This document shows positions 1 through 64,000 of a DNA stretch of 64,000 nt, in pieces. Where the stretch lies: contig NZ_OY782755.1 in NCBI RefSeq assembly GCF_963678165.1, positions 3,353,996-3,417,995 of the forward strand, in the 5' to 3' direction. Numbering within the stretch: the first letter of the stretch is position 1; every line of letters starts with the position of its first letter. This DNA comes from an uncultured Acetobacteroides sp. Lineage in GTDB: Bacteria > Bacteroidota > Bacteroidia > Bacteroidales > ZOR0009. The position numbers and the translations under genes are program-made. The notes under the pieces are model-generated. The model had not been told where the DNA came from. It did no database searches and was given only the letters and a program-made list of their open reading frames with translations.

Positions 1-220
1 TTTCCAGTTTGGGATCATCTTCCGCAAAACCACTTCCATCAATTACAAATACACGAACTGATTTCCCGACCTGAGGAGCTGCAAGACCAACTCCATCGGC
101 ATGGTACATCGTTTCCCACAGGTCCTTTAAAAATGTATCTAGTCCCTCATAGCTTGGATCGATATTCTCTGCTACTTTCTTTAGAACAGGCGATCCGTAA
201 ACAAAAATTGGCAGTATCAT
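1..220 (-). CDS. def: Peptide deformylase, C-terminal part outside the window
   Basis: Removes the N-terminal formyl group from nascent proteins in the cytoplasm. The visible 73 residues begin MILPIFVYGSPVLKK and carry motif I of the family, GVGLAAPQ, at about residues 43-50. The metal-binding motifs EGCLS and HExxH would lie beyond base 1. The ATG (bases 218-220) is 4 bases downstream of the ruvX stop, so the two genes are probably co-transcribed. The gene is truncated only by the window edge. The identification is firm from motif I and the N-terminal sequence. Confidence 0.93.
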   Translation of the reverse strand, partial: MILPIFVYGSPVLKKVAENIDPSYEGLDTFLKDLWETMYHADGVGLAAPQVGKSVRVFVIDGSGFAEDDPKLE

Positions 221-224
221 TGGT

Positions 225-650
225 CTAAAATTTTCGTAACTCTTTGCTCTGCATGTACGACTGCAAGATAATTGTAGCGCTAACCATATCCACCAGCGAC
301 TTATCGCGCCTATCCATCTTCTTTACGCCACCATCCAAAATAGCCTGATGCGCAATCTTCGAAGTAAAACGCTCGTCGTATGCTTCAACCTTAATCTGTG
401 GAAAATGTTTAGCCAGCTGCTTAAGAAAGGGTTTTATGTACACCATCGACTCCGATTCACTATTGTCCATCTGCTTGGGCAGCCCTATAACAATACAATC
501 GACGCTTTCTTTACCCAAATACTCCTTTAAAAAGGTAATAACCTGATTAGATGCGACAGTACAAAGTCCTGTTGCAATAAGCTGCATCGGGTCTGTAACC
601 GCAATGCCAACCCGTTTCTTTCCATAATCAATAGCTAGTAGTCGTCCCAA
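225..650 (-). CDS. ruvX: RuvX/YqgF-type putative pre-16S rRNA nuclease
   Basis: A 141-residue RNase H-fold protein of the YqgF family, which is implicated in 16S rRNA 5' end processing. It shows the family signatures AIDYGKKRVGIAVTD at the N terminus, the YDERFTS segment in the middle and VDMVSATIILQ near the C terminus; these carry the acidic active-site residues. Length is normal. The start is a TTG (bases 648-650): an in-frame TAA lies three codons upstream and no ATG is available before the conserved MGRLLAIDYG. It is followed within 4 bases by def. A -7-like box lies about 20 bases upstream of the start. Confidence 0.93.
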   Translation of the reverse strand: MGRLLAIDYGKKRVGIAVTDPMQLIATGLCTVASNQVITFLKEYLGKESVDCIVIGLPKQMDNSESESMVYIKPFLKQLAKHFPQIKVEAYDERFTSKIAHQAILDGGVKKMDRRDKSLVDMVSATIILQSYMQSKELRKF

Positions 651-668
651 TGCTGTTTAAATAAGCTG

Positions 669-676
669 CAAAGTTA
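669..676 (-). promoter_or_regulatory. Candidate -7 promoter box for ruvX-def
   Basis: On the minus strand this reads TAACTTTG, an exact match to the Bacteroidota -7 consensus TAnnTTTG. It sits 19 bases upstream of the ruvX TTG start, giving a very short leader. I see no convincing -33 TTG at the usual spacing, so the call rests on the -7 box and its position only. Confidence 0.45.
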
Positions 677-689
677 AAAAACTAGCCAA

Positions 690-1439
690 TTAATAAGGCG
701 GATTGCCAAATCTTATTTTGAACTCGTTAATTTGCTCGGCAGATAGATTAAAAGTCTTTCCACCATGCATGAAGATTTCTCCCTTTGAGATGATCTCTAC
801 TTTTTTCAGATTTAGCAAGAGGTCGTTGGCAATCCTAGAAAATTTGCTGTCCAATAGTGTATCCTCAAGGGTATCTATGTCTTTTTCAGAAACAATACTT
901 CGCCCCTCGATGGTATAAGCAATAACACCACCATCCTTCGACTCAAAAGCCAACACCTCTCCCAAATCCACCACTTCTAGCCCCCTCTCAGTTGGCAAAC
1001 AAAGCTTATTAGGAAGCTCATTCCCTAAGTTTTCAAACAAAACGGTGTACTGAAGAGATGAATTCCGTACTATTCCCCTATTGTTTTTCACCTTATCAAT
1101 AGCCTTGGTTAAATCATCCTTGCAAACTGGCTTTTGAATAAACTCAATTGCACAGTACTTTAGCGCCTTTATCGCCAAGTGATTGTATGCGGTAACAAAA
1201 ACGAGCTCAAAATTACGATCAGGAAGTGCTTCTAGGATATCAAAACCGGTACCATCAGGCATCATAATGTCAAGGAATACAACATCAGGGTTATGTTCAA
1301 CAATCACCTTCTTAGCTTCATTTATTGACATTGCTGTTGCTACGATATTCAAATCTTCGCAATACTTATTAAGCATAATACTTAGCGATTCCACGGCGGC
1401 TCGCTCGTCATCTACAACAATCGCCTTTATTACATCCAT
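690..1439 (-). CDS. LytTR-family response regulator
   Basis: A 249-residue two-component response regulator. Residues 1-120 form a receiver domain with the acidic pair DD at 10-11, the phospho-acceptor D57 in VVFLDIMMP, the conserved Thr in FVTAYN and Lys in FIQKPV. Residues about 145-245 form a LytTR DNA-binding domain (LPTERGLEVVDLGEVLAFES onward). The gene starts 2 bases after the stop of the histidine kinase gene, so the two are a translationally adjacent cognate pair. The target genes are not evident from the sequence. Confidence 0.92.
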   Translation of the reverse strand: MDVIKAIVVDDERAAVESLSIMLNKYCEDLNIVATAMSINEAKKVIVEHNPDVVFLDIMMPDGTGFDILEALPDRNFELVFVTAYNHLAIKALKYCAIEFIQKPVCKDDLTKAIDKVKNNRGIVRNSSLQYTVLFENLGNELPNKLCLPTERGLEVVDLGEVLAFESKDGGVIAYTIEGRSIVSEKDIDTLEDTLLDSKFSRIANDLLLNLKKVEIISKGEIFMHGGKTFNLSAEQINEFKIRFGNPPY

Positions 1440-1441
1440 TG

Positions 1442-4414
1442 CTATTCAACAATTTGGGTTACATGTTTAACAGACACAAAATCACGAGGGAATATTAGAA
1501 TCACCTCTGTTCCAAAAGCATTGCCTTCGTCGTCGTACTTATCAACGTACTCGAAACTAAATTCCTTGTTGTACAGAGATCTTAGTATCTCTATCCGTTG
1601 TCCTGTAATCTTTGTTGCAAAAGACTTATGCTTTCGAACCAAGCTCATATTCTGAATCTCTTGAGACTTAACTCGTCCAATCCCATCATCGACAATACTA
1701 CACTTAACAAATGTTCCTGCATTTTGAATTTTAACCTGAATATGCCCATTGCTTGCTTTGGGCATTACACCATGCCAGATTGCATTCTCTACATAGGGCT
1801 GTATTAGAAGAGTTGGAATGTAGCTATCAGAAAGAGAAATACTCGGATCGCATTCAATGCTATATGTAAATTTTCCCTCGCAACGAAGAGATTCCAATTC
1901 TAAATAAAGTTCAAGGGATTCCAGTTCCTCCTTAAGCGTAACATTCATCCTGTTGGAGTTCTCAAGTGTCTTCCTCATCAAACTTGAGAATTTCGACAGG
2001 TAATGCAACGAAGAGTCCACATCACACTTAAGAATGTACAGCTGAATTGAGTTCAGCGTATTAAAGATAAAATGTGGATTCATTTGCAAGCTAAGGCTCT
2101 GATTTTTCCACAAGTTTTCCTTCTGCTCATGCATGCCAATTTTTCGAACAATACGCAAACGCGCACGGAAAAAAGCGAAGACGATTGCAGCTGCAGCAAT
2201 TAAGCATAAACCAATAAACCAATAGGTAGCCCAAAAGGGATTTGCAATTGAGAGACTAACAACTGCCGGTTTATTCGACCATACATGGTCATTGTTTTCT
2301 GCAGCAATGGTTATCCTATAATCACCTGCTGGGAGTTTGTATAGCCTAATTGTACCTTCTGACGTATAAAACCACTTATTGCTCAGCCCATCTACTCTAT
2401 AACGGTATCTTACATCACCTGCACACTTGTAGGTTAAGCCATTAAAAGAGATATCAATAAAGTTCTGATCGTGATTTAACCTCAAAAGTTGATCAAGCCC
2501 TACTTCCTTATCGTTTACCTTTACAGAAGAAATCATTACTGGAGGAGGAACATTGTTATCAGCCCCTTTCGAAACACTAAAGCGAGATAATCCTGAAATA
2601 GTAGCAAAATACACGTAGTCACCCGATACGCAAACATCCTTTACGTCATTACAAATAAGCCCATGTGATGTGTTATAGTGCTTGATGCTATATTTAAGCG
2701 GAGAGGTTTGATTAATTGCTATGCGATCTACTCCACGATTAGAACCAACCCATACCTGATTCCCCGAGAAATCAAAACTTGAGATATTGTCAGACTGTAA
2801 CCCATTTCTAGTACAAATCTGGATTATTTTGCCCCTATTAAGCACTAAAATTCCATTACTTTTCGTGCCTAACCAAAGTCGGTGATCATACTTATTAATA
2901 GCACTCTTTACGATGCTCGTATTTAGCAACGAGTTCGACGCTCCTATTTGTCGAACCTTACCCCTCGAATAAAGGAATAGCGAATTAGAAGCAATCCACA
3001 AGTCCCCGTTTTGCTCTTCTGCCAACGAGTAAACAATACCGACAAAATCACCAGTCTCATACGAGTCGTAAACGACCTTGCCTTTTAATATCTTTTTAAA
3101 TCCCCTATTTGATGCAACCCAAATACCTCCATCTCTCGACTTCTCTACTGCGCGTGGAAGCAATGCATAATTTGGATTTTTGTTATGCTTCACCAACGTC
3201 TTTTCTACAGGATCAATTCTGTCATTATCTATACGATAAAGAATGTCGGAACAAATCCAAACTGACTTGTTGTACCCTAGGCAACCAAGCCCCTTAACAG
3301 AAGTCGTATGATTCTTACCATCTACAAAGTGTCTAATTTCCCCATCCTTATTAATCTTCGAAACAAAGCCATCAGCATAGCCAACCCACACTTCATTGTT
3401 GTTACAGGTAACTTTCGACACCTTGTCGGAAAAAAGTCCATTCTTCGTGGTATAGTTTACAAATGATAGTGAAGGGGTGAAAAAAACACCTGAATTTAAA
3501 GTAGAAAACCAATAAGAACCTTCCCTATCCTGAAGTATTGACGTAACAATCTCTTTGTCGAGAATTTTAAATGAAGGAGCATGACTGAAATTTTCGTTTG
3601 GATAGCAGTAAGCGCCATGTCCATTTATGGATAGCCATATTTGCGAATCTCGATCCTGATAGATTCCCGTTATAGCATCAACCATTTCGTACTTTTTACA
3701 CCAGCCATTCCCTGCTACGTAGACTATCCTATCCAAAGAAAATATCTTATTCCCATTCTTCAGTTTTGCAGCATAGAGATGAGTTGGAAATATCTTCGAA
3801 TTATAAATAAAGGAAGTTTTTTTAGAATCACGCACTTCAATAGGTCCTGAAGGAACAAATTGAAAAGAGATAAATGGGTTACTCTTAGAAAAATCAAAAA
3901 GTACTACACTCTTTTGATTCGGATATTTAAAGCTGACGATGCCATTCTGCCTAACAACAACTGCCCCTTTTTCTTTAAATGAGATCATCACCGAAGAATC
4001 GGAAAGAGGAACAAATGAATCGCGTATATGCCCCTTATTTGTATATAAATTATCCTGAATCTGTGAATTATATATGAAAGGAACTAATTTCGAGGATCTA
4101 AAATGGTATAAGTTACCCTTTAGCGAAACAAACCAGAGCTGCTTCTTACTATCTTCTTTAATTTCGAGAATCGATGAATTTCTGAATTCTTTAGGTCTTT
4201 CAATTTGAACAAAGTGTTTCCCATCAAATTTACACACCCCATATGCTGTTGCAAACCAAATATAACCCTTAGAATCTTGATAAACCTGAAAGATTTCATT
4301 AGTTAGTAAGCCATCGGAAACGGTGTACTGCTTTAAATTCGGAACCTGGGATGTTGCACTAAAAATCAGAAGATTCAAAGTCCCGAAAAGTAATACCCTA
4401 AAAAAAAGTTTCAT
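1442..4414 (-). CDS. Propeller-domain sensor histidine kinase (LytS/His_kinase type)
   Basis: A 990-residue membrane sensor kinase. It has an N-terminal signal-like segment, then many Reg_prop-type propeller repeats (for example GYIWFATAYGVCKFDG, IWLSINGHGAYCY, RLWLGTKSNGIL) to about residue 640. A Y_Y_Y-type domain follows at about 655-715, then one transmembrane helix near 728-752. The cytoplasmic kinase has the His_kinase motif MNPHFIFNTLNSIQ with its His near residue 779, and an ATPase domain with QPYVENAIWHGV. Unlike Bacteroides hybrid two-component systems it has no fused receiver or AraC domain and uses the separate LytTR regulator encoded 2 bases downstream. The ligand is unknown. Confidence 0.93.
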   Translation of the reverse strand: MKLFFRVLLFGTLNLLIFSATSQVPNLKQYTVSDGLLTNEIFQVYQDSKGYIWFATAYGVCKFDGKHFVQIERPKEFRNSSILEIKEDSKKQLWFVSLKGNLYHFRSSKLVPFIYNSQIQDNLYTNKGHIRDSFVPLSDSSVMISFKEKGAVVVRQNGIVSFKYPNQKSVVLFDFSKSNPFISFQFVPSGPIEVRDSKKTSFIYNSKIFPTHLYAAKLKNGNKIFSLDRIVYVAGNGWCKKYEMVDAITGIYQDRDSQIWLSINGHGAYCYPNENFSHAPSFKILDKEIVTSILQDREGSYWFSTLNSGVFFTPSLSFVNYTTKNGLFSDKVSKVTCNNNEVWVGYADGFVSKINKDGEIRHFVDGKNHTTSVKGLGCLGYNKSVWICSDILYRIDNDRIDPVEKTLVKHNKNPNYALLPRAVEKSRDGGIWVASNRGFKKILKGKVVYDSYETGDFVGIVYSLAEEQNGDLWIASNSLFLYSRGKVRQIGASNSLLNTSIVKSAINKYDHRLWLGTKSNGILVLNRGKIIQICTRNGLQSDNISSFDFSGNQVWVGSNRGVDRIAINQTSPLKYSIKHYNTSHGLICNDVKDVCVSGDYVYFATISGLSRFSVSKGADNNVPPPVMISSVKVNDKEVGLDQLLRLNHDQNFIDISFNGLTYKCAGDVRYRYRVDGLSNKWFYTSEGTIRLYKLPAGDYRITIAAENNDHVWSNKPAVVSLSIANPFWATYWFIGLCLIAAAAIVFAFFRARLRIVRKIGMHEQKENLWKNQSLSLQMNPHFIFNTLNSIQLYILKCDVDSSLHYLSKFSSLMRKTLENSNRMNVTLKEELESLELYLELESLRCEGKFTYSIECDPSISLSDSYIPTLLIQPYVENAIWHGVMPKASNGHIQVKIQNAGTFVKCSIVDDGIGRVKSQEIQNMSLVRKHKSFATKITGQRIEILRSLYNKEFSFEYVDKYDDEGNAFGTEVILIFPRDFVSVKHVTQIVE

Positions 4415-4449
4415 TAACTAACAAGGCTGAAGGTTTGACCGACAATATA

Positions 4450-4485
4450 TAAAAAAAGGCAGGATTTTATCCTGCCTTTTCATTT
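4450..4485 (-). terminator. Rho-independent terminator of nifJ
   Basis: A perfect 12-base-pair stem (AAAAGGCAGGAT pairing with ATCCTGCCTTTT) with a 3-base loop, followed on the minus strand by a T-run. It lies 15 bases beyond the nifJ stop and separates it from the kinase gene. Confidence 0.9.
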
Positions 4486-4499
4486 ATTCTAGGATTACG

Positions 4500-7400
4500 C
4501 TATTCTGCGGAATAATCCATATTAGCCAATCTCTTATACGAGTTATACCTCCACTTTGCATTCTCCTCAGAAGCTGCAAATAACTCATCGGCAACTTCAG
4601 GGAATCCTTTCTTAAGCGAAGTATAGCGAACCTCACTCATAAGGAAGTTTTGGAACTTCGCCCATTCTGGTTCTTTAGAGTCGATGGTAAATGGATTTTT
4701 GCCTTCTGCTTCCAGTTGTGGGTTGAAGCGATATAGATGCCAGTAACCACATTCTACAGCTAACTTCGCTTCCTTTTGAGAGTGCCCCATACCATTCTTC
4801 AAACCATGGTTAATACATGGAGAATATGCAATTATAAGCGATGGTCCTGGATAAGCCTCTGCTTCCTTAATAGCCTGGAAGTATTGGTTCTGATTTGCGC
4901 CCATCGAAACTTGGGCAACATATACATAACCATACGACATAGCAATCATGCCTAAGTCTTTCTTACGAATACGCTTACCTGATGCAGCAAATTTTGCTAC
5001 TGCAGCAACAGGAGTCGACTTAGAAGACTGTCCCCCGGTATTTGAGTAAACCTCAGTATCCATTACGAGAATATTTACGTCTTCGCCAGAAGCAATTACG
5101 TGATCGAGTCCACCGAATCCTATATCGTATGCCCAACCATCACCACCGAAGATCCACTGAGATTTCTTTACGAAGTAACTCTTAATAGCAAGCAGGTCCT
5201 TAGCAACTTCTGAAGTTTCGGTTGCAAGTGCAGCCTCCAACTTTGCAGAAGCAGCACGGCTCTTTTCTGCGAAAGCCATGTTCTCGATCCACTCCTTAGC
5301 AGCAGCAGCAGTATCAGCACTAAATGATTCAAGATTAGCAACGAGCTTATTCTTGATAGTTTCTCGCATTTTTTCAACCCCTACTCGCATACCAAGACCA
5401 AACTCTGCATTATCTTCAAATAGCGAGTTTGCCCATGCAGGACCATGCCCCTTAGCATTAGTACAGTATGGAGTCGCTGGTGCAGAACCACCATAGATAG
5501 AAGAACATCCGGTAGCATTGGCAACCATCATCCTATCACCAAAAAGTTGGGTAATAGCCTTAATATATGGGGTTTCACCACATCCAGCACAAGCCCCAGA
5601 GAACTCAAATAAAGGTTGAGCAAACTGAAGATTCTTAACAGTCTTAGTCTTGTCAAGAATTGTATCCTTGTAGCCAACCTTACCATGCATGTAGTTCCAA
5701 CGCTCTACCTCATTCATTTGGGTGTCGAGATGCTTCATAACAAGAGCCTTGTTAGGAGCAGGACATACATCAGCACAGTTGCCGCAACCTGTACAGTCAA
5801 GCGGACTTACCTGAATACGGAATTGGAATTCCTTAACAGCACCATTCCCCTTAACCAATTGAGTTCCTTCTGGAACACCAGCAGCCTCTTCCTGAGTTAA
5901 TAGGAATGGACGGATAGCTGCGTGAGGGCATACATAAGCACACTGGTTACATTGAATACAGTTATTACCTTGCCACTCTGGAATGTTTACTGCAGCACCA
6001 CGCTTTTCGTAAGCAGTAGTTCCTGCAGGGAACGTACCATCTTCCCAACCAAGGAATGCGCTAACAGGTAGATCATCCCCCATCTGTGCGTTGATTGGAT
6101 CGGCTATTTTTTGGATGAACTCAGGAGCATTCGTATTGAAAGTTAGAGGCTCAGCCACAATCGAAGCCCACTCAGCAGGAACTTCAATCTTAACAGCATC
6201 ACCACCACGATCAACAGCAGCATTGTTCATGTTAACAATTTCCTCGCCCTTCTTTCCGTAACTCTTTACAATAGCCTTCTTCATTTGCTCAACAGCCTTT
6301 TCATAAGGGATCACGTTGGCAATCTTAAAGAATGCTGATTGAAGAATAGTGTTGGTACGATTACCAAGACCAATCTTTTCTGCAATTGCGGTTGCGTTGA
6401 TAATGTAGAAGTTTACCTTTTTCTCAGCAAGAATCTTCTTTACTGAACTTGGCAGTTTAGCCTTGGTTTCCTCTACATCCCAAACAGAGTTCAAAAGAAA
6501 AGTTCCGTTCTCCTTAATACCACGAAGCATGTCGTACTTCCAAAGGTAGGAAGGAACGTGACAAGCCACAAAATCAGGAGTTGAAACCAAGTAAGAAGAA
6601 CGAATTGGAGAGTCTCCGAAACGAAGGTGAGAAATAGTGATACCACCCGATTTCTTTGAATCGTAGGCAAAATATGCCTGACAATACTTATTGGTAGAAT
6701 TTCCAATAATTTTGATAGTATTCTTGTTAGCACCTACAGTACCATCAGAACCCAAACCATAGAATTTACCCTCAAAGGTACCAGCAGCTGCTAGCGAAAC
6801 TTCAGGGAGTACTGGAAGCGACTTGAAAGTCACATCGTCTACGATACCAATGGTAAAGTGATCCTTTGGCTCGTTAAGCTTAAGATTCTCGTATACTGCG
6901 ATGATTTGTGCTGGGGTAGTATCCTTAGAAGATAAACCGTAGCGACCACCAACAATAACTGGTGCATTTTTCTTTCCGTAGAATAGATCCTTAATCTCGA
7001 GGTATAAAGGTTCTCCATTAGCACCAGGCTCCTTTGTCCTATCAAGTACAGCAACACGCTTAACCGTTTTGGGAAGCACATCGAAGAAATACTTGGCTGA
7101 GAATGGACGGTAAAGGTGAATGTTAAGCAAACCAACCTTTTCGCCCTTTGCCGCCATTAGGTGATCAATAACTTCCTTGATAGGATCGGTTACAGATCCC
7201 ATAGCAATGATAATATTTTCTGCGTTAGGATCGCCGTAGAAAGTATAAGGCTTGTACTCACGACCTGTGATCTTGCTAATCTGCTTCATGTAATCAGCAA
7301 CTACATCAGGAATAGCATCGTAGTACTTATTACTAACCTCGCGAGTTTGGAAGTAAATATCAGGGTTCTGCGCTGTACCGCGGGTAACAGGATGCTCTGG

Positions 7401-8033
7401 GTTAAGCGCTCTATCACGGAATTCCTGTAGAGCTTGGTGGTCAAGAAGTGACTCCAAATCGGCCATATCCAACTCCTCAATTTTTTGAATTTCGTGAGAA
7501 GTACGGAATCCATCGAAGAAGTGAAGGAAAGGAATGCGAGTTTTAATCGACGTTAGGTGAGCTATACCAGCAAGATCCATAACCTCTTGAACCGAACCAG
7601 TTGCCAACATGGCAAATCCAGTAGGACGAGCGGCCATAACATCCTGATGATCACCAAAGATAGAAAGAGATTGAGCAGCCAAAGCACGAGCAGATACATG
7701 GAAAACACCAGGAAGCATTTCTCCAGAAATCTTATACATGTTTGGCAGCATCAACATAAGACCTTGCGAAGCTGTAAATGTGGTGGTTAATGCTCCAGCT
7801 TGAAGAGAACCGTGTACAGCACCAGCTGCTCCTGCTTCCGATTGCATTTCTACTACTTTAACCGTCTCTCCAAAAATGTTTTTCTTACCATTTGCGGCCC
7901 ACTCGTCGACATATTCTGCCATAGTAGACGAAGGGGTGATGGGATAAATGGCCGCTACTTCGCTGAACATATAGGCGATATGCGCAGCAGCATAATTACC
8001 ATCACAGGTAATGAACTTTTTGCTTTTTGTCAT
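4500..8033 (-). CDS. nifJ: Pyruvate:ferredoxin (flavodoxin) oxidoreductase, single-chain
   Basis: Converts pyruvate and CoA to acetyl-CoA and CO2 with reduction of ferredoxin, the central step of anaerobic pyruvate oxidation. All domains are present in one chain of about 1177 residues: the N-terminal PFOR domain (ITCDGNYAAAHIAYMFSE), domain II, two 4Fe-4S clusters (CIQCNQCAYVCP and CTGCGNCADVCP), the extra Cys motif CAGCGETPY, and the TPP-binding region GDGWAYDIGFGGLDH. The preferred start is the ATG at 8031-8033 (MTKSKKFITCDGN); an in-frame GTG two codons upstream is less likely. It is a monocistronic gene with its own terminator. Confidence 0.97.
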   Translation of the reverse strand: MTKSKKFITCDGNYAAAHIAYMFSEVAAIYPITPSSTMAEYVDEWAANGKKNIFGETVKVVEMQSEAGAAGAVHGSLQAGALTTTFTASQGLMLMLPNMYKISGEMLPGVFHVSARALAAQSLSIFGDHQDVMAARPTGFAMLATGSVQEVMDLAGIAHLTSIKTRIPFLHFFDGFRTSHEIQKIEELDMADLESLLDHQALQEFRDRALNPEHPVTRGTAQNPDIYFQTREVSNKYYDAIPDVVADYMKQISKITGREYKPYTFYGDPNAENIIIAMGSVTDPIKEVIDHLMAAKGEKVGLLNIHLYRPFSAKYFFDVLPKTVKRVAVLDRTKEPGANGEPLYLEIKDLFYGKKNAPVIVGGRYGLSSKDTTPAQIIAVYENLKLNEPKDHFTIGIVDDVTFKSLPVLPEVSLAAAGTFEGKFYGLGSDGTVGANKNTIKIIGNSTNKYCQAYFAYDSKKSGGITISHLRFGDSPIRSSYLVSTPDFVACHVPSYLWKYDMLRGIKENGTFLLNSVWDVEETKAKLPSSVKKILAEKKVNFYIINATAIAEKIGLGNRTNTILQSAFFKIANVIPYEKAVEQMKKAIVKSYGKKGEEIVNMNNAAVDRGGDAVKIEVPAEWASIVAEPLTFNTNAPEFIQKIADPINAQMGDDLPVSAFLGWEDGTFPAGTTAYEKRGAAVNIPEWQGNNCIQCNQCAYVCPHAAIRPFLLTQEEAAGVPEGTQLVKGNGAVKEFQFRIQVSPLDCTGCGNCADVCPAPNKALVMKHLDTQMNEVERWNYMHGKVGYKDTILDKTKTVKNLQFAQPLFEFSGACAGCGETPYIKAITQLFGDRMMVANATGCSSIYGGSAPATPYCTNAKGHGPAWANSLFEDNAEFGLGMRVGVEKMRETIKNKLVANLESFSADTAAAAKEWIENMAFAEKSRAASAKLEAALATETSEVAKDLLAIKSYFVKKSQWIFGGDGWAYDIGFGGLDHVIASGEDVNILVMDTEVYSNTGGQSSKSTPVAAVAKFAASGKRIRKKDLGMIAMSYGYVYVAQVSMGANQNQYFQAIKEAEAYPGPSLIIAYSPCINHGLKNGMGHSQKEAKLAVECGYWHLYRFNPQLEAEGKNPFTIDSKEPEWAKFQNFLMSEVRYTSLKKGFPEVADELFAASEENAKWRYNSYKRLANMDYSAE

Positions 8034-8079
8034 CGTCACTTAATTTATTAAGGAATAAGCATTTGCTTTAGTCGTGGTA

Positions 8080-8087
8080 CAAAAATA
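8080..8087 (-). promoter_or_regulatory. Candidate -7 box upstream of nifJ
   Basis: On the minus strand this reads TATTTTTG, which matches TAnnTTTG, 46 bases upstream of the nifJ ATG. The expected -33 TTG is not at the standard distance. The surrounding DNA is A+T-rich, so a chance match is possible. Confidence 0.35.
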
Positions 8088-8271
8088 AGGAAAAATAATA
8101 GCTCTGCCACCTTGCAATATTTGTTTGGCTATACACCAAACTAACTGCTAATTAAATAACAATTTAATTGCAGGTATTCCAGCTAATTGAAGGATTAAAA
8201 TATTATAAATCAAAAAACACTTATAACCCTATTTAACAAAAGAAGAGACTCTTAAGCCTCCTCCTTTATTA

Positions 8272-10155
8272 TTAATCGCTGTTCATCGATATTAAAAACT
8301 CCTCGTTCGAGACGGTTTTTGACATTCGATCTCGAAGAAATGTCATTGCCTCTACGGAATTCATATCCGACAGATAGTTTCGGAGTATCCAAATGCGCTG
8401 CAGCGCTTCCTTGTCGAGAAGCAGGTCGTCGCGACGAGTGCTCGAAAGGGTAACATCTACCGCAGGGAAGACTCTTCTGTTTGCCAACTTTCTATCCAAC
8501 TGAAGTTCCATATTTCCAGTTCCCTTAAACTCTTCAAAGATTACATCATCCATCTTAGAACCAGTATCAGTAAGAGCTGTGGCAAGAATGGTAAGTGAAC
8601 CTCCGTTTTCGATATTACGGGCAGCTCCAAAGAAGCGCTTAGGCTTATGTAGTGCGTTTGCATCTACACCACCAGAAAGCACCTTGCCCGATGCTGGTTG
8701 AACAGTATTGTACGCACGAGCCAAACGAGTAATCGAATCGAGTAAAATCACCACGTCGTGACCACACTCCACCAAACGCTTAGCCTTTTCAAGAACAATA
8801 TTGGCAACCTTAACATGGCGCTCCGCAGGCTCGTCGAAGGTAGAGGCAACCACCTCTGCCTTTACACTGCGAGCCATATCAGTAACTTCCTCTGGACGTT
8901 CATCAATAAGAAGCACTATCATATATACCTCTGGATGGTTGTCGGCAATTGCATTGGCAATTTCCTTTAGAAGCATCGTTTTACCAGTTTTAGGCTGAGC
9001 AACGATAAGACCTCTTTGTCCCTTACCTATTGGAGAGAAAAGATCAACCACACGAGCAGATAGGTTATTATGTCCCTTACCAACCAAAGTGAATTTTTCG
9101 GTAGGAAATAATGGGGTTAGGTAATCGAAAGGAACACGATCGCGTATAAAATCAGGATCGCGCCCATTTATTGATTGTACCTTTATTAAAGGAAAGTACT
9201 TTTCCCCTTCTTTTGGGGGACGAATCTCACCTGTAATTGTATCGCCAGTTTTAAGCCCGAAAAGCTTAATCTGCGACATCGACACGTAAATGTCATCAGG
9301 AGAATTGAGGTAGTTGTAATCCGACGAACGCATAAAGCCATATCCATCGGGCATTATTTCGAGAACTCCAGTAGCTTTTATTCGTCCATCAAACTCGTAA
9401 CGATCATTCTTTTTTGAAGAAACCGATGGCTGAGGCTCCTGACTACGTGTATCGAAGAGATCTTCTGGCATTGTAGCAGCAACCTCCTCGGGCATCTTAT
9501 TTACATCTGAAGAAATAAAAACATCACCCTCATCTTCAACCTCAACTGTGGGTTCGGAGTAAGCATCCTCAATAATTTCGTCTAAAACAACTTTTTCGGA
9601 AGATGGTTGCTTCGAGCCAAGGCCTCTTTGTTCCATTGGCTGACGCTGGGATGTTTTTTCTTGACGCTGTTTGCCTTCTTGCTGACGAGAAAAGGCTCTT
9701 TCTTGTCTACCGTGTGTTTTTTCTGACTTTTGTTGAGTACTATCAGCTGAAGAGTCGGTTGAAGAGCTGGTGTCTCCAGTATATCCTACAACACGTTCGA
9801 AACGAACGCTACCTTTTTTAAGACGCTCACGCTTAATTTTAAGTTCTTCGGGATCCTGAGGTTTAAGTTCTTCTACAGATTCTACAGAAGGAACTGATTT
9901 TTCCTCCTTTTTTGAAGTCTCTTCAGTAACCTGCTTAACTTCCTTTTTATCTTCTTTCTTAGGAGCATCCGCCTTTCGACGCGAAGACACTTCCTTTTGA
10001 GGAGTCGCAGTTGCCGCCTGTAAGGCTTGCTCATCCAATATTTTATATATCAAATCTTGTTTTTTAAGCGAATCGACACGCTTAATATTAAGCTGCTTGG
10101 CTATCTCCTTTAAATCAGATAGCAGCTTGCTGTTCAGCTCTAAAATATCATACAT
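8272..10155 (-). CDS. rho: Transcription termination factor Rho
   Basis: RNA-dependent ATPase that terminates transcription. The 627 residues divide into an N-terminal Rho_N helical domain ([20 protein letters not shown]), a low-complexity charged insertion (about residues 50-255, rich in K, E, Q and S), the cold-shock-like RNA-binding domain ([15 protein letters not shown] onward, about 258-335) and the hexameric ATPase core with Walker [11 protein letters not shown] near 385 and [11 protein letters not shown]. coli Rho has 419 residues; the extra length is the insertion typical of Bacteroidota. The G+C-neutral 267-base region upstream (10156-10422) holds no other gene. Confidence 0.97.
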
Positions 10156-10422
10156 AAATGAACTATGAATTATTCCGCTTGAAAGTTATTTCATGGAAAT
10201 GTTGTGAGAAAAACTCTTGAATAACGAAAGGGGGTTGATTTTATTAGAAGACCTAAATCTCTGCAAGTATAGAACAACTCCAAAGAAATTGCAACTTTTA
10301 TCAAACATTTTTGTTGAAAGAGAGTAAAAAGAACAGCAAATACTATCTTATTTTTAGAGATTTATTTGCTACACTACCTTTTTGCTTATATTCAACAAGA
10401 ATTTGTTAACCAACCTAAATGT

Positions 10423-11283
10423 ATGAGACAGCTTAAAATAACGAAACAGGTCACAAATAGAGAAACCCCATCGTTAGACAAGTACTTACACGAGATTGGG
10501 AAAGAGGATTTAATATCAGCAGAAGAAGAAATTTTGCTAGCCAGACGAATAAGACAAGGTGACCCGAAAGCGATAGAAAAGATGATCCGTGCAAACTTGC
10601 GATTTGTCGTATCTGTCGCAAAACAATATCAAAATCAAGGGCTCACTCTATCCGATCTAATTAACGAAGGAAACCTTGGACTGATTAAAGCTACCCAAAG
10701 GTTTGATGACACAAGAGGCTTCAAATTTATATCCTACGCTGTTTGGTGGATTCGGCAAGCCATTTTGCAGGCCTTAGCCGAGCAAGCGCGAATAGTAAGA
10801 CTACCTTTAAATAAGATTGGTTCGCTCAACAAAATAAACAAGGCTTTTGCAGAACTTGAACAGCAGTTCGAGCGCGAACCCTCAATCGAGGAAATAGCCG
10901 ATGTAGTGGAAATTGGGCCTCGCGAAATTAGGGAGGTCCTCAAAAGTTCTTCACGCCCCGTTTCAATGGATGCTCCAATAGGAACCGACGAGGATATGGC
11001 GTTACACGACATCCTGCTTGATGCCGAAGAGCAAACGCCTGATGGCGATCTTTCTTACGACTCGCTTAAAACAGAGATTCATCGTATTCTAAACTCGCTC
11101 ACCGAAAGAGAATCCATCATTCTTCAACTGTACTTCGGGCTAAACGGCAACCACCCCCATACGCTAGATGAAATTGGGCTTAAGGTCGATCTTACCAGAG
11201 AACGTGTTCGCCAAATCAAGGAAAAAGCGCTACGAAAACTCAAATGTATGGCCAAAGAAAAGGTTCTTAGAGGATACTTGTAA
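10423..11283 (+). CDS. rpoD: Primary sigma factor RpoD (Bacteroidota short type)
   Basis: Directs RNA polymerase to housekeeping promoters. The 286 residues from the chosen ATG (MRQLKITKQVTNRETPSL) contain region 1.2 (LDKYLHEIGKEDLISAEEE), region 2 (RLVVSVAKQYQ-like FVVSVAKQYQNQGL, then GFKFISYAVWWIRQAI), region 3 and region 4 (TLDEIGLKVDLTRERVRQIK). Region 1.1 is absent, as is usual for this phylum. A longer reading from 10366 adds 19 poorly conserved residues; the family's N terminus matches the ATG at 10423. The protein is expected to recognise the TTG/TAnnTTTG promoters noted elsewhere in this window. Confidence 0.95.
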   Translation: MRQLKITKQVTNRETPSLDKYLHEIGKEDLISAEEEILLARRIRQGDPKAIEKMIRANLRFVVSVAKQYQNQGLTLSDLINEGNLGLIKATQRFDDTRGFKFISYAVWWIRQAILQALAEQARIVRLPLNKIGSLNKINKAFAELEQQFEREPSIEEIADVVEIGPREIREVLKSSSRPVSMDAPIGTDEDMALHDILLDAEEQTPDGDLSYDSLKTEIHRILNSLTERESIILQLYFGLNGNHPHTLDEIGLKVDLTRERVRQIKEKALRKLKCMAKEKVLRGYL

Positions 11284-11294
11284 TGTATAGGAAT

Positions 11295-11314
11295 AGGCGG
11301 ATTACCCGCCTTTT
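11295..11314 (+). terminator. Probable terminator of rpoD
   Basis: A short G+C stem GGCGG-ATTAC-CCGCC followed by TTTTCC, 11 bases after the rpoD stop. The stem is short (5 base pairs), so it may be weak. Confidence 0.6.
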
Positions 11315-11316
11315 CC

Positions 11317-11324
11317 TATTTTTG
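11317..11324 (+). promoter_or_regulatory. Candidate -7 box for rpe
   Basis: TATTTTTG matches TAnnTTTG and lies 16 bases before the rpe ATG, predicting an almost leaderless transcript. It directly follows the rpoD terminator. No clear -33 element is visible. Confidence 0.4.
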
Positions 11325-11340
11325 CAAAAAAATATAGCAG

Positions 11341-11991
11341 ATGCCACGTTTAGTTTCCCCTTCGCTTCTTGCGGCCAACTTTCTTCAGCTCGACAAAGAG
11401 ATCGAAATGATCAATAAAAGCCAGGCAGACTGGCTTCATCTCGACATCATGGACGGCGTATTTGTTCCCAATATTTCGTATGGAATACCTGTTCTGGAGA
11501 GTATAAAGCCATTGCTGCAAAAGCCAATGGACGTACACCTAATGATTGTCGACCCCGACAGATACGTAGAGGTATTCAGAAAAGCAGGAGCCGAAATCCT
11601 CACCGTGCACTACGAAGCCTGCCCCCACCTTCATCGCACGATTCAGCACATTACGGATAACGGAATGAAGGCTGGCGTATCGCTCAACCCTCATACGCCG
11701 GTAGCGCTGCTTGAAAACATACTAAACGATGTTGATATGGTGCTTCTGATGAGCGTTAACCCCGGATTTGGAGGACAAAAGTTCATTGAAAACACCTATA
11801 GCAAGGTAGTAGAACTGCGAAAAATGATTGAGCAAAAGGGGGCCAGTACCATTATTCAGATTGATGGCGGGGTAGACAGCACCAACGCCAAGGCTCTATA
11901 CGATGCCGGAGCGGACTGCTTGGTTGCCGGTAGCGCTGTATTTAAATCAAAAGATCCGCTATTGGCTATTGAGGGTTTGAAAAATGCCTAA
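11341..11991 (+). CDS. rpe: Ribulose-phosphate 3-epimerase
   Basis: Interconverts D-ribulose 5-phosphate and D-xylulose 5-phosphate in the pentose phosphate pathway. The 216-residue TIM barrel has the family signatures SPSLLAANFLQL, LHLDIMDGVFVPN with the metal-binding Asp, VHLMIVDPDRY, MSVNPGFGGQKF and the phosphate-binding end IDGGV plus VAGSAVF. Length is normal. The tmRNA promoter overlaps its last codons. Confidence 0.97.
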   Translation: MPRLVSPSLLAANFLQLDKEIEMINKSQADWLHLDIMDGVFVPNISYGIPVLESIKPLLQKPMDVHLMIVDPDRYVEVFRKAGAEILTVHYEACPHLHRTIQHITDNGMKAGVSLNPHTPVALLENILNDVDMVLLMSVNPGFGGQKFIENTYSKVVELRKMIEQKGASTIIQIDGGVDSTNAKALYDAGADCLVAGSAVFKSKDPLLAIEGLKNA

Positions 11992-12005
11992 ATAGCGTAT
12001 CTTTG
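11977..12005 (+). promoter_or_regulatory. tmRNA promoter (-33 TTG, -7 TATCTTTG)
   Basis: TTG at 11977-11979, an 18-base spacer and TATCTTTG at 11998-12005. This is the best match in the window to the Bacteroidota housekeeping promoter. The -33 lies inside the end of rpe. Transcription would begin about 30 bases before the mature 5' end of ssrA. Confidence 0.75.
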
Positions 12006-12043
12006 CAAAACTATTTTCGTACTACAATTGCAAATCATCCGAA

Positions 12044-12444
12044 GGGGCTGTATTGGTTTTGACAGCAAGCCGAGTCGGAGTGGTAGCATGCCGAGCGTTG
12101 TGATGCTAGCTCGTAAATATCAGGTCTCAACTTTCAAATGGCGAAAATAGCTACGCTCTCGCTGCTTAATATCACTAAGTGATTTAGCTTAATCTCAGGG
12201 TCCAAGGTGGCTCAGAGACGAGAATCCCGCCCAAGTTCCTGCTCTTTGAACAAAGGCATACGGGGTTTCAAAAAACATAGAGCTGGTAGATGTGACGCCC
12301 TTAAGCATCTATAAGATTTAGGGGATAAGGATTCGGCTAGAAGGCCTCTGTCAGGTTGAATCTCGAAAAACAAGGTGACGGCTAAGCATGTAGCGACCAT
12401 TTGGGTTCCTTGTTTGGACGAGGGTTCGACACCCTCCAGCTCCA
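12044..12444 (+). ncRNA. ssrA: Transfer-messenger RNA (tmRNA)
   Basis: Rescues stalled ribosomes by acting as alanine tRNA and then as mRNA. The 5' end GGGGCTGTATTGGTTTTGAC and the 3' T-arm/acceptor GGTTCGACACCCTCCAGCTC are the universal tmRNA ends; GGGGCTG pairs with CAGCTCC as the acceptor stem. The tag reading frame is at 12140-12169 and encodes GENSYALAA followed by TAA. The terminal CCA is not encoded (the DNA continues ACAG), so it must be added after transcription. Length is about 401 nucleotides. Exact mature ends are inferred from the acceptor pairing. Confidence 0.96.
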
Positions 12445-12456
12445 CAGAAGTAAAAA

Positions 12457-12489
12457 GGCTATGAATCGTTCGATTTATAGCCTTTTCTT
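12457..12489 (+). terminator. Terminator of ssrA
   Basis: GGCTATGAATCG pairs with CGATTTATAGCC (one G-T pair), flanked by an A-run and followed by TTTTCTTTT. It starts 12 bases after the tmRNA 3' end. Confidence 0.9.
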
Positions 12490-12743
12490 TTGCAAGCACA
12501 TACTACTTGCAAGTGCAGATTCGCACGTCCTTTATTTTTCTCGCTCAAGGTTCGATAGAGACGCCCTACAGATACTGCATTTATGCCGCCTCCGTGCATG
12601 GTTGTGACTAGAGCTACATCCTTCCTCAATGATGGCTGCCGCAGTAAAATGTAAAGCTAGAGGCGTACTTTGGTCCACCATTTATCCTCCTTTATGAGAG
12701 AATGATGATTCCCCATCTTTCGAAAGAAACCAGGACTTCGCTT
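12490..12743. other. Non-coding stretch between ssrA terminator and repeat array
   Basis: No credible gene, tRNA or promoter is visible here. The short open frames that cross it lack family resemblance and sensible codon use. Confidence 0.6.
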
Positions 12744-12953
12744 TATTGGCAAAGCCTAATCGGCAGACCTCCAAGGCGGCCTGTTACACCTGTTGGGGTG
12801 GTCGCTACCACCTATGAGGGTGGTCGGTTGGGCCTCGGAGGTGGTACGGAATACCTATGTAGGTGGTCGGGAACACCTGTAGGGGTGGTTGCTCGGACAT
12901 TGGAGATGTTGCGATGCCTCTCGGAGGCGTTACCGCTTGCCAATTACGGCAGT
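12744..12953. repeat. Array 1: about ten 21-bp units, each with a small inverted repeat
   Basis: The stretch divides into consecutive 21-base units, for example starting at 12786, 12807, 12828, 12849, 12870, 12891 and 12912, with weaker units on both sides. The units share an ACCT...AGGTGGT look, but arms vary: ACCACC/GGTGGT (12807-12824), ACCTA/TAGGT (12853-12864), GCCTC/GAGGC (12916-12928), TGCC/GGCA near 12938-12951. Loops are 2-7 bases. An open frame crosses it on the plus strand, but the heptapeptides are not conserved, so selection looks to act on DNA or RNA. The remaining bases to 13139 hold nothing recognisable. Confidence 0.75.
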
Positions 12954-13139
12954 TCATGTGTAGTGTGCGTCATTTTTTTGAAGGGGAAAGGAAAAAAGCG
13001 CCAGCAATACGTTGTAGTAAACCTAAAAAAGGTCAGTCCAGTAAGAAAATAGGAGACTGCTAAAACCAACATGAATCGAGGCACAGCGAGGTCCTCCACC
13101 GTTCGGCGATGGGCTTTTTATTTACGCACAGAGTTTTTG

Positions 13140-13147
13140 TATCTTTG
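13140..13147 (+). promoter_or_regulatory. Candidate -7 box for rlmB
   Basis: TATCTTTG, an exact TAnnTTTG match and identical to the ssrA box, lies 17 bases before the rlmB ATG. The -33 region is only a T-rich stretch. Confidence 0.55.
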
Positions 13148-13164
13148 CGCCAAATAAAAACAAT

Positions 13165-13929
13165 ATGAGCGCAAGCAACCAAAATTCGATATTTGGAATT
13201 CGCCCTGTGATAGAGGCCATCAACGCCGGCAAGCCGCTGGACAAGGTTATGATTAAGAACGGGCTGGAGGGCGAGCTGATTCAGGAGCTGAAGGACCTGC
13301 TCCGTAGGAAGAAGATCTTCGCCCAGTACGTTCCAGCCGAGAAGCTGAACAGCATCACCAGCCAGAACCATCAGGGCGTAATTGCCTTTGCCGCTCAAAT
13401 TGAGTACTACGAGCTCGAGGATGTGGTTACCGCCGCCCTCGAGGACGAGAAGAAAACCCCACTATTCCTTGTTCTCGATGGCGTTACCGACGTCCGCAAC
13501 TTCGGCGCCATTGCCCGTTCGGCCGAATGTGCTGGGGTTAACGCCATCATCATTCCGGCCAAAGGCTCGGCGCAAATCAACTCCGACGCCATCAAGTCGT
13601 CAGCAGGGGCGCTTCACTTCATTCCCATCGTTAAAGTTCCCAGCCTGCGCTCCGCCATCTTCTACCTCAGGGATAGCGGCATTAAGATTGTGGCCTCGTC
13701 GGAAAAGGCCAAGGACATGATGTACAAGGTGGACATGACACCACCAACGGCCATCATCATGGGGTCGGAGGATAAGGGCATCTCTCCCGACAACCTCAAG
13801 TTTGTTGACGAGATGGTGAAGGTTCCGCTCAGCGGCCAAATCGACTCGCTAAACGTAGGCGTTGCTGCCGCCTTGGTGATGTTCGAAGCCGTACGCCAGC
13901 GCATCTTCGATGCCATGTACGAAGACTAG
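13165..13929 (+). CDS. rlmB: 23S rRNA 2'-O-methyltransferase, RlmB/SpoU family
   Basis: A SPOUT-class methyltransferase expected to methylate the ribose of G2251 in 23S rRNA or a related site. The 254 residues have an N-terminal substrate-binding domain (IFGIRPVIEAINAGKPLDKV) and a C-terminal knotted SpoU domain with the three signatures LDGVTDVRNFGAIARSAECA, IMGSEDKGI and VPLSGQIDSLNVGVAAALVM. The gene is G+C-richer than its left neighbours. Members of this family also modify tRNA, so the exact target is inferred. Confidence 0.92.
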   Translation: MSASNQNSIFGIRPVIEAINAGKPLDKVMIKNGLEGELIQELKDLLRRKKIFAQYVPAEKLNSITSQNHQGVIAFAAQIEYYELEDVVTAALEDEKKTPLFLVLDGVTDVRNFGAIARSAECAGVNAIIIPAKGSAQINSDAIKSSAGALHFIPIVKVPSLRSAIFYLRDSGIKIVASSEKAKDMMYKVDMTPPTAIIMGSEDKGISPDNLKFVDEMVKVPLSGQIDSLNVGVAAALVMFEAVRQRIFDAMYED

Positions 13930-13965
13930 GCAGAAACCATTTTACGGGTAGAACACCATAAATCT

Positions 13966-13998
13966 GAAAAGCCCCGGGGAGTCAACCTCGAGGCTTTT
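13966..13998 (+). terminator. Terminator of rlmB
   Basis: AAAAGCC...GGCTTTT stem with further imperfect pairing inside, ending in TTTT, 37 bases after the rlmB stop. Confidence 0.75.
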
Positions 13999-14210
13999 AC
14001 ATTTTGGCCGCATGCCCAACCATGGCAGAAATACCCGGCCCCCTCCCCCACTTAGCGGCTTCCCAACAGCACCAGCGAGGGCAAGTCACCTTCTGGATTA
14101 ACAAAATGTTTATTTCGCCAACCACTAATTTACAGCCAGTTACAGCCATTACAGCAAAACCATTAGCTGAATATTTAACAAGTTATTAACCGTTTTGTGG
14201 CGGATTTTAA

Positions 14211-14861
14211 ATGCCAAGCCGATGCGGAATGGATATTTTGCAGCCGTATTTGAACAACAGCAGTAGAAACCTTCAAAATATCCAGACATTGAGAACTCCA
14301 TTGCTTGCAGATAACGAATTGGTAGAGCGCGTTGCCAAGGGCAGCGATGCTTCGTTTGCAATCCTGCATAACCGATACCGAAAGAAAGTTCTAGGTTACG
14401 TTTGCCTGTTCATCCGGAGGCAGGATGTTGCCGAAGACATCGCGCAAGACGTCTTCATAAAGGCCTACCGCTCGCTTACCGAAGGGGCGTACAAAGATGC
14501 AGGCAAGTTCGTTCCCTGGCTGATGCGCATTGCCCGCAACATGGTTATCGACTACTACCGCAAGGACCTCCCAATTTCCATTGATGAGAATAGCGCCATC
14601 GAGAATAAGCTGCAGAACATGTCAGCCGATGAGTCGCCCGAAAGGACAATTATCCGAAAGCAGCAAAATAACAGCCTCAGATTGCTTGTCGATGAGCTTC
14701 CCAAAGAGCAAAAAGAGGTGGTACTCCTAAGGTACTACATAGGAATGAGCTTCAAGGAAATTGCCGATTTTACCGACGTCAGCGTCAATACAGCACTGGG
14801 CCGAATGAGATACGCCTTAATAAATTTAAAGAAGAGAGCGAATGTCTTAGAGAGATTCTAA
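14211..14861 (+). CDS. RNA polymerase sigma factor, ECF/sigma-70 family
   Basis: An alternative sigma factor with region 2 (FAILHNRYRKKVLGYVCLFI, then DIAQDVFIKAYRSL) and region 4 (LPKEQKEVVLLRYYIGMSFK, a helix-turn-helix ending TALGRMRYAL). No region 3 is present. The 216-residue reading starts at the first ATG; a second in-frame ATG at 14229 (MDILQPYL) is equally plausible. No anti-sigma gene is adjacent, unlike the FecI/FecR pair at 21.5-23.1 kb. The regulon is unknown. The stretch from the rlmB terminator to 14211 is about 210 bases with nothing recognisable. Confidence 0.92.
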   Translation: MPSRCGMDILQPYLNNSSRNLQNIQTLRTPLLADNELVERVAKGSDASFAILHNRYRKKVLGYVCLFIRRQDVAEDIAQDVFIKAYRSLTEGAYKDAGKFVPWLMRIARNMVIDYYRKDLPISIDENSAIENKLQNMSADESPERTIIRKQQNNSLRLLVDELPKEQKEVVLLRYYIGMSFKEIADFTDVSVNTALGRMRYALINLKKRANVLERF

Positions 14862-14890
14862 CCAGCATTTGTGTTTTTAGCAGTTTGTTT

Positions 14891-14926
14891 GTAAAAAATA
14901 AGGGGCGCATGCCCCTTATTTTTTAC
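14891..14926. terminator. Bidirectional terminator
   Basis: A perfect inverted repeat with 16-base arms (GTAAAAAATAAGGGGC) and a 4-base loop GCAT. A- and T-runs at both ends serve both the sigma-factor gene on the left and the convergent gene on the right. Confidence 0.92.
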
Positions 14927-14938
14927 ATCAACCATGCC

Positions 14939-15451
14939 CTAGTAGAGCAGAGCAACCTCCTGCTTTATCTTTTGCTTGGCGAGTGCCGTAGGCGAAGTTT
15001 CGATATTCGCATAAGCCTCGATAATGAGCTTCGACAGCTCAATAGCCCTCATATCGGGATGAAGTTTGCTGCTACACGAGTTGACCAAGCCAACAATATT
15101 ATTCTTTGCATTAACAACATAAACCCACGACTCTGGGCTAACGTACAGTTGCTGCGATATGTTGTGCTCAAATTCAGTGCGAATGGTGCTTAACAACCTA
15201 GCCTGAAGGCTTGCAACCGTATCCTCGCCCTTGTTCACCCTAACAACCAAAGAATCGGGACTTATCCTCTCCAAGAAAACGACACACCGCTCGTAAGCCT
15301 GCAGCCTAAGGGGTAGCGTAATCTTATTGCGCACGAGCTGCTGCTCTATCTGCTGGAACGACTTTTGGTGCTTCAATGTAAGCGCAATAGCAACAATAGC
15401 AACTGCTGCAACGCAAATAATTGAAACTGCGAACAATATTACTTCTGTCAT
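14939..15451 (-). CDS. Conserved Bacteroidota membrane-anchored protein of unknown function
   Basis: A 170-residue protein with one N-terminal transmembrane helix (about residues 3-25, VILFAVSIICVAAVAIVAIA) and a cytoplasmic, mostly helical remainder. The segment QQIEQQLVRNKITLPLRLQA followed by YERCVVFLERISP and ISQQLYVSPESWVYVVNAKN is a pattern I have met in Bacteroidota hypothetical proteins (possibly the DUF7935 family), usually annotated without function. It is a single gene with a shared terminator downstream. No enzymatic motif is visible. Confidence 0.75.
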   Translation of the reverse strand: MTEVILFAVSIICVAAVAIVAIALTLKHQKSFQQIEQQLVRNKITLPLRLQAYERCVVFLERISPDSLVVRVNKGEDTVASLQARLLSTIRTEFEHNISQQLYVSPESWVYVVNAKNNIVGLVNSCSSKLHPDMRAIELSKLIIEAYANIETSPTALAKQKIKQEVALLY

Positions 15452-15566
15452 AGCCTGAAAAATTTACCAAATTTACCTAAAAGATACGATATTGATGCCT
15501 TAAATATTTAGGAAGCTAGCCGACTTTAGGCTTAAATGGTTTATTTTGCATAAAAAATAATAGACA

Positions 15567-16640
15567 ATGGCTTCTGCAAAACAAAAGAAACCTGCCAAGA
15601 CGCCCTTAAAGAAAATCGCTATTACAGTAGCAATTGCGGCATTTTCGATTGCCCTGTTTTTCGGCATAAGGCTCTACACACGGGTACTTATGCCCAATGT
15701 TGATCTGGGCGGTAAAAAATCGGCACACATACTAATTCCAACAGGCAGCGACTACAATGCCGTTGCTGCCATCTTTAGGCAGTCGGGCTACATAAAGAAC
15801 TTCAACACGTTCGAAAGCTATGCCGAAAAAAAAGGATATGCTCAAAAAGTAAAGCCAGGTAGATATAAGTTGGTTGCAGGCATGAGCAACCGTCGGTTGC
15901 TTAATATGCTAATCTCAGGCAACCAAGATCCTGCACAGATCTACATCAACAATATTAGAACAAAGGAGAAGCTTGCATCAATACTAGGAAAACAGTTAGA
16001 GCCCGATTCTTTGGCTATAGTAACCATGCTCAATAGCGATTCTGTTGCCAAATCTATAGGAATGACACCAGAAACCATCATCAGCCTCTTCATTCCAAAT
16101 ACCTACGAGCTCTACTGGAACGTAACTCCCAACGATATCCTTAAGCGAATGAAGAAGGAGTACGACAAGTTTTGGGGCGAAAAGAATAGACAGCACAAGG
16201 CCGATTCGATGGGTCTTAGCCGCGAACAGGTAATCACCGTTGCCTCAATTGTCGATGAGGAGACCAACTACGTTCCAGAGATGAACACCATTGCCGGTGT
16301 TTACCTCAATCGCTTAAAGAAGGAAATGCTGCTCCAAGCCGATCCTACAGTTAAGTTTGCCATTGGCGATCCAACCATTCGCCGAATCTTAAACAAGCAT
16401 TTATCGTTTGATTCTCCCTACAATACTTATAAGTACAAGGGATTGCCCCCAGGCCCTATAGCATTACCATCAATCGAGGCTATCGATGCAGTTCTCAATA
16501 GCGCAAAAACACCTTATATATACTTCTGCGCAAAGGCTGATTTCTCCGGAGCACATGCATTTGCCGTTACTAAAGAGGAGCACGAAAAGAATGCTCAGGT
16601 ATACCAAGCCGCACTTAACAAGCGAAACATAAAGAAATAA
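15567..16640 (+). CDS. mltG: Endolytic peptidoglycan transglycosylase MltG
   Basis: An inner-membrane lytic transglycosylase of the YceG family that cleaves nascent glycan strands. The 357 residues have one N-terminal transmembrane helix (about 15-35, IAITVAIAAFSIALFFGIRL), a LysM-like segment, and the YceG catalytic region with ITVASIVDEETN (catalytic Glu), NRLKKEMLLQADPTVKFAIG and YNTYKYKGLPPGPIALPS. Length is normal. Downstream it shares a bidirectional terminator with convergent murB. Confidence 0.95.
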   Translation: MASAKQKKPAKTPLKKIAITVAIAAFSIALFFGIRLYTRVLMPNVDLGGKKSAHILIPTGSDYNAVAAIFRQSGYIKNFNTFESYAEKKGYAQKVKPGRYKLVAGMSNRRLLNMLISGNQDPAQIYINNIRTKEKLASILGKQLEPDSLAIVTMLNSDSVAKSIGMTPETIISLFIPNTYELYWNVTPNDILKRMKKEYDKFWGEKNRQHKADSMGLSREQVITVASIVDEETNYVPEMNTIAGVYLNRLKKEMLLQADPTVKFAIGDPTIRRILNKHLSFDSPYNTYKYKGLPPGPIALPSIEAIDAVLNSAKTPYIYFCAKADFSGAHAFAVTKEEHEKNAQVYQAALNKRNIKK

Positions 16641-16642
16641 AG

Positions 16643-16676
16643 AAAAAGAGAGGCGCTTACAAGTGCCTCTCTTTTT
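16643..16676. terminator. Bidirectional terminator between mltG and murB
   Basis: AAAAAGAGAGGC pairs with GCCTCTCTTTTT across a 10-base loop. It lies just after the mltG stop and 23 bases beyond the convergent murB stop. Confidence 0.9.
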
Positions 16677-16698
16677 GCTTATCTTTTTCTCAATCACC

Positions 16699-17703
16699 TT
16701 AAAGGATATTCACCTCCTTTTCCAGAACAATCCCAAACTTATCGGATACCCCTGCTATTATTTCATCAGCCAAGGCAATCACCTCTTTACCGGTTGCATT
16801 GCCTAAGTTAATCAGCACAAGTGCTTGCTGGCCATGAACCCCAACATGCCCTTTCTTTATACCTTTATAGCCACAGGTTTCGATAAGCCAAGCCGCAGGA
16901 ACTTTTATTTTGCCATCTGCCGCTGGATAGTTGGGAACATTCGAATATTGAGCCTTGACGGCATCAAATTCATCCTTCGAAATAGTCGGATTCTTAAAAA
17001 AGCTACCGCAGTTCCCTATAACTTTAGGATCAGGGAGTTTTCTTTCGCGAATAGAAATAACCGCATCGCGCACAGTTTGTACTGTTCTTTCGGAATAATT
17101 CTTTAATTCTTCTTCTATATTGCCGTAGTGAGTCTTTAGGACAGGGCTTTTACTTAGCAAAAACGTTACATGGGTAATCGCCACCTTCCCCCTCAACTCG
17201 TGCTTGAATATGCTATCGCGGTAGCCAAATTGGCAGTAGCCATTATCAAAGCAAAAACGTTCGGCGCTGTCAAGATAAAAACCTTCAACAGCAACTATGG
17301 TGTCTTTTACCTCTACACCATAAGCACCAATATTCTGCACCGGACAAGCCCCTACATGACCAGGTATTAGCGAAAGATTTTCTAACCCTCCCAATCCTTT
17401 TCCTACGGTAAGCTTAACCAAGTCGTCCCATTCCATGCCAGCCCCAACTCGTAGAGTTGCGCTATCACAATCCTCGCTTAAAACCTCAACACTTTTTCCT
17501 GTTGGTTGAAGCACTACTCCTTCAAAATCTGAAGTAAATATGATATTACTACCTCCTCCAAGTACAAAAATAGGTTGCGTCTTATTTGATTTCAGGAAGC
17601 CAACCACCTCATCGTCATTGGCAGGCTGAACAAAGTTTTTTGCATTTGCATCAATACCAAAGGTGGTAATCTCCTTTAAAGAGAAGTTTTCTAGTACGTT
17701 CAT
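16699..17703 (-). CDS. murB: UDP-N-acetylenolpyruvoylglucosamine reductase
   Basis: FAD- and NADPH-dependent reductase that makes UDP-MurNAc for peptidoglycan synthesis. From the ATG at 17701-17703 it has 334 residues: FAD-binding segments PIFVLGGGSNIIFT and LIPGHVGACPVQNIGAYGVE, the YRDS motif (GYRDSIF), and GNCGSFFKNP with the catalytic Ser. A longer reading begins with a GTG at 17722-17724, but that codon overlaps the TATCTTTG promoter box, so the ATG is preferred. This is type I MurB in length and motif order. Confidence 0.95.
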   Translation of the reverse strand: MNVLENFSLKEITTFGIDANAKNFVQPANDDEVVGFLKSNKTQPIFVLGGGSNIIFTSDFEGVVLQPTGKSVEVLSEDCDSATLRVGAGMEWDDLVKLTVGKGLGGLENLSLIPGHVGACPVQNIGAYGVEVKDTIVAVEGFYLDSAERFCFDNGYCQFGYRDSIFKHELRGKVAITHVTFLLSKSPVLKTHYGNIEEELKNYSERTVQTVRDAVISIRERKLPDPKVIGNCGSFFKNPTISKDEFDAVKAQYSNVPNYPAADGKIKVPAAWLIETCGYKGIKKGHVGVHGQQALVLINLGNATGKEVIALADEIIAGVSDKFGIVLEKEVNIL

Positions 17704-17723
17704 TGAGCTGCTGTTTAGTCGCA

Positions 17724-17731
17724 CAAAGATA
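17724..17731 (-). promoter_or_regulatory. Candidate -7 box for murB
   Basis: TATCTTTG on the minus strand, an exact consensus match 20 bases before the murB ATG. It overlaps the alternative upstream GTG and therefore decides the start choice. Confidence 0.55.
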
Positions 17732-17777
17732 TAAATCGTACAAAGGATATACGATTTACAGATTAATTTATCTTTTG

Positions 17778-18257
17778 TTAAAGAGGCTGATCAGCTTCCT
17801 TTTCTTCGGTTTCGACTCCTACTAGTTCAAACAACCCCTCCTTGCTTGGAAGAGCGATCATCTGATATACAATATATATTGCCCCTATAATAAGAAGATG
17901 AGTGTTGTTCGAGAAGAAGTATAGCACAAGATTTACAAAAAAAACCGAGCTAACTATAATGAGTTTTGTAAAGAACGCAACCCTATATATTCTAAGGCAC
18001 AACTCGGTTGGATCATTACCGCTAATTCTTTTAATTCTTTTATTAAATAGCCAGTTTGTAAGAGGAATTGTCATAAGAGCAATTACAATTGCAGTAAAGT
18101 ATAGTTTTGCGGCTGTCTCAGGCGAAATATACGAGGTTGTGTTTTTTTGGATAAAGGATGTAATAAGGAGTAGTACAATCATCGCACTGATGCTACTCCA
18201 ATTTATCCGAGCAAGCATCGATAATGTTTTGTCTATTTGTTCGTTTTGGAAAGTCAT
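17778..18257 (-). CDS. Four-helix integral membrane protein, unknown function
   Basis: A 159-residue protein with four hydrophobic segments: about 20-38 (WSSISAMIVLLLITSFIQ), 48-68 (LYFTAIVIALMTIPLTNWLF), 92-112 (VAFFTKLIIVSSVFFVNLVL) and 118-137. The tail is acidic and charged. No motif was recognised. It is transcribed in the same direction as murB, 74 bases upstream, and may share its transcript, although murB has its own promoter-like box. Confidence 0.7.
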   Translation of the reverse strand: MTFQNEQIDKTLSMLARINWSSISAMIVLLLITSFIQKNTTSYISPETAAKLYFTAIVIALMTIPLTNWLFNKRIKRISGNDPTELCLRIYRVAFFTKLIIVSSVFFVNLVLYFFSNNTHLLIIGAIYIVYQMIALPSKEGLFELVGVETEEKEADQPL

Positions 18258-18581
18258 ATTTCTTTACTCATTAAGTTTAGGACTGTAGGTGTAGGTGTCG
18301 TTCATGCATCATTTTAAGGCATTAACCAGTAGCTTGCGAATCTCTAGTTTTTCCAATGTGAGTTGGTGACTTCTGGGATGACAATGAAAAACCTCCCTTT
18401 TCAGAATATACGTTTGAGAGATGGGCGCTTATTCAATTCCACTCTATAAAGTTCCGCGCAATGACCTCATGCCATCCTTGTTCAATTCCACTTAACACTT
18501 TACTCTAAATCCAAAACTAGATTAGCATCATTAAAAGCCCCCAAATTTATTAATTCAAACGAACAATTAACATTTTTAGTA
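18258..18581. other. Intergenic region with a repeated 12-mer
   Basis: No gene is visible. The 12-mer TTCAATTCCACT occurs twice, at 18432-18443 and 18481-18492. Nothing else stands out. Confidence 0.5.
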
Positions 18582-18613
18582 AAAAAAAAGACCATCGCAA
18601 GGATGGTCTTTTT
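18582..18613 (-). terminator. Terminator of the NYN/cold-shock gene
   Basis: AAGACCATC pairs with GATGGTCTT (9 base pairs, 5-base loop), with a run of eight T on the minus strand. It lies 16 bases beyond the gene's stop. Confidence 0.88.
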
Positions 18614-18628
18614 ATGAAGAGAGGAGGT

Positions 18629-19564
18629 TTACTCCACCTTACGTACATTTTTTGCCACATCTTGTCCGTGGATGTTTTGCTCGATGGTGAACTCAACTGG
18701 ATCACCAGGCATAAGATCGTTAAAATCGACATCCTGAAGATCAAGATAGTGGAAGAATAGGTTATTGTTTGGATGCTTGATGAATCCATAACCATTCTTT
18801 AAACTTAGAATTTCACCTTCTTGGTATTCTTCGGTAGCAATAGAAGCCTTCGATTTAGATGATACAGCGCTAATATTTGTTGCAATCACAGGCTTTGGAG
18901 CACTTTCGTTGCTAACAAAAAGGTTGTCTACAATGTCTGCTTCTTCTTCGTTTCCATCGATTTCAGCATGCATTGGAACAGGATAACTAACCTCTTCGAG
19001 TAGATCCTGCGAAGTTTTGGTTACTACTTTTTGTCCTTCATCGTTAGTGTATTCAAATTCCCATCCAAGAACCATCACACGTGTTCCTAGCGTATTGAGT
19101 TTACGAACCAATGGTACATAGTCACCATTCGACGCAATTAAAACAACGATATCAAACTGCTTGTAAATGGCAAGTTCGAATGCTTCAAGCGCTAACCATA
19201 CGTCAATACCTCTCTCTTCCTTCTTACCAAAGTTGTTCTTAAAAGGAAGATAGTGGGTAATTACGCCTTCCGACATTAAAATATCGTCGAATACACGGTC
19301 GTAGTAAAGCTGGTTGCCGCGTTGACTGGCATCCTGAGCGCTATACCTACATCTAAAATAGTGGGCATCCGCAATTTTACAAAGCTTAATGTCTACATTT
19401 TCTTCTTTTGATACTAAGTGACGAATGTAGTAGTGGAGACCAGAAATGCTTAAGCGTCTTTTACGTGGGTGTACGTAGTTGTAATAGTTGCTTACCTGTA
19501 GGAAATAATTACCATCGTAAAAAACACCGATTCTTTTTAGAGAAGAGGCACATCCAATGTTCAT
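18629..19564 (-). CDS. NYN-domain putative RNase fused to a cold-shock domain
   Basis: A 311-residue two-domain protein. Residues about 8-190 are a NYN (LabA/DUF88, PIN-like) domain with the metal-binding Asp residues in IGVFYDGNYF, GIDVWLALEAFE and VVLIASNGDYVPLVRKL. A linker of about 50 residues rich in A, S and E follows. Residues about 248-310 form a cold-shock/S1-like nucleic-acid-binding domain (EILSLKNGYGFIKH, NLFFHYLDLQDVDF, GDPVEFTI). The architecture predicts an RNA-binding nuclease. Its RNA targets are unknown. Confidence 0.88.
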   Translation of the reverse strand: MNIGCASSLKRIGVFYDGNYFLQVSNYYNYVHPRKRRLSISGLHYYIRHLVSKEENVDIKLCKIADAHYFRCRYSAQDASQRGNQLYYDRVFDDILMSEGVITHYLPFKNNFGKKEERGIDVWLALEAFELAIYKQFDIVVLIASNGDYVPLVRKLNTLGTRVMVLGWEFEYTNDEGQKVVTKTSQDLLEEVSYPVPMHAEIDGNEEEADIVDNLFVSNESAPKPVIATNISAVSSKSKASIATEEYQEGEILSLKNGYGFIKHPNNNLFFHYLDLQDVDFNDLMPGDPVEFTIEQNIHGQDVAKNVRKVE

Positions 19565-19920
19565 AATTGTACTGTTATTAAAATTTTACTATAAAATTTA
19601 TGTATACAGGGCGTGTAGGTACACTTCACTGTTGCATATTAGGGCAGTTTTATATCTGAACTAAAACCAAAGTAAAATTACTACCATTTTTTTATAAACA
19701 CATCCTGTTTTGAATAAAAGTTCCTATTTACACTAAAAAAAGCACAATTTAACCTTGCATTCAAATTGCAAACCCTTGAAATTCACGTGACATTAACTCC
19801 ATATTTTCCCTTTAAGTACAAAATATTTTGGAGATATAGCCTAACAGCAAATATGAGAGGTTGACTTTAAACTGATTTATGGCAAGTAAACACCATTAGA
19901 ATAGCACCTATCAACTACGC
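19565..19920. other. Intergenic region, A+T-rich
   Basis: 356 bases with no credible gene. It must hold the promoter of the NYN gene, but I could not fix a -7 box with confidence. The region is the A+T-rich boundary before the G+C-richer FecI/FecR cluster. Confidence 0.5.
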
Positions 19921-21507
19921 TTACTCAACTTTTTCAATCTTAGTATTTATGCGTTTTAAGGCTTCGTTTAACTTCTCTTCGGGTATGATGTAATTAAAAT
20001 CGCCCCAGAAACTGGGATCGTAGGTGTAGGGCAAATCCAAAAAGACTACATGAGGCCGAATGGTTTTCTGCTTGTCGAATTTGCTCACATTTTTGGTGTC
20101 GATATTGCAGGTAGCCATCTCCAAAAAGGCAGAATACGTGCTGCTAAATAGCCTTCCTTTTTTTCGCACCTTCAGCTGCACATCGCATTTAGCGTGGTTG
20201 ATGTAATAGTAGTCTCCAACCTTTCGGTATGTGACGTTATATGTAAAGCGTTCGGGCTTAACGATATGTTTTTTGCTATTCTTCGAGATTAGGTAGTCTG
20301 CGGCCTTCGAAATGTATGCCGGATTAATCTCGAATTCGGCGCCAAGTATAGCAAGGCTATCCGCATCGATATACATGGTTCCTGTAAAAAGAGGATCGTC
20401 GACATCTGCTTTTTGTACAAAGTTTATGGCATACGCATTATGCGACTCGTACGACACCATATCGGAAAGGGTGTACCGATATCGTGCAATTTCGGATAGT
20501 TCAAGAAAATCAGGAGTACTTTTCGCAATATCTAGGCTAAGGCATGCTGAAATCCCGCCCTTTAGCTTCACAAACAGGGTGTCGGATTGCTCTGTGTTTA
20601 CGATTTTGCGCGACTTGACCTCACTTACCTGCTCTACGCCGAAAAACTGATCAAGCGCAGGCTTATATACCTTAAAGATTGCTTCCGCATAGCTGAGATA
20701 ACTTCCATTCTTAAGTACTCCCTCACGGTAGAATGTTGTCAAACAGTAAGGCGTTGAGGAGTAGTTTTTCTTGCGATTTTTAATTGCGCTAGTAACTATC
20801 TCGACAGGATCAACCCGACGAATTACTATTTCCTGCAGCGAAACAATATCAGGCTTAAGGTAGAGGTCGACATTCTGATCGCGAGCAAGCATTATCGGAA
20901 AGGTGTACGGCTTGTAGCCAATATGCGAGATCCTGACGTTGCATTGCTCATGACTATGAGGTAGCTTCAGAATAAAATATCCTTCGCCATTGGTAATCGT
21001 ACCCTCCGATGTGCCCTCGATTGCCACAGAAACGTACTGAAGAGGCTTTCGCGATACCTCATCAAAGACTTTTCCCTTTACTAAAATTGTAGCTGCAGAG
21101 TCTTGTCTAACGGGTTCTTTCCGTTGAGCTGCTGCTACATTCTCATCTTTTTCGAATATGAGGATATGCTTCGAAAATACGCGGAAACCCAGCTTAGGGT
21201 TGTTAAGAAGATCTTTAAGAATGTATTCTAGCTTCGCCCCTCTTGCTTCTAGCTTTACCCTTTTATCGCTTTCAAGAATTTTGCTGTCGTATATGAAGAA
21301 GTAGCCGGTCTTTTGGCTAATAATGTTTAATGCGTCGTATAGCGAGGTTCGCTTTGCTTCGAAGGTGTAGCGATTTTCGAGGATGCTGCTTTGGGCATTC
21401 ACCAGCAGGCTTACGAAAAGCAAGGAGCACATCAGCACCAATCCTTTTACGGATAGCGCCGATGTGCTTTTTACAGATCGTATAGCAGCTTGTTGCCTAT
21501 TTTGCAT
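19921..21507 (-). CDS. STN and CarboxypepD_reg-like domain protein (no TonB barrel)
   Basis: A 528-residue exported protein. An N-terminal signal segment (about 20-40, LVLMCSLLFVSLLVNAQ) is followed by an STN domain (TFEAKRTSLYDALNIISQKT, about 48-110). Next is a CarboxypepD_reg-like beta-sandwich (VKGKVFDEVSRKPLQYVSVA, about 142-230) ending LQEIVIRR, and then a long C-terminal domain homologous to that of the protein at 23183-24448. STN plus CarboxypepD_reg normally precede a SusC/TonB receptor barrel; here no plug or 22-strand barrel follows. The gene overlaps fecR by 11 bases and is in the sigma operon. Confidence 0.85.
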   Translation of the reverse strand: MQNRQQAAIRSVKSTSALSVKGLVLMCSLLFVSLLVNAQSSILENRYTFEAKRTSLYDALNIISQKTGYFFIYDSKILESDKRVKLEARGAKLEYILKDLLNNPKLGFRVFSKHILIFEKDENVAAAQRKEPVRQDSAATILVKGKVFDEVSRKPLQYVSVAIEGTSEGTITNGEGYFILKLPHSHEQCNVRISHIGYKPYTFPIMLARDQNVDLYLKPDIVSLQEIVIRRVDPVEIVTSAIKNRKKNYSSTPYCLTTFYREGVLKNGSYLSYAEAIFKVYKPALDQFFGVEQVSEVKSRKIVNTEQSDTLFVKLKGGISACLSLDIAKSTPDFLELSEIARYRYTLSDMVSYESHNAYAINFVQKADVDDPLFTGTMYIDADSLAILGAEFEINPAYISKAADYLISKNSKKHIVKPERFTYNVTYRKVGDYYYINHAKCDVQLKVRKKGRLFSSTYSAFLEMATCNIDTKNVSKFDKQKTIRPHVVFLDLPYTYDPSFWGDFNYIIPEEKLNEALKRINTKIEKVE

Positions 21508-22519
21508 CGGTAGAACTCAGAATAATTTGGTTATTCTTTTTCTCGCTCTGGAGGTTTAAGGTTATGCAGATTAGCTCGGTAATGGTGCTTAGCGAGTTCT
21601 CATCGAAGGTAACGGTGAGCCTGCGACTGGCGGTTTGCTCATCGGCAATGGTAATGTTCGACTGATAGTTTCGGTTGATTACCCTTACGATATTTTGCAG
21701 CGTTTCGTCCTTAAACTGCATCTTACCCAAGCGCCAGGCCAGAGAGCCATCGTCTTCCCAAGCGCTCTTTTGGAGATTATTCTTATTAATCACGAGTTTC
21801 TCGCCTGCCACTACAATCTGGCTTACGCTAGAATCGTTCTTAAGCGTCACCTTCACCTTGCCCCGCTCCACGATCAGCTCGAATGCCTTCTGATCGTAGG
21901 ACTTTACGTTAAAGGCTGTCCCTAGCACCTGTATATAGGCATCTTCGGTTTCGATGATAAATGGCTTTTTCGGATTCTTGGCAACGTCGAAGTAGGCTTG
22001 GCCCTTAAGGGCAACCTTGCGCTCGTCTTTCGAGAACTTGACGGGATACTCGAAGCTGGTTTTTCCGCCAACGTACACGACAGAGCCGTCGGCAAGCGTT
22101 TTCACCATGGTGTTTTGCCCTTGAGCATTTAGCACGCTTACCATTTGAGGCGTCTCCTGCTTCGACATCATCCATAGGGATGCTGTTCCGAGAATGGCAA
22201 CGCCCACCAGCATTGCGGCGTACCGCAGCATCCTCCGAGCACCTAGCCTGCGCTGCTGTGGCTCTGCTTGAGGTAGTAAATCCTCCTTTTCCAGCCGCTC
22301 ATTGAGCTTTTCCCAGGCGCTGTTTACGTTTATGCTCTTTCGGTTGCTGTGCTTGTCTATCATTTCCCACTCCCCTCTCATTTCGTTTATCAGCCTTGCG
22401 TTGCTTGGCTCTAGGGCAATATCGATTTCGAAGTTGGCCCTTTCGTTTTCGTCCATCTCGTTAGCCAGATACTTGGCTATTAATTCTAGATGCTCGGTGT
22501 TGTTTTCGTTTAGCGTCAT
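21497..22519 (-). CDS. FecR-family anti-sigma factor
   Basis: A 340-residue inner-membrane anti-sigma regulator. The N-terminal cytoplasmic part (ELIAKYLANEMDENERANFE) is followed by one transmembrane helix near 90-110 (MLRYAAMLVGVAILGTASLW). The periplasmic FecR domain (TLADGSVVYVGGKTSFEYPV, VLGTAFNVKSYDQKAFELIV) and DUF4974 (MQFKDETLQNIVRVINRNY) come next. It lies 21 bases downstream of its cognate sigma gene and overlaps the STN protein gene, which implies coupled expression. Confidence 0.93.
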   Translation of the reverse strand: MTLNENNTEHLELIAKYLANEMDENERANFEIDIALEPSNARLINEMRGEWEMIDKHSNRKSINVNSAWEKLNERLEKEDLLPQAEPQQRRLGARRMLRYAAMLVGVAILGTASLWMMSKQETPQMVSVLNAQGQNTMVKTLADGSVVYVGGKTSFEYPVKFSKDERKVALKGQAYFDVAKNPKKPFIIETEDAYIQVLGTAFNVKSYDQKAFELIVERGKVKVTLKNDSSVSQIVVAGEKLVINKNNLQKSAWEDDGSLAWRLGKMQFKDETLQNIVRVINRNYQSNITIADEQTASRRLTVTFDENSLSTITELICITLNLQSEKKNNQIILSSTDAK

Positions 22520-22540
22520 GGCAGTAAGAATTAATTGTGG

Positions 22541-23098
22541 TTACATGGCTACCCGGTTGAACCGCTTTAGGTTTTCCCTGAAATGGTGGAGGGCTTTCCC
22601 CATGTCGGCTTCTACCGTTTTTATCGAGATGGCTAGCTTATCGGCGATCTCCTGGTACTTTTTTCCTTCGAAGCGGCTCATCTGAAACACCATCGAGCAC
22701 CTTTCGGGAAGCTGGTGTAGGGTGTCGTCGATGACCTTGCTTAGCTCCTCGGCAACCAGCTCGTCTTCTACGGTTACCGATTCTGCCTCGTTGTACTCGC
22801 TCTTGGCCTTCTCGGCATAGCGCTGGCGAACGGTTTGCTTCCGAAGGTGGGATAGCGAGTTGTTCTTAACCGATCGGTAGAGGTAGGCATTCAGCGATAG
22901 CTGGATGGAGAGCGTTTCCCGATTCTTCCAGTAATCGTAAAATAGCTCTTGAACGATCTCTTCGGCAACATCCATATCCTTTACTATGCCACCAGCGTAG
23001 CGGCAAAGCGGCTCGTAGTACCTCTTGAAGAGCTGCTCGAACTCCTTTATGTCGCCTTCCTGAATCCTTCGTTGTATCGAGATATCGGCAAGTCCCAT
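22541..23098 (-). CDS. ECF sigma factor of the FecI/Bacteroidota type
   Basis: A 185-residue sigma factor with region 2 (EFEQLFKRYYEPLCRYAGGI, VAEEIVQELFYDYWKNRE) and region 4 (LPERCSMVFQMSRFEGKKYQ, KLAISIKTVEADMGKALHHF). Its activity should be restrained by the FecR protein encoded directly downstream. A TATCTTTA box on the minus strand at about 23115-23122 could drive it. In most Bacteroidota such pairs control an adjacent SusC/SusD transporter; here they sit next to barrel-less STN proteins. Confidence 0.93.
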   Translation of the reverse strand: MGLADISIQRRIQEGDIKEFEQLFKRYYEPLCRYAGGIVKDMDVAEEIVQELFYDYWKNRETLSIQLSLNAYLYRSVKNNSLSHLRKQTVRQRYAEKAKSEYNEAESVTVEDELVAEELSKVIDDTLHQLPERCSMVFQMSRFEGKKYQEIADKLAISIKTVEADMGKALHHFRENLKRFNRVAM

Positions 23099-23142
23099 AC
23101 GGCTATTTTTACGGTTAAAGATACAGCTTTGGCGGTAAAGCG

Positions 23143-23164
23143 GAATCTCCCCGAGGGGAGATTC
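23143..23164. terminator. Hairpin between the 421-residue gene and the sigma gene
   Basis: A perfect 10-base-pair stem (GAATCTCCCC with GGGGAGATTC) and a 2-base loop. It lies after the stop of the 23183-24448 gene on the minus strand. There is no clean T-run, so it may be a weak terminator or an mRNA stabiliser. Confidence 0.6.
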
Positions 23165-23182
23165 TGCATACGCCGGGAATTC

Positions 23183-24448
23183 CTAGTTGTTATTCTTCTG
23201 CATGTACTTTGCAATCTTTCGGATGGCATTCTCTATCGACTGCTCGGGCTCGATGATGTTGCTCTCGCCCCAGAAGTTCTGATCCTGCAAGTCCTGGATG
23301 CGGTCGTTGAGCACCATGTTGGTCTTAAAGGTTTCGTCGAATGGGATCTTGGCCACGTTGGCCTTGGAGATGTTGGTGATGGCCATCTCCGACATCACGG
23401 TGTAGTAGCTGTTAAACCAGCGCTTCTTCCAGTCGGCCTTAAACTTCATCTCGTTGCGGACGTAGTTTACGTAGTACTTGCCATCGGGGCCGGTCTTGTA
23501 CGATACCAGGTAGCTCGTGGCGGTAGGCACCATCTTCAGCCCAATTGGCTTCTTCTTGATGAAGAACGATTCGGCCTTTGCCTTGTCGCTGATGTCCATG
23601 CTGAACTCGGCCATGGTGAGCGCTAGCGTCTCCTGGTTGATGTAGAACTTGCCGAAGAATAGCGGATAGGGCTGCTCGTAGGCAGGGCTGAAGCTGATGA
23701 TGTAGTTGAGCTTGTTGTTGATGTTAACCACGCCGCTCATCTCGTACTTGTAGTCGCGGAGCGATTCAACCGAAAACAGGTAGTCGGGATTCTTCACCAC
23801 GTCGAGCAGCAGCGCTACCGATGGCCCCCCCTGCAGCTTAACCAGCAGCGTGTCGGCCTTCTTGATGTTGGTACCCTTGCGGCCCTTCTCTACCCTTACG
23901 CGGTCGTTATCGTAGCTGGTGTACGACGTCTTGTAGATGTCAACTACAGCCTCGGAAACCGACAGGTAGTCGCGGCGCTGCTTGATGGTCTCGCGGTAGA
24001 AGCCCTCCATCATTGCGGGAGCAATGGCGTAGTTCTTCGAGATATCGGAAATGGCCATCCGAACAAGCATGTCGGGCGATTCGGGACGGACTATAATTTC
24101 CTGAAGGGAAAGAACGTGGGGCTCGATGAAGTAGACGCCGGGCTTTCCGTTGCTCTCCTCGATCTTCAGCGTGCTGTTCTTATAGCCCACGTGCGAGATC
24201 TCGAGCTCGGAGGCGTTGAGCGATTTGGGCACCTTAATCAGGAATTCGCCCTCAGAGTTGGTTACCGTACCGATGTTGCCGTTAGGGATGCTGATGTTGG
24301 CAAAAGCCACGGCGTTCCGGGTGTTGGCATCCTTCACAATGCCGTACACCGTGGTGTAGCTGCCGTTCTGGCCGTAGGCAAATCCGAAGCTGGCTACCAG
24401 CACGACTATCATGCCGATTTGTAGCATTCTCTTAACAAGATTTCTCAT
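23183..24448 (-). CDS. CarboxypepD_reg-like domain exported protein
   Basis: A 421-residue exported protein, paralogous to the C-terminal two thirds of the protein at 19921-21507. A signal peptide (about 8-26, MLQIGMIVVLVASFGFAYG) precedes a CarboxypepD_reg-like domain (TVYGIVKDANTRNAVAFANI) ending LSLQEIIVRPESP, followed by the shared C-terminal domain (FFGKFYINQETLALTMAEFS, then NFWGESNIIEPEQS near the end). No STN domain and no TonB barrel. It precedes the sigma gene by 84 bases on the same strand. The surface or periplasmic role is unknown. Confidence 0.82.
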   Translation of the reverse strand: MRNLVKRMLQIGMIVVLVASFGFAYGQNGSYTTVYGIVKDANTRNAVAFANISIPNGNIGTVTNSEGEFLIKVPKSLNASELEISHVGYKNSTLKIEESNGKPGVYFIEPHVLSLQEIIVRPESPDMLVRMAISDISKNYAIAPAMMEGFYRETIKQRRDYLSVSEAVVDIYKTSYTSYDNDRVRVEKGRKGTNIKKADTLLVKLQGGPSVALLLDVVKNPDYLFSVESLRDYKYEMSGVVNINNKLNYIISFSPAYEQPYPLFFGKFYINQETLALTMAEFSMDISDKAKAESFFIKKKPIGLKMVPTATSYLVSYKTGPDGKYYVNYVRNEMKFKADWKKRWFNSYYTVMSEMAITNISKANVAKIPFDETFKTNMVLNDRIQDLQDQNFWGESNIIEPEQSIENAIRKIAKYMQKNNN

Positions 24449-24604
24449 GGTCGTAGTATTTATTTTGTGCGTTCTACTTGTTGTTTGCTGTTTACACCCT
24501 TATGATGCGCCACCCGGAGAATCCCCTACGGATGCACCCAACTTTTTTTGATAAATAGCGCATACATCTCACGATCAACGCACAAAAAACACCACAGAAG
24601 AATT

Positions 24605-24898
24605 GGCCCGAGGTCGGGCAAGTACTGCTACCTGCCGAAAAGTGCTGGCCCGACCCCGGGCAAGTACCATCCTCTTCCGCGAAGGCTCGGCCCGACCTCG
24701 GGCAAGTACTACACCCACCTGATCACACTTGGCCCGCCCACGGGCAAGCATCTCTCACCACCGATCACACCTTGCCCGACGTCGGGCCACACTTGCCCAG
24801 CCCCAAACATTGCTTGCCCGACGTCGGGCCAAATCCATCCGCCACCAAGTACAGCTGCCCTGGGGCATGGCCAAGGCAATCCGCCAGCTTTAAGCCAG
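24605..24898. repeat. Array 2: 42-bp tandem repeat with GCCCGA..TCGGGC palindromes
   Basis: The pentamer GCCCG begins at 24606, 24648, 24690, 24732, 24774 and 24816, exactly 42 bases apart six times; a seventh degenerate copy begins near 24857. Each copy has a 14-base inverted repeat, perfect in copies 5 and 6 (GCCCGACGTCGGGC), with invariant arms GCCCG/CGGGC and changing centres. The intervening 28 bases vary. In copy 5 a half-strength GCCCAG lies at +21 (24795), which suggests a 21-base sub-period. The array sits between two oppositely transcribed genes: the exported protein (start 24448) and the DUF6261-like gene (start 25018). Confidence 0.85.
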
Positions 24899-25017
24899 CG
24901 CATCGGCACCGCCACAGCCCCCGCTTCGCCGCCTTGCCCATCAATCTTTCCGTGCACCGCATCGGAATCGGCCATTTTTTTATACCTTCAAGGCGGTAGA
25001 ACGTAAACGCTTAACCT

Positions 25018-25752
25018 ATGATAAAGCCCCACGCCTTCCACGACATGCGCATCAACGAGAAGGGCTACTTTGGCGACAGGGTGCTCGACACAGTTGCGCC
25101 CTACGCCGACAAGGATGCCGACCTAGCCCTGCTGATCGAGGACGTACGCGCCAAAAACCAACTGCTGACCAAGGCGCTGATGAAGCTGAGCTACGCCAGC
25201 ATCACCAAGCAGATGAAAGCCGACGATAGCCTCCGCGACCACGGATTTGTTAACCTGCGCACCTACGCCCAGGTGTGCGCAGGCCGAAAAGACCCCACCT
25301 GGGCGAATGCGGGGCAGCTGCTGGTGAACGCCATCAAGAAAACCGGCTGGGACATGAACCGGAAGGGCAACAAGGAGGAGACGATGCTGGTGGACACCCT
25401 GCTGGCCGAGTTCGACAGCCAGCCCAAGCTGCGGGAGGCCATAGCCACCATCAACGCCCAGGAGTGGATCGACGAAATCCGCGAGGGGCACGCCAGCTAC
25501 GAGCAGCACAGCCTGCTCCGCGACAGCGTCAAGGAGTCGAAGAACAAGGTAAACGCCAGGCGGGCCGCCCAGGAGCTGTGCCAGGCCATCAACAAGCTGT
25601 TCCGCTACATCAACTTCTATGTCGAATTTAAGAAGAGCGAGCCCTACAAGACGCTCGCCGACTCGATAAACGCCACCATTGCCGAATGCCGGAAAACGCT
25701 CAAGCAGCGCGCTACCCGCGCCCGCTCGGCTAAGGCGCGCAAGAAGGAGTAG
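25018..25752 (+). CDS. DUF6261-like helical protein of unknown function
   Basis: A 244-residue soluble, alpha-helical and very charged protein ending in a basic tail (RATRARSAKARKKE). It resembles DUF6261, a Bacteroidota family without known function, in length and in the pattern of spaced helices (LIEDVRAKNQLLTKALMKLS; LRDHGFVNLRTYAQV; ELCQAINKLFRYINFYVEFK). The match is by general impression only. Codon use is markedly G+C-rich compared with carAB or nifJ, and the gene lies about 120 bases from array 2 with its own terminator. No enzymatic motif is visible. Confidence 0.65.
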   Translation: MIKPHAFHDMRINEKGYFGDRVLDTVAPYADKDADLALLIEDVRAKNQLLTKALMKLSYASITKQMKADDSLRDHGFVNLRTYAQVCAGRKDPTWANAGQLLVNAIKKTGWDMNRKGNKEETMLVDTLLAEFDSQPKLREAIATINAQEWIDEIREGHASYEQHSLLRDSVKESKNKVNARRAAQELCQAINKLFRYINFYVEFKKSEPYKTLADSINATIAECRKTLKQRATRARSAKARKKE

Positions 25753-25775
25753 CACACACCACCATACCGCACACG

Positions 25776-25808
25776 AAAGCCCACCCAGTCAACCCGGGTG
25801 GGCTTTTT
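25776..25808 (+). terminator. Terminator of the DUF6261-like gene
   Basis: AAAGCCCACCC pairs with GGGTGGGCTTT across a short loop, followed by TTTTTA, 24 bases after the stop. Confidence 0.9.
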
Positions 25809-26419
25809 ATTCTTATAGCGCTAATGATGGCTGATGAAAATGCCGGATGCAAAGCGGATTGCCCCAATGGCTAACGGCGTAAGCCCTCCGGCAGCGCGCA
25901 CAGCCGCAGAAGCCCAACTCGCCGAGCATGCAAAATATACGAATCAAGATGGAATCGAAAACCCCGTAAAAAAGAAAAGAGGACCGATTCTCATCGTCCT
26001 CTTTGTTCCTAGCTCAATAAATGTGTCTTAACCAATATTCTAACATATGAAAACGAGCCAAGCAGTATCTTTAAGCTTTCGCTGAAATGTCATTTTAGTA
26101 GGAAGCTAAGGAAGTGCCCTAAAGGCAAGGAAGGGAATTCTTACAGATCGTAAGTAAAGTCAACCCTTACATAACTTTTTAGCCCGCTTTAAAATTTCGG
26201 TTCGAAAGTATATAAAAGTTTTTAGGATGCCATTCTATTAACGATGTTTAACGGCACATTCTATTACACTTTTTATTCGATCCGGTGATTTTAGCTAATA
26301 CATTTAAGCTAGCAGACCTTCGGAGCTGGGGTGCTCTTTGCTGTAAGCCTCAACAACCAACACGATGTTCCATAGCTTTTTTCAAACACCTCCCTAGAGG
26401 CGCTGCATGCGGCTCTATT
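25809..26419. other. 611-base intergenic region
   Basis: Apart from the hairpin at 25976-26003, no gene or RNA is recognisable. Short open frames on the plus strand (for example near 25834) have no family resemblance. Confidence 0.5.
25976..26003 (-). terminator. Hairpin, possible distal terminator of comEC
   Basis: AAGAGGAC pairs with GTCCTCTT across a 12-base loop. On the minus strand it is followed by a T-rich tract (TCTTTTCTTTTTTAC). It is more than 400 bases beyond the comEC stop, so the assignment to comEC is inferred from orientation only. Confidence 0.55.
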
Positions 26420-28492
26420 TTACAGATTGACGACAAAAGCGCCCTTTTTGCTTACACTATAAAAAGGTACACGCGCCAGCTTACACCTGTCAGCCCATTT
26501 AGCTGCTAAATATTTCGAGGCAGAGCCATCGATTACCACCAGCCTTGGCCGAATATACTTCAGCAGCTCTTCGGGTCTTCCCCTCGTCTTCCTGCAAACA
26601 ATAAGATAGTCGACATCAACAGGAGGATCCGCCGTCCTCTTTTTCGCTATTGGTGCCGACGAAACATATATCACCTTTCCCCTAAAAGAGCACCAGCCGC
26701 TGCTATACTTGCAATCCGATTCGCTCAGAGAATCCTTAAAGCCGAAAAAGCGAACCTCGCTGGAGGCTAACCGCCCCCATTTCAGGAGCGACTGATCCAT
26801 GAACTTGTAGCTGTAACCGTCGCGAACCGAATCGCAGAGGCAGTAGCTGCACTCACCACCGCTCATAAGGATGGCAGTTCCCCCGCGCATGGCATAAACA
26901 ACTAAAAGCGGCCGCCTATCCTTAAGCCTACTAAAGGCGCTGCCTGATGCTACAGCCACCATCAGCGTAAGCGACAGCAGCACTAGCCGAGGCTTCCGGT
27001 GAAGCATGAAGATGAAAAGCAGCATAAATGCCACAAAGAGCAGCAGCATCTGCCAGCGCTCGAAGTATATGCTCGACAATACGGCTCCCGGAATATGCTC
27101 AATGTACGAAACGGAGCTATTGGTCAGCTTCAGCAGCCAAACAAGCGCAGCAGCCAGCCAATGCGCCCCCCATGTCCACCACGAGATTGAAAGCAAAGCC
27201 AATCCCCCATAAATTATTAGGGTTGTAAGCGGAATAAGAATGATGTTGGTGAGCAAAAAGACTAACGGAAGCTGATGAAAGAAGTAAACGGTAAGCGGCA
27301 AGGTTAGAATTTGTGCCGCCAACGAAACGGCAACCAGATCGTACCCCCACCTAAGGATTCTACTACTTGGAGCCCATGCGCCAAAGAACGGGTAAAACAG
27401 CAAGATTGAAAACACGGCAGCATACGACAGCAAAAAGCCAACATCGTATAGCGAGAAGGGGTTGTACAGCAGCAGAACTACAAATGATGCGGCAACCATA
27501 TTATAGGTATTGGAGCTTCTATTCCACATCTTCCCCACCAGTATAAAGGTGAACATAACGGTTGCCCGCACAATCGACGGGGAGAATCCGGCCACAAAAG
27601 CAAACACCCATAGCGCAAGAAGAATGGCCATATTCTTGAGCAAACCGCCTACCCTACCTCGCATAAAAAAGAGCAGCCACACCAAAACCAAATAGTAAAG
27701 CGCAACATGCATTCCGGATACAGCCAAAATATGCATTGCTCCTATATTGGCATACATTGTTTTAAGATTTCCATCGAGGAGCTGCTTGTCGCCAATCATT
27801 AGCGCAAGGATAACGCCCAGCTCATCGCCCTCGAACCCAAACTGCCTAAATGTTTGCAGCGTGTACCGCTGTAGAAAGTAGGCCAACCGGAGCATCTGGT
27901 TAACCACAACTTTCCCTATAGGCAGCACCCCATCTCTCGAAACAAACACCGAAGCGTAGATGCCTTGATGCGCATAGTAATCCTTAAAGCTGAATTCGTA
28001 CGGGTTCTTTGGCGGATCGATTGCTGCAACCCTGCCCCTGATCCGCAGAAGGGCAGCATAGTCTGGCACAGCAGTATCCCTACTATAGGTAATCGCCTTT
28101 GTACCTACCAAAGCCTTTAAATTTGATGGAGCCTCAACAACCCTCGACGTCCACCGGCATCCATACCTTGTTTTTACAGGATTATCGTCAACCTGAACGG
28201 TTAGGAACGAATTCTCATCAAAAGAAGCTCCAGGTATCTGAGACTTTGCCACGCTAACATAGGCTGCCCCCAACGAGAAGAAAAGAAGAAATGTGCCTGC
28301 ACCAAACATCCAGCGGTAGCTATACCGCACCGTTTTATACCCCCAATACATTACAGGTAGCGCAAGCGGCGATAGCAGCAACCAGAAATACCAAGCAAGA
28401 TCTAGCTCCGTAGCAAATGCAATACCTAGACTAAAAGCAGCTGCGATTTTTAGGATTGGCAGTAACCGCAATGGTTCAACAAGTGCTCTCAT
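26420..28492 (-). CDS. comEC: ComEC/Rec2-family DNA-uptake channel protein
   Basis: A 690-residue polytopic membrane protein of the ComEC family, which conducts single-stranded DNA across the inner membrane during transformation. Two helices open the protein, then an OB-like DUF4131 segment (VQVDDNPVKTRYGCRW). The Competence domain follows (GDKQLLDGNLKTMYANIGAM, HILAVSGMHVALYY, GFSPSIVRATVMFTFILVGK) with many membrane segments. The C-terminal part (about 520-690) corresponds to the beta-lactamase-like domain but lacks the HxHxDH metal motif, as is usual in this phylum. No other competence genes are nearby. Confidence 0.9.
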   Translation of the reverse strand: MRALVEPLRLLPILKIAAAFSLGIAFATELDLAWYFWLLLSPLALPVMYWGYKTVRYSYRWMFGAGTFLLFFSLGAAYVSVAKSQIPGASFDENSFLTVQVDDNPVKTRYGCRWTSRVVEAPSNLKALVGTKAITYSRDTAVPDYAALLRIRGRVAAIDPPKNPYEFSFKDYYAHQGIYASVFVSRDGVLPIGKVVVNQMLRLAYFLQRYTLQTFRQFGFEGDELGVILALMIGDKQLLDGNLKTMYANIGAMHILAVSGMHVALYYLVLVWLLFFMRGRVGGLLKNMAILLALWVFAFVAGFSPSIVRATVMFTFILVGKMWNRSSNTYNMVAASFVVLLLYNPFSLYDVGFLLSYAAVFSILLFYPFFGAWAPSSRILRWGYDLVAVSLAAQILTLPLTVYFFHQLPLVFLLTNIILIPLTTLIIYGGLALLSISWWTWGAHWLAAALVWLLKLTNSSVSYIEHIPGAVLSSIYFERWQMLLLFVAFMLLFIFMLHRKPRLVLLSLTLMVAVASGSAFSRLKDRRPLLVVYAMRGGTAILMSGGECSYCLCDSVRDGYSYKFMDQSLLKWGRLASSEVRFFGFKDSLSESDCKYSSGWCSFRGKVIYVSSAPIAKKRTADPPVDVDYLIVCRKTRGRPEELLKYIRPRLVVIDGSASKYLAAKWADRCKLARVPFYSVSKKGAFVVNL

Positions 28493-28545
28493 TGGTACGA
28501 GGAATGAGTGGTTCTCAACAATTATCTCAATCCTAAATATATGAA

Positions 28546-28577
28546 AAAGGCGGGAATCAAAATGAATCCCGCCCTTT
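28546..28577 (-). terminator. Terminator of the carAB operon
   Basis: GGCGGGAATC-AAAAT-GAATCCCGCC flanked by A- and T-runs. On the minus strand it ends CCTTTTTCAT. It lies 20 bases beyond the carB stop. Confidence 0.88.
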
Positions 28578-28596
28578 TATGCTGATAAGTGTGCTG

Positions 28597-31500
28597 TTAA
28601 CGGTACTCGTCCCAGCTCTTTATTTTCAGATCGTCCATGCTATACTTGCAAATGGCATACACAAATGCGCTTGCCAAACGTGCGTTGGTAATTAACGGAA
28701 TGTTGAAATCTACCGCACTACGACGAATGGTGTAGTCGTTTGCCAGCTCCGATTTACTCAAGTTTTTAGGAATATTGATCACTAGGTCGATCTTCCTCTC
28801 ACGAAGATAGTCGAGCGTATTTGGCTTGGCATCCTCATCAGGCCAGTGAAGAACGGTAACCTGAACCCCATTATCGTTAAGGAACTGCGCCGATCCGCGA
28901 GTTGCAAATAGGTTGTACCCCTTATCTCTAAGCATGCGGGCACTGTTCAACAGCTCAATCTTCGAGCGAGCATCACCTGTAGATAGCAGGATGTTCTTCT
29001 TTGGTACGCGATACCCTACCGAAAGCATGGCCTTAAGCAGCGTCTCGTAGTAGTTTTCGCCAATACAGCCAACCTCTCCTGTCGATGCCATGTCCACACC
29101 AAGCACTGGATCGGCTTTAGATAGGCGCGAGAACGAGAACTGCGAAGCCTTAATACCAATATAGTCGAGTTCGAAAATCGACTTATCAGGACGCTGAACT
29201 TCCATTCCGAGCATCACCTTAGTTGCCAACTCAATGAAGTTAACCTTTAGCACCTTCGATACAAATGGGAAGCTACGCGATGCACGCAGGTTGCACTCAA
29301 TTACCTTAATATCGTTATCCTTGGCAAGGAACTGCATATTAAAAGGTCCGGTAATACTAAGCGCCTTAGCAAGCTGACGAGCAACCTTCTTAATGCGTCG
29401 AGCCGTTTCGAAGTAAATCTTCTGTGCAGGGAATACCATCGTAGCATCGCCAGAGTGTACCCCGGCAAACTCAATGTGCTCGCTGATAGCGTAGGCAATT
29501 ACCTCGCCCTTATTCGCAACTGCATCAATCTCTATTTCCTTAGCGTTCTCGATGAACTCGGTTACCACAACAGGGTACTCCTTCGATACATTCGCTGCAA
29601 GCTTAAGGAAGTGTTCCAACTCGAAGTGGTTCGACACCACATTCATGGCAGCACCCGAAAGCACGTACGAAGGACGAATAAGCACTGGGAATCCAACCTC
29701 GTCAACAAACTTATGGATTTCATTCATCGAGGTAAGCTCCTTCCAGCGAGGCTGGTCTATCTTAAGCTCATCAAGAAGCGAAGAGAACTTATGGCGATTC
29801 TCTGCACGGTCGATATCAACTGGCGATGTTCCAAGCACCGTTACCTCTTGGTCGTAAAGTTTCATCGCCAAATTGTTGGCAATCTGTCCGCCTGTGGAAA
29901 CAATTACTCCCTGAGGTGTTTCGAAGTCGATGATATCCATCACCCTTTCGAAGGTAAGCTCATCGAAGTAGAGACGGTCGCAGGCATCGTAATCAGTAGA
30001 TACCGTCTCGGGGTTGTAGTTAATCATCACCCCACGAAGCCCCTGCTTACGAACCGTTTGAAGGGCATTCACCGAGCACCAGTCAAACTCCACCGAACTA
30101 CCAATACGGTATGCTCCAGAGCCAAGAACCACAACCGACTGGTTGTCGTTTGGCTGCTCCACATCGCTTTCTGAAGCATTGTATGTTATATACAGGTAGT
30201 TTGTTTGGGCAGGATATTCTGCCGCAAGCGTATCAATCTGCTTGATATATGGCAATATCCCTAAATCCTTACGGTACTTACGAACTTCAAGAAGTTTTTC
30301 ATGCATCGAGCGACCATTATCCTTAAGCACAAAACGGGCGATCTGGAAATCGGAGAATCCTTTTCGCTTGGCGTCCTTAAGGGTATCAGCTGGTACGCTC
30401 TCAATTTTATCGTATTCCTGAAGGGCTTTTTTGGTATCGAAAATCGACTTTAACTTAACAAGGAACCACTTATCAATTTTGGTAAGATCGTGCACCCTAT
30501 CAATATCGTATCCTGCAGCAAAGGCAGCAGCAATGCTGTACACGCGCATATCGGTTGGTTCGGAAAGAGCCTTATCGATATCGTCGAACACTAGGTCGTT
30601 GTTGCCAACAAAACCGTGCATGCCCTGACCAACCATTCGAAGGCCCTTTTGGATAGCCTCCTCGAAGGTACGTCCGATGGACATCACCTCGCCTACCGAC
30701 TTCATGCTAGAGCCAATCTCCTTCGATACGCCGATAAACTTGTTCAAGTCCCAACGAGGAATCTTACAAACGATATAATCGAGCGCTGGCTCGAAGAAAG
30801 CGGTAGTAGTTTTGGTAACGGCATTCTTTAGCTCATGCAAGCCATAGCCTAAGCCAAGCTTCGCAGCAACGTGCGCCAAAGGATAGCCTGTTGCCTTAGA
30901 AGCTAGAGCCGAAGAGCGCGAAAGACGAGCATTAACCTCGATAACGCGGTAATCTTCGGAGTATGGATCAAGCGCATACTGAACGTTACACTCACCCACA
31001 ATGCCCACCTTGCGAACAATCTTTATGGCAATACGGCGAAGCTTGTGATACTCGGCATTGGTAAGCGTTTGTGATGGAGCAACAACAATACTTTCGCCCG
31101 TATGTATTCCAAGCGGGTCAAAGTTCTCCATATTACAAACCGTAATACAGTTGTCGAATCGGTCGCGAACCACTTCGTACTCTACCTCTTTCCAACCCTT
31201 GATTGATTCCTCCACAAGGATTTGCGGCGAGTATGAAAATGCCTTATCAGCAAGTTTTAGCAGCTCATCACGGTTGTCGCAAAAACCTGATCCTTGTCCT
31301 CCAAGCGTGTAAGCAGCACGAACTATAATTGGAAAACCAAGTTCTTCCGAAGCTTTAAGCGCTTCTTCTACAGAGGTGCATGAGATGCTTCGAGGAGTCT
31401 TAACATCAATTTCGTGAAGCAGGTCAGCAAAAAGTTGGCGGTCCTCGGTGTTCTTAATGGCCTGAACCGGTGTACCCAAAACTTCGATGCCATGCTTTGC

Positions 31501-31824
31501 CAAAACACCTGAGTCAAACAACTCCGTACCACAGTTGAGGGCAGTTTGTCCACCGAAGGAGAGCATAATTCCATCTGGTTGCTCTTTTTCGATAACCTTT
31601 TCTACGAAGTAAGGCGTTACAGGAAGAAAGTAAATCTTATCGGCAACACCTTCGGATGTTTGTACGGTTGCAATATTGGGATTAATCAGTACCGATTTGA
31701 TTCCCTCTTCCTTTAGTGCCTTTAGTGCTTGCGAACCAGAGTAGTCAAATTCGCCAGCCTCACCAATTTTAAGGGCACCCGAACCCAGTACGATTATCTT
31801 CTTAAATTTCTTTATTTCGCTCAT
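28597..31824 (-). CDS. carB: Carbamoyl-phosphate synthase, large subunit
   Basis: Makes carbamoyl phosphate from bicarbonate, ammonia (from CarA) and two ATP for pyrimidine and arginine synthesis. The 1075 residues contain two ATP-grasp halves, each beginning with a nucleotide-binding start (VLGSGALKIGEAGEFDYSGS and VLGSGAYRIGSSVEFDWCSV), and the paired EVNARLSRSSALASKATGYP and ECNLRASRSFPFVSKVLK motifs. The C-terminal MGS-like allosteric domain (LLSTGDARSKIELLNSARML) is present. It starts 39 bases after carA ends. Length and motifs are complete. Confidence 0.98.
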   Translation of the reverse strand: MSEIKKFKKIIVLGSGALKIGEAGEFDYSGSQALKALKEEGIKSVLINPNIATVQTSEGVADKIYFLPVTPYFVEKVIEKEQPDGIMLSFGGQTALNCGTELFDSGVLAKHGIEVLGTPVQAIKNTEDRQLFADLLHEIDVKTPRSISCTSVEEALKASEELGFPIIVRAAYTLGGQGSGFCDNRDELLKLADKAFSYSPQILVEESIKGWKEVEYEVVRDRFDNCITVCNMENFDPLGIHTGESIVVAPSQTLTNAEYHKLRRIAIKIVRKVGIVGECNVQYALDPYSEDYRVIEVNARLSRSSALASKATGYPLAHVAAKLGLGYGLHELKNAVTKTTTAFFEPALDYIVCKIPRWDLNKFIGVSKEIGSSMKSVGEVMSIGRTFEEAIQKGLRMVGQGMHGFVGNNDLVFDDIDKALSEPTDMRVYSIAAAFAAGYDIDRVHDLTKIDKWFLVKLKSIFDTKKALQEYDKIESVPADTLKDAKRKGFSDFQIARFVLKDNGRSMHEKLLEVRKYRKDLGILPYIKQIDTLAAEYPAQTNYLYITYNASESDVEQPNDNQSVVVLGSGAYRIGSSVEFDWCSVNALQTVRKQGLRGVMINYNPETVSTDYDACDRLYFDELTFERVMDIIDFETPQGVIVSTGGQIANNLAMKLYDQEVTVLGTSPVDIDRAENRHKFSSLLDELKIDQPRWKELTSMNEIHKFVDEVGFPVLIRPSYVLSGAAMNVVSNHFELEHFLKLAANVSKEYPVVVTEFIENAKEIEIDAVANKGEVIAYAISEHIEFAGVHSGDATMVFPAQKIYFETARRIKKVARQLAKALSITGPFNMQFLAKDNDIKVIECNLRASRSFPFVSKVLKVNFIELATKVMLGMEVQRPDKSIFELDYIGIKASQFSFSRLSKADPVLGVDMASTGEVGCIGENYYETLLKAMLSVGYRVPKKNILLSTGDARSKIELLNSARMLRDKGYNLFATRGSAQFLNDNGVQVTVLHWPDEDAKPNTLDYLRERKIDLVINIPKNLSKSELANDYTIRRSAVDFNIPLITNARLASAFVYAICKYSMDDLKIKSWDEYR

Positions 31825-31863
31825 TATCTGATCTCGAATATCGGTTAAACGGCAAAAACGTTG

Positions 31864-32946
31864 CTATTCGGCCTTGTAAGCCTCAATGTTACGGATGAAA
31901 TCATCGAACAAAAATTCGGTATCAGTTGGACCACTCGAAGCTTCGGGGTGGAACTGAGCCGAGAAGATACGCTTTGTTTTGTGGCGCACACCCTCGTTTG
32001 TACCGTCGTTTAGGTTGATGAAGTAAGGTTCCCATTCGCCGCTCAGGGTGCTGTTATCAATGGCAAAACCGTGGTTTTGCGAGGTAACAAACGCCCTATT
32101 GGTTCCTACTTGAAGAACTGGCTGATTGTGGCTACGATGTCCGTACTTCAACTTATAAGTATTTGCACCCGATGCCAAAGCAAGCAATTGGTTCCCAAGA
32201 CAGATACCCATAATAGGCTTATTTTGGGTAATTGCCACCTTTAAATTATTAATGGTTGCCTCGCACATCTTAGGATCTCCCGGTCCATTCGAGATAAACA
32301 GCCCATCGTACTCCTCATTTAGGAAATTGTAGTTCCAAGGAACACGAACAACCGTTACATCGCGCTTAATAAGGTTACGAATAATGTTGTTCTTAACCCC
32401 ACAATCGACCAAAACTACCCGTTGCCGCCCTTCTCCGTAAATTTTAACCTCTTTAGTGCTGACTTGGTCTACAAGGTTTTCCTTATTAGGATCTCGAAAG
32501 GCGATATCCTGTCCTTCGAAAACGATTTTGCCCATCATGGCCCCCTTTTCGCGAAGGATTTTGGTTAACGCCCGAGTGTCAATCCCCGTAATTCCGGGAA
32601 CCTTGTTCCGCTTAAGCCAGTCACCTAAGCTTTCGTTTGCATTCCAATGGCTGTACTCCTCAGAGTAGTCTGAGATAATCAATCCATCGATGTGGAGTTG
32701 ATCGGATTCGTAAAATTTAAAGAGGTTATCCTCCTGATTGGCACCCGGAACACCGTAGTTTCCGATAAGAGGATAGGTGAGGACTAGAAGTTGACCTCGG
32801 TAAGAAGGGTCTGTAAGGCTTTCAGGATAACCGGTCATGGCAGTATTGAAAACCACCTCACCTGCAGAACATCCTTCGTAGCCAAAAGACTTACCGATGA
32901 ATTCTGTACCGTCCTCCAGAACAAGCTTAACGTTTTTAAGATCCAT
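31864..32946 (-). CDS. carA: Carbamoyl-phosphate synthase, small subunit
   Basis: Glutaminase subunit that supplies ammonia to CarB. The 360 residues have the CPSase_sm_chain N-terminal domain (LVLEDGTEFIGKSFGYEG, FNTAMTGYPESLTDPSYRGQ) and a class I glutamine amidotransferase domain with the catalytic Cys in MGICLGNQLLALA and the His/Glu pair in FSAQFHPEASSGP. It is the first gene of the carAB pair. A near-consensus -7 box (TTTCTTTG) lies on the minus strand at 32981-32988. Confidence 0.97.
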   Translation of the reverse strand: MDLKNVKLVLEDGTEFIGKSFGYEGCSAGEVVFNTAMTGYPESLTDPSYRGQLLVLTYPLIGNYGVPGANQEDNLFKFYESDQLHIDGLIISDYSEEYSHWNANESLGDWLKRNKVPGITGIDTRALTKILREKGAMMGKIVFEGQDIAFRDPNKENLVDQVSTKEVKIYGEGRQRVVLVDCGVKNNIIRNLIKRDVTVVRVPWNYNFLNEEYDGLFISNGPGDPKMCEATINNLKVAITQNKPIMGICLGNQLLALASGANTYKLKYGHRSHNQPVLQVGTNRAFVTSQNHGFAIDNSTLSGEWEPYFINLNDGTNEGVRHKTKRIFSAQFHPEASSGPTDTEFLFDDFIRNIEAYKAE

Positions 32947-33254
32947 TGAAGCGTTTAATAAAGTTACGGAGGGCCTTTCGCAAAGAAAAACCTTGTAAAC
33001 TTAAGGCTTTATGTGATAAAGAAAAAAGGAGTACCAGTTTAAAAAGCGTAGAACTAATCTGACATAGCATTGACTATTTGCATAATACGAATACGGATTC
33101 ACGAAATCCATTAGGAGAGTTTAACGGATTAAAAACACATTAAGCATTAACTTAAGACTAGTTACTAAAGGGATTCTGCTTAAAAAATAATATGTTCTAA
33201 AACAAAAAAAGCTGCCCTTTCGAGCAGCAGCTTGTTTGAAGCCTAAGAATAAGG
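32947..33254. other. Intergenic region carA-mgsA
   Basis: 308 bases containing the presumed carA promoter region and the mgsA terminator at 33208-33234. No gene is visible. Confidence 0.5.
33208..33234 (-). terminator. Terminator of mgsA
   Basis: AAGCTGC and GCAGCTT form a stem across an 11-base loop, with seven T following on the minus strand, 21 bases beyond the mgsA stop. Confidence 0.82.
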
Positions 33255-33734
33255 CTACAGGTCGATATTACGGCTGATGTAACTCGAGTAGTCGTACACC
33301 TTGGGGGTATAATCCTTACTCAAAATAGGAGATGTTACTATAAAATCGGCAGTTGAACGATTTTGTGCAGTTGGAATGTTGTAAACTGCTGCGATACGTA
33401 GTAACGCCTTAACATCTACATCATGAGGTTGGGCATGCATAGAATCCCAAAAGAAAATAAGCACATCAATTTTGCCCTCTGCAATCATCGAACCGAGCTG
33501 CTGGTCGCCCCCTAGAGGTCCTGATTTTAACCGGCTGATTGAAACTTTATCTATTGCTTCATCTCCGTACTTATGACGAAGTGCATCCTCAATCATTCGA
33601 CCGGTAGTACCGGTACAGGTCAAATCATGACCAATTATACTTTCGGAATTTTTCTCGACCCATTGAATCATATCCTTTTTGCAGTTGTCATGGGCTACTA
33701 ATGCGATACGTTTTTTCGCTAGCATTTTTCTCAT
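33255..33734 (-). CDS. mgsA: Methylglyoxal synthase
   Basis: Converts dihydroxyacetone phosphate to methylglyoxal and phosphate, a glycolytic bypass under phosphate limitation. The 159 residues carry the family pattern: RIALVAHDNCKKDMIQWVE, TGTTGRMIEDAL, SGPLGGDQQLGSMIAEGKID with the catalytic Asp of GDQQ, and AQPHDVDVKALLRIAAVYNI. The first ATG gives MRKMLAKK; the second Met, three residues in, is an equally good start. Length is normal. Confidence 0.96.
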   Translation of the reverse strand: MRKMLAKKRIALVAHDNCKKDMIQWVEKNSESIIGHDLTCTGTTGRMIEDALRHKYGDEAIDKVSISRLKSGPLGGDQQLGSMIAEGKIDVLIFFWDSMHAQPHDVDVKALLRIAAVYNIPTAQNRSTADFIVTSPILSKDYTPKVYDYSSYISRNIDL

Positions 33735-33906
33735 ATAATTTATTTAGAACACTCGACAAGATACCATATAACTTGCATCATGCTTCCTCAACCATCTTTG
33801 ATTTAAGAATTTTTAATCAATACAATAATTCAATACTAAATGGTAAAAGCATCTGCTAATGAATAAAAGCAAATCTACTAGGGAATTGAATTTAACTTAA
33901 ATCAGG

Positions 33907-34470
33907 TTATTCTTCTGACACTTCATCTTCTACTGCAATTCCCTCTCGCGAAGAAAGCTCGCTCACTGCATTTCTAGAGCTCAAATGACGCATTTCCCAC
34001 AAAAGAACAAGGTCACCGACAGACGCGATGGTAAATACGAATCCAAAGATAAATATTATTGGATGGTTGATTACAACTCCAAAAATCAGAGGAAAGACGC
34101 CAACTATTAGATGCGGAAGGAATAATGCCAAGCGGTAATAATCAACCCCAGCAGGGATATCCCTATCACCACATTTCATTAGTTGACCCAAATTAAAACC
34201 GTACCAAAAGGTTGACATTGGAAACTTGCAAAAAATAGCAAGCGTTAGCCTATAAAAGAATTCATTCAGGAAAAGCCCTATTAATACAATAGGAACGCAC
34301 ATATAGGAAAAAAACTTCTGCACACCCCAAAGAAGAGGTTCTATCCCCCAGATTAGATAGTATAAAACCACACATAGAGATACAAGCACTAACAATGGAG
34401 TCCCTATGTTGAAGAGCTTTACCTCACTCAAGGTCAACTCTTGTTTTTCGGTATTATTAGCAGTAAGCAT
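33907..34470 (-). CDS. DUF3267-like membrane protein lacking the metalloprotease motif
   Basis: A 187-residue membrane protein with four hydrophobic segments (about 20-43, 48-70, 105-125 and 128-150). The layout of a short conserved Cys-Gly region (LMKCGDRDIPAGVDYYRLAL), then LPHLIVGVFPLIFG, then ASVGDLVLLWEMR, resembles the DUF3267 putative zincin family. At the place where that family has HExxH, this protein reads LNEFFYR, so a peptidase function is not supported. The resemblance is tentative; otherwise it is an unrecognised membrane protein. It stands alone. Confidence 0.6.
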   Translation of the reverse strand: MLTANNTEKQELTLSEVKLFNIGTPLLVLVSLCVVLYYLIWGIEPLLWGVQKFFSYMCVPIVLIGLFLNEFFYRLTLAIFCKFPMSTFWYGFNLGQLMKCGDRDIPAGVDYYRLALFLPHLIVGVFPLIFGVVINHPIIFIFGFVFTIASVGDLVLLWEMRHLSSRNAVSELSSREGIAVEDEVSEE

Positions 34471-34531
34471 AGCCGTTTGTATTTGGCTTGAATTTAACGC
34501 AAATTCAGTCGATTAGCAACGGATGGATAAA

Positions 34532-35215
34532 TTATTTTTGAGCTAAAATCATATGTCTTTTACCCTTAGGACCAGGCAATCTCTTAACATTAAAACCCGA
34601 TTCTCTCAAATTATTCTTAACGAATCCTTTTGATGAATAGGTAACCAGGACACCACCTTCATTCATTGCCTTATAGATTTTCTCGAAGATAGATAACGCC
34701 CAGAGTTGAGGCTGCAAATCGGGAGCAAAAGCATCAAAAAACACAACATCAATACCTGACGATGGGCTATACTCAACTAAATTGCCCTCTATTTTTTGAA
34801 GTGAAAAATAGCTATCGAGTTCAACCTTGTAACTCCAAGGAGCACTATGTAGCGCGTTGAAGTATTTTTCTCTATCAAGTCCTACTTGTTCATGATAGGT
34901 TAGTTTCGCAGTTAGTTCCAAAGGTAACGGGTAGCGCTCGATTGACGTATAGTTTACCTTAGTGCCATTGCATACTGCAAATTGATAGGTCAACATGGCG
35001 TTAAGACCTGTACCAAAACCAACCTCAAAGACATTTACTTCGCGACCTAAAAACGGTGCTAGACCAGCATTTATGTACACATGAAGCGCTTCGGCTATAG
35101 CCCCATTGGTTGAGTGGTAATGCTCAACTCCACCATCAACAGAAAGTGTTTGAGATCCGTCGGAAGTTTGTACGAGATGAACTCGTTGTTGTAAATGGTC
35201 GCTACTAAAATCCAT
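34532..35215 (-). CDS. mnmD: MnmD-type tRNA 5-methylaminomethyl-2-thiouridine methyltransferase
   Basis: SAM-dependent methyltransferase (DUF752 family) that completes the wobble uridine modification mnm5s2U34; the FAD oxidase half found in E. coli MnmC is absent here. Motifs: QTSDGSQTLSVDGGVEHYHS, the SAM-binding VFEVGFGTGLNAMLTYQ, and VVFFDAFAPDLQPQLWA. The start is taken as the ATG at 35213-35215 (MDFSSDHLQQRVHLV) with an AAAGGA-like site 9 bases before it, giving 227 residues. A longer frame to 35296 adds 27 unconserved residues. It is divergent from the sigma-54 activator. Confidence 0.9.
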   Translation of the reverse strand: MDFSSDHLQQRVHLVQTSDGSQTLSVDGGVEHYHSTNGAIAEALHVYINAGLAPFLGREVNVFEVGFGTGLNAMLTYQFAVCNGTKVNYTSIERYPLPLELTAKLTYHEQVGLDREKYFNALHSAPWSYKVELDSYFSLQKIEGNLVEYSPSSGIDVVFFDAFAPDLQPQLWALSIFEKIYKAMNEGGVLVTYSSKGFVKNNLRESGFNVKRLPGPKGKRHMILAQK

Positions 35216-35303
35216 GGTAAAATCCTTTGTTCGATGCAAAGTAAGGAGTTTTGCGACGCCATCCCAACAGTGAGCACTTTTAGTACAACTTGCCATAATT
35301 TGC

Positions 35304-35311
35304 TACATTTG
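35304..35311 (+). promoter_or_regulatory. Candidate -7 box for the sigma-54 activator gene
   Basis: TACATTTG matches TAnnTTTG, 17 bases before the ATG at 35329. The -33 element is unclear. Confidence 0.4.
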
Positions 35312-35328
35312 CCATACACACTTTAACG

Positions 35329-37245
35329 ATGCCAACCTCCGCAAAAAAACACGAAGAAATCGTCCGCCATTCATTTGCCCGAAGTATGGCATTCGGACTT
35401 GAACGACGCCAGAATCCTCATCCTAAAATTATTTCGAAAGATGAACTGATAGAAAAGCAATCGGATAACGAGGTGCTAATTGCTATTGCTGAGCCTACAG
35501 TACAAGCCCTAAATGGCTACTTCAACGAAAAGGGCACATTTTTGGTGCTAACCGATAGCGAGGGCTGCATCCTAAAGGTTTACGGAGATTCGCAATCGGT
35601 AAAAGGAGCAGCGAAGTGCTTCTTAAAGCCAGGTGCTTTTTCCGATGAAGAAAACTTGGGTAGCTCATCAATCGGAATCACATTGCATGAAAAGCACCCA
35701 ATCCAACTAGCCCCAAAGGATCATTTTCATTTTTTCTTTAACGAATACACAAGCATTGGTGCGCCAATAACAAACGAAGAAGGTGCCCTTATTGCAGTGC
35801 TATCGATTTTCTTTAAGAGCGAGAGTGTTGCCCCAAACACCATAAACATTGTACAAGCGGCAGCATTGGGCATTAGTACGCAAGTGAGAAATTCTCAGAC
35901 GCAGCAAAGCCTAGAACATAGCAACCGACTGCTATCAACCATCATCAACACATTAAATCACGGGCTTATTGCGGTTGATGCTAACGGCAAGGTGCTATGC
36001 CACAACAAAACTGCACTATCAGAATTAGGCTTAAACGATAAAGAACTAGAGAAGCGTAATATATCCGACATCCTGCCCCAATGGGATTTGTCATTACCAA
36101 TCCTAAAACGCAACGAACGGATCTTCGATGAGGAGGTTGTATTCGATAACGTCCCTAACAAAGAGCGCTACGCGGTAAACCTTCTTCCAACTATTATTGA
36201 AGGAGAGTTTGTAGGCGCTGTAATTCTAATTAGGGAGATGAAGCGCGTTTACAACATCGTAAACAAGTTTACCGGAATGAACGCGCGCTACACCTTCGAG
36301 GATATTATTGGCGAAAGCTACGAGATGCAGCGCGTAATTGAATACGCAAAGATTGTAGCAAACAGCCCATCGACCATACTAATTGATGGAGAAAGCGGAA
36401 CCGGTAAGGAGCTGCTTGCCCAATCGATACACACCTACTCGAACCGCAGGAACGCTGGATTTGTAGCGGTAAACTGCGGTGCCCTACCCGAATCGCTCAT
36501 TGAAAGCGAACTTTTTGGATACGATAGCGGCGCTTTTACAGGTGCAAGCAAAGGTGGCAAACCCGGTAAGTTTGAGCTGGCAAATGGTGGTACACTTTTC
36601 TTAGACGAGGTTGGCGAAATGCCCCTCGACATGCAGGTGAAGCTGCTACGAGTTATCCAAGAAGGGGTAATAACCCGCGTTGGCGGAACCAAGAACATCC
36701 CGGTTGATGTGCGCATTATTGCCGCTACCAACAAGGATTTGAAGGAGGAGATTAAGGAAGGACGATTCCGTTTGGACCTATACTACCGATTAAGCGTAAT
36801 ACCTCTTCGACTACCATCGCTGCGCGAGAGGAAGGAGGACATTCCTATGCTAATCAACTACTTCCTACAGTCGAAGGCGCTGAAGCTGAACAAGGATGTG
36901 CCCGAGATATCGCCCGAAGTATACCGTTTCCTGCTAAGCTACAGCTGGCCGGGCAACGTTCGCGAGCTGGAGAACTTCATCGAAAAGACGGTGAACCTGA
37001 ACGGCAACATCGTTTGGGATGTCACCAAAGATCAGGTAAAGAACCTTCCCGATGTTGGCTCAGCACCTCACAGAGGCAGCTCATCATCAAAAGTTAGCCT
37101 TACCTCCATCGATGAAATGGAGAAAAGGATGATTAAGGAGGCGATAAAGGAACTTAACAGCAACATCTCGCAGGTGGCAAAAACACTGGGCATAAGCAGA
37201 AACACGCTTTACCTGAAGATGAAGAAGTATGGGATTGACCATTAA
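35329..37245 (+). CDS. Sigma-54-dependent transcriptional activator with GAF- and PAS-like sensors
   Basis: A 638-residue enhancer-binding protein of the AcoR/NtrC class. Residues about 1-190 resemble the GAF-type sensor of AcoR (LVLTDSEGCILKVYGD, NLGSSSIGITLHEK). Residues 200-320 form a PAS-like domain (INTLNHGLIAVDANGKVLCH). The AAA+ domain has Walker A GESGTGKE near 354, the sigma-54 contact GAFTGA near 401, and NELENFIEKTV-type AAA lid residues. A Fis-type helix-turn-helix ends the protein (VAKTLGISRNTLYLKMKKYG). rpoN is not in this window, and the regulated genes are unknown; the metal ABC operon starts 170 bases downstream on the same strand. Confidence 0.93.
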   Translation: MPTSAKKHEEIVRHSFARSMAFGLERRQNPHPKIISKDELIEKQSDNEVLIAIAEPTVQALNGYFNEKGTFLVLTDSEGCILKVYGDSQSVKGAAKCFLKPGAFSDEENLGSSSIGITLHEKHPIQLAPKDHFHFFFNEYTSIGAPITNEEGALIAVLSIFFKSESVAPNTINIVQAAALGISTQVRNSQTQQSLEHSNRLLSTIINTLNHGLIAVDANGKVLCHNKTALSELGLNDKELEKRNISDILPQWDLSLPILKRNERIFDEEVVFDNVPNKERYAVNLLPTIIEGEFVGAVILIREMKRVYNIVNKFTGMNARYTFEDIIGESYEMQRVIEYAKIVANSPSTILIDGESGTGKELLAQSIHTYSNRRNAGFVAVNCGALPESLIESELFGYDSGAFTGASKGGKPGKFELANGGTLFLDEVGEMPLDMQVKLLRVIQEGVITRVGGTKNIPVDVRIIAATNKDLKEEIKEGRFRLDLYYRLSVIPLRLPSLRERKEDIPMLINYFLQSKALKLNKDVPEISPEVYRFLLSYSWPGNVRELENFIEKTVNLNGNIVWDVTKDQVKNLPDVGSAPHRGSSSSKVSLTSIDEMEKRMIKEAIKELNSNISQVAKTLGISRNTLYLKMKKYGIDH

Positions 37246-37273
37246 AAAGCAAAACCACCCCGCCCTACGGGCA

Positions 37274-37294
37274 CCCCTCCTTTAAAAGGAGGGG
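37274..37294. repeat. Intergenic REP-like hairpin
   Basis: A perfect inverted repeat of ten bases per arm with a 1-base loop (CCCCTCCTTT / AAAGGAGGGG). It lies just downstream of the sigma-54 activator gene and could also stop its transcription. No transposase is nearby. Confidence 0.7.
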
Positions 37295-37413
37295 AATAAG
37301 CCTCAGGCAATAATTGCTATTAACTTCAAGATTCTTGCTTTGGACGAAGCTAAAGAGTGAACATTTTATCGATACAACTGTATATTGACAGATTAAAGAA
37401 CTTAGGCAAAGAG

Positions 37414-38319
37414 ATGAACTATAGAAAAGAATTTAGGAAGGCTACTGCTGTACTGGCTGCAATTGTGCTGATTGGGGGATTTACCGCGTGCAGCAGCAAG
37501 TCAACCGAAAGCAATAGGAAGACAATTACCGTAAGCATTCCTCCCATTAAATATTTGGTTGATCGAATTTCGGGAAATGAGTTTGATGTAAACGTGATGG
37601 TGGCAACGGGAGCATGCCAGGAAACCTACGAGCCTACGCCATCGCAAATGAAGGATGTGGCAAAGTCGAAGCTATACCTTGGCATTAGCGAGCTGGAGTT
37701 TGAGCAGAAATGGCTTAACAACATTAAAGCAAACAACCCTGAGCTGAAGTACGCCAACCTATCGGAAGGTGTCAAAATGGTTGAAGGCTCATGCAGCCAT
37801 GAGGAGTGCGAGGAGCATGAACATCATCATGGAGGGATGGACCCTCACATCTGGCTATCGCCTGCCAACTACAAGGTAATGGCAACGGCAACGCTTAACG
37901 AGCTGGTTACACTGAATCCGAAGAATAAATCAAGCTACGAAAAGAACTTTAAAAGCCTTGTTGCATCAATAGACAGCATCGATGCCATAGCAAAAAGCAA
38001 ACTGGCTAACCTAAAGATTAAGAAGTTTATCATCTACCATCCGGCGCTAAGCTACTTTGCACGCGACTACGGACTGGAGCAGATATCCATCGAACAGGAT
38101 GGCAAGGAACCTGCCGCCGACTACATGAAGCGACTTGTATCGCAGGCAAAAGAGGTTGGCATCAAAACGATATTCGTGCAAAAGGAGTTCGACCTAAGCC
38201 TAATCAAAAGTTTTGCCGGAGAAGTTGGCGCTACTATCGAACCAATAAATACCTTTGCGTACGATTGGCTTGAAAGCACAAACCATATAATTAACGCACT
38301 TTATTCCGCCAACCAATGA
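37414..38319 (+). CDS. znuA: Zinc/manganese-type ABC transporter substrate-binding lipoprotein
   Basis: A cluster A-1 (ZnuA/TroA) metal-binding lipoprotein. From the ATG at 37414 (MNYRKEFRKATAVLAAI) it has 301 residues with a lipobox GFTACSS, then ITVSIPPIKYLVDRISGNEF, a Cys/His-rich loop (CSHEECEEHEHHHGGMDPH) and MDPHIWLSP. A further metal His lies in FIIYHPALSYFARDY. The His-rich loop favours zinc. The upstream start at 37357 would put 19 residues before the signal and is rejected. Its stop overlaps the next gene (ATGA), so it is co-translated with the ATPase. Confidence 0.9.
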   Translation: MNYRKEFRKATAVLAAIVLIGGFTACSSKSTESNRKTITVSIPPIKYLVDRISGNEFDVNVMVATGACQETYEPTPSQMKDVAKSKLYLGISELEFEQKWLNNIKANNPELKYANLSEGVKMVEGSCSHEECEEHEHHHGGMDPHIWLSPANYKVMATATLNELVTLNPKNKSSYEKNFKSLVASIDSIDAIAKSKLANLKIKKFIIYHPALSYFARDYGLEQISIEQDGKEPAADYMKRLVSQAKEVGIKTIFVQKEFDLSLIKSFAGEVGATIEPINTFAYDWLESTNHIINALYSANQ

Positions 38320-39074
38320 GTGAAAAGCTGGTTGAGCTAACCGATATTACCACCGGATACGACGGCGTTGCTGCCATCGAGCACGTTAACCTGACTATTA
38401 ACGAGCAGGACTACATCGGCATCATCGGTCCGAATGGAGGCGGAAAGACTACGCTGCTTAAGGTAATCTTGGGTATCCTCCCTCCATTTTCTGGCAAGAT
38501 AGCGCTACATGGATCGACCGATGGCAAGCGCGACTTCATCGGGTATCTTCCACAGGTAAATAACATCGATAAGAAATTTCCTATAACCGTTCAGGAGGTG
38601 GTGCTTTCGGGCATCATGTCTAGGAAGGGCATCTTTACCCAATACACCAAGGAGGATAAGGCGCTTGCACGCGAGCTGATGGAGAGAACTGGCATCGAGC
38701 ATCTCCGAAAAAAGGTAATTGGCGAGCTATCGGGCGGACAGATGCAGCGGGCGTTTCTTAGCCGTGCGCTGATATCGAAGCCGAAGCTGCTGATCCTCGA
38801 CGAGCCAAACACCTACGTGGATAACAAGTTTGAGGGGGAACTCTACGAGCTGCTCACGAAGCTAAACGAGCAGATGGCCATCGTAATCGTTACGCACGAC
38901 CTTGGGACGGTGAGCCAGTACGTAAAGTCGATTGCCTGTGTAAACAGAGGGCTACACCTCCACCCATCGAACATCATCAGCCAGGAGCAACTGGACAACT
39001 ATAACTGTCCGATACAGCTTATCACGCACGGGCATATTCCGCATACCGTTCTCGAAAATCATAATAAGAAGTAA
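38316..39074 (+). CDS. znuC: ABC transporter ATP-binding protein, zinc/manganese type
   Basis: The ATPase of the metal importer: Walker A GPNGGGKTTLLK, signature LSGGQMQRAFLSRALIS, Walker B KLLILDEPNTYVD and the switch His in VIVTHDLGTVSQYV. In Walker B the usual DEPT/G reads DEPN. The 252 residues are of normal length. It overlaps znuA by 4 bases and the permease gene by 1 base. The operon order SBP-ATPase-permease is standard. Confidence 0.93.
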   Translation: MSEKLVELTDITTGYDGVAAIEHVNLTINEQDYIGIIGPNGGGKTTLLKVILGILPPFSGKIALHGSTDGKRDFIGYLPQVNNIDKKFPITVQEVVLSGIMSRKGIFTQYTKEDKALARELMERTGIEHLRKKVIGELSGGQMQRAFLSRALISKPKLLILDEPNTYVDNKFEGELYELLTKLNEQMAIVIVTHDLGTVSQYVKSIACVNRGLHLHPSNIISQEQLDNYNCPIQLITHGHIPHTVLENHNKK

Positions 39075-39901
39075 TGGTAGAGTTTGTAAACGACATATTC
39101 GAGTACCAATTCCTGCAGAACGCCTTTATCGCCGGACTGCTGGTGAGCATCGCCTGCGGGATTGTTGGCACCTATATCGTAGCAAAGCGGCTGGTGTTCC
39201 TCAGCGGAGGTATCACCCACTCGTCGTTTGGGGGGATTGGGATTGCCTACTACCTAGGGTTGAACCCCATCTTCGGAGCGTTTGTATTCTCGGTGCTTTC
39301 GGCAATGGGGATTGAGTTCTTTGCAGATAAAACCAAGATGCGCGAGGATTCGGCCATTGGCATCCTCTGGGCATTGGGAACGGCCATCGGGGTAATATTT
39401 GTTTCGATGACGCCAGGCTACGCACCTAACCTGATGAGCTTCCTCTTCGGAGGTCTGCTAGGCGTTACCAAGGTTGACCTTGGGGTGATGCTGGCCCTCG
39501 ATGTGGTGCTGCTGCTTCTCTTTATTCTGGGACTTCGAACTATCCTATATATAGCCTTCGACAAGGAGTTTGCCATATCGCAAAATGCTTCGGTGAAGCT
39601 GGTAAACTACATGATGATGATCCTGATATCGGTTACCATCGTGATGTGCATTCGGGTGGTGGGGATTATCCTGCTGATTGCGCTCCTTACCATTCCTGTT
39701 GTTACGGCCAACATCTTCTATAAAGATTTTAAGCGCATAATGGTTGCCTCCATTGTGCTTGGATTTGTGGGGATGCTGGTGGGGCTGTACGTCAGCTTTG
39801 AGGTGAACTTGCCTTCGGGGGCGGCTATCATACTTGCACAGTCGGTGATTTGGCTGGCGTGTAAGGGGGTGGAGTTTTTGAAGAAGGTGAGAAGGGAGTA
39901 G
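39074..39901 (+). CDS. znuB: ABC transporter permease, ZnuB family
   Basis: A 275-residue membrane protein with about eight hydrophobic segments and the family pattern: FLQNAFIAGLLVSIACGIVG, the coupling region FLSGGITHSSFGGIGIAYY, and MCIRVVGIILLIALLTIPVV. It starts at the last base of the ATPase stop. Together with the two upstream genes it completes a metal importer. Confidence 0.93.
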   Translation: MVEFVNDIFEYQFLQNAFIAGLLVSIACGIVGTYIVAKRLVFLSGGITHSSFGGIGIAYYLGLNPIFGAFVFSVLSAMGIEFFADKTKMREDSAIGILWALGTAIGVIFVSMTPGYAPNLMSFLFGGLLGVTKVDLGVMLALDVVLLLLFILGLRTILYIAFDKEFAISQNASVKLVNYMMMILISVTIVMCIRVVGIILLIALLTIPVVTANIFYKDFKRIMVASIVLGFVGMLVGLYVSFEVNLPSGAAIILAQSVIWLACKGVEFLKKVRRE

Positions 39902-39945
39902 TGAATAGATAAAGCCCTGAAGGGGCGACATCTATAAATTCCCGT

Positions 39946-40034
39946 GTGATTTATCCCGCAGGAATAAAGGTTGGAGAGGATATTGGTTGTGACCATTACC
40001 CACCCCTACCTCCCGCCTAAGCGGGAGGATAACG
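39946..40034. repeat. Direct repeat copy A with terminal hairpin
   Basis: Begins around GATTTATCCCGCAGG and ends with the hairpin CCTCCCGC-CTAA-GCGGGAGG at 40009-40028. It is degenerate with copy B 472 bases downstream. The shape (long variable part plus a REP-like hairpin) suggests remnants of a mobile palindromic element. Confidence 0.65.
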
Positions 40035-40417
40035 TGCTGCAATTGGGCGTTTGTACTTTTGAATTAGACCTTAGCTTGACGGCAATGGGCTTGAAGCCTT
40101 CGCCTAACACAGAGGTATAGGGATAGGATATATTTACTTTCATTTCTTTTGTGTCCAAAAGAAACGAAACAAAGAAAAGCCTATCGTGCCTTAACTTGCA
40201 GACTTCGGCGTAGGGTGTTTTACCATGATAATGGTTTGCACGCGCATTGAGACTTTGAACTTTACGAAGTGCTGTGGATGCTTCGTCCGCTTCGAACAGA
40301 ACCCACGACGAAGATGGTATGGCCAAGGCCACGGTATTTACGGAATAAGGTGGTTTAACGAATTAATGTTTATATACCGTAGGTTGGTTTGTGAGTTATA
40401 TCAGGAGAGAAACAACT

Positions 40418-40506
40418 GGGATTTATCCCACGGAGATAAAGGTGGTAGGTTAATTGAAGTAACTATTACCCACCCCCTGCCCTCCCGCCAAAGCGGGAGG
40501 ATAAAG
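40418..40506. repeat. Direct repeat copy B with terminal hairpin
   Basis: Begins around GGGATTTATCCCACGG and ends with CCTCCCGC-CAAA-GCGGGAGG at 40481-40500. It shares the same order of motifs as copy A (TTATCCC, GATAAAGG, ATTACCCACCCC, hairpin, GGATAA). Confidence 0.65.
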
Positions 40507-40598
40507 TAGAAGCAAGAAAGGCAAACGATATTTATGAATTTTAGCGAAAAAAGAAAGTTCAAGTGAAAGATATTCTAAACACAAACCTTCGAACCTCT

Positions 40599-40629
40599 TC
40601 TAACATCTAAAGTCTAATATCTAACGTCT
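40599..40629. repeat. Heptamer repeat upstream of lpd, inverted
   Basis: Reads TCTAACATCTAAAGTCTAA and so on. On the minus strand it is the same AGAYRTT-type heptamer repeat found downstream of lpd. About four units. Confidence 0.7.
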
Positions 40630-40670
40630 CTTAGTAGAAGAAACACTTAACACTAAATAGAACTAACGAC

Positions 40671-42062
40671 ATGAATTTTGACCTGATAGTTATAGGTAGC
40701 GGTCCTGGAGGCTATGTGGCAGCCATCCGCGCGAGCCAGCTGGGCATGAAGGTGGCCGTTGTTGAACGTGCCGAACTTGGTGGCATCTGCCTAAACTGGG
40801 GATGTATCCCAACCAAGGCGCTGCTTAAGAGCGCATCGGTGTACGAGTACGCCCAACACGCAGCCGAGTACGGCGTGGTGGTTGAGGGTGCCATCAAACC
40901 CGACTTTGCGGCAATCGTAGCCCGCAGTCGTGGCGTGGCCGACAGCATGAGCAAGGGCATTCAGTTCCTTTTCAAAAAGAATAAGGTTGAGGTGATAGAG
41001 GGCTTCGGCAAGCTGGTTGCCCCACACCAGGTAGAGGTTACCGCAGCCGATGGCACCGTAACCAAGGTTGAGGCTAACCACATCATCCTGGCAACGGGCG
41101 CACGCAGCCGCGAGCTTGCGAACCTGCCCATCGATGGCGAGAAGATCATCGGATACCGTCAGGCGATGACGCTTGCCAAGCAGCCAGAGTCGATGGTGGT
41201 GGTAGGTTCGGGCGCCATTGGTAGCGAGTTCGCCTACTTCTACAACGCCATCGGAACAAAGGTGACGCTGGTGGAGTTCCTTCCTAACGTAGTTCCATTG
41301 GAGGATGAGGAGGTGTCGAAGCAGCTCGAGCGCTCGTTCAAAAAGGCGGGCATCAAGGTGATGACCAACAGCGAGGTGCTTTCGGTGGATACTACCGGCG
41401 AGCGGTGCTCGGTGATCATCAAAACAAAGAAGGGCGAAGAGACCGTTGAGGCCGACATCGTTCTATCGGCAGTGGGTATTGCCACCAACCTCGAAGGCTT
41501 GGGCCTTGAGGAGGTAGGCGTGGCCAACGAGCGCGGCAAGGTGGTGGTGGACGAGTTCTACCGCACCAACATCGAGGACGTGTACGCCATTGGCGATATC
41601 GTGGCCGGACCAGCCCTTGCCCACGTGGCATCGGCCGAGGGTATCTGCTGCGTGGAGAAGATTGCCGGCTTGGACGTGCATGCGATTGACTATAGCATCA
41701 TCCCCGGATGTACCTACACCACGCCCGAGGTGGCATCGGTGGGACTATCCGAAAAGAAGGCCATCGAGGCTGGATACGAGGTGAAGGTGGGCAAGTTCCC
41801 ATTTACGGCTTCGGGCAAGGCGACAGCTGCCGGCGCTAGGGATGGCTTCGTGAAGGTGATCTTCGATGCCAAGGATGGCAAGCTGCTGGGCGCCCACCTG
41901 ATCGGTGCCAACGTTACCGAGATGGTGGCCGAGATGGTGCTGGCCCAAAACCTGGGGGCTACCGGTCACCAGATTATCAAGGCGATCCACCCCCACCCTA
42001 CCATGAGCGAGGCTATCATGGAGGCGGCTGCGGCAGCCTACGGTGAGGTGATTCACATCTAG
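40671..42062 (+). CDS. lpdA: Dihydrolipoyl dehydrogenase
   Basis: FAD-dependent E3 enzyme that reoxidises dihydrolipoyl groups of 2-oxo acid dehydrogenases or the glycine cleavage system. The 463 residues show the FAD fold LIVIGSGPGGYVAAIRASQ, the redox disulfide GGICLNWGCIPTKALL, the NAD-binding MVVVGSGAIGSEFAYFY, VYAIGDIVAGPALAHVAS, and the C-terminal His-Glu HPHPTMSEAIMEA. No E1 or E2 gene is adjacent. The gene is G+C-rich and flanked by heptamer repeats in opposite orientation. Confidence 0.96.
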   Translation: MNFDLIVIGSGPGGYVAAIRASQLGMKVAVVERAELGGICLNWGCIPTKALLKSASVYEYAQHAAEYGVVVEGAIKPDFAAIVARSRGVADSMSKGIQFLFKKNKVEVIEGFGKLVAPHQVEVTAADGTVTKVEANHIILATGARSRELANLPIDGEKIIGYRQAMTLAKQPESMVVVGSGAIGSEFAYFYNAIGTKVTLVEFLPNVVPLEDEEVSKQLERSFKKAGIKVMTNSEVLSVDTTGERCSVIIKTKKGEETVEADIVLSAVGIATNLEGLGLEEVGVANERGKVVVDEFYRTNIEDVYAIGDIVAGPALAHVASAEGICCVEKIAGLDVHAIDYSIIPGCTYTTPEVASVGLSEKKAIEAGYEVKVGKFPFTASGKATAAGARDGFVKVIFDAKDGKLLGAHLIGANVTEMVAEMVLAQNLGATGHQIIKAIHPHPTMSEAIMEAAAAAYGEVIHI

Positions 42063-42095
42063 ACGTTAGATGTTAGATATTAGATTTTAGACGCC
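42061..42095. repeat. Heptamer repeat downstream of lpd
   Basis: Consecutive 7-base units AGACGTT, AGATGTT, AGATATT, AGATTTT. The same sort of run recurs at about 42181-42213 and 42302-42323, and inverted at 40599-40629. Confidence 0.75.
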
Positions 42096-42096
42096 T

Positions 42097-42325
42097 TTTT
42101 ACCACAAAGGACGCTAAGGATAACACGAAGGGCGCTGAGATTTTTTCTCGGGGCCCTTCCTTTTTAGATGCAAGTGTTGAGATATTAGATGTTAGACGTT
42201 AGATATTAGATTCTCTTTTACCACAAAGGGCACGGAGGATGGCACAAAGGGCACGGAGATTTTTTCTCGGGGCCCTTCGTTTTTAGATGCAAGTGTTGAG
42301 AGATTAGATATTAGACGTTAGATGT
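42097..42325. repeat. About 120-bp tandem duplication after lpd
   Basis: Two units (from 42097 and 42217), each ordered TTTTACCACAAAGG, a hairpin ending GGGGCCCTTC, TTTTTAGATGCAAGTGTTGA and a heptamer run. The two copies differ at scattered positions, for example GACGCTAAGG versus GGCACGGAGG. Confidence 0.75.
42127..42165 (+). terminator. Probable lpd terminator
   Basis: GAAGGGC...GCCCTTC with further pairing inside and a T-rich loop, then CTTTTTAG. The second tandem unit repeats the same hairpin. Confidence 0.65.
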
Positions 42326-42389
42326 TTTTTTAGGCGCGAAGGGGCAGAAAGTGGATAAGGGTAATAATGGATACGAAGAGAAGAAGCTC

Positions 42390-42683
42390 GGCGCAGGAGC
42401 AAATGTGTAAAGCGCAGGAGCGATTGTGTAAGCCGCAGGTCTGATTGTGTAAGTCGCAGGTGCCGATGTGCAAGTCGCAGGTGCCGATGTGTAAGTCGCA
42501 GGTGCCAATGTGTAAACCACAGGTGTGAATGTGTAAGCCGCAGGTGTGATTGTGTAAACCACAGGTCCGATTGTGCAAGTCGCAGGTGCGATTGTGTAAG
42601 CCGCAGGTGCCGATGTGTAAGTCGCAGGTGTGATTGTGTAAAGCAACGGAGCCAATGTGTAAAGCGACGGAGCCAATGTGCTT
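42390..42683. repeat. Array 3: fourteen 21-bp tandem units
   Basis: The motif TGTGTAA (or TGTGCAA) starts at 42404, 42425, 42446, 42467, 42488, 42509, 42530, 42551, 42572, 42593, 42614, 42635 and 42656, with TGTGCTT at 42677; every step is exactly 21 bases with no insertion or deletion. Before each comes CRCAGGT, often as a small palindrome: CACAGGTGTG at 42518-42527 and CGCAGGTGCG at 42581-42590, a two-sided change that keeps complementarity. An open frame on the minus strand encodes degenerate heptapeptides of the YTxAPAx type but starts with TTG and resembles no known protein. It lies 97 bases from the stop of the next gene. Confidence 0.88.
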
Positions 42684-42779
42684 AAAAACGAAGCGAAGGC
42701 TACGTTTTAGGTAACCTCCGCTCTAAAACATGAAGCGTATGCTTCTATAAGGACGGGCAATGAGTAAACAAATTCACGA

Positions 42780-43526
42780 TCATTTTACGGTGCGAAACTC
42801 GAGCGAGGAGATACGCTTGAACTCTGCGCTGGTAGCACCGAAGAGCGACTTAACGTAGGCCTTAGCGCTTAGGGCCACATCAACCAGCCCGGTGCTGGTG
42901 GTGTAGAGCTCGGCGTTGCGGTTGGCACGTGCGGCATCGAGGGCGTAGCTGGTGGTGTTGCACTCGTCGTTAACCTTACGGAGCTCGGCAGCATAGGCCT
43001 TTAGGGCCTCCACCTTTAGCTCGGGCTCGTTGGGCTTATACTCGGGGATGTTGGCCAGCGCCTCCACGAAGCGGTCGAAGTTATCGACCTGGCTATCGTA
43101 GCTGCGCTGCGATGTGGACACCTTCTTGACCTTAACGGCAGGTCCAGCGGCAGGCGCAGGAGCCTCCTTGCTGGTAGACCCTTTGGGCGCACGGGTGTTC
43201 AGTATCTTTCGGGCAATGGTAGCTACGGCAGCATCGGTGTTGTCGTCCGATGGCGAGGCGCGAAGGGAGTTGAGCCCGCGGGTTATCGTTGAGTTGAAGG
43301 GTACGAAGGCCGTCTCGCGCTTATTGGTAGCGTTGGCGTACTGAATGGAAGCGGTGTTAACGGCGTTGATGGATGTACGGGCCGACTCCTTCTTGGCCTT
43401 TAGCGCGGCAAGAATGGTTGAAGGATTCGAGGGGTTGTACGTAGCGCCAAAAGAGGCAATTCCATCGATTAAGCTGCTGAAGTTATCCACGTTCTTGGCG
43501 TGGCCTGTTTCGGAGGTGCTTGCCAT
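42780..43526 (-). CDS. Bacteroidota-specific helical protein, unknown function
   Basis: A 248-residue soluble protein with no signal peptide and no Trp. The N terminus MASTSETGHAKNVDNFSSLI and the C-terminal half (YDSQVDNFDRFVEALANIPE, ALKAYAAELRKVNDECNTTS, SLFGATSAEFKRISSL) match a protein family I have met repeatedly in Bacteroidota genomes, always without function. It has two similar helical halves, each with a VDNF motif (residues 13-16 and 147-150), joined by a charged Ala/Pro linker, which suggests an internal duplication. G+C-rich codons. Array 3 lies directly downstream. Confidence 0.8.
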   Translation of the reverse strand: MASTSETGHAKNVDNFSSLIDGIASFGATYNPSNPSTILAALKAKKESARTSINAVNTASIQYANATNKRETAFVPFNSTITRGLNSLRASPSDDNTDAAVATIARKILNTRAPKGSTSKEAPAPAAGPAVKVKKVSTSQRSYDSQVDNFDRFVEALANIPEYKPNEPELKVEALKAYAAELRKVNDECNTTSYALDAARANRNAELYTTSTGLVDVALSAKAYVKSLFGATSAEFKRISSLEFRTVK

Positions 43527-43891
43527 AATAATTATTTTTTAAAGTTTAGCATTTGGTCTGAAACGGCCTAAAACTAGAAGTTTTAATTAACACAACCAAA
43601 GAATTGCACAACTTTTTTTAGCTGCACAATAAGTTTTTTTTCTGGTATATGCCTCTGGTAGCGTATAAAGGTGTTTTAGGCTGAACTTTTTTTAAGCTTA
43701 TGGGTGCTAATGGTGGGGGAAAGTGGGTATATTTGGGGGCGGTTTCTGCTAGTTGCGGTCAGAAGACCGCTTTTTAGTAAAGACGAAGTTGCAGACTTCG
43801 CCTAGCCTTGAAAAGGTTTAAAACTAAGGCTAGCAGAGTTTACCCCTAGCAAGGAGTTTTCATTTTTAACTAGAAACACGAAATCAAAAAC
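43527..43891. other. Intergenic region before the A+T-rich patch
   Basis: 365 bases. The hairpin GCGGTC-AGAA-GACCGC followed by TTTTT at 43755-43775 looks like a plus-strand terminator, although no plus-strand gene precedes it. Otherwise no feature is visible. Confidence 0.5.
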
Positions 43892-44173
43892 ATGACTAAA
43901 TTAAAAATTAGAAAGATAGAATCTACACCCGAAGAAATTATCTCAAGAATTGATAAAATCATTGAAATATCAGAACAAATTCCCAACAGAGTGTACCTAG
44001 GAACATCCCTAAAAGAAATATGGAGTACACTTGGCATAAAAGAATTAGAATTTGGGGAATTGCGTTTTGAAAATAAAGAATTATTTGATGAATTATTTGA
44101 GATACACACCACACAGTATAGCGACGCTACAAAAACAATATTTAGAAGATCATTTTTAAGTAAAATCAAATAA
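43892..44173 (+). CDS. Small hypothetical protein, 93 residues
   Basis: A charged helical protein (MTKLKIRKIESTPEEIISRI to SFLSKIK) with no motif that I recognise. The A+T-rich codon use contrasts with the G+C-rich gene to its left, and the flanking sequences on both sides share a GGTTTCTGC...GCGGT...ACCGC pattern (43741 and 44189), as if inserted. It is likely a real gene because the frame has a clean ATG and consistent composition, but the function is unknown. Confidence 0.55.
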   Translation: MTKLKIRKIESTPEEIISRIDKIIEISEQIPNRVYLGTSLKEIWSTLGIKELEFGELRFENKELFDELFEIHTTQYSDATKTIFRRSFLSKIK

Positions 44174-44338
44174 ACTTATTTGTCTGTGGTTTCTGCGGTG
44201 CTAACCGCAATATATAATCACTATATTAAATGAAACTATGCTTTGCTAATCCTCATCAAGCCCTTATTGTGAGTTAAGCAGAGCCCTAATGAATAAGTAT
44301 AAATCGAAGTTTGCAAGAAAACAATAAACACAGTTAGA

Positions 44339-45457
44339 ATGCCTAAAAATTTACCATCTCCAAAACAATCTAGCAAAATAGATATCAAAGATATTCATCA
44401 AACACTATGGAAATGTAGAGATTTTGAACTTACATCATTATGGCAACGATCTATATTTTTAACTACACTTTTAGTGTTATGTTATACTGGATATGGATTT
44501 CTAATTTCAGCAATAGTAAATAAACAAGAAACGAATATAGTAATAATTAATGCTATAAAAAATTCATCACAAGTTCAAGATTCAAAGAGTCTCATATTAT
44601 TACATACCTCGGCCTTTTTTTTATCTATTATTTGAATTCTATTTTCATGCTTATGGATAGCAATGGCAAAAGGTTCTAAAGCATGGTACGAGAGATATGA
44701 GAAAACTATATATGCATTTGAAATGGATTATAGAAATATTGAAAATAGAGCAAAGCCTTATGCAGCATTTCAAGGCTATGATATGGTAAAAGAAAAAGAT
44801 AGGGCAGACGTTAACTCATCTCTGTTTTCCATGAATGGAGGAGCATACTCTCCTTCCAAAATAAATATTGCAATTGGACAGATATCTGCCTCAATATATT
44901 TAATAACATGTATTGTACATACAGTGTCACTATTTCAAATATTCAATACTTTTAGTGTAAACTACGTCTTAAATTCAAATTATTTTGTAATAAATTCAAT
45001 TTTAATATTTACTCCAATATTAATCATTACTCTATTATTAATATGGCATTGCGGTTGGCTCAAGAGTTCATGTATTGAAGAAGAAGATAATATATTAGAC
45101 TTTACTCCGATAGAAACAAAGGTGGATAACGAAAGTAGTAACAAGGAAGAGATTGACAGATTAAAGTCTAACTACTACCACGCATATATTAGAGTGCTAA
45201 AATTCATAAAAGAAGCACCAGATGGCACCATTATCCTTACTGCGGATAAAAAAGAACTCAAAGTAACATCAGCGCTTTTTAATATGTTAACATACTTGAT
45301 AGATGAGCAGAATAGACTGTTTAAAAAAAACAAAAATAAGAATAGGGTTAGCAACGATACGATTAGTCCAATTATCAACTTTAGAATGAAAAGCCATGAT
45401 GATATCTCAATTAAAAAACTGAATAAAATTTACAATCTGGCAAATAAGTGGTTTTAA
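44339..45457 (+). pseudogene. RipA-like membrane protein gene split by an in-frame TGA
   Basis: Two open frames, 44339-44635 (98 residues) and 44663-45457 (264 residues), are in the same reading frame, separated only by one TGA at 44633-44635. Read through, the protein of about 372 residues is continuous: TLWKCRDFELTSLWQRSIFL, a first helix, a second helix FLSII-stop-ILFSCLWIAMAKG, then SKAWYERYEKTIYAFEMDY, two more helices (about 215-245 and 262-280) and a charged tail. The conserved core resembles the RipA-family octameric membrane proteins, which usually have Gly at the stop position (GGA to TGA). It could be a nonsense mutation, a sequencing error, or recoding. Confidence 0.65.
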
Positions 45458-45548
45458 TCTGCGTCTACTAAGAATTCTGCTATGCTAAAATACAAATTAA
45501 AAATTCTGTTTGGCCCTCCGCTAGTCGTAGCATATAAGCACGAGGCTC

Positions 45549-45569
45549 GGCGGAATTTACAATTCCGCC
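45549..45569. repeat. Intergenic hairpin
   Basis: GGCGGAATT-TAC-AATTCCGCC, a perfect 9-base-pair stem. It lies downstream of the split gene; without a T-run it is not a clear terminator. Confidence 0.6.
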
Positions 45570-45631
45570 GAACTTAAATAGAGGTCTTAGTCCGCAGCAA
45601 AACGTAAGCATTAACAATTACACACACCGCC

Positions 45632-45844
45632 ATGAGAAAAAGCACAAGCGCCTTCGAATGGGTAAAGGCGAGAATATGGATTCTACTACTAATAGGGTTG
45701 ATGGTAATGAATTTCTGCTACCTGCTTGGCCGAGAGGGGAGCTTTAGCGAGGCCGCAAAGGCGGGGGTAAAAATGCTGCTGATATACCTTCCGATGCTGG
45801 CGTCCGTTTGGTTTTCATCGTATAGGCAGAGGCACCACAAGTAA
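45632..45844 (+). CDS. Small two-helix membrane protein
   Basis: 70 residues with two hydrophobic segments (about 14-32, RIWILLLIGLMVMNFCYLL, and 46-62, VKMLLIYLPMLASVWFSS) and a basic tail. No family recognised. It lies 36 bases upstream of the next gene on the same strand, and the two may be co-transcribed. Confidence 0.6.
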   Translation: MRKSTSAFEWVKARIWILLLIGLMVMNFCYLLGREGSFSEAAKAGVKMLLIYLPMLASVWFSSYRQRHHK

Positions 45845-45880
45845 TAGAGGTTGAAGTAACCAACGATAAAAGGAGACCTG

Positions 45881-46393
45881 ATGACGAAGCTGAGCATTGT
45901 TACACCCAATAGGAAGATCATTACCATTAGGATGGCATTTTTTGTACTAACGATAGCGCCAATTATTTTATCGGTTGTATTGAATATTGAATCCAGCTTT
46001 TATACTAATGTTTTTAATTCTACTTCATTTCTTTTCCTTTTAATCTGGCTATACACCATTTACGTTGTAAAGCCGTTTAGCGTAATTGGCAGCGTAGAGT
46101 TTCACACTAGCTACTTGACTACTATAATTCCTGCAAATGGTACTAGCGAAACAATAGCATATTCAGACATTACCCAGCTTGCATTTTACCATAATGAGAC
46201 AAAAGGCGATAGCTATAGTGGGGCTTATGTTGGTGTTGGTGCACTAAGAACAAAGGATGGAATAAACAACTACATAGACATCAATGGAAGGCGCTATCAG
46301 GTGGAAATAGAATCAAAAGCAAAGTTATTTTTAATGCGAAACACCATAGAGATGCTGCAAAGTAAAGGGGTAAATGCAGAGATTTATAAGTAA
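45881..46393 (+). CDS. Membrane protein with PH-like cytoplasmic domain
   Basis: 170 residues: two transmembrane helices (about 12-36 and 42-62), then a beta-rich region (VIGSVEFHTSYLTTIIPANG, then ISYSDITQLAFYHNE-like AYSDITQLAFYHNETKGDSY) that resembles a PH-like domain following a helical hairpin. An AGGAG ribosome site lies 6 bases before the ATG. Unknown function. Confidence 0.65.
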   Translation: MTKLSIVTPNRKIITIRMAFFVLTIAPIILSVVLNIESSFYTNVFNSTSFLFLLIWLYTIYVVKPFSVIGSVEFHTSYLTTIIPANGTSETIAYSDITQLAFYHNETKGDSYSGAYVGVGALRTKDGINNYIDINGRRYQVEIESKAKLFLMRNTIEMLQSKGVNAEIYK

Positions 46394-46395
46394 GC

Positions 46396-46483
46396 ACCTC
46401 GCTCCTACAACCATGTCCTCTGGCCTGATACAAGAATGGGCGGAGGCGGCAGAAAACAAAAGCGGAGGCGGAGCCTCATAGCC
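46396..46483. repeat. Dispersed 90-bp repeat, copy A
   Basis: Ordered as CTCGCTCCTACAACCA, CCTGATACAAGAATGGGCG, AAACAAAAGCGGAGGCGGAG. Similar copies occur at 46706-46805 and 47562-47655. Confidence 0.65.
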
Positions 46484-46705
46484 GTCAGCCCAAGAAGAAA
46501 AAGATTCTGCTAGCAGTATTGTATGCTCTAGTACGACCCGTATCGGGTCGGTATGGTTGCCAAGCTTCGATCTACAAACCTTAAATCCCTCTGGGATTTT
46601 TCGAACGAAAGCATAATGCCAGAGGCATTAAAGGTTTGTAGATAGGTGGATCATCATGGAATCACGACTCCGGAGGAGTCATTAAACCTTAGCCTGACGG
46701 CTATG

Positions 46706-46805
46706 AGCGCCCTCGCTCCGCTCCTTCGGCCAAGGCATCAGTCCTAATATAAAAAAGGCTGGAGACCGTAGAAAGCAAAAGCGGAGGCGGAGCCTAACAC
46801 TTAGC
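46706..46805. repeat. Dispersed 90-bp repeat, copy B
   Basis: Contains CTCGCTCCGCTCCTTCGGCC and AAGCAAAAGCGGAGGCGGAG. The region between copies A and B (46484-46705) holds further intergenic debris (GGAGGAGTCATTAAACC) and no gene. Confidence 0.6.
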
Positions 46806-46862
46806 AAAGCTTTGGATGCGTTTTTACGTTCGGTTGGGGCTAAAGCTTTGCATAGGATTACC

Positions 46863-46870
46863 TACATTTG
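46863..46870 (+). promoter_or_regulatory. Candidate -7 box for the beta-barrel gene
   Basis: TACATTTG matches TAnnTTTG, 28 bases before the ATG at 46899. No -33 TTG at the usual distance. Confidence 0.45.
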
Positions 46871-46898
46871 CACCTCCTAAAAATATATTACCTACAAA

Positions 46899-47531
46899 AT
46901 GAAAAGATTCATAATCGTTCCGCTAATGCTGGCATTTACCATTTCGGCCTTAGGGCAATCGTCGAAGCTAACCGTTGGGGTAGAATCAACCACCACCATC
47001 ACATCAATGCGCGGTAGCGATCCTAACGGCATCTTTACAAGCCAAATGGGCTTCGGAAGCGGGATCACCGCCAGCTACAGCATTCTTCCGCATCTTGCGA
47101 TTAGCACAGGACTTGGTTTTGAGAGGAAGGGTAGAAAAATGAAAGATATCTCGTATATGGATGACGAAGGAAATAAAGTAGCAACCAACGATCAGCGCTT
47201 CAACTTCGACTACCTCGTACTTCCCATTAAAGCTTCATTTCAGACAGGTGGAAAAATCAAAGGGTACATCAACGGAGGCCTTTTTGTGGGATACCTGCTA
47301 AAGTACTCGGAGGATTGGGATGGTGAAGATGTTCAGCCACTAGCTACGAACAGCGACTTTAAGCGAATCGATGGAGGCTTGACGGTGGGGGTTGGAGCTT
47401 TAATCCCTATCTATAAAAGGTTAATACTCGACGTTGGGGGTGTGGAGAACTTGGGACTATGCAACATTGCGGACAACAGCCTTAAGACAAACTCGGTAGG
47501 GTTGCTTGTAGGTCTTAAGTATTCCTTATAG
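46899..47531 (+). CDS. Outer-membrane beta-barrel protein (porin-family fold)
   Basis: 210 residues with a signal peptide (MKRFIIVPLMLAFTISALG then QSSKL) and eight-strand barrel features: alternating hydrophobic strands such as ITASYSILPHLAISTGLGFE, FNFDYLVLPIKASFQTGGKI and GYINGGLFVGYLLKY, and a final strand ending VGLLVGLKYSL. It fits the Bacteroidota outer_membrane_beta-barrel/PorT-like family. The role is unknown. Confidence 0.85.
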   Translation: MKRFIIVPLMLAFTISALGQSSKLTVGVESTTTITSMRGSDPNGIFTSQMGFGSGITASYSILPHLAISTGLGFERKGRKMKDISYMDDEGNKVATNDQRFNFDYLVLPIKASFQTGGKIKGYINGGLFVGYLLKYSEDWDGEDVQPLATNSDFKRIDGGLTVGVGALIPIYKRLILDVGGVENLGLCNIADNSLKTNSVGLLVGLKYSL

Positions 47532-47561
47532 AAAAGATGGGCTAACCTCGGCGAGTGGTGA

Positions 47562-47655
47562 GTCCTTGCTCCGCTCCTACAACCAAGGCCTATGTCCTGA
47601 TACAAGAATGGGCGGAGGCCGCAGTAAACAAAAGCGTAGGCTCCGCCTACGCTTA
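47562..47655. repeat. Dispersed 90-bp repeat, copy C, with perfect hairpin
   Basis: Follows the barrel gene. Ends with AAGCGTAGGC-TCC-GCCTACGCTT at 47632-47654, a perfect 10-base-pair stem that could terminate transcription. The same GCGTAGGC stem occurs at 54696-54724. Confidence 0.65.
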
Positions 47656-47758
47656 GCAGAGGAAAAGGGTGCTTACGCAAAGCTGAGGGCTTAGGCAAAA
47701 CCTCAACACAAAGCTACCGACAACAACAAGTATTCATAATAAATAGAAAACTTACACT

Positions 47759-48280
47759 ATGAGAAAAGCAGACGTTTACGAGCTAGGGGTAAAGCTATTT
47801 GGCATTTACCTGCTCTTTAAAGCCATCGACCTTACACGTGAGGTGCTTAGCTACCTTGTAATCCTTACAAAGAGCAGCGAAATGATGGACACTCCCGCAC
47901 AGACTGGCATATTCTGGATCAGCGTGCTTAACCTAGCCATAGTAGCCCTGGTTAGCTACCTATTTGTTTTTAGAACAAGGGCGGTAGCCAAGCACATCTG
48001 CAGCACTGCCGACTACGAGGAAAGCGCAAAGCTATCGACCGAAAAGCGCACCATCTACGAGATTGCCCTAACCCTAATGGGGCTGGTGGTTATCGTTTGG
48101 TTTCTACCCGACTTGGGGGTTAAGCTCAAATACCTGGCAACGCCTAAGCCCATGGGGATGCCTTGGATGGCTAACGATTGGGATGCCGTAGTGGCGCTAG
48201 GGGTAAAGGTGGTAGTTGCCTTCCTTGCCATCTGCTACTCGCGGACAATTGCCGGATTTCTGACCAAAGGGGGGAAATAG
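47759..48280 (+). CDS. Integral membrane protein, unknown function
   Basis: 173 residues with four likely transmembrane segments (about 10-30, 50-72, 100-120 and 143-163) and a cytoplasmic charged loop (RTRAVAKHICSTADYEESAK). No family recognised. A terminator hairpin lies 62 bases downstream. Confidence 0.7.
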   Translation: MRKADVYELGVKLFGIYLLFKAIDLTREVLSYLVILTKSSEMMDTPAQTGIFWISVLNLAIVALVSYLFVFRTRAVAKHICSTADYEESAKLSTEKRTIYEIALTLMGLVVIVWFLPDLGVKLKYLATPKPMGMPWMANDWDAVVALGVKVVVAFLAICYSRTIAGFLTKGGK

Positions 48281-48341
48281 CAGGTGGAGCCTTCATGGAC
48301 TTACCCCACAGTAAACCGCAAGCATATAGACAAGCAATAAT

Positions 48342-48376
48342 GAAGCGCAGCCCAAGGGGGTGCGCTTCACTTTTTT
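48342..48376 (+). terminator. Terminator with GAAGCGCA stem
   Basis: GAAGCGCA pairs with TGCGCTTC across an 11-base loop, followed by ACTTTTTTG. Related stems recur at 50278 and 52566. Confidence 0.85.
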
Positions 48377-48510
48377 GCTACCTGCTAATCGTAGAGTTGT
48401 AGCACAAGAATCAGCAAAGCTTTGAGCATTGTTGAAGGAAATAGTGTCTTAGCAGCAAGCCGGATCAGAGATTTCTCTTTTTTTAGGAGCTGCAGGTAAA
48501 CTCATCCGTA

Positions 48511-48637
48511 TTCACCCCCAACCCCCTAAAGGGGGCTACAGCGCAGCACGTATCGTAACCAGAAGCCGAATAGGAGTTCGAAATTCCCCATGATGGTTGA
48601 GCTGCGCGAAGTCCCCTTTAGGGGATTTAGGGGTGAA
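48511..48637. repeat. 127-bp MITE-like inverted repeat element
   Basis: Terminal arms pair over about 37 bases: left TTCACCCC...CCCCTAAAGGGG...GCGCAGC, right GCTGCGC...CCCCTTTAGGGG...GGGGTGAA. Each arm also has its own CCCCTAAAGGGG-type palindrome. The 53-base core has no open frame. Arms and size fit a non-autonomous or REP-derived element; no transposase is nearby. The rest of 48281-48787 holds the terminator above and nothing else recognisable. Confidence 0.7.
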
Positions 48638-48787
48638 TTCAACGTTTAGCATATCCAAAAAGTGAAACGAGCATGAATGCAGTAATTCAGCAAAGTTGAT
48701 GAAAGACTGCGATGCGAGTTGCATGTGACCACTAAAAAGACAATTACTTTCACATGAAATCCATGCAAATCGAATGCTTTGTTTTTC

Positions 48788-48825
48788 TTGATTTTTACGA
48801 AACAGGTTTCTATATTTGGAAACCT
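48788..48825 (+). promoter_or_regulatory. Toxin-antitoxin promoter with palindromic operator over the -7 box
   Basis: TTG at 48788-48790, a 20-base spacer and TATATTTG at 48811-48818. The -7 box is the exact loop of an inverted repeat AGGTTTC (48804-48810) / GAAACCT (48819-48825). A dimeric antitoxin bound there would block the promoter, the usual autoregulation of such operons. Confidence 0.7.
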
Positions 48826-48849
48826 ATTCGCACATAACCAGTTTAACCT

Positions 48850-49227
48850 ATGGAGAAACCGATTGAAGCCATTTTCCTACCGCAAGCGGAACGTTTCGTG
48901 GATAGGCTAGACGAGAAATCGAGGCGCAAGTTCTTTCAGGCAATTCGAAAAACGAAGGAAAGGTTAATTGGCCAATGGTTTACTAAACTGAAGGACAGCG
49001 ATGGGATCTACGAGTTTCGCATCGACGAAAGCGGTAAATTTTACAGGCTGTTCGCATTTTGGGATACCAAAGGCGAAAAGGAAAGCCTGATAGTAAGCAC
49101 CCATGGTATAGCCAAGAAATCCAACAAAACACCGAAGGAAGCAATACTAAAGGCCGAACAAATTAAGAAGGCATACTTTAAGGAGAAGAGGCTAGAGGAA
49201 GAGCGCAAAAACAGAAAAAAGCAATAA
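48850..49227 (+). CDS. HigB/RelE-superfamily toxin (Gp49-like, PF05973)
   Basis: A 125-residue putative mRNA interferase. The pattern AIFLPQAERFVDRLDEKSRR, FTKLKDSDGIYEFRIDESGK, FYRLFAFWDTKGEKESLIVS, HGIAKKSNKTP and AILKAEQIKKAYFK is typical of the phage-derived Gp49-like family, with the basic residues needed for ribosome-dependent RNA cleavage. The toxin gene comes first, as in higBA. It is followed 3 bases later by the antitoxin gene. Confidence 0.88.
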   Translation: MEKPIEAIFLPQAERFVDRLDEKSRRKFFQAIRKTKERLIGQWFTKLKDSDGIYEFRIDESGKFYRLFAFWDTKGEKESLIVSTHGIAKKSNKTPKEAILKAEQIKKAYFKEKRLEEERKNRKKQ

Positions 49228-49230
49228 TCC

Positions 49231-49554
49231 ATGGAAAAGAAGAAGTACACCACCCTAGAAGAATTGGAGGATAAGTACGTTGGTGAAGCCGGCACCCCCG
49301 AAAGAGAGCAATACGAGTTTGAGCTTAGCATGGAGATTCTTGGTGAAAAGCTCAAGAAGATGAGACTGGAAAGGAATCTCACGCAGGAGCAGCTGGGGAA
49401 ACTTATTGGCGTACAGAAGGCACAAATCTCGAAGCTGGAAAATGGAGCCAGCAGCGCAACGGTTGCAACAATAACCAAAGTTTTTAAAGCATTAAAGGCA
49501 AAGGTTAAGCTGCAGATAGAGATCGATGATGAATCGAAGATTGCAGTATCGTAA
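49231..49554 (+). CDS. HigA-type XRE-family antitoxin
   Basis: A 107-residue helix-turn-helix protein. The HTH (KKMRLERNLTQEQLGKLIGV, then QKAQISKLENGASSATVATI) lies at about 48-100. It should bind and neutralise the upstream toxin and, with it, repress the palindromic operator at 48804-48825. Spacing of 3 bases implies co-translation. Confidence 0.9.
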   Translation: MEKKKYTTLEELEDKYVGEAGTPEREQYEFELSMEILGEKLKKMRLERNLTQEQLGKLIGVQKAQISKLENGASSATVATITKVFKALKAKVKLQIEIDDESKIAVS

Positions 49555-49810
49555 AAAGAAAGGTCTTCTGCAAGCAAGATCTCAGCCTACTGCAAAAACA
49601 GTCAAAACCCCAATAGTCGAAGGCGTATACGACCGAGTGGAGGCTCAACTCAAGCTGTAAGCTAGCCAATGCTAAAGCACAGCGACCACCAGTAGCTGCG
49701 CTTTACTTTTTTGCTACTTTTGTTTGTGGTTAAAAGAGCTACCATCTGCTGTAGCACTGATAATACCACCGGCTTTTAAGCCATAGCAAATCTCAAACAA
49801 ACCGAATACT

Positions 49811-50254
49811 ATGAAAAGATTTCTACCGTTACTTGTAGCCGCGTTCCTACTCCTAGGATGCGAAGGGCCAATGGGGCCAATGGGACCTGATGGTCCAACC
49901 GGTGCTCCCGGCGAAGGAACCAGCTGGGATGTGTCGGAATGGACCGTAAACAAATGGACGCTTAGCGGAAACGTAGATGGGAATGGCTCGTATTACTATG
50001 CCGACTTGGCTATCCCAGAGCTCACATCGTTTATTGCCAACAAAGGAAATGTATTTGTATACAAATTTACCAACGACAACGTACAAGCTCCACTACCCTA
50101 CGTTACCCACAAGGCCGAAGGGAATGCCCTATGGACGGAGACATACGACTTCGACTTTACGCCAGGCTCTATAAGGGTGTACGTGCAGTACAGCGATTTC
50201 AAAACCTCCATTGTACCTCCAAGCAGCAGGTTTAGGGTGGTAATGAACTGGTAG
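49811..50254 (+). CDS. Lipoprotein with a short collagen-like segment
   Basis: 147 residues. A lipobox (FLLLGC, Cys near residue 17) is directly followed by the Gly-Pro-x repeats GPMGPMGPDGPTGAPGEG, then a beta-rich globular part (WTLSGNVDGNGSYYYADLAI). This arrangement recurs in Bacteroidota surface lipoproteins without known function. Five collagen-like triplets are too few for a stable triple helix on their own. Confidence 0.78.
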   Translation: MKRFLPLLVAAFLLLGCEGPMGPMGPDGPTGAPGEGTSWDVSEWTVNKWTLSGNVDGNGSYYYADLAIPELTSFIANKGNVFVYKFTNDNVQAPLPYVTHKAEGNALWTETYDFDFTPGSIRVYVQYSDFKTSIVPPSSRFRVVMNW

Positions 50255-50277
50255 AAATAGCATGCCTATCAATATAG

Positions 50278-50305
50278 AAGCGCAGCCCTAGGGTTGCGCT
50301 TTTCG
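50278..50305 (+). terminator. Terminator after the collagen-like lipoprotein gene
   Basis: AAGCGCAGCCC-TA-GGGTTGCGCTT with one G-T pair, then TTCG. Nearly identical to the one at 52566-52600. Confidence 0.87.
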
Positions 50306-50595
50306 TTTAGTGTTGCTTTTTCGCTTAATCAAATATCTAAAGGTCAAAATTTCTACTCCTTATCCAGCAACAGGCAAACGAAAGACTTAAAAAAGTACCT
50401 TTGCAAGCAGATTTGGGATGACATTGTAATTGTAGGTAAAATGTACAGGTGGCTGTTGCCCCCTTAGCCATTTGCATTAACTTGAATGAGGGGATATAGC
50501 AAACTGGCTAAGATTCCTCTTTTGGTCCATCAAACTTGTACCTCCGCCGCAACATTCGGTCCTCCTAAGAAAAATTTGTAAGGCTAGCAATCTAT
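50306..50595. other. Leader region of the LTA-synthase-like gene
   Basis: About 290 bases, including the -7 candidate at 50396-50403 and a predicted leader of nearly 190 bases. No hairpin or riboswitch consensus is recognisable in it. Confidence 0.4.
50396..50403 (+). promoter_or_regulatory. Candidate -7 box for the LTA-synthase-like gene
   Basis: TACCTTTG, an exact consensus match, about 193 bases before the ATG. A convincing -33 is missing. Confidence 0.4.
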
Positions 50596-52554
50596 ATGAA
50601 TAAAGTTGGTTACTACCGGTGTGTATTCCGGTTTGTGGTGGTAGGGTTTCTTATCTTTTTCCTATTCAGAATTCTGTTTATGCTTCGATTCGGCGATTAC
50701 TCGGCCATAGCGAGTAACATGGAGGTAACATGGCGCCTGCTGCTAAACGCCATTCGATTCGATGCTCAGGTTCTGGCCTACATCTTCACGCCCATATCGC
50801 TACTTATGATTTGGCTGCTGGTCTCGAAGAACGATAAGGTGCCCAACACCTTTATCTCCATCCTAAAATGGTATATCGTTATCGTATATACGCTGGTATC
50901 GCTAATTCTGATGCTCGACCAGCAGTACTACCTCAACTTTAAGACGCACTACAGCCTTGTACTGTTCGACTTCTTTAAGGAGAGCCCCTTGGTGCTAACC
51001 AAAAGCATATGGAAGGAGCATCCGGTGCTTCTGTTTTTGGGATGCATTTCAGCCATCTTTATAGGACTAAAGTACTGGTCGGACAAGATACTAAGCCGAC
51101 CAACCCACCCGAACGCCAAGCGCATCATAGCCTTTGTTATCGGGTACTTTATTCTCCTGCCAATTGCCATTAGGGGGTCTGTAACCACATTCCCGTTACG
51201 CTCGGAGGATATATACATATCGGAAAACCGCGAGGTAAACGATTGCGTACCCAACGGCGTGTTTATGCTGAAAAAGGCTTTCAGCGAAGAAGGAAAACAG
51301 TTTGAGCTAGGACAGCCCCAGACAATCCTGAAAGAGGAGGGATTTAGCAACATCAACGAGGCAATAGCCACCTACTACAACATCCCGGTGCAGGAAGCGG
51401 CAAAAAAGCCACTGGAGGAGTGGATTTACAAGGTAACACCGCCGACCGCTAATGCCCGTAAGTACAACGTGGTATTTATTGTTGTGGAGAGCTGGAGTAA
51501 CAAACTTATGGACTATAGCAGTCAGCACGCAAATCTGTTATGCTCCATGGAGAAGCATTTGAAGGAGGATATCCTGTTCCGCCACTTCCAATCGGCGGCC
51601 AACGGCACCATCAACACGCTAGAGACAATAACCACCAACACCCCCTACCAACCGCTATTCACCTCGAAGTATCGCTATACGCAGCTACCAACATCGATTG
51701 CCGAACCCTTCAACGAGAACGGGTATAATACGGAGTTCATTTCGGGAATAGAGCTATCGTGGAGAAACCTTTTTGAGGTGCTCCCCAACCTAAAGTTTAA
51801 GCGCGCATTAGGGAAGTACGAAATACTGCACGACTACCCCAAGGCAACATACAATAACACATGGGGAATATACGACCACGAAATGCTTCGGTGCGTTTTC
51901 GATAAGCTTAAGAAACAGCGTAAGCCCAACTTTTTTCTGTGCTTAACCTCTACCAGCCACACGCCATTTGAGTTTCCTCAGGGATATCCGCTACCTCCAC
52001 TAAACCTTACACCCAAGGATATGGCGCTATACCAAGGCGAAGAGAGTTTGGTGAAGGAGTACCTTAAGGGATACCAGTACTCCAACAAAGCATTGGGCGA
52101 TTTTATGACGTGGATAAAAAGTTCGCCGTTGGCCGCCAACACCATCGTAGTTATAACCGGCGACCATAACATTCGAATGATCTTGCCCTACAACAAGCCA
52201 GGCTCCGACCTGTACGAGAATTCGGTGCCGCTATATATATACCTCCCTCCTGCGCTAAAAAAGCAGGTGCAAATCGATACGGCAAAAATGGGATCGCACT
52301 ACGATATAATCCCAACGCTTGCCCCCCTTGTGCTTAGCAAGGCAAAGTACTTTGCCCTCGGCCAAAATCTCTTCGATGCAAGAAAACCAAGAGAACAATA
52401 CTACAGCATTAACGAGAAACAGACACTTGGAGGTAATCTACTGACATCGAAACAAGCACAAGATGTAGCACGGGCTCGAAGGGCAATGCTTAAATGCTAC
52501 TTTCAAAGCCTATTTACAGAAATCAATAAACCGACAGCAAAGACAAACTTATAG
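50596..52554 (+). CDS. LTA-synthase-family phosphoglycerol transferase/sulfatase-fold enzyme
   Basis: A 652-residue membrane enzyme of the LtaS/OpgB type. Four or five transmembrane helices (about 8-30, 50-75, 85-110, 145-165, 185-205) precede a periplasmic sulfatase-fold domain with NVVFIVVESWSNKLMDYSSQ, the catalytic Thr region NGTINTLETITTNTPYQP, TSHTPFEFPQGYP and VVITGDHNIRM. In a Gram-negative it may add phosphoglycerol or phosphoethanolamine to a glycan or lipid. The substrate is unknown. Confidence 0.9.
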   Translation: MNKVGYYRCVFRFVVVGFLIFFLFRILFMLRFGDYSAIASNMEVTWRLLLNAIRFDAQVLAYIFTPISLLMIWLLVSKNDKVPNTFISILKWYIVIVYTLVSLILMLDQQYYLNFKTHYSLVLFDFFKESPLVLTKSIWKEHPVLLFLGCISAIFIGLKYWSDKILSRPTHPNAKRIIAFVIGYFILLPIAIRGSVTTFPLRSEDIYISENREVNDCVPNGVFMLKKAFSEEGKQFELGQPQTILKEEGFSNINEAIATYYNIPVQEAAKKPLEEWIYKVTPPTANARKYNVVFIVVESWSNKLMDYSSQHANLLCSMEKHLKEDILFRHFQSAANGTINTLETITTNTPYQPLFTSKYRYTQLPTSIAEPFNENGYNTEFISGIELSWRNLFEVLPNLKFKRALGKYEILHDYPKATYNNTWGIYDHEMLRCVFDKLKKQRKPNFFLCLTSTSHTPFEFPQGYPLPPLNLTPKDMALYQGEESLVKEYLKGYQYSNKALGDFMTWIKSSPLAANTIVVITGDHNIRMILPYNKPGSDLYENSVPLYIYLPPALKKQVQIDTAKMGSHYDIIPTLAPLVLSKAKYFALGQNLFDARKPREQYYSINEKQTLGGNLLTSKQAQDVARARRAMLKCYFQSLFTEINKPTAKTNL

Positions 52555-52565
52555 CGAACCAGAAT

Positions 52566-52600
52566 AAAAGCGCAGCCCTAGGGTTGCGCTTTGCTTTTTT
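52566..52600 (+). terminator. Terminator of the LTA-synthase-like gene
   Basis: AAGCGCAGCCC-TA-GGGTTGCGCTT followed by TGCTTTTTT. Almost the same sequence as the hairpin at 50278-50305. Confidence 0.9.
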
Positions 52601-52643
52601 TACGGAATTAGATCGCATCTTCCACAATTGGCAAACAAACTCA

Positions 52644-53099
52644 CTACTTCCTATCGGGGATAAACTCCATAGAGATGGAGTTTACGCAGTGGCGGGTGTT
52701 GGTTTTGGTAAACCCTTCGCCCTCGAATACGTGCCCAAGGTGGGCTCCACAATGGGCACATATAATTTCGACACGCATACCATCGGCATCGGGGATTCGC
52801 TTAACGGCACCCTTAATCTCGCCGTCGAAGGCGGGCCATCCGCAGCCCGCATCAAACTTGCTCTCCGAACGGTAGAGGGGCGCACCGCAGCGCTTGCACA
52901 CGTAGGTTCCCTTTTCGTAGAAGTTATCGTACTTGCCGGTAAAGGGGCGTTCGGTTGCCTTGCGAACGATTACTGCCTCTTCCTCGGGTGTTAACTTCTT
53001 TAGTTCCATCTTCTTGGTATTTTTGTGGACTGCTTTCCCTGTTTGAGCATTGGTACCTACTGCTAGTAGCGCCAATGCAATAGTCAATAGCCATTTCAT
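52644..53099 (-). CDS. msrB: Exported peptide-methionine (R)-S-oxide reductase
   Basis: Reduces methionine-R-sulfoxide in proteins. 151 residues with an N-terminal signal peptide ([19 protein letters not shown]), so it acts outside the cytoplasm. Zinc-binding CKRC and CAHC pairs, the [12 protein letters not shown] loop, and the catalytic [11 protein letters not shown] near the C terminus are all present. Convergent with the LTA-synthase-like gene. No thioredoxin-like partner is adjacent. Confidence 0.94.
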
Positions 53100-53372
53100 G
53101 GTATTGGGTTTTGCGAATAAACAGCAGTTACACCAAAAAGATTAGCTCGCTGCAAAAGTTAACATCAACTAGGACGCACCCCTCGCGGTTGGAACCTCCT
53201 CTCTAGTGGCCATCAGGGTAAGGGTGCTGAGCTCTGCCATCAAATATGTACTATTACATCCATTCGTTGTACTATTCTCTAAAAGCGACATATTTAGCCA
53301 ATCGCGCTATATATTTGAAGGGATAAGGCATGGGCAATAGCCATGCAACACGTATTCTTCAACACACATGTA

Positions 53373-54587
53373 ATGAAAAAAATCGTACTAATGCTAGCCC
53401 TAGCAATTGCAGTGGGCAGCGGCTACGCGCAAAAGTTTGCCAACCTAGCCAAAACGCCTCCAATGGGCTGGAACAGCTGGAATAAGTTTGCCTGCAACAT
53501 CGACGAGAAACTAATCCGCGAGATTGCTGACGCTATGGTAGCCAACGGCTATAAGGCAGCCGGCTACGAGTACATTGTTATCGATGATTGCTGGCACGGC
53601 CAACGCGATAGCCTTGGATTTATTCACCCCGATCCTACCCGATTCCCTTCGGGAATAAAGGCGCTAGCAGACTACGTTCACTCCAAGGGGCTAAAGTTTG
53701 GCATCTACTCCGATGCCGGAACGCAAACCTGCGGAGGGAAACCCGGCAGCCTTGGGCACGAGTACCAGGATGCCATTACCTATGCGCAATGGGGTGTAGA
53801 CTACCTAAAGTACGACTGGTGCTTCACCGAGAACGTGAACTCGAAGGGGGCATATACCACCATGAGCAAGGCGCTTGCTGCTGCCGGACACCCTATCCTC
53901 TTTAGCATGTGCGAGTGGGGTACCAACAAGCCCTGGCTTTGGGCCTCCAACATAGCCCACATGTGGCGCACCACAGGCGATATCTTCAACTGCTTTGATG
54001 GTATTCAGGATCACGGAACCTACAAGTGCTGGGGAACAATGCAGATCCTCGACATGTCAGAACCGCTAAGGCAGTATGCCGCTCCTGGCCACTGGAACGA
54101 CCTAGATATGCTCGAGGTTGGCAACGGCATGCCGGCCAACGAAGACCGTGCCCACTTTACCATGTGGTGCATGGTAGCATCACCCCTTATTATGGGACAC
54201 GACTTGCGTAACGCCTCGGCACAAACGCAAGAAATCCTTACCAACAAGGAGGTGATTGCCGTAAGCCAAGATTCGTTAGGCATTGCCGCATTTAAGCATT
54301 CGACAAAGGACAGCATTCAGGTTTGGTGCAAACCTCTTAAGGGTGGCGATTGGGCCATCTGCTTCCTCAACAGAGGGAAGAACGCCGCCAACGTTGAATT
54401 CGACTGGAAGACCCAAGCGGTGGTGGATACCCTATCGAACACCAGCGCCAGCCTCGACAAGGTAATCTACCAGCTAAAAGATTTGTGGGCGAAGAAACCA
54501 GCAGGGACTACAAAGAGCAAGCTAAAGGCTGTCGTTCCTGGACATGATGTAGTCCTACTCCGATTGACGCCAATTAAAAAGAAGTAG
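53373..54587 (+). CDS. Glycoside hydrolase family 27 alpha-galactosidase
   Basis: Releases terminal alpha-galactose residues. 404 residues from the ATG at 53373 (signal MKKIVLMLALAIAVGSGYAQ). The catalytic TIM barrel shows TPPMGWNSWNKFACN, YIVIDDCWHG, the nucleophile Asp in YLKYDWCF near residue 148, and the acid/base region GHWNDLDMLEVGNG. A C-terminal beta domain closes the protein. The longer frame from 53343 adds ten residues before the signal. It stands alone rather than in a polysaccharide utilisation locus. N-acetylgalactosaminidase activity cannot be excluded. Confidence 0.94.
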   Translation: MKKIVLMLALAIAVGSGYAQKFANLAKTPPMGWNSWNKFACNIDEKLIREIADAMVANGYKAAGYEYIVIDDCWHGQRDSLGFIHPDPTRFPSGIKALADYVHSKGLKFGIYSDAGTQTCGGKPGSLGHEYQDAITYAQWGVDYLKYDWCFTENVNSKGAYTTMSKALAAAGHPILFSMCEWGTNKPWLWASNIAHMWRTTGDIFNCFDGIQDHGTYKCWGTMQILDMSEPLRQYAAPGHWNDLDMLEVGNGMPANEDRAHFTMWCMVASPLIMGHDLRNASAQTQEILTNKEVIAVSQDSLGIAAFKHSTKDSIQVWCKPLKGGDWAICFLNRGKNAANVEFDWKTQAVVDTLSNTSASLDKVIYQLKDLWAKKPAGTTKSKLKAVVPGHDVVLLRLTPIKKK

Positions 54588-54695
54588 TATACCTTCTTTT
54601 GCATCCTCCCTGGTAGCCGAAGAGCCATTAAAAGTATATTACCGGAGCCGAACTGCTCCTAAGCAATAATTGAGAAGGCGAAACGAGCATGATAT

Positions 54696-54724
54696 AAAAG
54701 CGTAGGCTGCTTAGCCTACGCTTT
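54696..54724. terminator. Bidirectional terminator
   Basis: AAAAGCGTAGGCT and AGCCTACGCTTTT pair across a 3-4 base loop, with TATTTTG following. It separates the galactosidase from the convergent ferredoxin gene. Confidence 0.87.
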
Positions 54725-54747
54725 TATTTTGAACAATGCTTGTAAGG

Positions 54748-54930
54748 CTACTGCTTATGCACGGCGCCCATCCCGCAATGGCGGATGCACTTGCCGCATT
54801 CAATACATTTTGCTTCGTCGATAACCGGAAGCCCATAGCCATTCTGCGATATAGCGCCAACCGGGCAGGTTGGGATAAGGGGACATCGGTGGTTCTGCGG
54901 GCATCTGCTTTTGCTAACTGTTAAAGCCAT
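54748..54930 (-). CDS. Small ferredoxin-like 4Fe-4S protein
   Basis: 60 residues. The C-terminal half has one complete cluster motif, CIECGKCIRHCGMGA. The N-terminal half has irregular Cys spacing (CPQNHRCPLIPTCPVGA) that may form a second, atypical cluster with the last Cys of the complete motif. This layout recurs in small Bacteroidota ferredoxins. A partner enzyme is not adjacent. Confidence 0.85.
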   Translation of the reverse strand: MALTVSKSRCPQNHRCPLIPTCPVGAISQNGYGLPVIDEAKCIECGKCIRHCGMGAVHKQ

Positions 54931-55221
54931 GTGATCATCTTTTTGGTTTATGCGGCAAAGCTAACGCAATACGAATAGTGGAAAGATATTTTGATGCTGT
55001 TGTTCGCCCATCGGCGAGCTGATATGCATCAACGCAGCGTGCAAACAGGCTGCTTACTTTACAAATACATATAGAAGATAAAAAGGCAGGTGTTTCTCGT
55101 AGCATAGCAGCAATAATGCTACCTTAACGCCCCCTAAAGCAATGCACAACCAACAGACAACAGACAATCACCTGTAAACAAGAACCTCCTCACAAATAGG
55201 AAGTAATCAATATAGAAAAAG

Positions 55222-56340
55222 ATGATTTTCATGACGAAGATTGAAAAAAGTAGAGTCACACTTGTTGCAGCTTTGCTGATAGGCATACTGCTTACAAGCG
55301 GTTGCACCAAACGTATCCACATACAAACGACAACCATATCTGCAGGTACTTTTACCATGGGCTGCACAAAAAATGAGAAGGGATGCTACGAAAATGAGGC
55401 AAAGCACCAGGTAACCGTGAGCGCTTTTAAGATGAGTCAGCATGAGATAACCAACGCTGCATTCGCCAAATTCCTAAATACGAAAGGAGTTGGCCGCGAT
55501 GGAAAGTATGCTGCGGGCTCCTACCCAACGCAAACGCTAATATGCACGAGCTCGGGCATTCAGGATTGGGGGCTACACTATATAAACGATCAATGGGTAC
55601 CAGCCGCTGGCTTCGAAAATCATCCCGTGGTATTTGTATCATGGTACGGCGCAGCCGAATTCGCCACCTATGTAGGGGGAAGGCTACCAACCGAAGCCGA
55701 ATGGGAATATGCCTGCCGTGCAGGAACCTCTACACCATTTAGCACGGGCTACTGCCTAAGCAGTACGCAGGCCAACTACGACTGCAAGTACCCTTACGAC
55801 TCCTGCTCTAATACGAATACCACCGCATCCTACACCAAAAGTCCGCAGCCAGTAGGCAGCTATCCGCCCAATAGGTGGGGGTTGTACGACATGCATGGTA
55901 ACGTATGGGAGTGGTGTGGAGATTGGTACAAATCCTACGGCATTGCCGAACAAATAGACCCTACAGGGCCAGCGGAGGCAACAGCGCTAGCGTCGAAGGT
56001 TCTCCGCGGAAGCAGCTGGATCTTTTCGGCGACTTACAGCCGAAGTGCACGCCGCGACTATCGCAGCCCAAGCGGCAGTGGCGATGATATCGGCTTCCGA
56101 GTCGTTTTCCCCTTGTCTGAAAAAATAGGAAATGAATCCAAAAAGAAGGGACAGAAAGTGATTTCAGGTTCCTTCTATGTTTGCTACAATTCTCCCTTAA
56201 CGGCTTTTACTACCTCGAAGATGCTTTGGGAGATTTCGCCGCTTGATGCATGGATTTTCACCTCTGGCATTTCGAGATGGTTCTTAGCCACATACTCTGC
56301 GAGCCATTCAGCGCAATCAACCGTACTTTTCTCAACATAG
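55222..56340 (+). CDS. SUMF1/FGE-fold lipoprotein, probably non-catalytic, with extended C terminus
   Basis: 372 residues. A lipoprotein signal (LLIGILLTSGC) is followed by the formylglycine-generating-enzyme sulfatase fold: GTFTMGCTKNEKGCYENEAK, MSQHEITNAAFAKFL, RLPTEAEWEYACRAG, LYDMHGNVWEWCGDW and SARRDYRSPSGSGDDIGFR. The Cys pair of true FGE in this last region is replaced (SYSRSARRDYRS), so oxidase activity is unlikely. The family normally ends soon after GFRVVF (about residue 295); here about 77 further residues follow and overlap the convergent cREC-like gene, which suggests a lost stop codon. A second ATG at 55231 is equally possible. Confidence 0.83.
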   Translation: MIFMTKIEKSRVTLVAALLIGILLTSGCTKRIHIQTTTISAGTFTMGCTKNEKGCYENEAKHQVTVSAFKMSQHEITNAAFAKFLNTKGVGRDGKYAAGSYPTQTLICTSSGIQDWGLHYINDQWVPAAGFENHPVVFVSWYGAAEFATYVGGRLPTEAEWEYACRAGTSTPFSTGYCLSSTQANYDCKYPYDSCSNTNTTASYTKSPQPVGSYPPNRWGLYDMHGNVWEWCGDWYKSYGIAEQIDPTGPAEATALASKVLRGSSWIFSATYSRSARRDYRSPSGSGDDIGFRVVFPLSEKIGNESKKKGQKVISGSFYVCYNSPLTAFTTSKMLWEISPLDAWIFTSGISRWFLATYSASHSAQSTVLFST

Positions 56341-56573
56341 GTTTCTAAATCTCGCCCAACATCACGGCTTAGGTGCAGCGTAGAGATGGCGCCATCGAAT
56401 GATACCAGGCTGGGAAATGCTCCACGATGGTAGTATCCGCTAATGTTAGCGGTAAACTCTTCGAAGCTGCGAACCACCAACCAACCTTGCTCGAGGTAAA
56501 CCTCGTCGTGGTTGTAGTAGTAGAGATCTTCGGGATCGCGGTAGTCATCTAAAAGAACTTTGTATGTTTTCAT
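56184..56573 (-). CDS. cREC-type (cyclic-phosphate processing receiver-like) protein, degenerate
   Basis: 129 residues. The N terminus KVLLDDYRDPEDLYYYNHDE and the following WLVVRSFEEFTANISGYYHR match the receiver-like cREC family, where an LDDxRxP motif is followed by a WxxVRxYxEF segment. The usual SFDHDL reads SFDGAI (VSFDGAISTLH), so a metal-binding residue is lost. The last 157 bases overlap the 3' end of the FGE-fold gene in antisense. Unknown role. Confidence 0.68.
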   Translation of the reverse strand: MKTYKVLLDDYRDPEDLYYYNHDEVYLEQGWLVVRSFEEFTANISGYYHRGAFPSLVSFDGAISTLHLSRDVGRDLETYVEKSTVDCAEWLAEYVAKNHLEMPEVKIHASSGEISQSIFEVVKAVKGEL

Positions 56574-56774
56574 TCTGCAGCCTATGGTTTCTGATAAGAG
56601 ATGTTCAATGCTATACGCTTTAAGAATTGCAAAAGTAGCACTAGTATTTGTATAGAGTCTCGTAATAGCAACATTTTATCTTTCATTATGATGATCTCCA
56701 AAAAACATCGCAACATCGTGCTTGATTAATTACATAATTCAGTTAATTTGGTGGTCGACAAAACTAGCAAACCT

Positions 56775-57407
56775 ATGAAAACAAATGTTTGGACATTACC
56801 CACCCGAATATTCCACTGGTACTTAGCAGCAGGCTGCGTGCTGGCATACCTTCTAAGCGATTACACCCAAACCCATGCTGCAATTGGGCTGAGCATAGGC
56901 ACGCTCCTACTCTTTCGGTTGATTTGGGGCATTACAGGTCCTCGCTACTCCCGATTTAAGGACTTTCCCATCTCACCCAAAAAGGTAATTCACTTTATAA
57001 AGAACATCAAAGCTGAAGAACACCTCTATACGGGGCATAATCCTGCAGCAGCTACCATTATGCTGCTTATTATCCTTACAGGTATTTGCGTAGCAGCAAC
57101 AGGTCTGCTCACAGCGCTGTCTGATGATACCGATTTCTTTGGACCAGCCCGCTTCTCCAACTTCGAAGGTCACCTCGAACTGCATGAGACCTTTATAACG
57201 ATACTAATGATTCTAGTTGGAACGCATATTATCGGTCTAGCCACAAGCTTCTACACGGAAAAGAACGCCAAAACAATATTTTCAATGTTCTCTGGGACAA
57301 AAAGGCTTCCCGGAATAAATGCCAACCTAAACCTGTGGCAAAGAGCATCTGCCGTTATTGCAGGTGTAGCAACCATATCTGTGTTGGTTTACGTGCTTAG
57401 CCTATAA
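56775..57407 (+). CDS. Cytochrome b561-family membrane protein
   Basis: A di-heme membrane electron-transfer protein of the Cytochrom_B_N (bacterial cytochrome b561) type. The ATG at 56775 is chosen (MKTNVWTLPTRIFHWYLAAG, with the conserved His and W); the 56748 start is a TTG. Four transmembrane helices follow, with conserved features GTLLLFRLIWGITGPRYSRF, LHETFITILMILVGTHIIG and His residues for two hemes. The electron donor and acceptor are unknown. The 212 bases downstream hold the LrgA promoter region. Confidence 0.9.
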   Translation: MKTNVWTLPTRIFHWYLAAGCVLAYLLSDYTQTHAAIGLSIGTLLLFRLIWGITGPRYSRFKDFPISPKKVIHFIKNIKAEEHLYTGHNPAAATIMLLIILTGICVAATGLLTALSDDTDFFGPARFSNFEGHLELHETFITILMILVGTHIIGLATSFYTEKNAKTIFSMFSGTKRLPGINANLNLWQRASAVIAGVATISVLVYVLSL

Positions 57408-57591
57408 GGAGACACGAGTATCAAGACACAAGAATCAAGATTTTGCTGTAATTCTTATCGTAAAGGGTAACATATAATAAAGAATAACTTCCTTGTGTTT
57501 CGGTTTAGCGTATTCAAAAAAGGGAAGCCTTAATAAACCCTTTTATTGTTAATCACTACAAATCAGCATGCCAAGATTTTTAAAAGGGGGC

Positions 57592-57599
57592 TACCTTTG
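57592..57599 (+). promoter_or_regulatory. Candidate -7 box for lrgAB
   Basis: TACCTTTG, an exact consensus match, 20 bases before the lrgA ATG at 57620. Confidence 0.5.
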
Positions 57600-57619
57600 C
57601 CCCTAAACATCTCAAAAGC

Positions 57620-57961
57620 ATGATTTACGGCCTATTCATCATCTTCCTATACCTAACGATAGGAAATTTGATTAGCAGCATGATCGATGGCTTTATTCCT
57701 GGAAGTGTGATTGGAATGCTTCTCCTTTTTGCCTCATTGCTCCTTAAAATCGTAAAAGCAGATAAAATCCGTCCAACAGCCAATACATTAACTCAAAACA
57801 TGTCGCTGTTTTTCCTGCCAGCAGGAGTTGGAATTGTTACGGCAACTGCCATTTTAGAGGAATACTGGGCTTCGATTTTGCTATCGAGCATTATTAGCAC
57901 CGTGCTGGTTATTATTACTGTAGGTTGGATTCAACAAAAGATGGAGAAATGGAAACTGTAA
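57620..57961 (+). CDS. lrgA: LrgA/CidA holin-like family protein
   Basis: 113 residues with four hydrophobic segments and the family pattern YGLFIIFLYLTIGNLISSMI, PGSVIGMLLLFASLLLKIVK and SLFFLPAGVGIVTA. In Gram-positives the pair modulates murein hydrolase export or transports small acids such as pyruvate; the role in this phylum is unproven. The gene overlaps lrgB by 13 bases. Confidence 0.92.
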   Translation: MIYGLFIIFLYLTIGNLISSMIDGFIPGSVIGMLLLFASLLLKIVKADKIRPTANTLTQNMSLFFLPAGVGIVTATAILEEYWASILLSSIISTVLVIITVGWIQQKMEKWKL

Positions 57962-58647
57962 AAGAGTTATTCGCCTCGCAGGCCTTTGTACTTGGTTTTG
58001 TGCTCGGAATTTACACCTTTAGCTTATGGCTATTCCGCAAAACCAAGATAAGCCTACTCCATCCGCTACTTACCAGCATACTGCTGATTATAGTTATTCT
58101 GAAGATATTTGGAGTTGAGTACAAGACCTTCGAAAAAGGCTCCGACATCGTCAACTTTATGCTAGGGCCCACCGTTGTTGCCCTCGGAGTTACCCTATAC
58201 GATCAGGTTACCCATATTAAAGGAAATCTGTTTTCTATCCTTACATCAATTTTTGTTGGGGCTATAGTAGGTATTGCCAGCGTTACCGCAGTATTGTATG
58301 CGATGGGCGCAAACAAAGCCCTCGTGGCAACGCTCCAGCCCAAATCGGTTACTACGCCAATTGCCATGAGCATCTCCGAAAAGTTTGGAGGATTACCTGC
58401 ACTAACCGCTGTAATTGTTGTTGCCGTTGGCATATTTGGAGGAATCGTAGGACCATTTGTACTCGATAAGATGGGTATATCTAGCAAGATTGCGCGAGGA
58501 TTGGCTCTTGGAGCCGCTGCTCATGGAATGGGAACCGCCCGCGCAATGGAGCTGGGTGCCATAGAAGGAGCCATCAGCGGGCTTGCCATTGGACTAATGG
58601 GCGCAGCTACAGCGCTGCTTGTCCCAATTATGAGGATGATAATGTAA
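57949..58647 (+). CDS. lrgB: LrgB family protein
   Basis: About 232 residues from the ATG at 57949 (METVKELFASQAFVLGFVLG); an upstream frame start at 57925 is less likely. Six or seven membrane segments, with the conserved LGPTVVALGVTLYDQ, QPKSVTTPIAMSISEKFGGL and AHGMGTARAMELGAIEGAIS. Forms the usual two-gene unit with lrgA. Confidence 0.93.
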   Translation: METVKELFASQAFVLGFVLGIYTFSLWLFRKTKISLLHPLLTSILLIIVILKIFGVEYKTFEKGSDIVNFMLGPTVVALGVTLYDQVTHIKGNLFSILTSIFVGAIVGIASVTAVLYAMGANKALVATLQPKSVTTPIAMSISEKFGGLPALTAVIVVAVGIFGGIVGPFVLDKMGISSKIARGLALGAAAHGMGTARAMELGAIEGAISGLAIGLMGAATALLVPIMRMIM

Positions 58648-58765
58648 CTTTAAGATTTTAGACCATAACGCAGGAATCTATTGACACAACCTTACGAGAT
58701 TCCCCTTGCTAATCAACGTTTGAAAATTTGGCCCATCAACATTCAAACCACGGCACGCCGCTCCT

Positions 58766-59527
58766 CTAAGCGACAATCAATTTAACGCCGGCCTCCTCAA
58801 TCTTCTTGACAAAAGCAGAACTAATGCCGCTATCGGTAATAATGATATCAACAGCGTCGATGTCGCAAATCTTGCCAAACCCTTTGCGCCCGAACTTCGA
58901 TGAGTCGGCAACCACGATTATTCGTTGAGCAGCTTTTATCATCTTTTGATTAAGGTGAGCCTCAAGCATATTGGTGGTAGTCAAACCAAATTCTAAATCG
59001 ATACCATCAACTCCCAAGAAAAGCTTATTGCAGGCAAAGTCGTTAAGCATCTTTTCGGCATAAGGCCCCACGGCAGAGAAGGAGCTCTTTCGCACCACAC
59101 CACCAAGCATCACAATTTCCAAATCCTTATGCCCCAGCAGCGATTCTGCAACATTCAGCGCTGCAGTAAGCACCGTAAGCTTTGTGTAAGGATCGATAGC
59201 ACGAGCAACCTCTAGCACCGTAGTGCCCGAAGCTATAATAATCGAATCTTCTGGCTTAATGAACTCTACAGCCTTCTGAGCGATTTGCCGCTTTTCATCT
59301 ACATGAATGCGCTCCTTTATATTAACAGGACTATCGTTTACGTAAGGATCGAAGTGGCTTGCACTGCCATGAGCACGAAACAAAAGCTTCTTCTCCTCCA
59401 AGAATTTCAAATCCTTTCGAATAGTTACAGCCGAAACTTTCAGTTCTTCACTTAAGTCTACAACCGAAACCGTTCCTTCCTTAAGCACCTTATCAAGAAT
59501 AAACTTATGTCGATCAGTGATTTTCAT
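58766..59527 (-). CDS. glpR: DeoR-family regulator, probable repressor of the glycerol genes
   Basis: 253 residues. The N-terminal winged HTH is VSVVDLSEELKVSAVTIRKD followed by LKFLEEKKLLFRAHGSA; the C-terminal sugar-phosphate sensor domain contains IIIASGTTVLEVARAID, VMLGGVVRKSSFSAVGPYA and FLGVDGIDLEFGLTTTN. It is transcribed divergently from glpD-glpK-glpF with a 218-base gap containing T-rich TTTCG/TTTTG repeats. The name glpR is inferred from this context; the effector, likely glycerol 3-phosphate, is not proven. Confidence 0.85.
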   Translation of the reverse strand: MKITDRHKFILDKVLKEGTVSVVDLSEELKVSAVTIRKDLKFLEEKKLLFRAHGSASHFDPYVNDSPVNIKERIHVDEKRQIAQKAVEFIKPEDSIIIASGTTVLEVARAIDPYTKLTVLTAALNVAESLLGHKDLEIVMLGGVVRKSSFSAVGPYAEKMLNDFACNKLFLGVDGIDLEFGLTTTNMLEAHLNQKMIKAAQRIIVVADSSKFGRKGFGKICDIDAVDIIITDSGISSAFVKKIEEAGVKLIVA

Positions 59528-59600
59528 ACAAACAGATTACTTTTTTCTCAGCACATCAAATATAACACTTTCCTTTTCAAAAAAAATCTTTATCTCTTTT

Positions 59601-59653
59601 TACGATCTTTTCTTTCGTTTTGTTTTGTTTTTCATTTTTTATTCTTTCATTTG
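59601..59653 (+). promoter_or_regulatory. Probable glpD promoter with overlapping TTTTG repeats
   Basis: TTTG at 59624-59627, 18-base spacer, then TTCATTTG at 59646-59653 (one mismatch to TAnnTTTG). The -33 lies inside direct repeats TTTCG-TTTTG-TTTTG (59613-59627), and further TTTC-type repeats flank it. DeoR-family repressors often bind such direct repeats, so this is a candidate operator. The leader to the ATG would be about 90 bases. Confidence 0.5.
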
Positions 59654-59745
59654 CAACTGTAGTCGAAACTTTACGTAAGGTCTAAAGCACAAGTTCGAAA
59701 CCAATTCGGAACACAACAAAAAGGAGAAACAAAAATAAAGCAACC

Positions 59746-61311
59746 ATGAGAAGAGAAGAACAGATCCATAAAATGGAGGATGCCAGCATTGTTTGGGACA
59801 TAGTAGTAATCGGTGGAGGAGCAACAGGCCTAGGTACTGCGCTCGATGCAGCACTCCGAGGATTAAAAGTTTTACTAATAGAACAAGCTGACTTTACAAA
59901 GGGAACATCAAGCCGAAGCACCAAGCTAGTACACGGAGGTGTACGATACCTGGCTCAGGGCGATGTTGCGCTGGTTCTTGAGGCATTGCACGAACGTGGA
60001 CTTCTACTCAAGAACGCCCCTCACCTCGTTAAGAATCAATCGTTCATCATTCCAAACTATCGTTGGTGGGAAGGTGCATTCTACACTATTGGACTTACGC
60101 TTTACGATATTCTTGCAGGAAGATTAAGCCTTGGAAGATCGGTTCATATCGGGAAAAAGAAGGCGATAAAAAATCTGCCTCTCCTTAAGCAAAGCAGCCT
60201 TTATGGCGGCGTAATCTACCACGACGGACAGTTTGACGACTCTCGCCTTGCCATCAATGTGGCTCAATCGTGCGTAGAGAACAGCGGATGCGTTGTAAAC
60301 TACGTAAAGGCAACCGGATTGACAAAGGACGCCAACGGAAAAATCTCCGGCGTTGAGGTGAAGGATCTCGAAAGCAATCGAAACCATACGGTAAAGGCGA
60401 AAAGCGTTGTTAATGCAACCGGGGTATTCGTAGATTCAATCATGCAGATGGACACCCCTGAGGCTAAAGATATGGTTCGCCCAAGTCAAGGCGTACACCT
60501 TGTACTAGACAGATCGTTCCTACAAAGCGACTACGCGCTGATGATCCCAAAGACCGACGACGGTCGCGTACTCTTTGCCGTACCTTGGCATAACCAAGTG
60601 GTAGTTGGAACAACCGACACCCTTCGCGAAAAGCCAGAACTAGAACCTCAAGCCCTTGAGCAGGAAATCGAGTTCATCCTCAATACAGCTGGAAGGTATT
60701 TGACCAAGAAGCCTACACGCAAAGATGTTCTTTCTATATTCGCAGGGCTTCGTCCGCTTGCTGCACCAAAGGGTGAAGGAAAGAATACCAAAGAAATTTC
60801 GCGTAGCCATAAGGTTATTGTATCTGATAGCGGTCTGATTACCATCACCGGAGGTAAATGGACTACCTTTAGAAAGATGGCAGAAGATGCTGTAGACACC
60901 GCCATCAAAAATGTAGGATTGATAGCAAACAAATGCGTCACCACGAAGTTTAAGATACATGGATACCGACCAAACCCCGACCTTAACAACCACATGTACG
61001 TATACGGCTCGGATATGGATCAGATCCTCGATTTGGAAAAACAAAATCCCGAATTCGCTGAAAAGCTCCATCCTAACCACGAGTATCGTGCATCGGAAGT
61101 TGTTTGGGCGGTACGCAGCGAAATGGCACGCACTGTAGAAGATGTTCTTGCCCGTAGGGTTAGAGTTCTCTTCCTCAACGCAAAGCTAAGCATCGAGATG
61201 GCGCCTAAGGTTGCACAAATCATGGCAAAGGAGCTGGGTAAAGACCAGCAGTGGATTGACGAGCAAGTAATTGCATACACAAAACTAGCAAATGGGTTTA
61301 TTGTGAGATAG
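59746..61311 (+). CDS. glpD: Glycerol-3-phosphate dehydrogenase, FAD type
   Basis: Oxidises glycerol 3-phosphate to dihydroxyacetone phosphate at the membrane. 521 residues: DIVVIGGGATGLGTALDAAL (FAD fold), TKGTSSRSTKLVHGGVRYLA, VVNATGVFVDSIMQMDTPEA, LFAVPWHNQVVVGTTDTL, ITGGKWTTFRKMAEDAVDT, and the C-terminal DAO_C domain. The first ATG gives MRREEQIHKMEDASI; Met10 is an alternative start. It is the first gene of the glycerol cluster. Confidence 0.96.
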   Translation: MRREEQIHKMEDASIVWDIVVIGGGATGLGTALDAALRGLKVLLIEQADFTKGTSSRSTKLVHGGVRYLAQGDVALVLEALHERGLLLKNAPHLVKNQSFIIPNYRWWEGAFYTIGLTLYDILAGRLSLGRSVHIGKKKAIKNLPLLKQSSLYGGVIYHDGQFDDSRLAINVAQSCVENSGCVVNYVKATGLTKDANGKISGVEVKDLESNRNHTVKAKSVVNATGVFVDSIMQMDTPEAKDMVRPSQGVHLVLDRSFLQSDYALMIPKTDDGRVLFAVPWHNQVVVGTTDTLREKPELEPQALEQEIEFILNTAGRYLTKKPTRKDVLSIFAGLRPLAAPKGEGKNTKEISRSHKVIVSDSGLITITGGKWTTFRKMAEDAVDTAIKNVGLIANKCVTTKFKIHGYRPNPDLNNHMYVYGSDMDQILDLEKQNPEFAEKLHPNHEYRASEVVWAVRSEMARTVEDVLARRVRVLFLNAKLSIEMAPKVAQIMAKELGKDQQWIDEQVIAYTKLANGFIVR

Positions 61312-61341
61312 TAACAACCAATATATAAAACGCACTTAACC

Positions 61342-62856
61342 ATGAGCAAGACAACAGAAAAGTACATCTTAGCCCTAGACCAAGGTACAACCAGTTCCAG
61401 GGCAATTATTTTCGAACATTCGGGCGAAATTAAGGCAGTATCGCAAAAGCCTTTTGAGCAAATCTTCCCCAAACCTGGCTGGGTTGAGCACGACCCAAAC
61501 GAGATTTGGTACACCCAGGCATCGGTTGCAGCCGAAGCTATCGCTAAGGCAGGACTTAATGGTACCGACATCGCGGCAATTGGTATTACCAACCAACGTG
61601 AAACTACCATTGTATGGGACCGCGAAACCGGGCTACCTATATATAATGCGATTGTCTGGCAGGATAGACGTACCGCAAAGTACTGCGACGAGCTAAAAGA
61701 GCAAGGCTTAGCTGCGAAGATCCAGGAAAAAACGGGGCTAGTTCTTGATGCCTACTTTTCTGCCACTAAGGTTAAGTGGATTCTCGACAACATCGACGGA
61801 GCACGCTCGAGAGCCGAAAAGGGCAAGCTCTGCTTCGGCACGGTGGACAGCTGGCTGATATGGAAATTCACCCAAGGTAAGGAGCACCTAACCGACGTAA
61901 CCAACGCTAGCCGGACCCTGCTATTCAACATCAACACGATGCAGTGGGATAAGGAGCTGATGGAGCTGTTTACCATTCCAGAAAGCATGTTACCCGAGGT
62001 TAAGTCGTGTAGCGAGGTGTACTGCGAGACAGCAACCACCCTTTTTGCAACACATATTCCTATTGCAGGTATTGCCGGCGACCAGCAGGCAGCTCTTTTC
62101 GGACAGCTTTGCCTACACGAAGGTATGGCAAAGAACACCTACGGAACCGGCTGCTTCCTGATGATGAACACCGGAAGCACCCCTGTAAAATCGAAAAACA
62201 ACCTACTCACCACCGTTGCATGGAAGATTAACGGACAAACCACCTACGCCCTCGAAGGTAGCGTATTCGTAGGTGGTGCAGCCATCCAGTGGCTTCGCGA
62301 CGGTGCAAAACTCATCAAAAACGCTTCGGAAACAGAGGCAATGGCTACCAGCGTAGAGGATAACGGAGGCGTATACTTTGTTCCTGCACTTACCGGACTT
62401 GGCGCTCCCTACTGGGATCAGTACGCCCGCGGAACCATGGTGGGCATCACCCGCGGCACCTCGCGCGAGCACATGGTACGCGCAGCGCTAGAGGCTATTG
62501 ACTTCCAAGTTTACGATGTACTAGAGGCTATGGAGCACGACTCGGGCAAAAAATCGCACGAGCTACGCGTTGATGGTGGCGCTGTTGCCAACAACTTCCT
62601 AATGCAGTTCCAAGCAGACATCTTTAAAGGCAAGGTTATCCGTCCGAAAGTACTAGAAACAACCGCACTTGGAGCAGCCTACTTGGCTGGTCTTGCAGTC
62701 GGCTTCTGGAATAGCACCGACGACCTGCAAAAGCAGTGGTCTATCGATAAGGTATTCGAGCCCAAAATGGAAAAGACTCGCGTAGAGAAGTACCTTAAGC
62801 AGTGGCACAAGGCCGTTGAGCGCGCTCAGAGCTGGATTGACCAGAACGAAGAATAG
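61342..62856 (+). CDS. glpK: Glycerol kinase
   Basis: Phosphorylates glycerol with ATP. 504 residues of the FGGY family: [86 protein letters not shown] and the C-terminal [20 protein letters not shown]. It begins 30 bases after glpD ends and is co-transcribed with it. Confidence 0.98.
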
Positions 62857-62886
62857 CAGAGTGCTTGCTGAGTATTTATAATTATA

Positions 62887-62930
62887 GGATTGCAGCCCGA
62901 TAAACAACACCTAAAAAAGGGCTGCAATCC
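62887..62930 (+). terminator. Hairpin between glpK and glpF
   Basis: A perfect 12-base-pair stem GGATTGCAGCCC / GGGCTGCAATCC with a 20-base loop, followed by CTTTCAAATC and TTTTT a few bases later. It may be a partial terminator or a processing signal that sets glpF expression lower, or protects upstream mRNA. Confidence 0.65.
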
Positions 62931-62961
62931 CTTTCAAATCTAACTTTTTAATTTCGAGAAC

Positions 62962-63693
62962 ATGAACGCATTTACCGCAGAATTCTTAGGCACCATGCTC
63001 CTTATTTTAATGGGTTGTGGAGTAGTTGCCAACGTCATCCTAAAGGGAACAAAAGGCAATGGAAGTGGCTGGATTGTAATAACCACAGGATGGGCATTGG
63101 GCGTATTTATCGGCGTTACCGTTGCCGGTCCCTATAGCGGAGCCCACCTCAACCCTGCCGTAACTATCTCCCTAGCCATCGCCGGCAAGTTTGCATGGGC
63201 AAGTGTACCAGCTTACATCGGAGCACAAATGCTAGGTGCCGCTACTGGTGCCTTCCTGATATGGCTATCCTACAACGATCACTTCAACCAAACGGAAGAT
63301 AAGGCAACCAAGCTAGCCGTATTCAGCACGGGTCCTGCCATCCGCAACTATCCGCTCAACTTCATCTGCGAGGTTATCGGAACATTTGCGCTGCTGTTTG
63401 TCATCCTATTCTTCACGGATGCTAAGATTCAGGATGCCACTGGTACAACAATCGGTTTAGGCTCGCTAGGTGCTATTCCTGTAGCATTCCTGGTTTGGGT
63501 AATTGGCCTTTCGCTAGGTGGAACTACCGGCTACGCCATCAACCCAGCGCGCGACCTTGGCCCACGTATCATGCACGCCATCCTTCCTATGAAGAATAAG
63601 GGAGGTAGCGATTGGGCATACTCTTGGATTCCTGTTATTGCGCCTATTACAGGTGGAACGCTAGCAGCAGCTTTATACCTGTTCTTGGTATAG
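62962..63693 (+). CDS. glpF: Glycerol uptake facilitator (MIP/aquaglyceroporin)
   Basis: A six-helix channel for passive glycerol entry. 243 residues with both half-helix motifs SGAHLNPAVTISLAIAGKF and GYAINPARDLGPRIMHAIL. The Asp after NPAR (NPARD) is typical of glycerol-conducting members rather than water-only aquaporins. Third gene in the glycerol cluster. Confidence 0.96.
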   Translation: MNAFTAEFLGTMLLILMGCGVVANVILKGTKGNGSGWIVITTGWALGVFIGVTVAGPYSGAHLNPAVTISLAIAGKFAWASVPAYIGAQMLGAATGAFLIWLSYNDHFNQTEDKATKLAVFSTGPAIRNYPLNFICEVIGTFALLFVILFFTDAKIQDATGTTIGLGSLGAIPVAFLVWVIGLSLGGTTGYAINPARDLGPRIMHAILPMKNKGGSDWAYSWIPVIAPITGGTLAAALYLFLV

Positions 63694-63716
63694 CGAACAA
63701 TATAATGGGTGGGTAA

Positions 63717-63745
63717 ACCTGACAGGTTTTGAAAACCTGTCAGGT
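63717..63745. repeat. 29-bp perfect palindrome after glpF
   Basis: Two 14-base arms (ACCTGACAGGTTTT / AAAACCTGTCAGGT) around a single G. Each arm contains a smaller palindrome (ACCTGACAGGT). Such palindromes are common between Bacteroidota genes; here it probably also ends the glycerol transcript. Confidence 0.75.
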
Positions 63746-63826
63746 CTAATAAACCGACATTTTACCACCATCCACCAAAGACCTCGGCTTTTGAATGCAG
63801 ATTTTCACACGACAAACATTAACCCT

Positions 63827-64000
63827 ATGAGACTATTTAAATCGACCATACTAGCGGTAGGAATGCTATCGGCATTCCCGTTCGCACAAGCACAAGATAC
63901 GCCTGCGAAGGGCTCGATCGACATGCACCTTCAGGTTAAGAACATGCACCTTTGGAGAGGCTACGCCGTTACCGATGCACCAATGACCGCGCTCGATGTT
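63827..64000 (+). CDS. Exported protein, N-terminal part (probable outer-membrane beta-barrel)
   Basis: 58 residues before the window ends. A signal peptide (MRLFKSTILAVGMLSAFPFA, then QAQDT) is followed by SIDMHLQVKNMHLWRGYAVT, whose LWRGY pattern resembles the first strand of TorF-type putative porins. A gene of this sort directly after glpF suggests an outer-membrane protein linked to glycerol or glycerophosphodiester use, but only the N terminus is visible. Confidence 0.65.
   Translation, partial: MRLFKSTILAVGMLSAFPFAQAQDTPAKGSIDMHLQVKNMHLWRGYAVTDAPMTALDV

What the first reader, a model, noticed from the sequence alone, without database searches (positions are those of the whole stretch)
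12744..42683. Three unrelated intergenic arrays share a strict 21-bp module with an inverted repeat per unit
Arrays at 12744-12953, 24605-24898 and 42390-42683 have no sequence in common, yet the first and third step by 21 bases and the second by 42, with a half-unit visible at +21. 21 bases is two turns of B-DNA and 7 codons. Each unit has a small palindrome, and the arms change between units while often staying complementary, so selection may act on structure, on phased protein binding, or on a replication or recombination process that creates such arrays. I know of no named element of this kind.
Basis: partly seen in the sequence, partly recalled or inferred. Interest (0 to 1): 0.82.

Follow-up and report, generated by a model that had tools for sequence, protein, structure and literature searches.

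The report
Two-turn DNA repeat arrays beside genes
This bacterium's genome carries many short DNA repeat arrays of unrelated sequence that mostly share a repeat length of two (or four) turns of the double helix, and many of them sit on a fixed side of particular families of uncharacterised genes, which points to an unrecognised kind of gene-linked control element or bacterial satellite DNA.

Summary
In 864 kb of this 4.3-Mb genome, 48 of 72 tandem arrays have a period that is an exact multiple of 21 bp, and 12 more lie within about 1 bp per 42. The six strongest lags in intergenic DNA are 42, 84, 126, 21, 63 and 105. The signal recurs in both congeners and in two other families, not in pooled controls.

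Details are weaker. Array 1 steps by about 21.6, not 21, and the half-unit in array 2 is not above shuffles. Arm covariation is absent.

New: arrays are tied to gene families with fixed polarity. An array lies upstream of DUF6261 and small HTH_26 genes in 60 of 67 loci, downstream in 2, and downstream of a third family in 6 of 7. DUF6261 genes carry arrays in all 11 loci fetched from five other families. Unit sequences change between species while register and position often persist.

Best reading, unproven: a phased protein-binding lattice beside promoters. Main rival: satellites that merely inherit their period.

The parts
12744..12953 (.). Array 1: about 21.6-bp step, palindromic units; between tmRNA and the SpoU-family methyltransferase gene, upstream of the latter
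   Evidence: relatives at 2.38 and 2.91 Mb
24605..24898 (.). Array 2: 42-bp step, palindromic units (GCCCGA..TCGGGC type); upstream of the DUF6261 gene, in the gap between two divergent genes
42390..42683 (.). Array 3: exact 21-bp step; downstream of the P0001-family gene, between convergent genes; counterparts at the same place in both congeners
25018..25752 (+). DUF6261 (PF19775) gene, one of 38 matches in this genome; array 2 lies upstream
42780..43526 (-). P0001-family gene (no Pfam family at E 0.001), one of 5 matches in this genome; array 3 lies downstream
12044..12447 (+). tmRNA, left neighbour of array 1
   Evidence: Rfam RF00023; ARAGORN missed it
13165..13929 (+). SpoU-family rRNA methyltransferase gene, right neighbour of array 1
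23183..24448 (-). Gene with a carboxypeptidase-regulatory-like domain, left neighbour of array 2
40671..42062 (+). Pyridine nucleotide-disulphide oxidoreductase gene, left neighbour of array 3

Best explanation
Shown: the three arrays belong to a genome-wide class of fast-evolving intergenic tandem arrays whose unit is about two helical turns (21 bp) or four (40-43 bp). They tend to keep register and position while the unit sequence changes, and many are tied with fixed polarity to paralogous gene families: upstream of DUF6261 and small HTH_26 genes, downstream of the P0001 family. Inferred: what is selected is geometry, every unit on the same face of the helix, so that an array acts as a lattice for DNA-binding proteins next to the promoter (or beyond the terminator) of its gene and sets or insulates its expression. 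The unit sequence can then drift together with its binder, be homogenised within the array and be copied between loci. The small HTH_26 proteins are candidate binders for the 21-bp arrays; that is a guess.
For: Period: 48 of 72 arrays exactly 21n; intergenic lags 42, 84, 126, 21, 63, 105 highest, nothing at 10, 11, 31, 32, 52, 53. Register: 68 indel columns per 1533 mismatches in 60 arrays against 235 per 547 in other non-coding DNA; flanks too decayed for TRF still match their array in exact phase (33.5% against 25-27%). Polarity: array upstream in 60 of 67 DUF6261 and HTH loci, downstream in 2; downstream in 6 of 7 P0001-family loci; 13 of 13 members of the three families in the sampled 864 kb lie within 373 bp of an array. 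The DUF6261 link holds in 11 of 11 loci in five other families, where arrays are otherwise rare in the sampled DNA of four of the five. HTH loci have a promoter-like element between array and start codon more often than elsewhere upstream (10 and 7 of 28 in the two bins nearest the start). Step differs with the gene family: exact 21n in 15 of 19 HTH-linked and 11 of 30 DUF6261-linked arrays.
Against: No binding, expression or fitness data. Orthologous genes with 77-88% identical proteins can have arrays of little or only partial similarity (L324/L322, L330/L325, L341/L336), and one 94%-identical DUF6261 pair has an array in one species only (L296/L290), which speaks against a fixed operator. 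A conserved contiguous core per unit is rare (3 of 42). About a fifth of array-bearing gaps lie between convergent genes (10 of 50), upstream of nothing. 41- and 22-bp steps are less well phased than the absent 31, 32, 52 or 53 would be. Intrinsic curvature is no greater than in column-permuted arrays (p 0.62). The indel comparison uses different aligners, and TRF favours indel-poor arrays.
Confidence: 0.42

Rival explanations
1. Bacterial satellite DNA without function: one or a few ancestral two-turn arrays spread through the genome by copying of blocks, diverged by concerted evolution, and simply inherited the 21-bp period; they persist in poorly constrained intergenic DNA.
For: Blocks of unlike units recur in order at other loci (up to 91% identity); units drift along and between arrays; arrays are absent from some orthologous sites; many arrays neighbour ordinary genes.
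Against: Does not predict a fixed side relative to three gene families or arrays at DUF6261 genes in genomes that have few others. Free drift to unrelated sequence should have changed unit length more often.
Confidence: 0.3
2. The array is transcribed and its repeats act as RNA, for example as a repeat antitoxin upstream of a toxin gene, as in type III toxin-antitoxin loci; applies at most to DUF6261 loci.
For: Array upstream of the gene, 41-43-bp palindromic units, private sequence per copy, many paralogues.
Against: No match of DUF6261 or P0001 to Pfam toxin families or PADLOC; a terminator between array and gene was not tested systematically; does not fit DNA-binding HTH_26 genes, nor the P0001 family with its array downstream.
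Confidence: 0.12
3. A mutational ruler: some replication or repair process of this lineage makes tandem duplications in steps of two helical turns.
For: Unrelated sequences share the period; non-array intergenic DNA has slightly more exact repeat pairs at 21n than expected (15 against 9.4).
Against: No 21n excess in coding DNA (9 of 79 multiple-of-3 pairs, 11.5 expected); fixed polarity relative to genes.
Confidence: 0.1
4. The arrays code for seven-residue repeats (coiled coils).
For: 21 bp is seven codons; one array (L011 11893-12177) lies inside a 1.7-kb reading frame; open frames slightly exceed expectation (89 against 75 in 42 arrays).
Against: Periods 41, 62, 82, 83, 85, 104, 106 and 40, 43 break the frame; no consistent purifying selection: where only one frame is open, omega is 1.8-10 in L031, L040, L041 and L047.
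Confidence: 0.03

Closest known systems
Prokaryotic satellites (Subirana and Messeguer 2019, PMC6749651; parts 1 and 2 of 5 read)
   Same: Intergenic tandem arrays, unique or in dispersed families; their Table 1 lists up to 23 per Mb for bacteria and up to 89 per Mb for an archaeon
   Different: One shared period across unrelated arrays and a fixed side relative to gene families; neither is described in the parts read. Density here depends on definition: 29 per Mb with four or more TRF copies, 61 if 21 bp is taken as the unit
Iterons of plasmid origins (recalled, from no call)
   Same: Direct repeats of about two helical turns just upstream of a gene for a DNA-binding protein, as in the HTH_26 loci
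   Different: Chromosomal, in many copies, each with its own sequence; no replication gene; also at genes without a recognisable DNA-binding domain, and downstream of others
Type III toxin-antitoxin loci (PMC5086642, passages seen)
   Same: Short tandem repeats upstream of a gene
   Different: No toxin family matched; HTH_26 genes and downstream arrays do not fit; terminator between array and gene not tested
REP/BIME elements with RAYT transposases (recalled, from no call)
   Same: Palindromic extragenic repeats in clusters
   Different: No shared motif here between arrays; array sits at paralogous genes with fixed polarity
H-NS nucleoprotein filaments on arranged sites (PMC5418058, abstract seen)
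   Same: Model for how the spatial arrangement of sites directs higher-order protein-DNA structure
   Different: The binding protein is unknown here; no binding data

Membership tests
Prokaryotic satellite DNA | At least four tandem copies of a 10-200-bp unit (definition in PMC6749651) | tested here: met
   Met by a part: 25 arrays in 864 kb by TRF copy number, 53 if 21 bp is the unit
Prokaryotic satellite DNA | Related arrays at several places in the genome | tested here: met
   Relatives of each window array elsewhere
Iteron-type array | Direct repeats of two helical turns upstream of a DNA-binding protein gene | tested here: inconclusive
   Met in 19 of 28 HTH_26 loci by TRF; not so for DUF6261 (no such domain found) and the P0001 family (array downstream)
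Iteron-type array | Binding by the encoded protein and control of replication | not testable with these tools
   No binding data; some orthologous proteins keep 77-88% identity while the array differs
Type III toxin-antitoxin | Toxin gene of the ToxN, CptN or TenpN kind | tested here: not met
   No toxin family among the Pfam matches of DUF6261, P0001 and HTH_26 proteins; no PADLOC match
[quoted passage not shown]
   Array upstream; terminators not scanned; promoter-like element lies between array and gene in many HTH loci
REP/BIME | Shared palindromic motif and a linked RAYT transposase | tested here: inconclusive
   The arrays differ in sequence by family; RAYT genes were not searched for

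The most novel reading that the evidence does not exclude
A previously unrecognised chromosomal system in several Bacteroidota families: paralogous accessory genes (DUF6261, small HTH_26 regulators, the P0001 family) each carry, on a fixed side, a private tandem array whose sequence is free to change but whose geometry, two or four helical turns per unit, is selected. Such geometry-coded rather than sequence-coded cis elements form a nucleoprotein lattice that individualises the expression of each gene copy.
Probability: 0.35. Interest if true: 0.9.

Novelty: new variant of a known kind. Interest (0 to 1): 0.78.

Why it matters
Cis elements are normally recognised by sequence. Here sequence varies while repeat geometry, position and side relative to a gene family persist. 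If that is selected, it is a rule of gene control that motif searches cannot see; if it is not, it is a bacterial counterpart of eukaryotic satellite evolution, dense enough to study in a small genome. Either way it gives DUF6261, a family of unknown function, a concrete handle.

Tried and rejected
Coding heptads: rejected as the general case. Intrinsic curvature as the selected trait: arrays are more curved than other intergenic DNA (0.128 against 0.088, p 0.015) but not more than arrays with permuted columns (0.115, p 0.62); wedge values recalled. A contiguous conserved core in every unit: 3 of 42 arrays at p < 0.05. A preference of arrays in general for 3' or 5' ends: none; polarity shows only per gene family. 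Structures of P0001 and the DUF6261 protein from single sequences gave mean pLDDT 41.5 and 48.9, too poor, so no fold search was run. Weak, non-significant profile hits were set aside (P0001 to the MakB cytotoxin model, E 0.033, 13.6 bits against a cut-off of 240; others). DUF6261 on plasmids: no match. Genus: I guessed Acetobacteroides or Williamwhitmania from memory and searched papers for them; nothing confirms it. Literature on the arrays: and, for DUF6261, (one paper, a Streptococcus study, seen as a listing).

Limits: gene calls are my own codon-usage calls, not an annotation. Loci for the polarity counts are those that the searches cut out, best-scoring first: 30 of 89 DUF6261 matches in the genus, 11 of 16 elsewhere, 30 of 36 HTH matches. 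Dropped before counting: L332 and L350 (weak matches with stops); L320 (no gene model); one search keeps the 67 loci with enough upstream sequence. The array L011 11893-12177 was left out of the array lists. More DNA was taken from G031 and G041 because a first sample held arrays, so their densities are not random samples. For G041 and G035 the HTH prediction could not be tested.
Full report
What was checked. Array 3 steps by exactly 21 bp (lag identity 0.79), array 2 by 42 (0.63), array 1 by about 21.6 rather than 21 (best lags 65, 22, 86, 87, 43). The highest value in 1000 shuffles of each was 0.39-0.41, so all three are real; the half-unit of array 2 is not (lag 21 0.352; shuffles 0.341 on average, 0.392 at most).

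Genome survey. The window lies in a 4,298,710-bp contig. I took 40 evenly spaced 20-kb stretches plus the window (864 kb). Of 72 tandem arrays of 60 bp or more, 48 have periods that are exact multiples of 21 (42: 20, 84: 9, 63: 8, 21: 5, 126: 5, 105: 1); 12 have 41, 62, 82, 83, 85, 104 or 106; 12 have other periods, one of them what looks by eye like a 96-bp tRNA array. Independently of any repeat finder, base matches in 304 intergenic segments (161 kb) are highest at lags 42, 84, 126, 21, 63 and 105 (z 16.3 to 6.7), followed by 6, 7 and 41 (5.1, 3.9, 3.6); lags 10, 11, 31, 32, 52 and 53 show nothing.

Where it occurs. Congener G002: 12 arrays in 240 kb, periods 42 (5), 126 (3), 21 (2), 41, 84; congener G001: 3 in 160 kb, periods 42, 84, 21. 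G031, another family of the order: 14 arrays in 300 kb, periods 42 (3), 41 (2), 84, 43, 40 and also 46, 28, 24 (2), 23, 22, with lags 126, 42, 84 and 21 at z 4.0 to 3.2 below a peak at lag 8. G041: 7 arrays in 60 kb, periods 42 (2), 21, 63, 43, 32, 196. In 73 named Bacteroidota loci (1.17 Mb) there were 35 arrays, none of period 42 and two of 21, and in 27 short loci of other genomes of the order none. The pooled other genomes of the order and the named loci show no 42, 84 or 126 peaks; lag 21 stands at z 3.3-3.4 there beside other multiples of 3, as residual coding DNA would give. Single 42-, 105- and 21-bp arrays do occur in G017, G010 and G043.

Register and turnover. In 60 arrays TRF counts 1533 mismatches and 68 indel columns (0.044), against 547 substitutions, 92 gaps and 235 gap columns (0.43) in non-coding, non-array DNA aligned between species. 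The methods differ, so I read this as roughly 4- to 10-fold fewer indels. Flanks too diverged for TRF still match their array best in exact phase (33.5%; 27% one base off; 25-26.5% elsewhere). Array 3 has counterparts at the same place in both congeners, past what looks by eye like the terminator of the same gene; the units ACACAATCGCACCTGCGGCTT, GCACAATAGCTACTGCATTAA and GCACAATGGCTTGGAGGCTGA share phase and only part of their letters. Another array has kept one half of its 42-bp unit and exchanged the other, and one (L019 975-1315) is absent from a congener. Stretches of 102-122 bp of array 1, spanning unlike units, recur elsewhere at up to 91% identity, so arrays are copied as blocks.

What it is not. 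Coding: frames break in the 41-, 83- and 85-bp arrays and omega in open frames is not consistently low. A general duplication bias: no 21n excess in coding DNA (small sample). Covarying hairpins: no. Selected curvature: no more than in permuted units.

Link to genes. Of the clusters of three or more among 670 proteins of the sampled stretches, the one most tied to arrays is a small Cro/C1-type HTH_26 protein (6 of 6 within 700 bp; base rate 17%; p 2.6e-5, uncorrected for the clusters compared; Pfam). With profiles, all 13 members found of three families in the 864 kb lie within 373 bp of an array: DUF6261 5, HTH_26 6, P0001 2. DUF6261 has 38, 33 and 18 matches in G000, G002 and G001 and none in 14 control genomes; among 60 genomes of the order including the window's own it occurs in 8. 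The HTH_26 family has 17, 15 and 4 matches in the genus and at E 1e-8 occurs beyond it only in G035 and G041 of the 60. P0001 matches occur in 7 of 60: the three congeners, G004, G014, G031 and G041. DUF6261 alone does not explain arrays: G041 has arrays and no DUF6261 match.

Polarity. Corrected for strand, a TRF array ends within 600 bp upstream in 30 of 40 DUF6261 and 19 of 28 HTH loci and lies downstream in one of each, with a median of 149 and 151 bp to the start codon. A lag test that also sees decayed arrays gives 60 of 67 upstream and 2 of 67 downstream. P0001-family genes have it downstream in 6 of 7 distinct loci, 103-293 bp away; one of these also has a 22-bp repeat upstream, and the seventh has none in the DNA held. 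Outside the genus, all 11 fetched DUF6261 loci, in five genomes of five families, have an adjacent array of 41-43 bp or a multiple, ten by TRF and one by lag 42 (0.70). In 120 kb sampled from four of these genomes (G004 and G043 40 kb, G039 and G057 20 kb) there was one 21-bp array and none of 40-43. In G000 24% of random 3.46-kb windows hold an array of this kind, against 20 of the 30 DUF6261 loci of the genus.

Mechanism. For HTH loci a -7-like element (pattern recalled for Bacteroidales) is most frequent 0-80 bp before the start codon (10 and 7 of 28 in the two nearest 40-bp bins, 3 or fewer in each other bin), so these arrays seem to sit upstream of the core promoter; for DUF6261 no clear peak is seen. 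DUF6261-linked arrays are palindromic (6.03 against 4.53 in shuffles, p 2.6e-6) and exact 21n in 11 of 30; HTH-linked ones are not palindromic (p 0.25) and exact 21n in 15 of 19. Other G000 arrays are palindromic to a lesser degree (5.15 against 4.33, p 0.0016, 45 arrays). I therefore favour protein lattices in which geometry is what is conserved. The chief difficulty is that orthologous proteins can have arrays of little or partial similarity, or none, while others keep theirs at 74-90% identity; neither a fixed operator nor function itself is proven. Neutral satellites that inherit their period are the main alternative.

Comparison with print. The survey of prokaryotic satellites (PMC6749651, two of five parts read) describes unique and dispersed arrays; no shared period or gene link is mentioned in those parts. 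The searches listed no account of such arrays in the open-access library; apart from PMC6749651, PMC5086642 (passages) and PMC5418058 (abstract) I saw listings only. The genus is not named; the best named relative of the SpoU-family methyltransferase is a Bacteroidales metagenome-assembled genome at 57% identity.

Noticed in passing
window 12044-12447 (+): A tmRNA gene that ARAGORN missed and Rfam found.
   Followed up: no
window 42066-42323: A 119-bp duplication beside array 3 with runs of a TTAGATGTTAGACG-like 7/14-mer; 25-50-bp pieces of this stretch recur at dozens of places in G000 and G002.
   Followed up: no
window 12447-13165: The neighbour upstream of the methyltransferase gene differs in all three congeners, so array 1 lies at a rearrangement point; in G002 that gene adjoins the P0001-family gene that in G000 adjoins array 3.
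   Followed up: partly
L022 10938-11208: Three identical 96-bp copies of what looks by eye like a tRNA gene in tandem.
   Followed up: no
L011 11893-12177: A 63-bp array inside a 1.7-kb reading frame that reads as a seven-residue repeat; probably a true coding repeat.
   Followed up: partly
L279 6332-7023 (G041): A 196-bp tandem array of 3.6 copies in a genome that also has 21- and 42-bp arrays.
   Followed up: no
named Bacteroidota loci, for example L109, L121, L122: 7-, 14- and other short-unit arrays are the commonest kind in these relatives.
   Followed up: no
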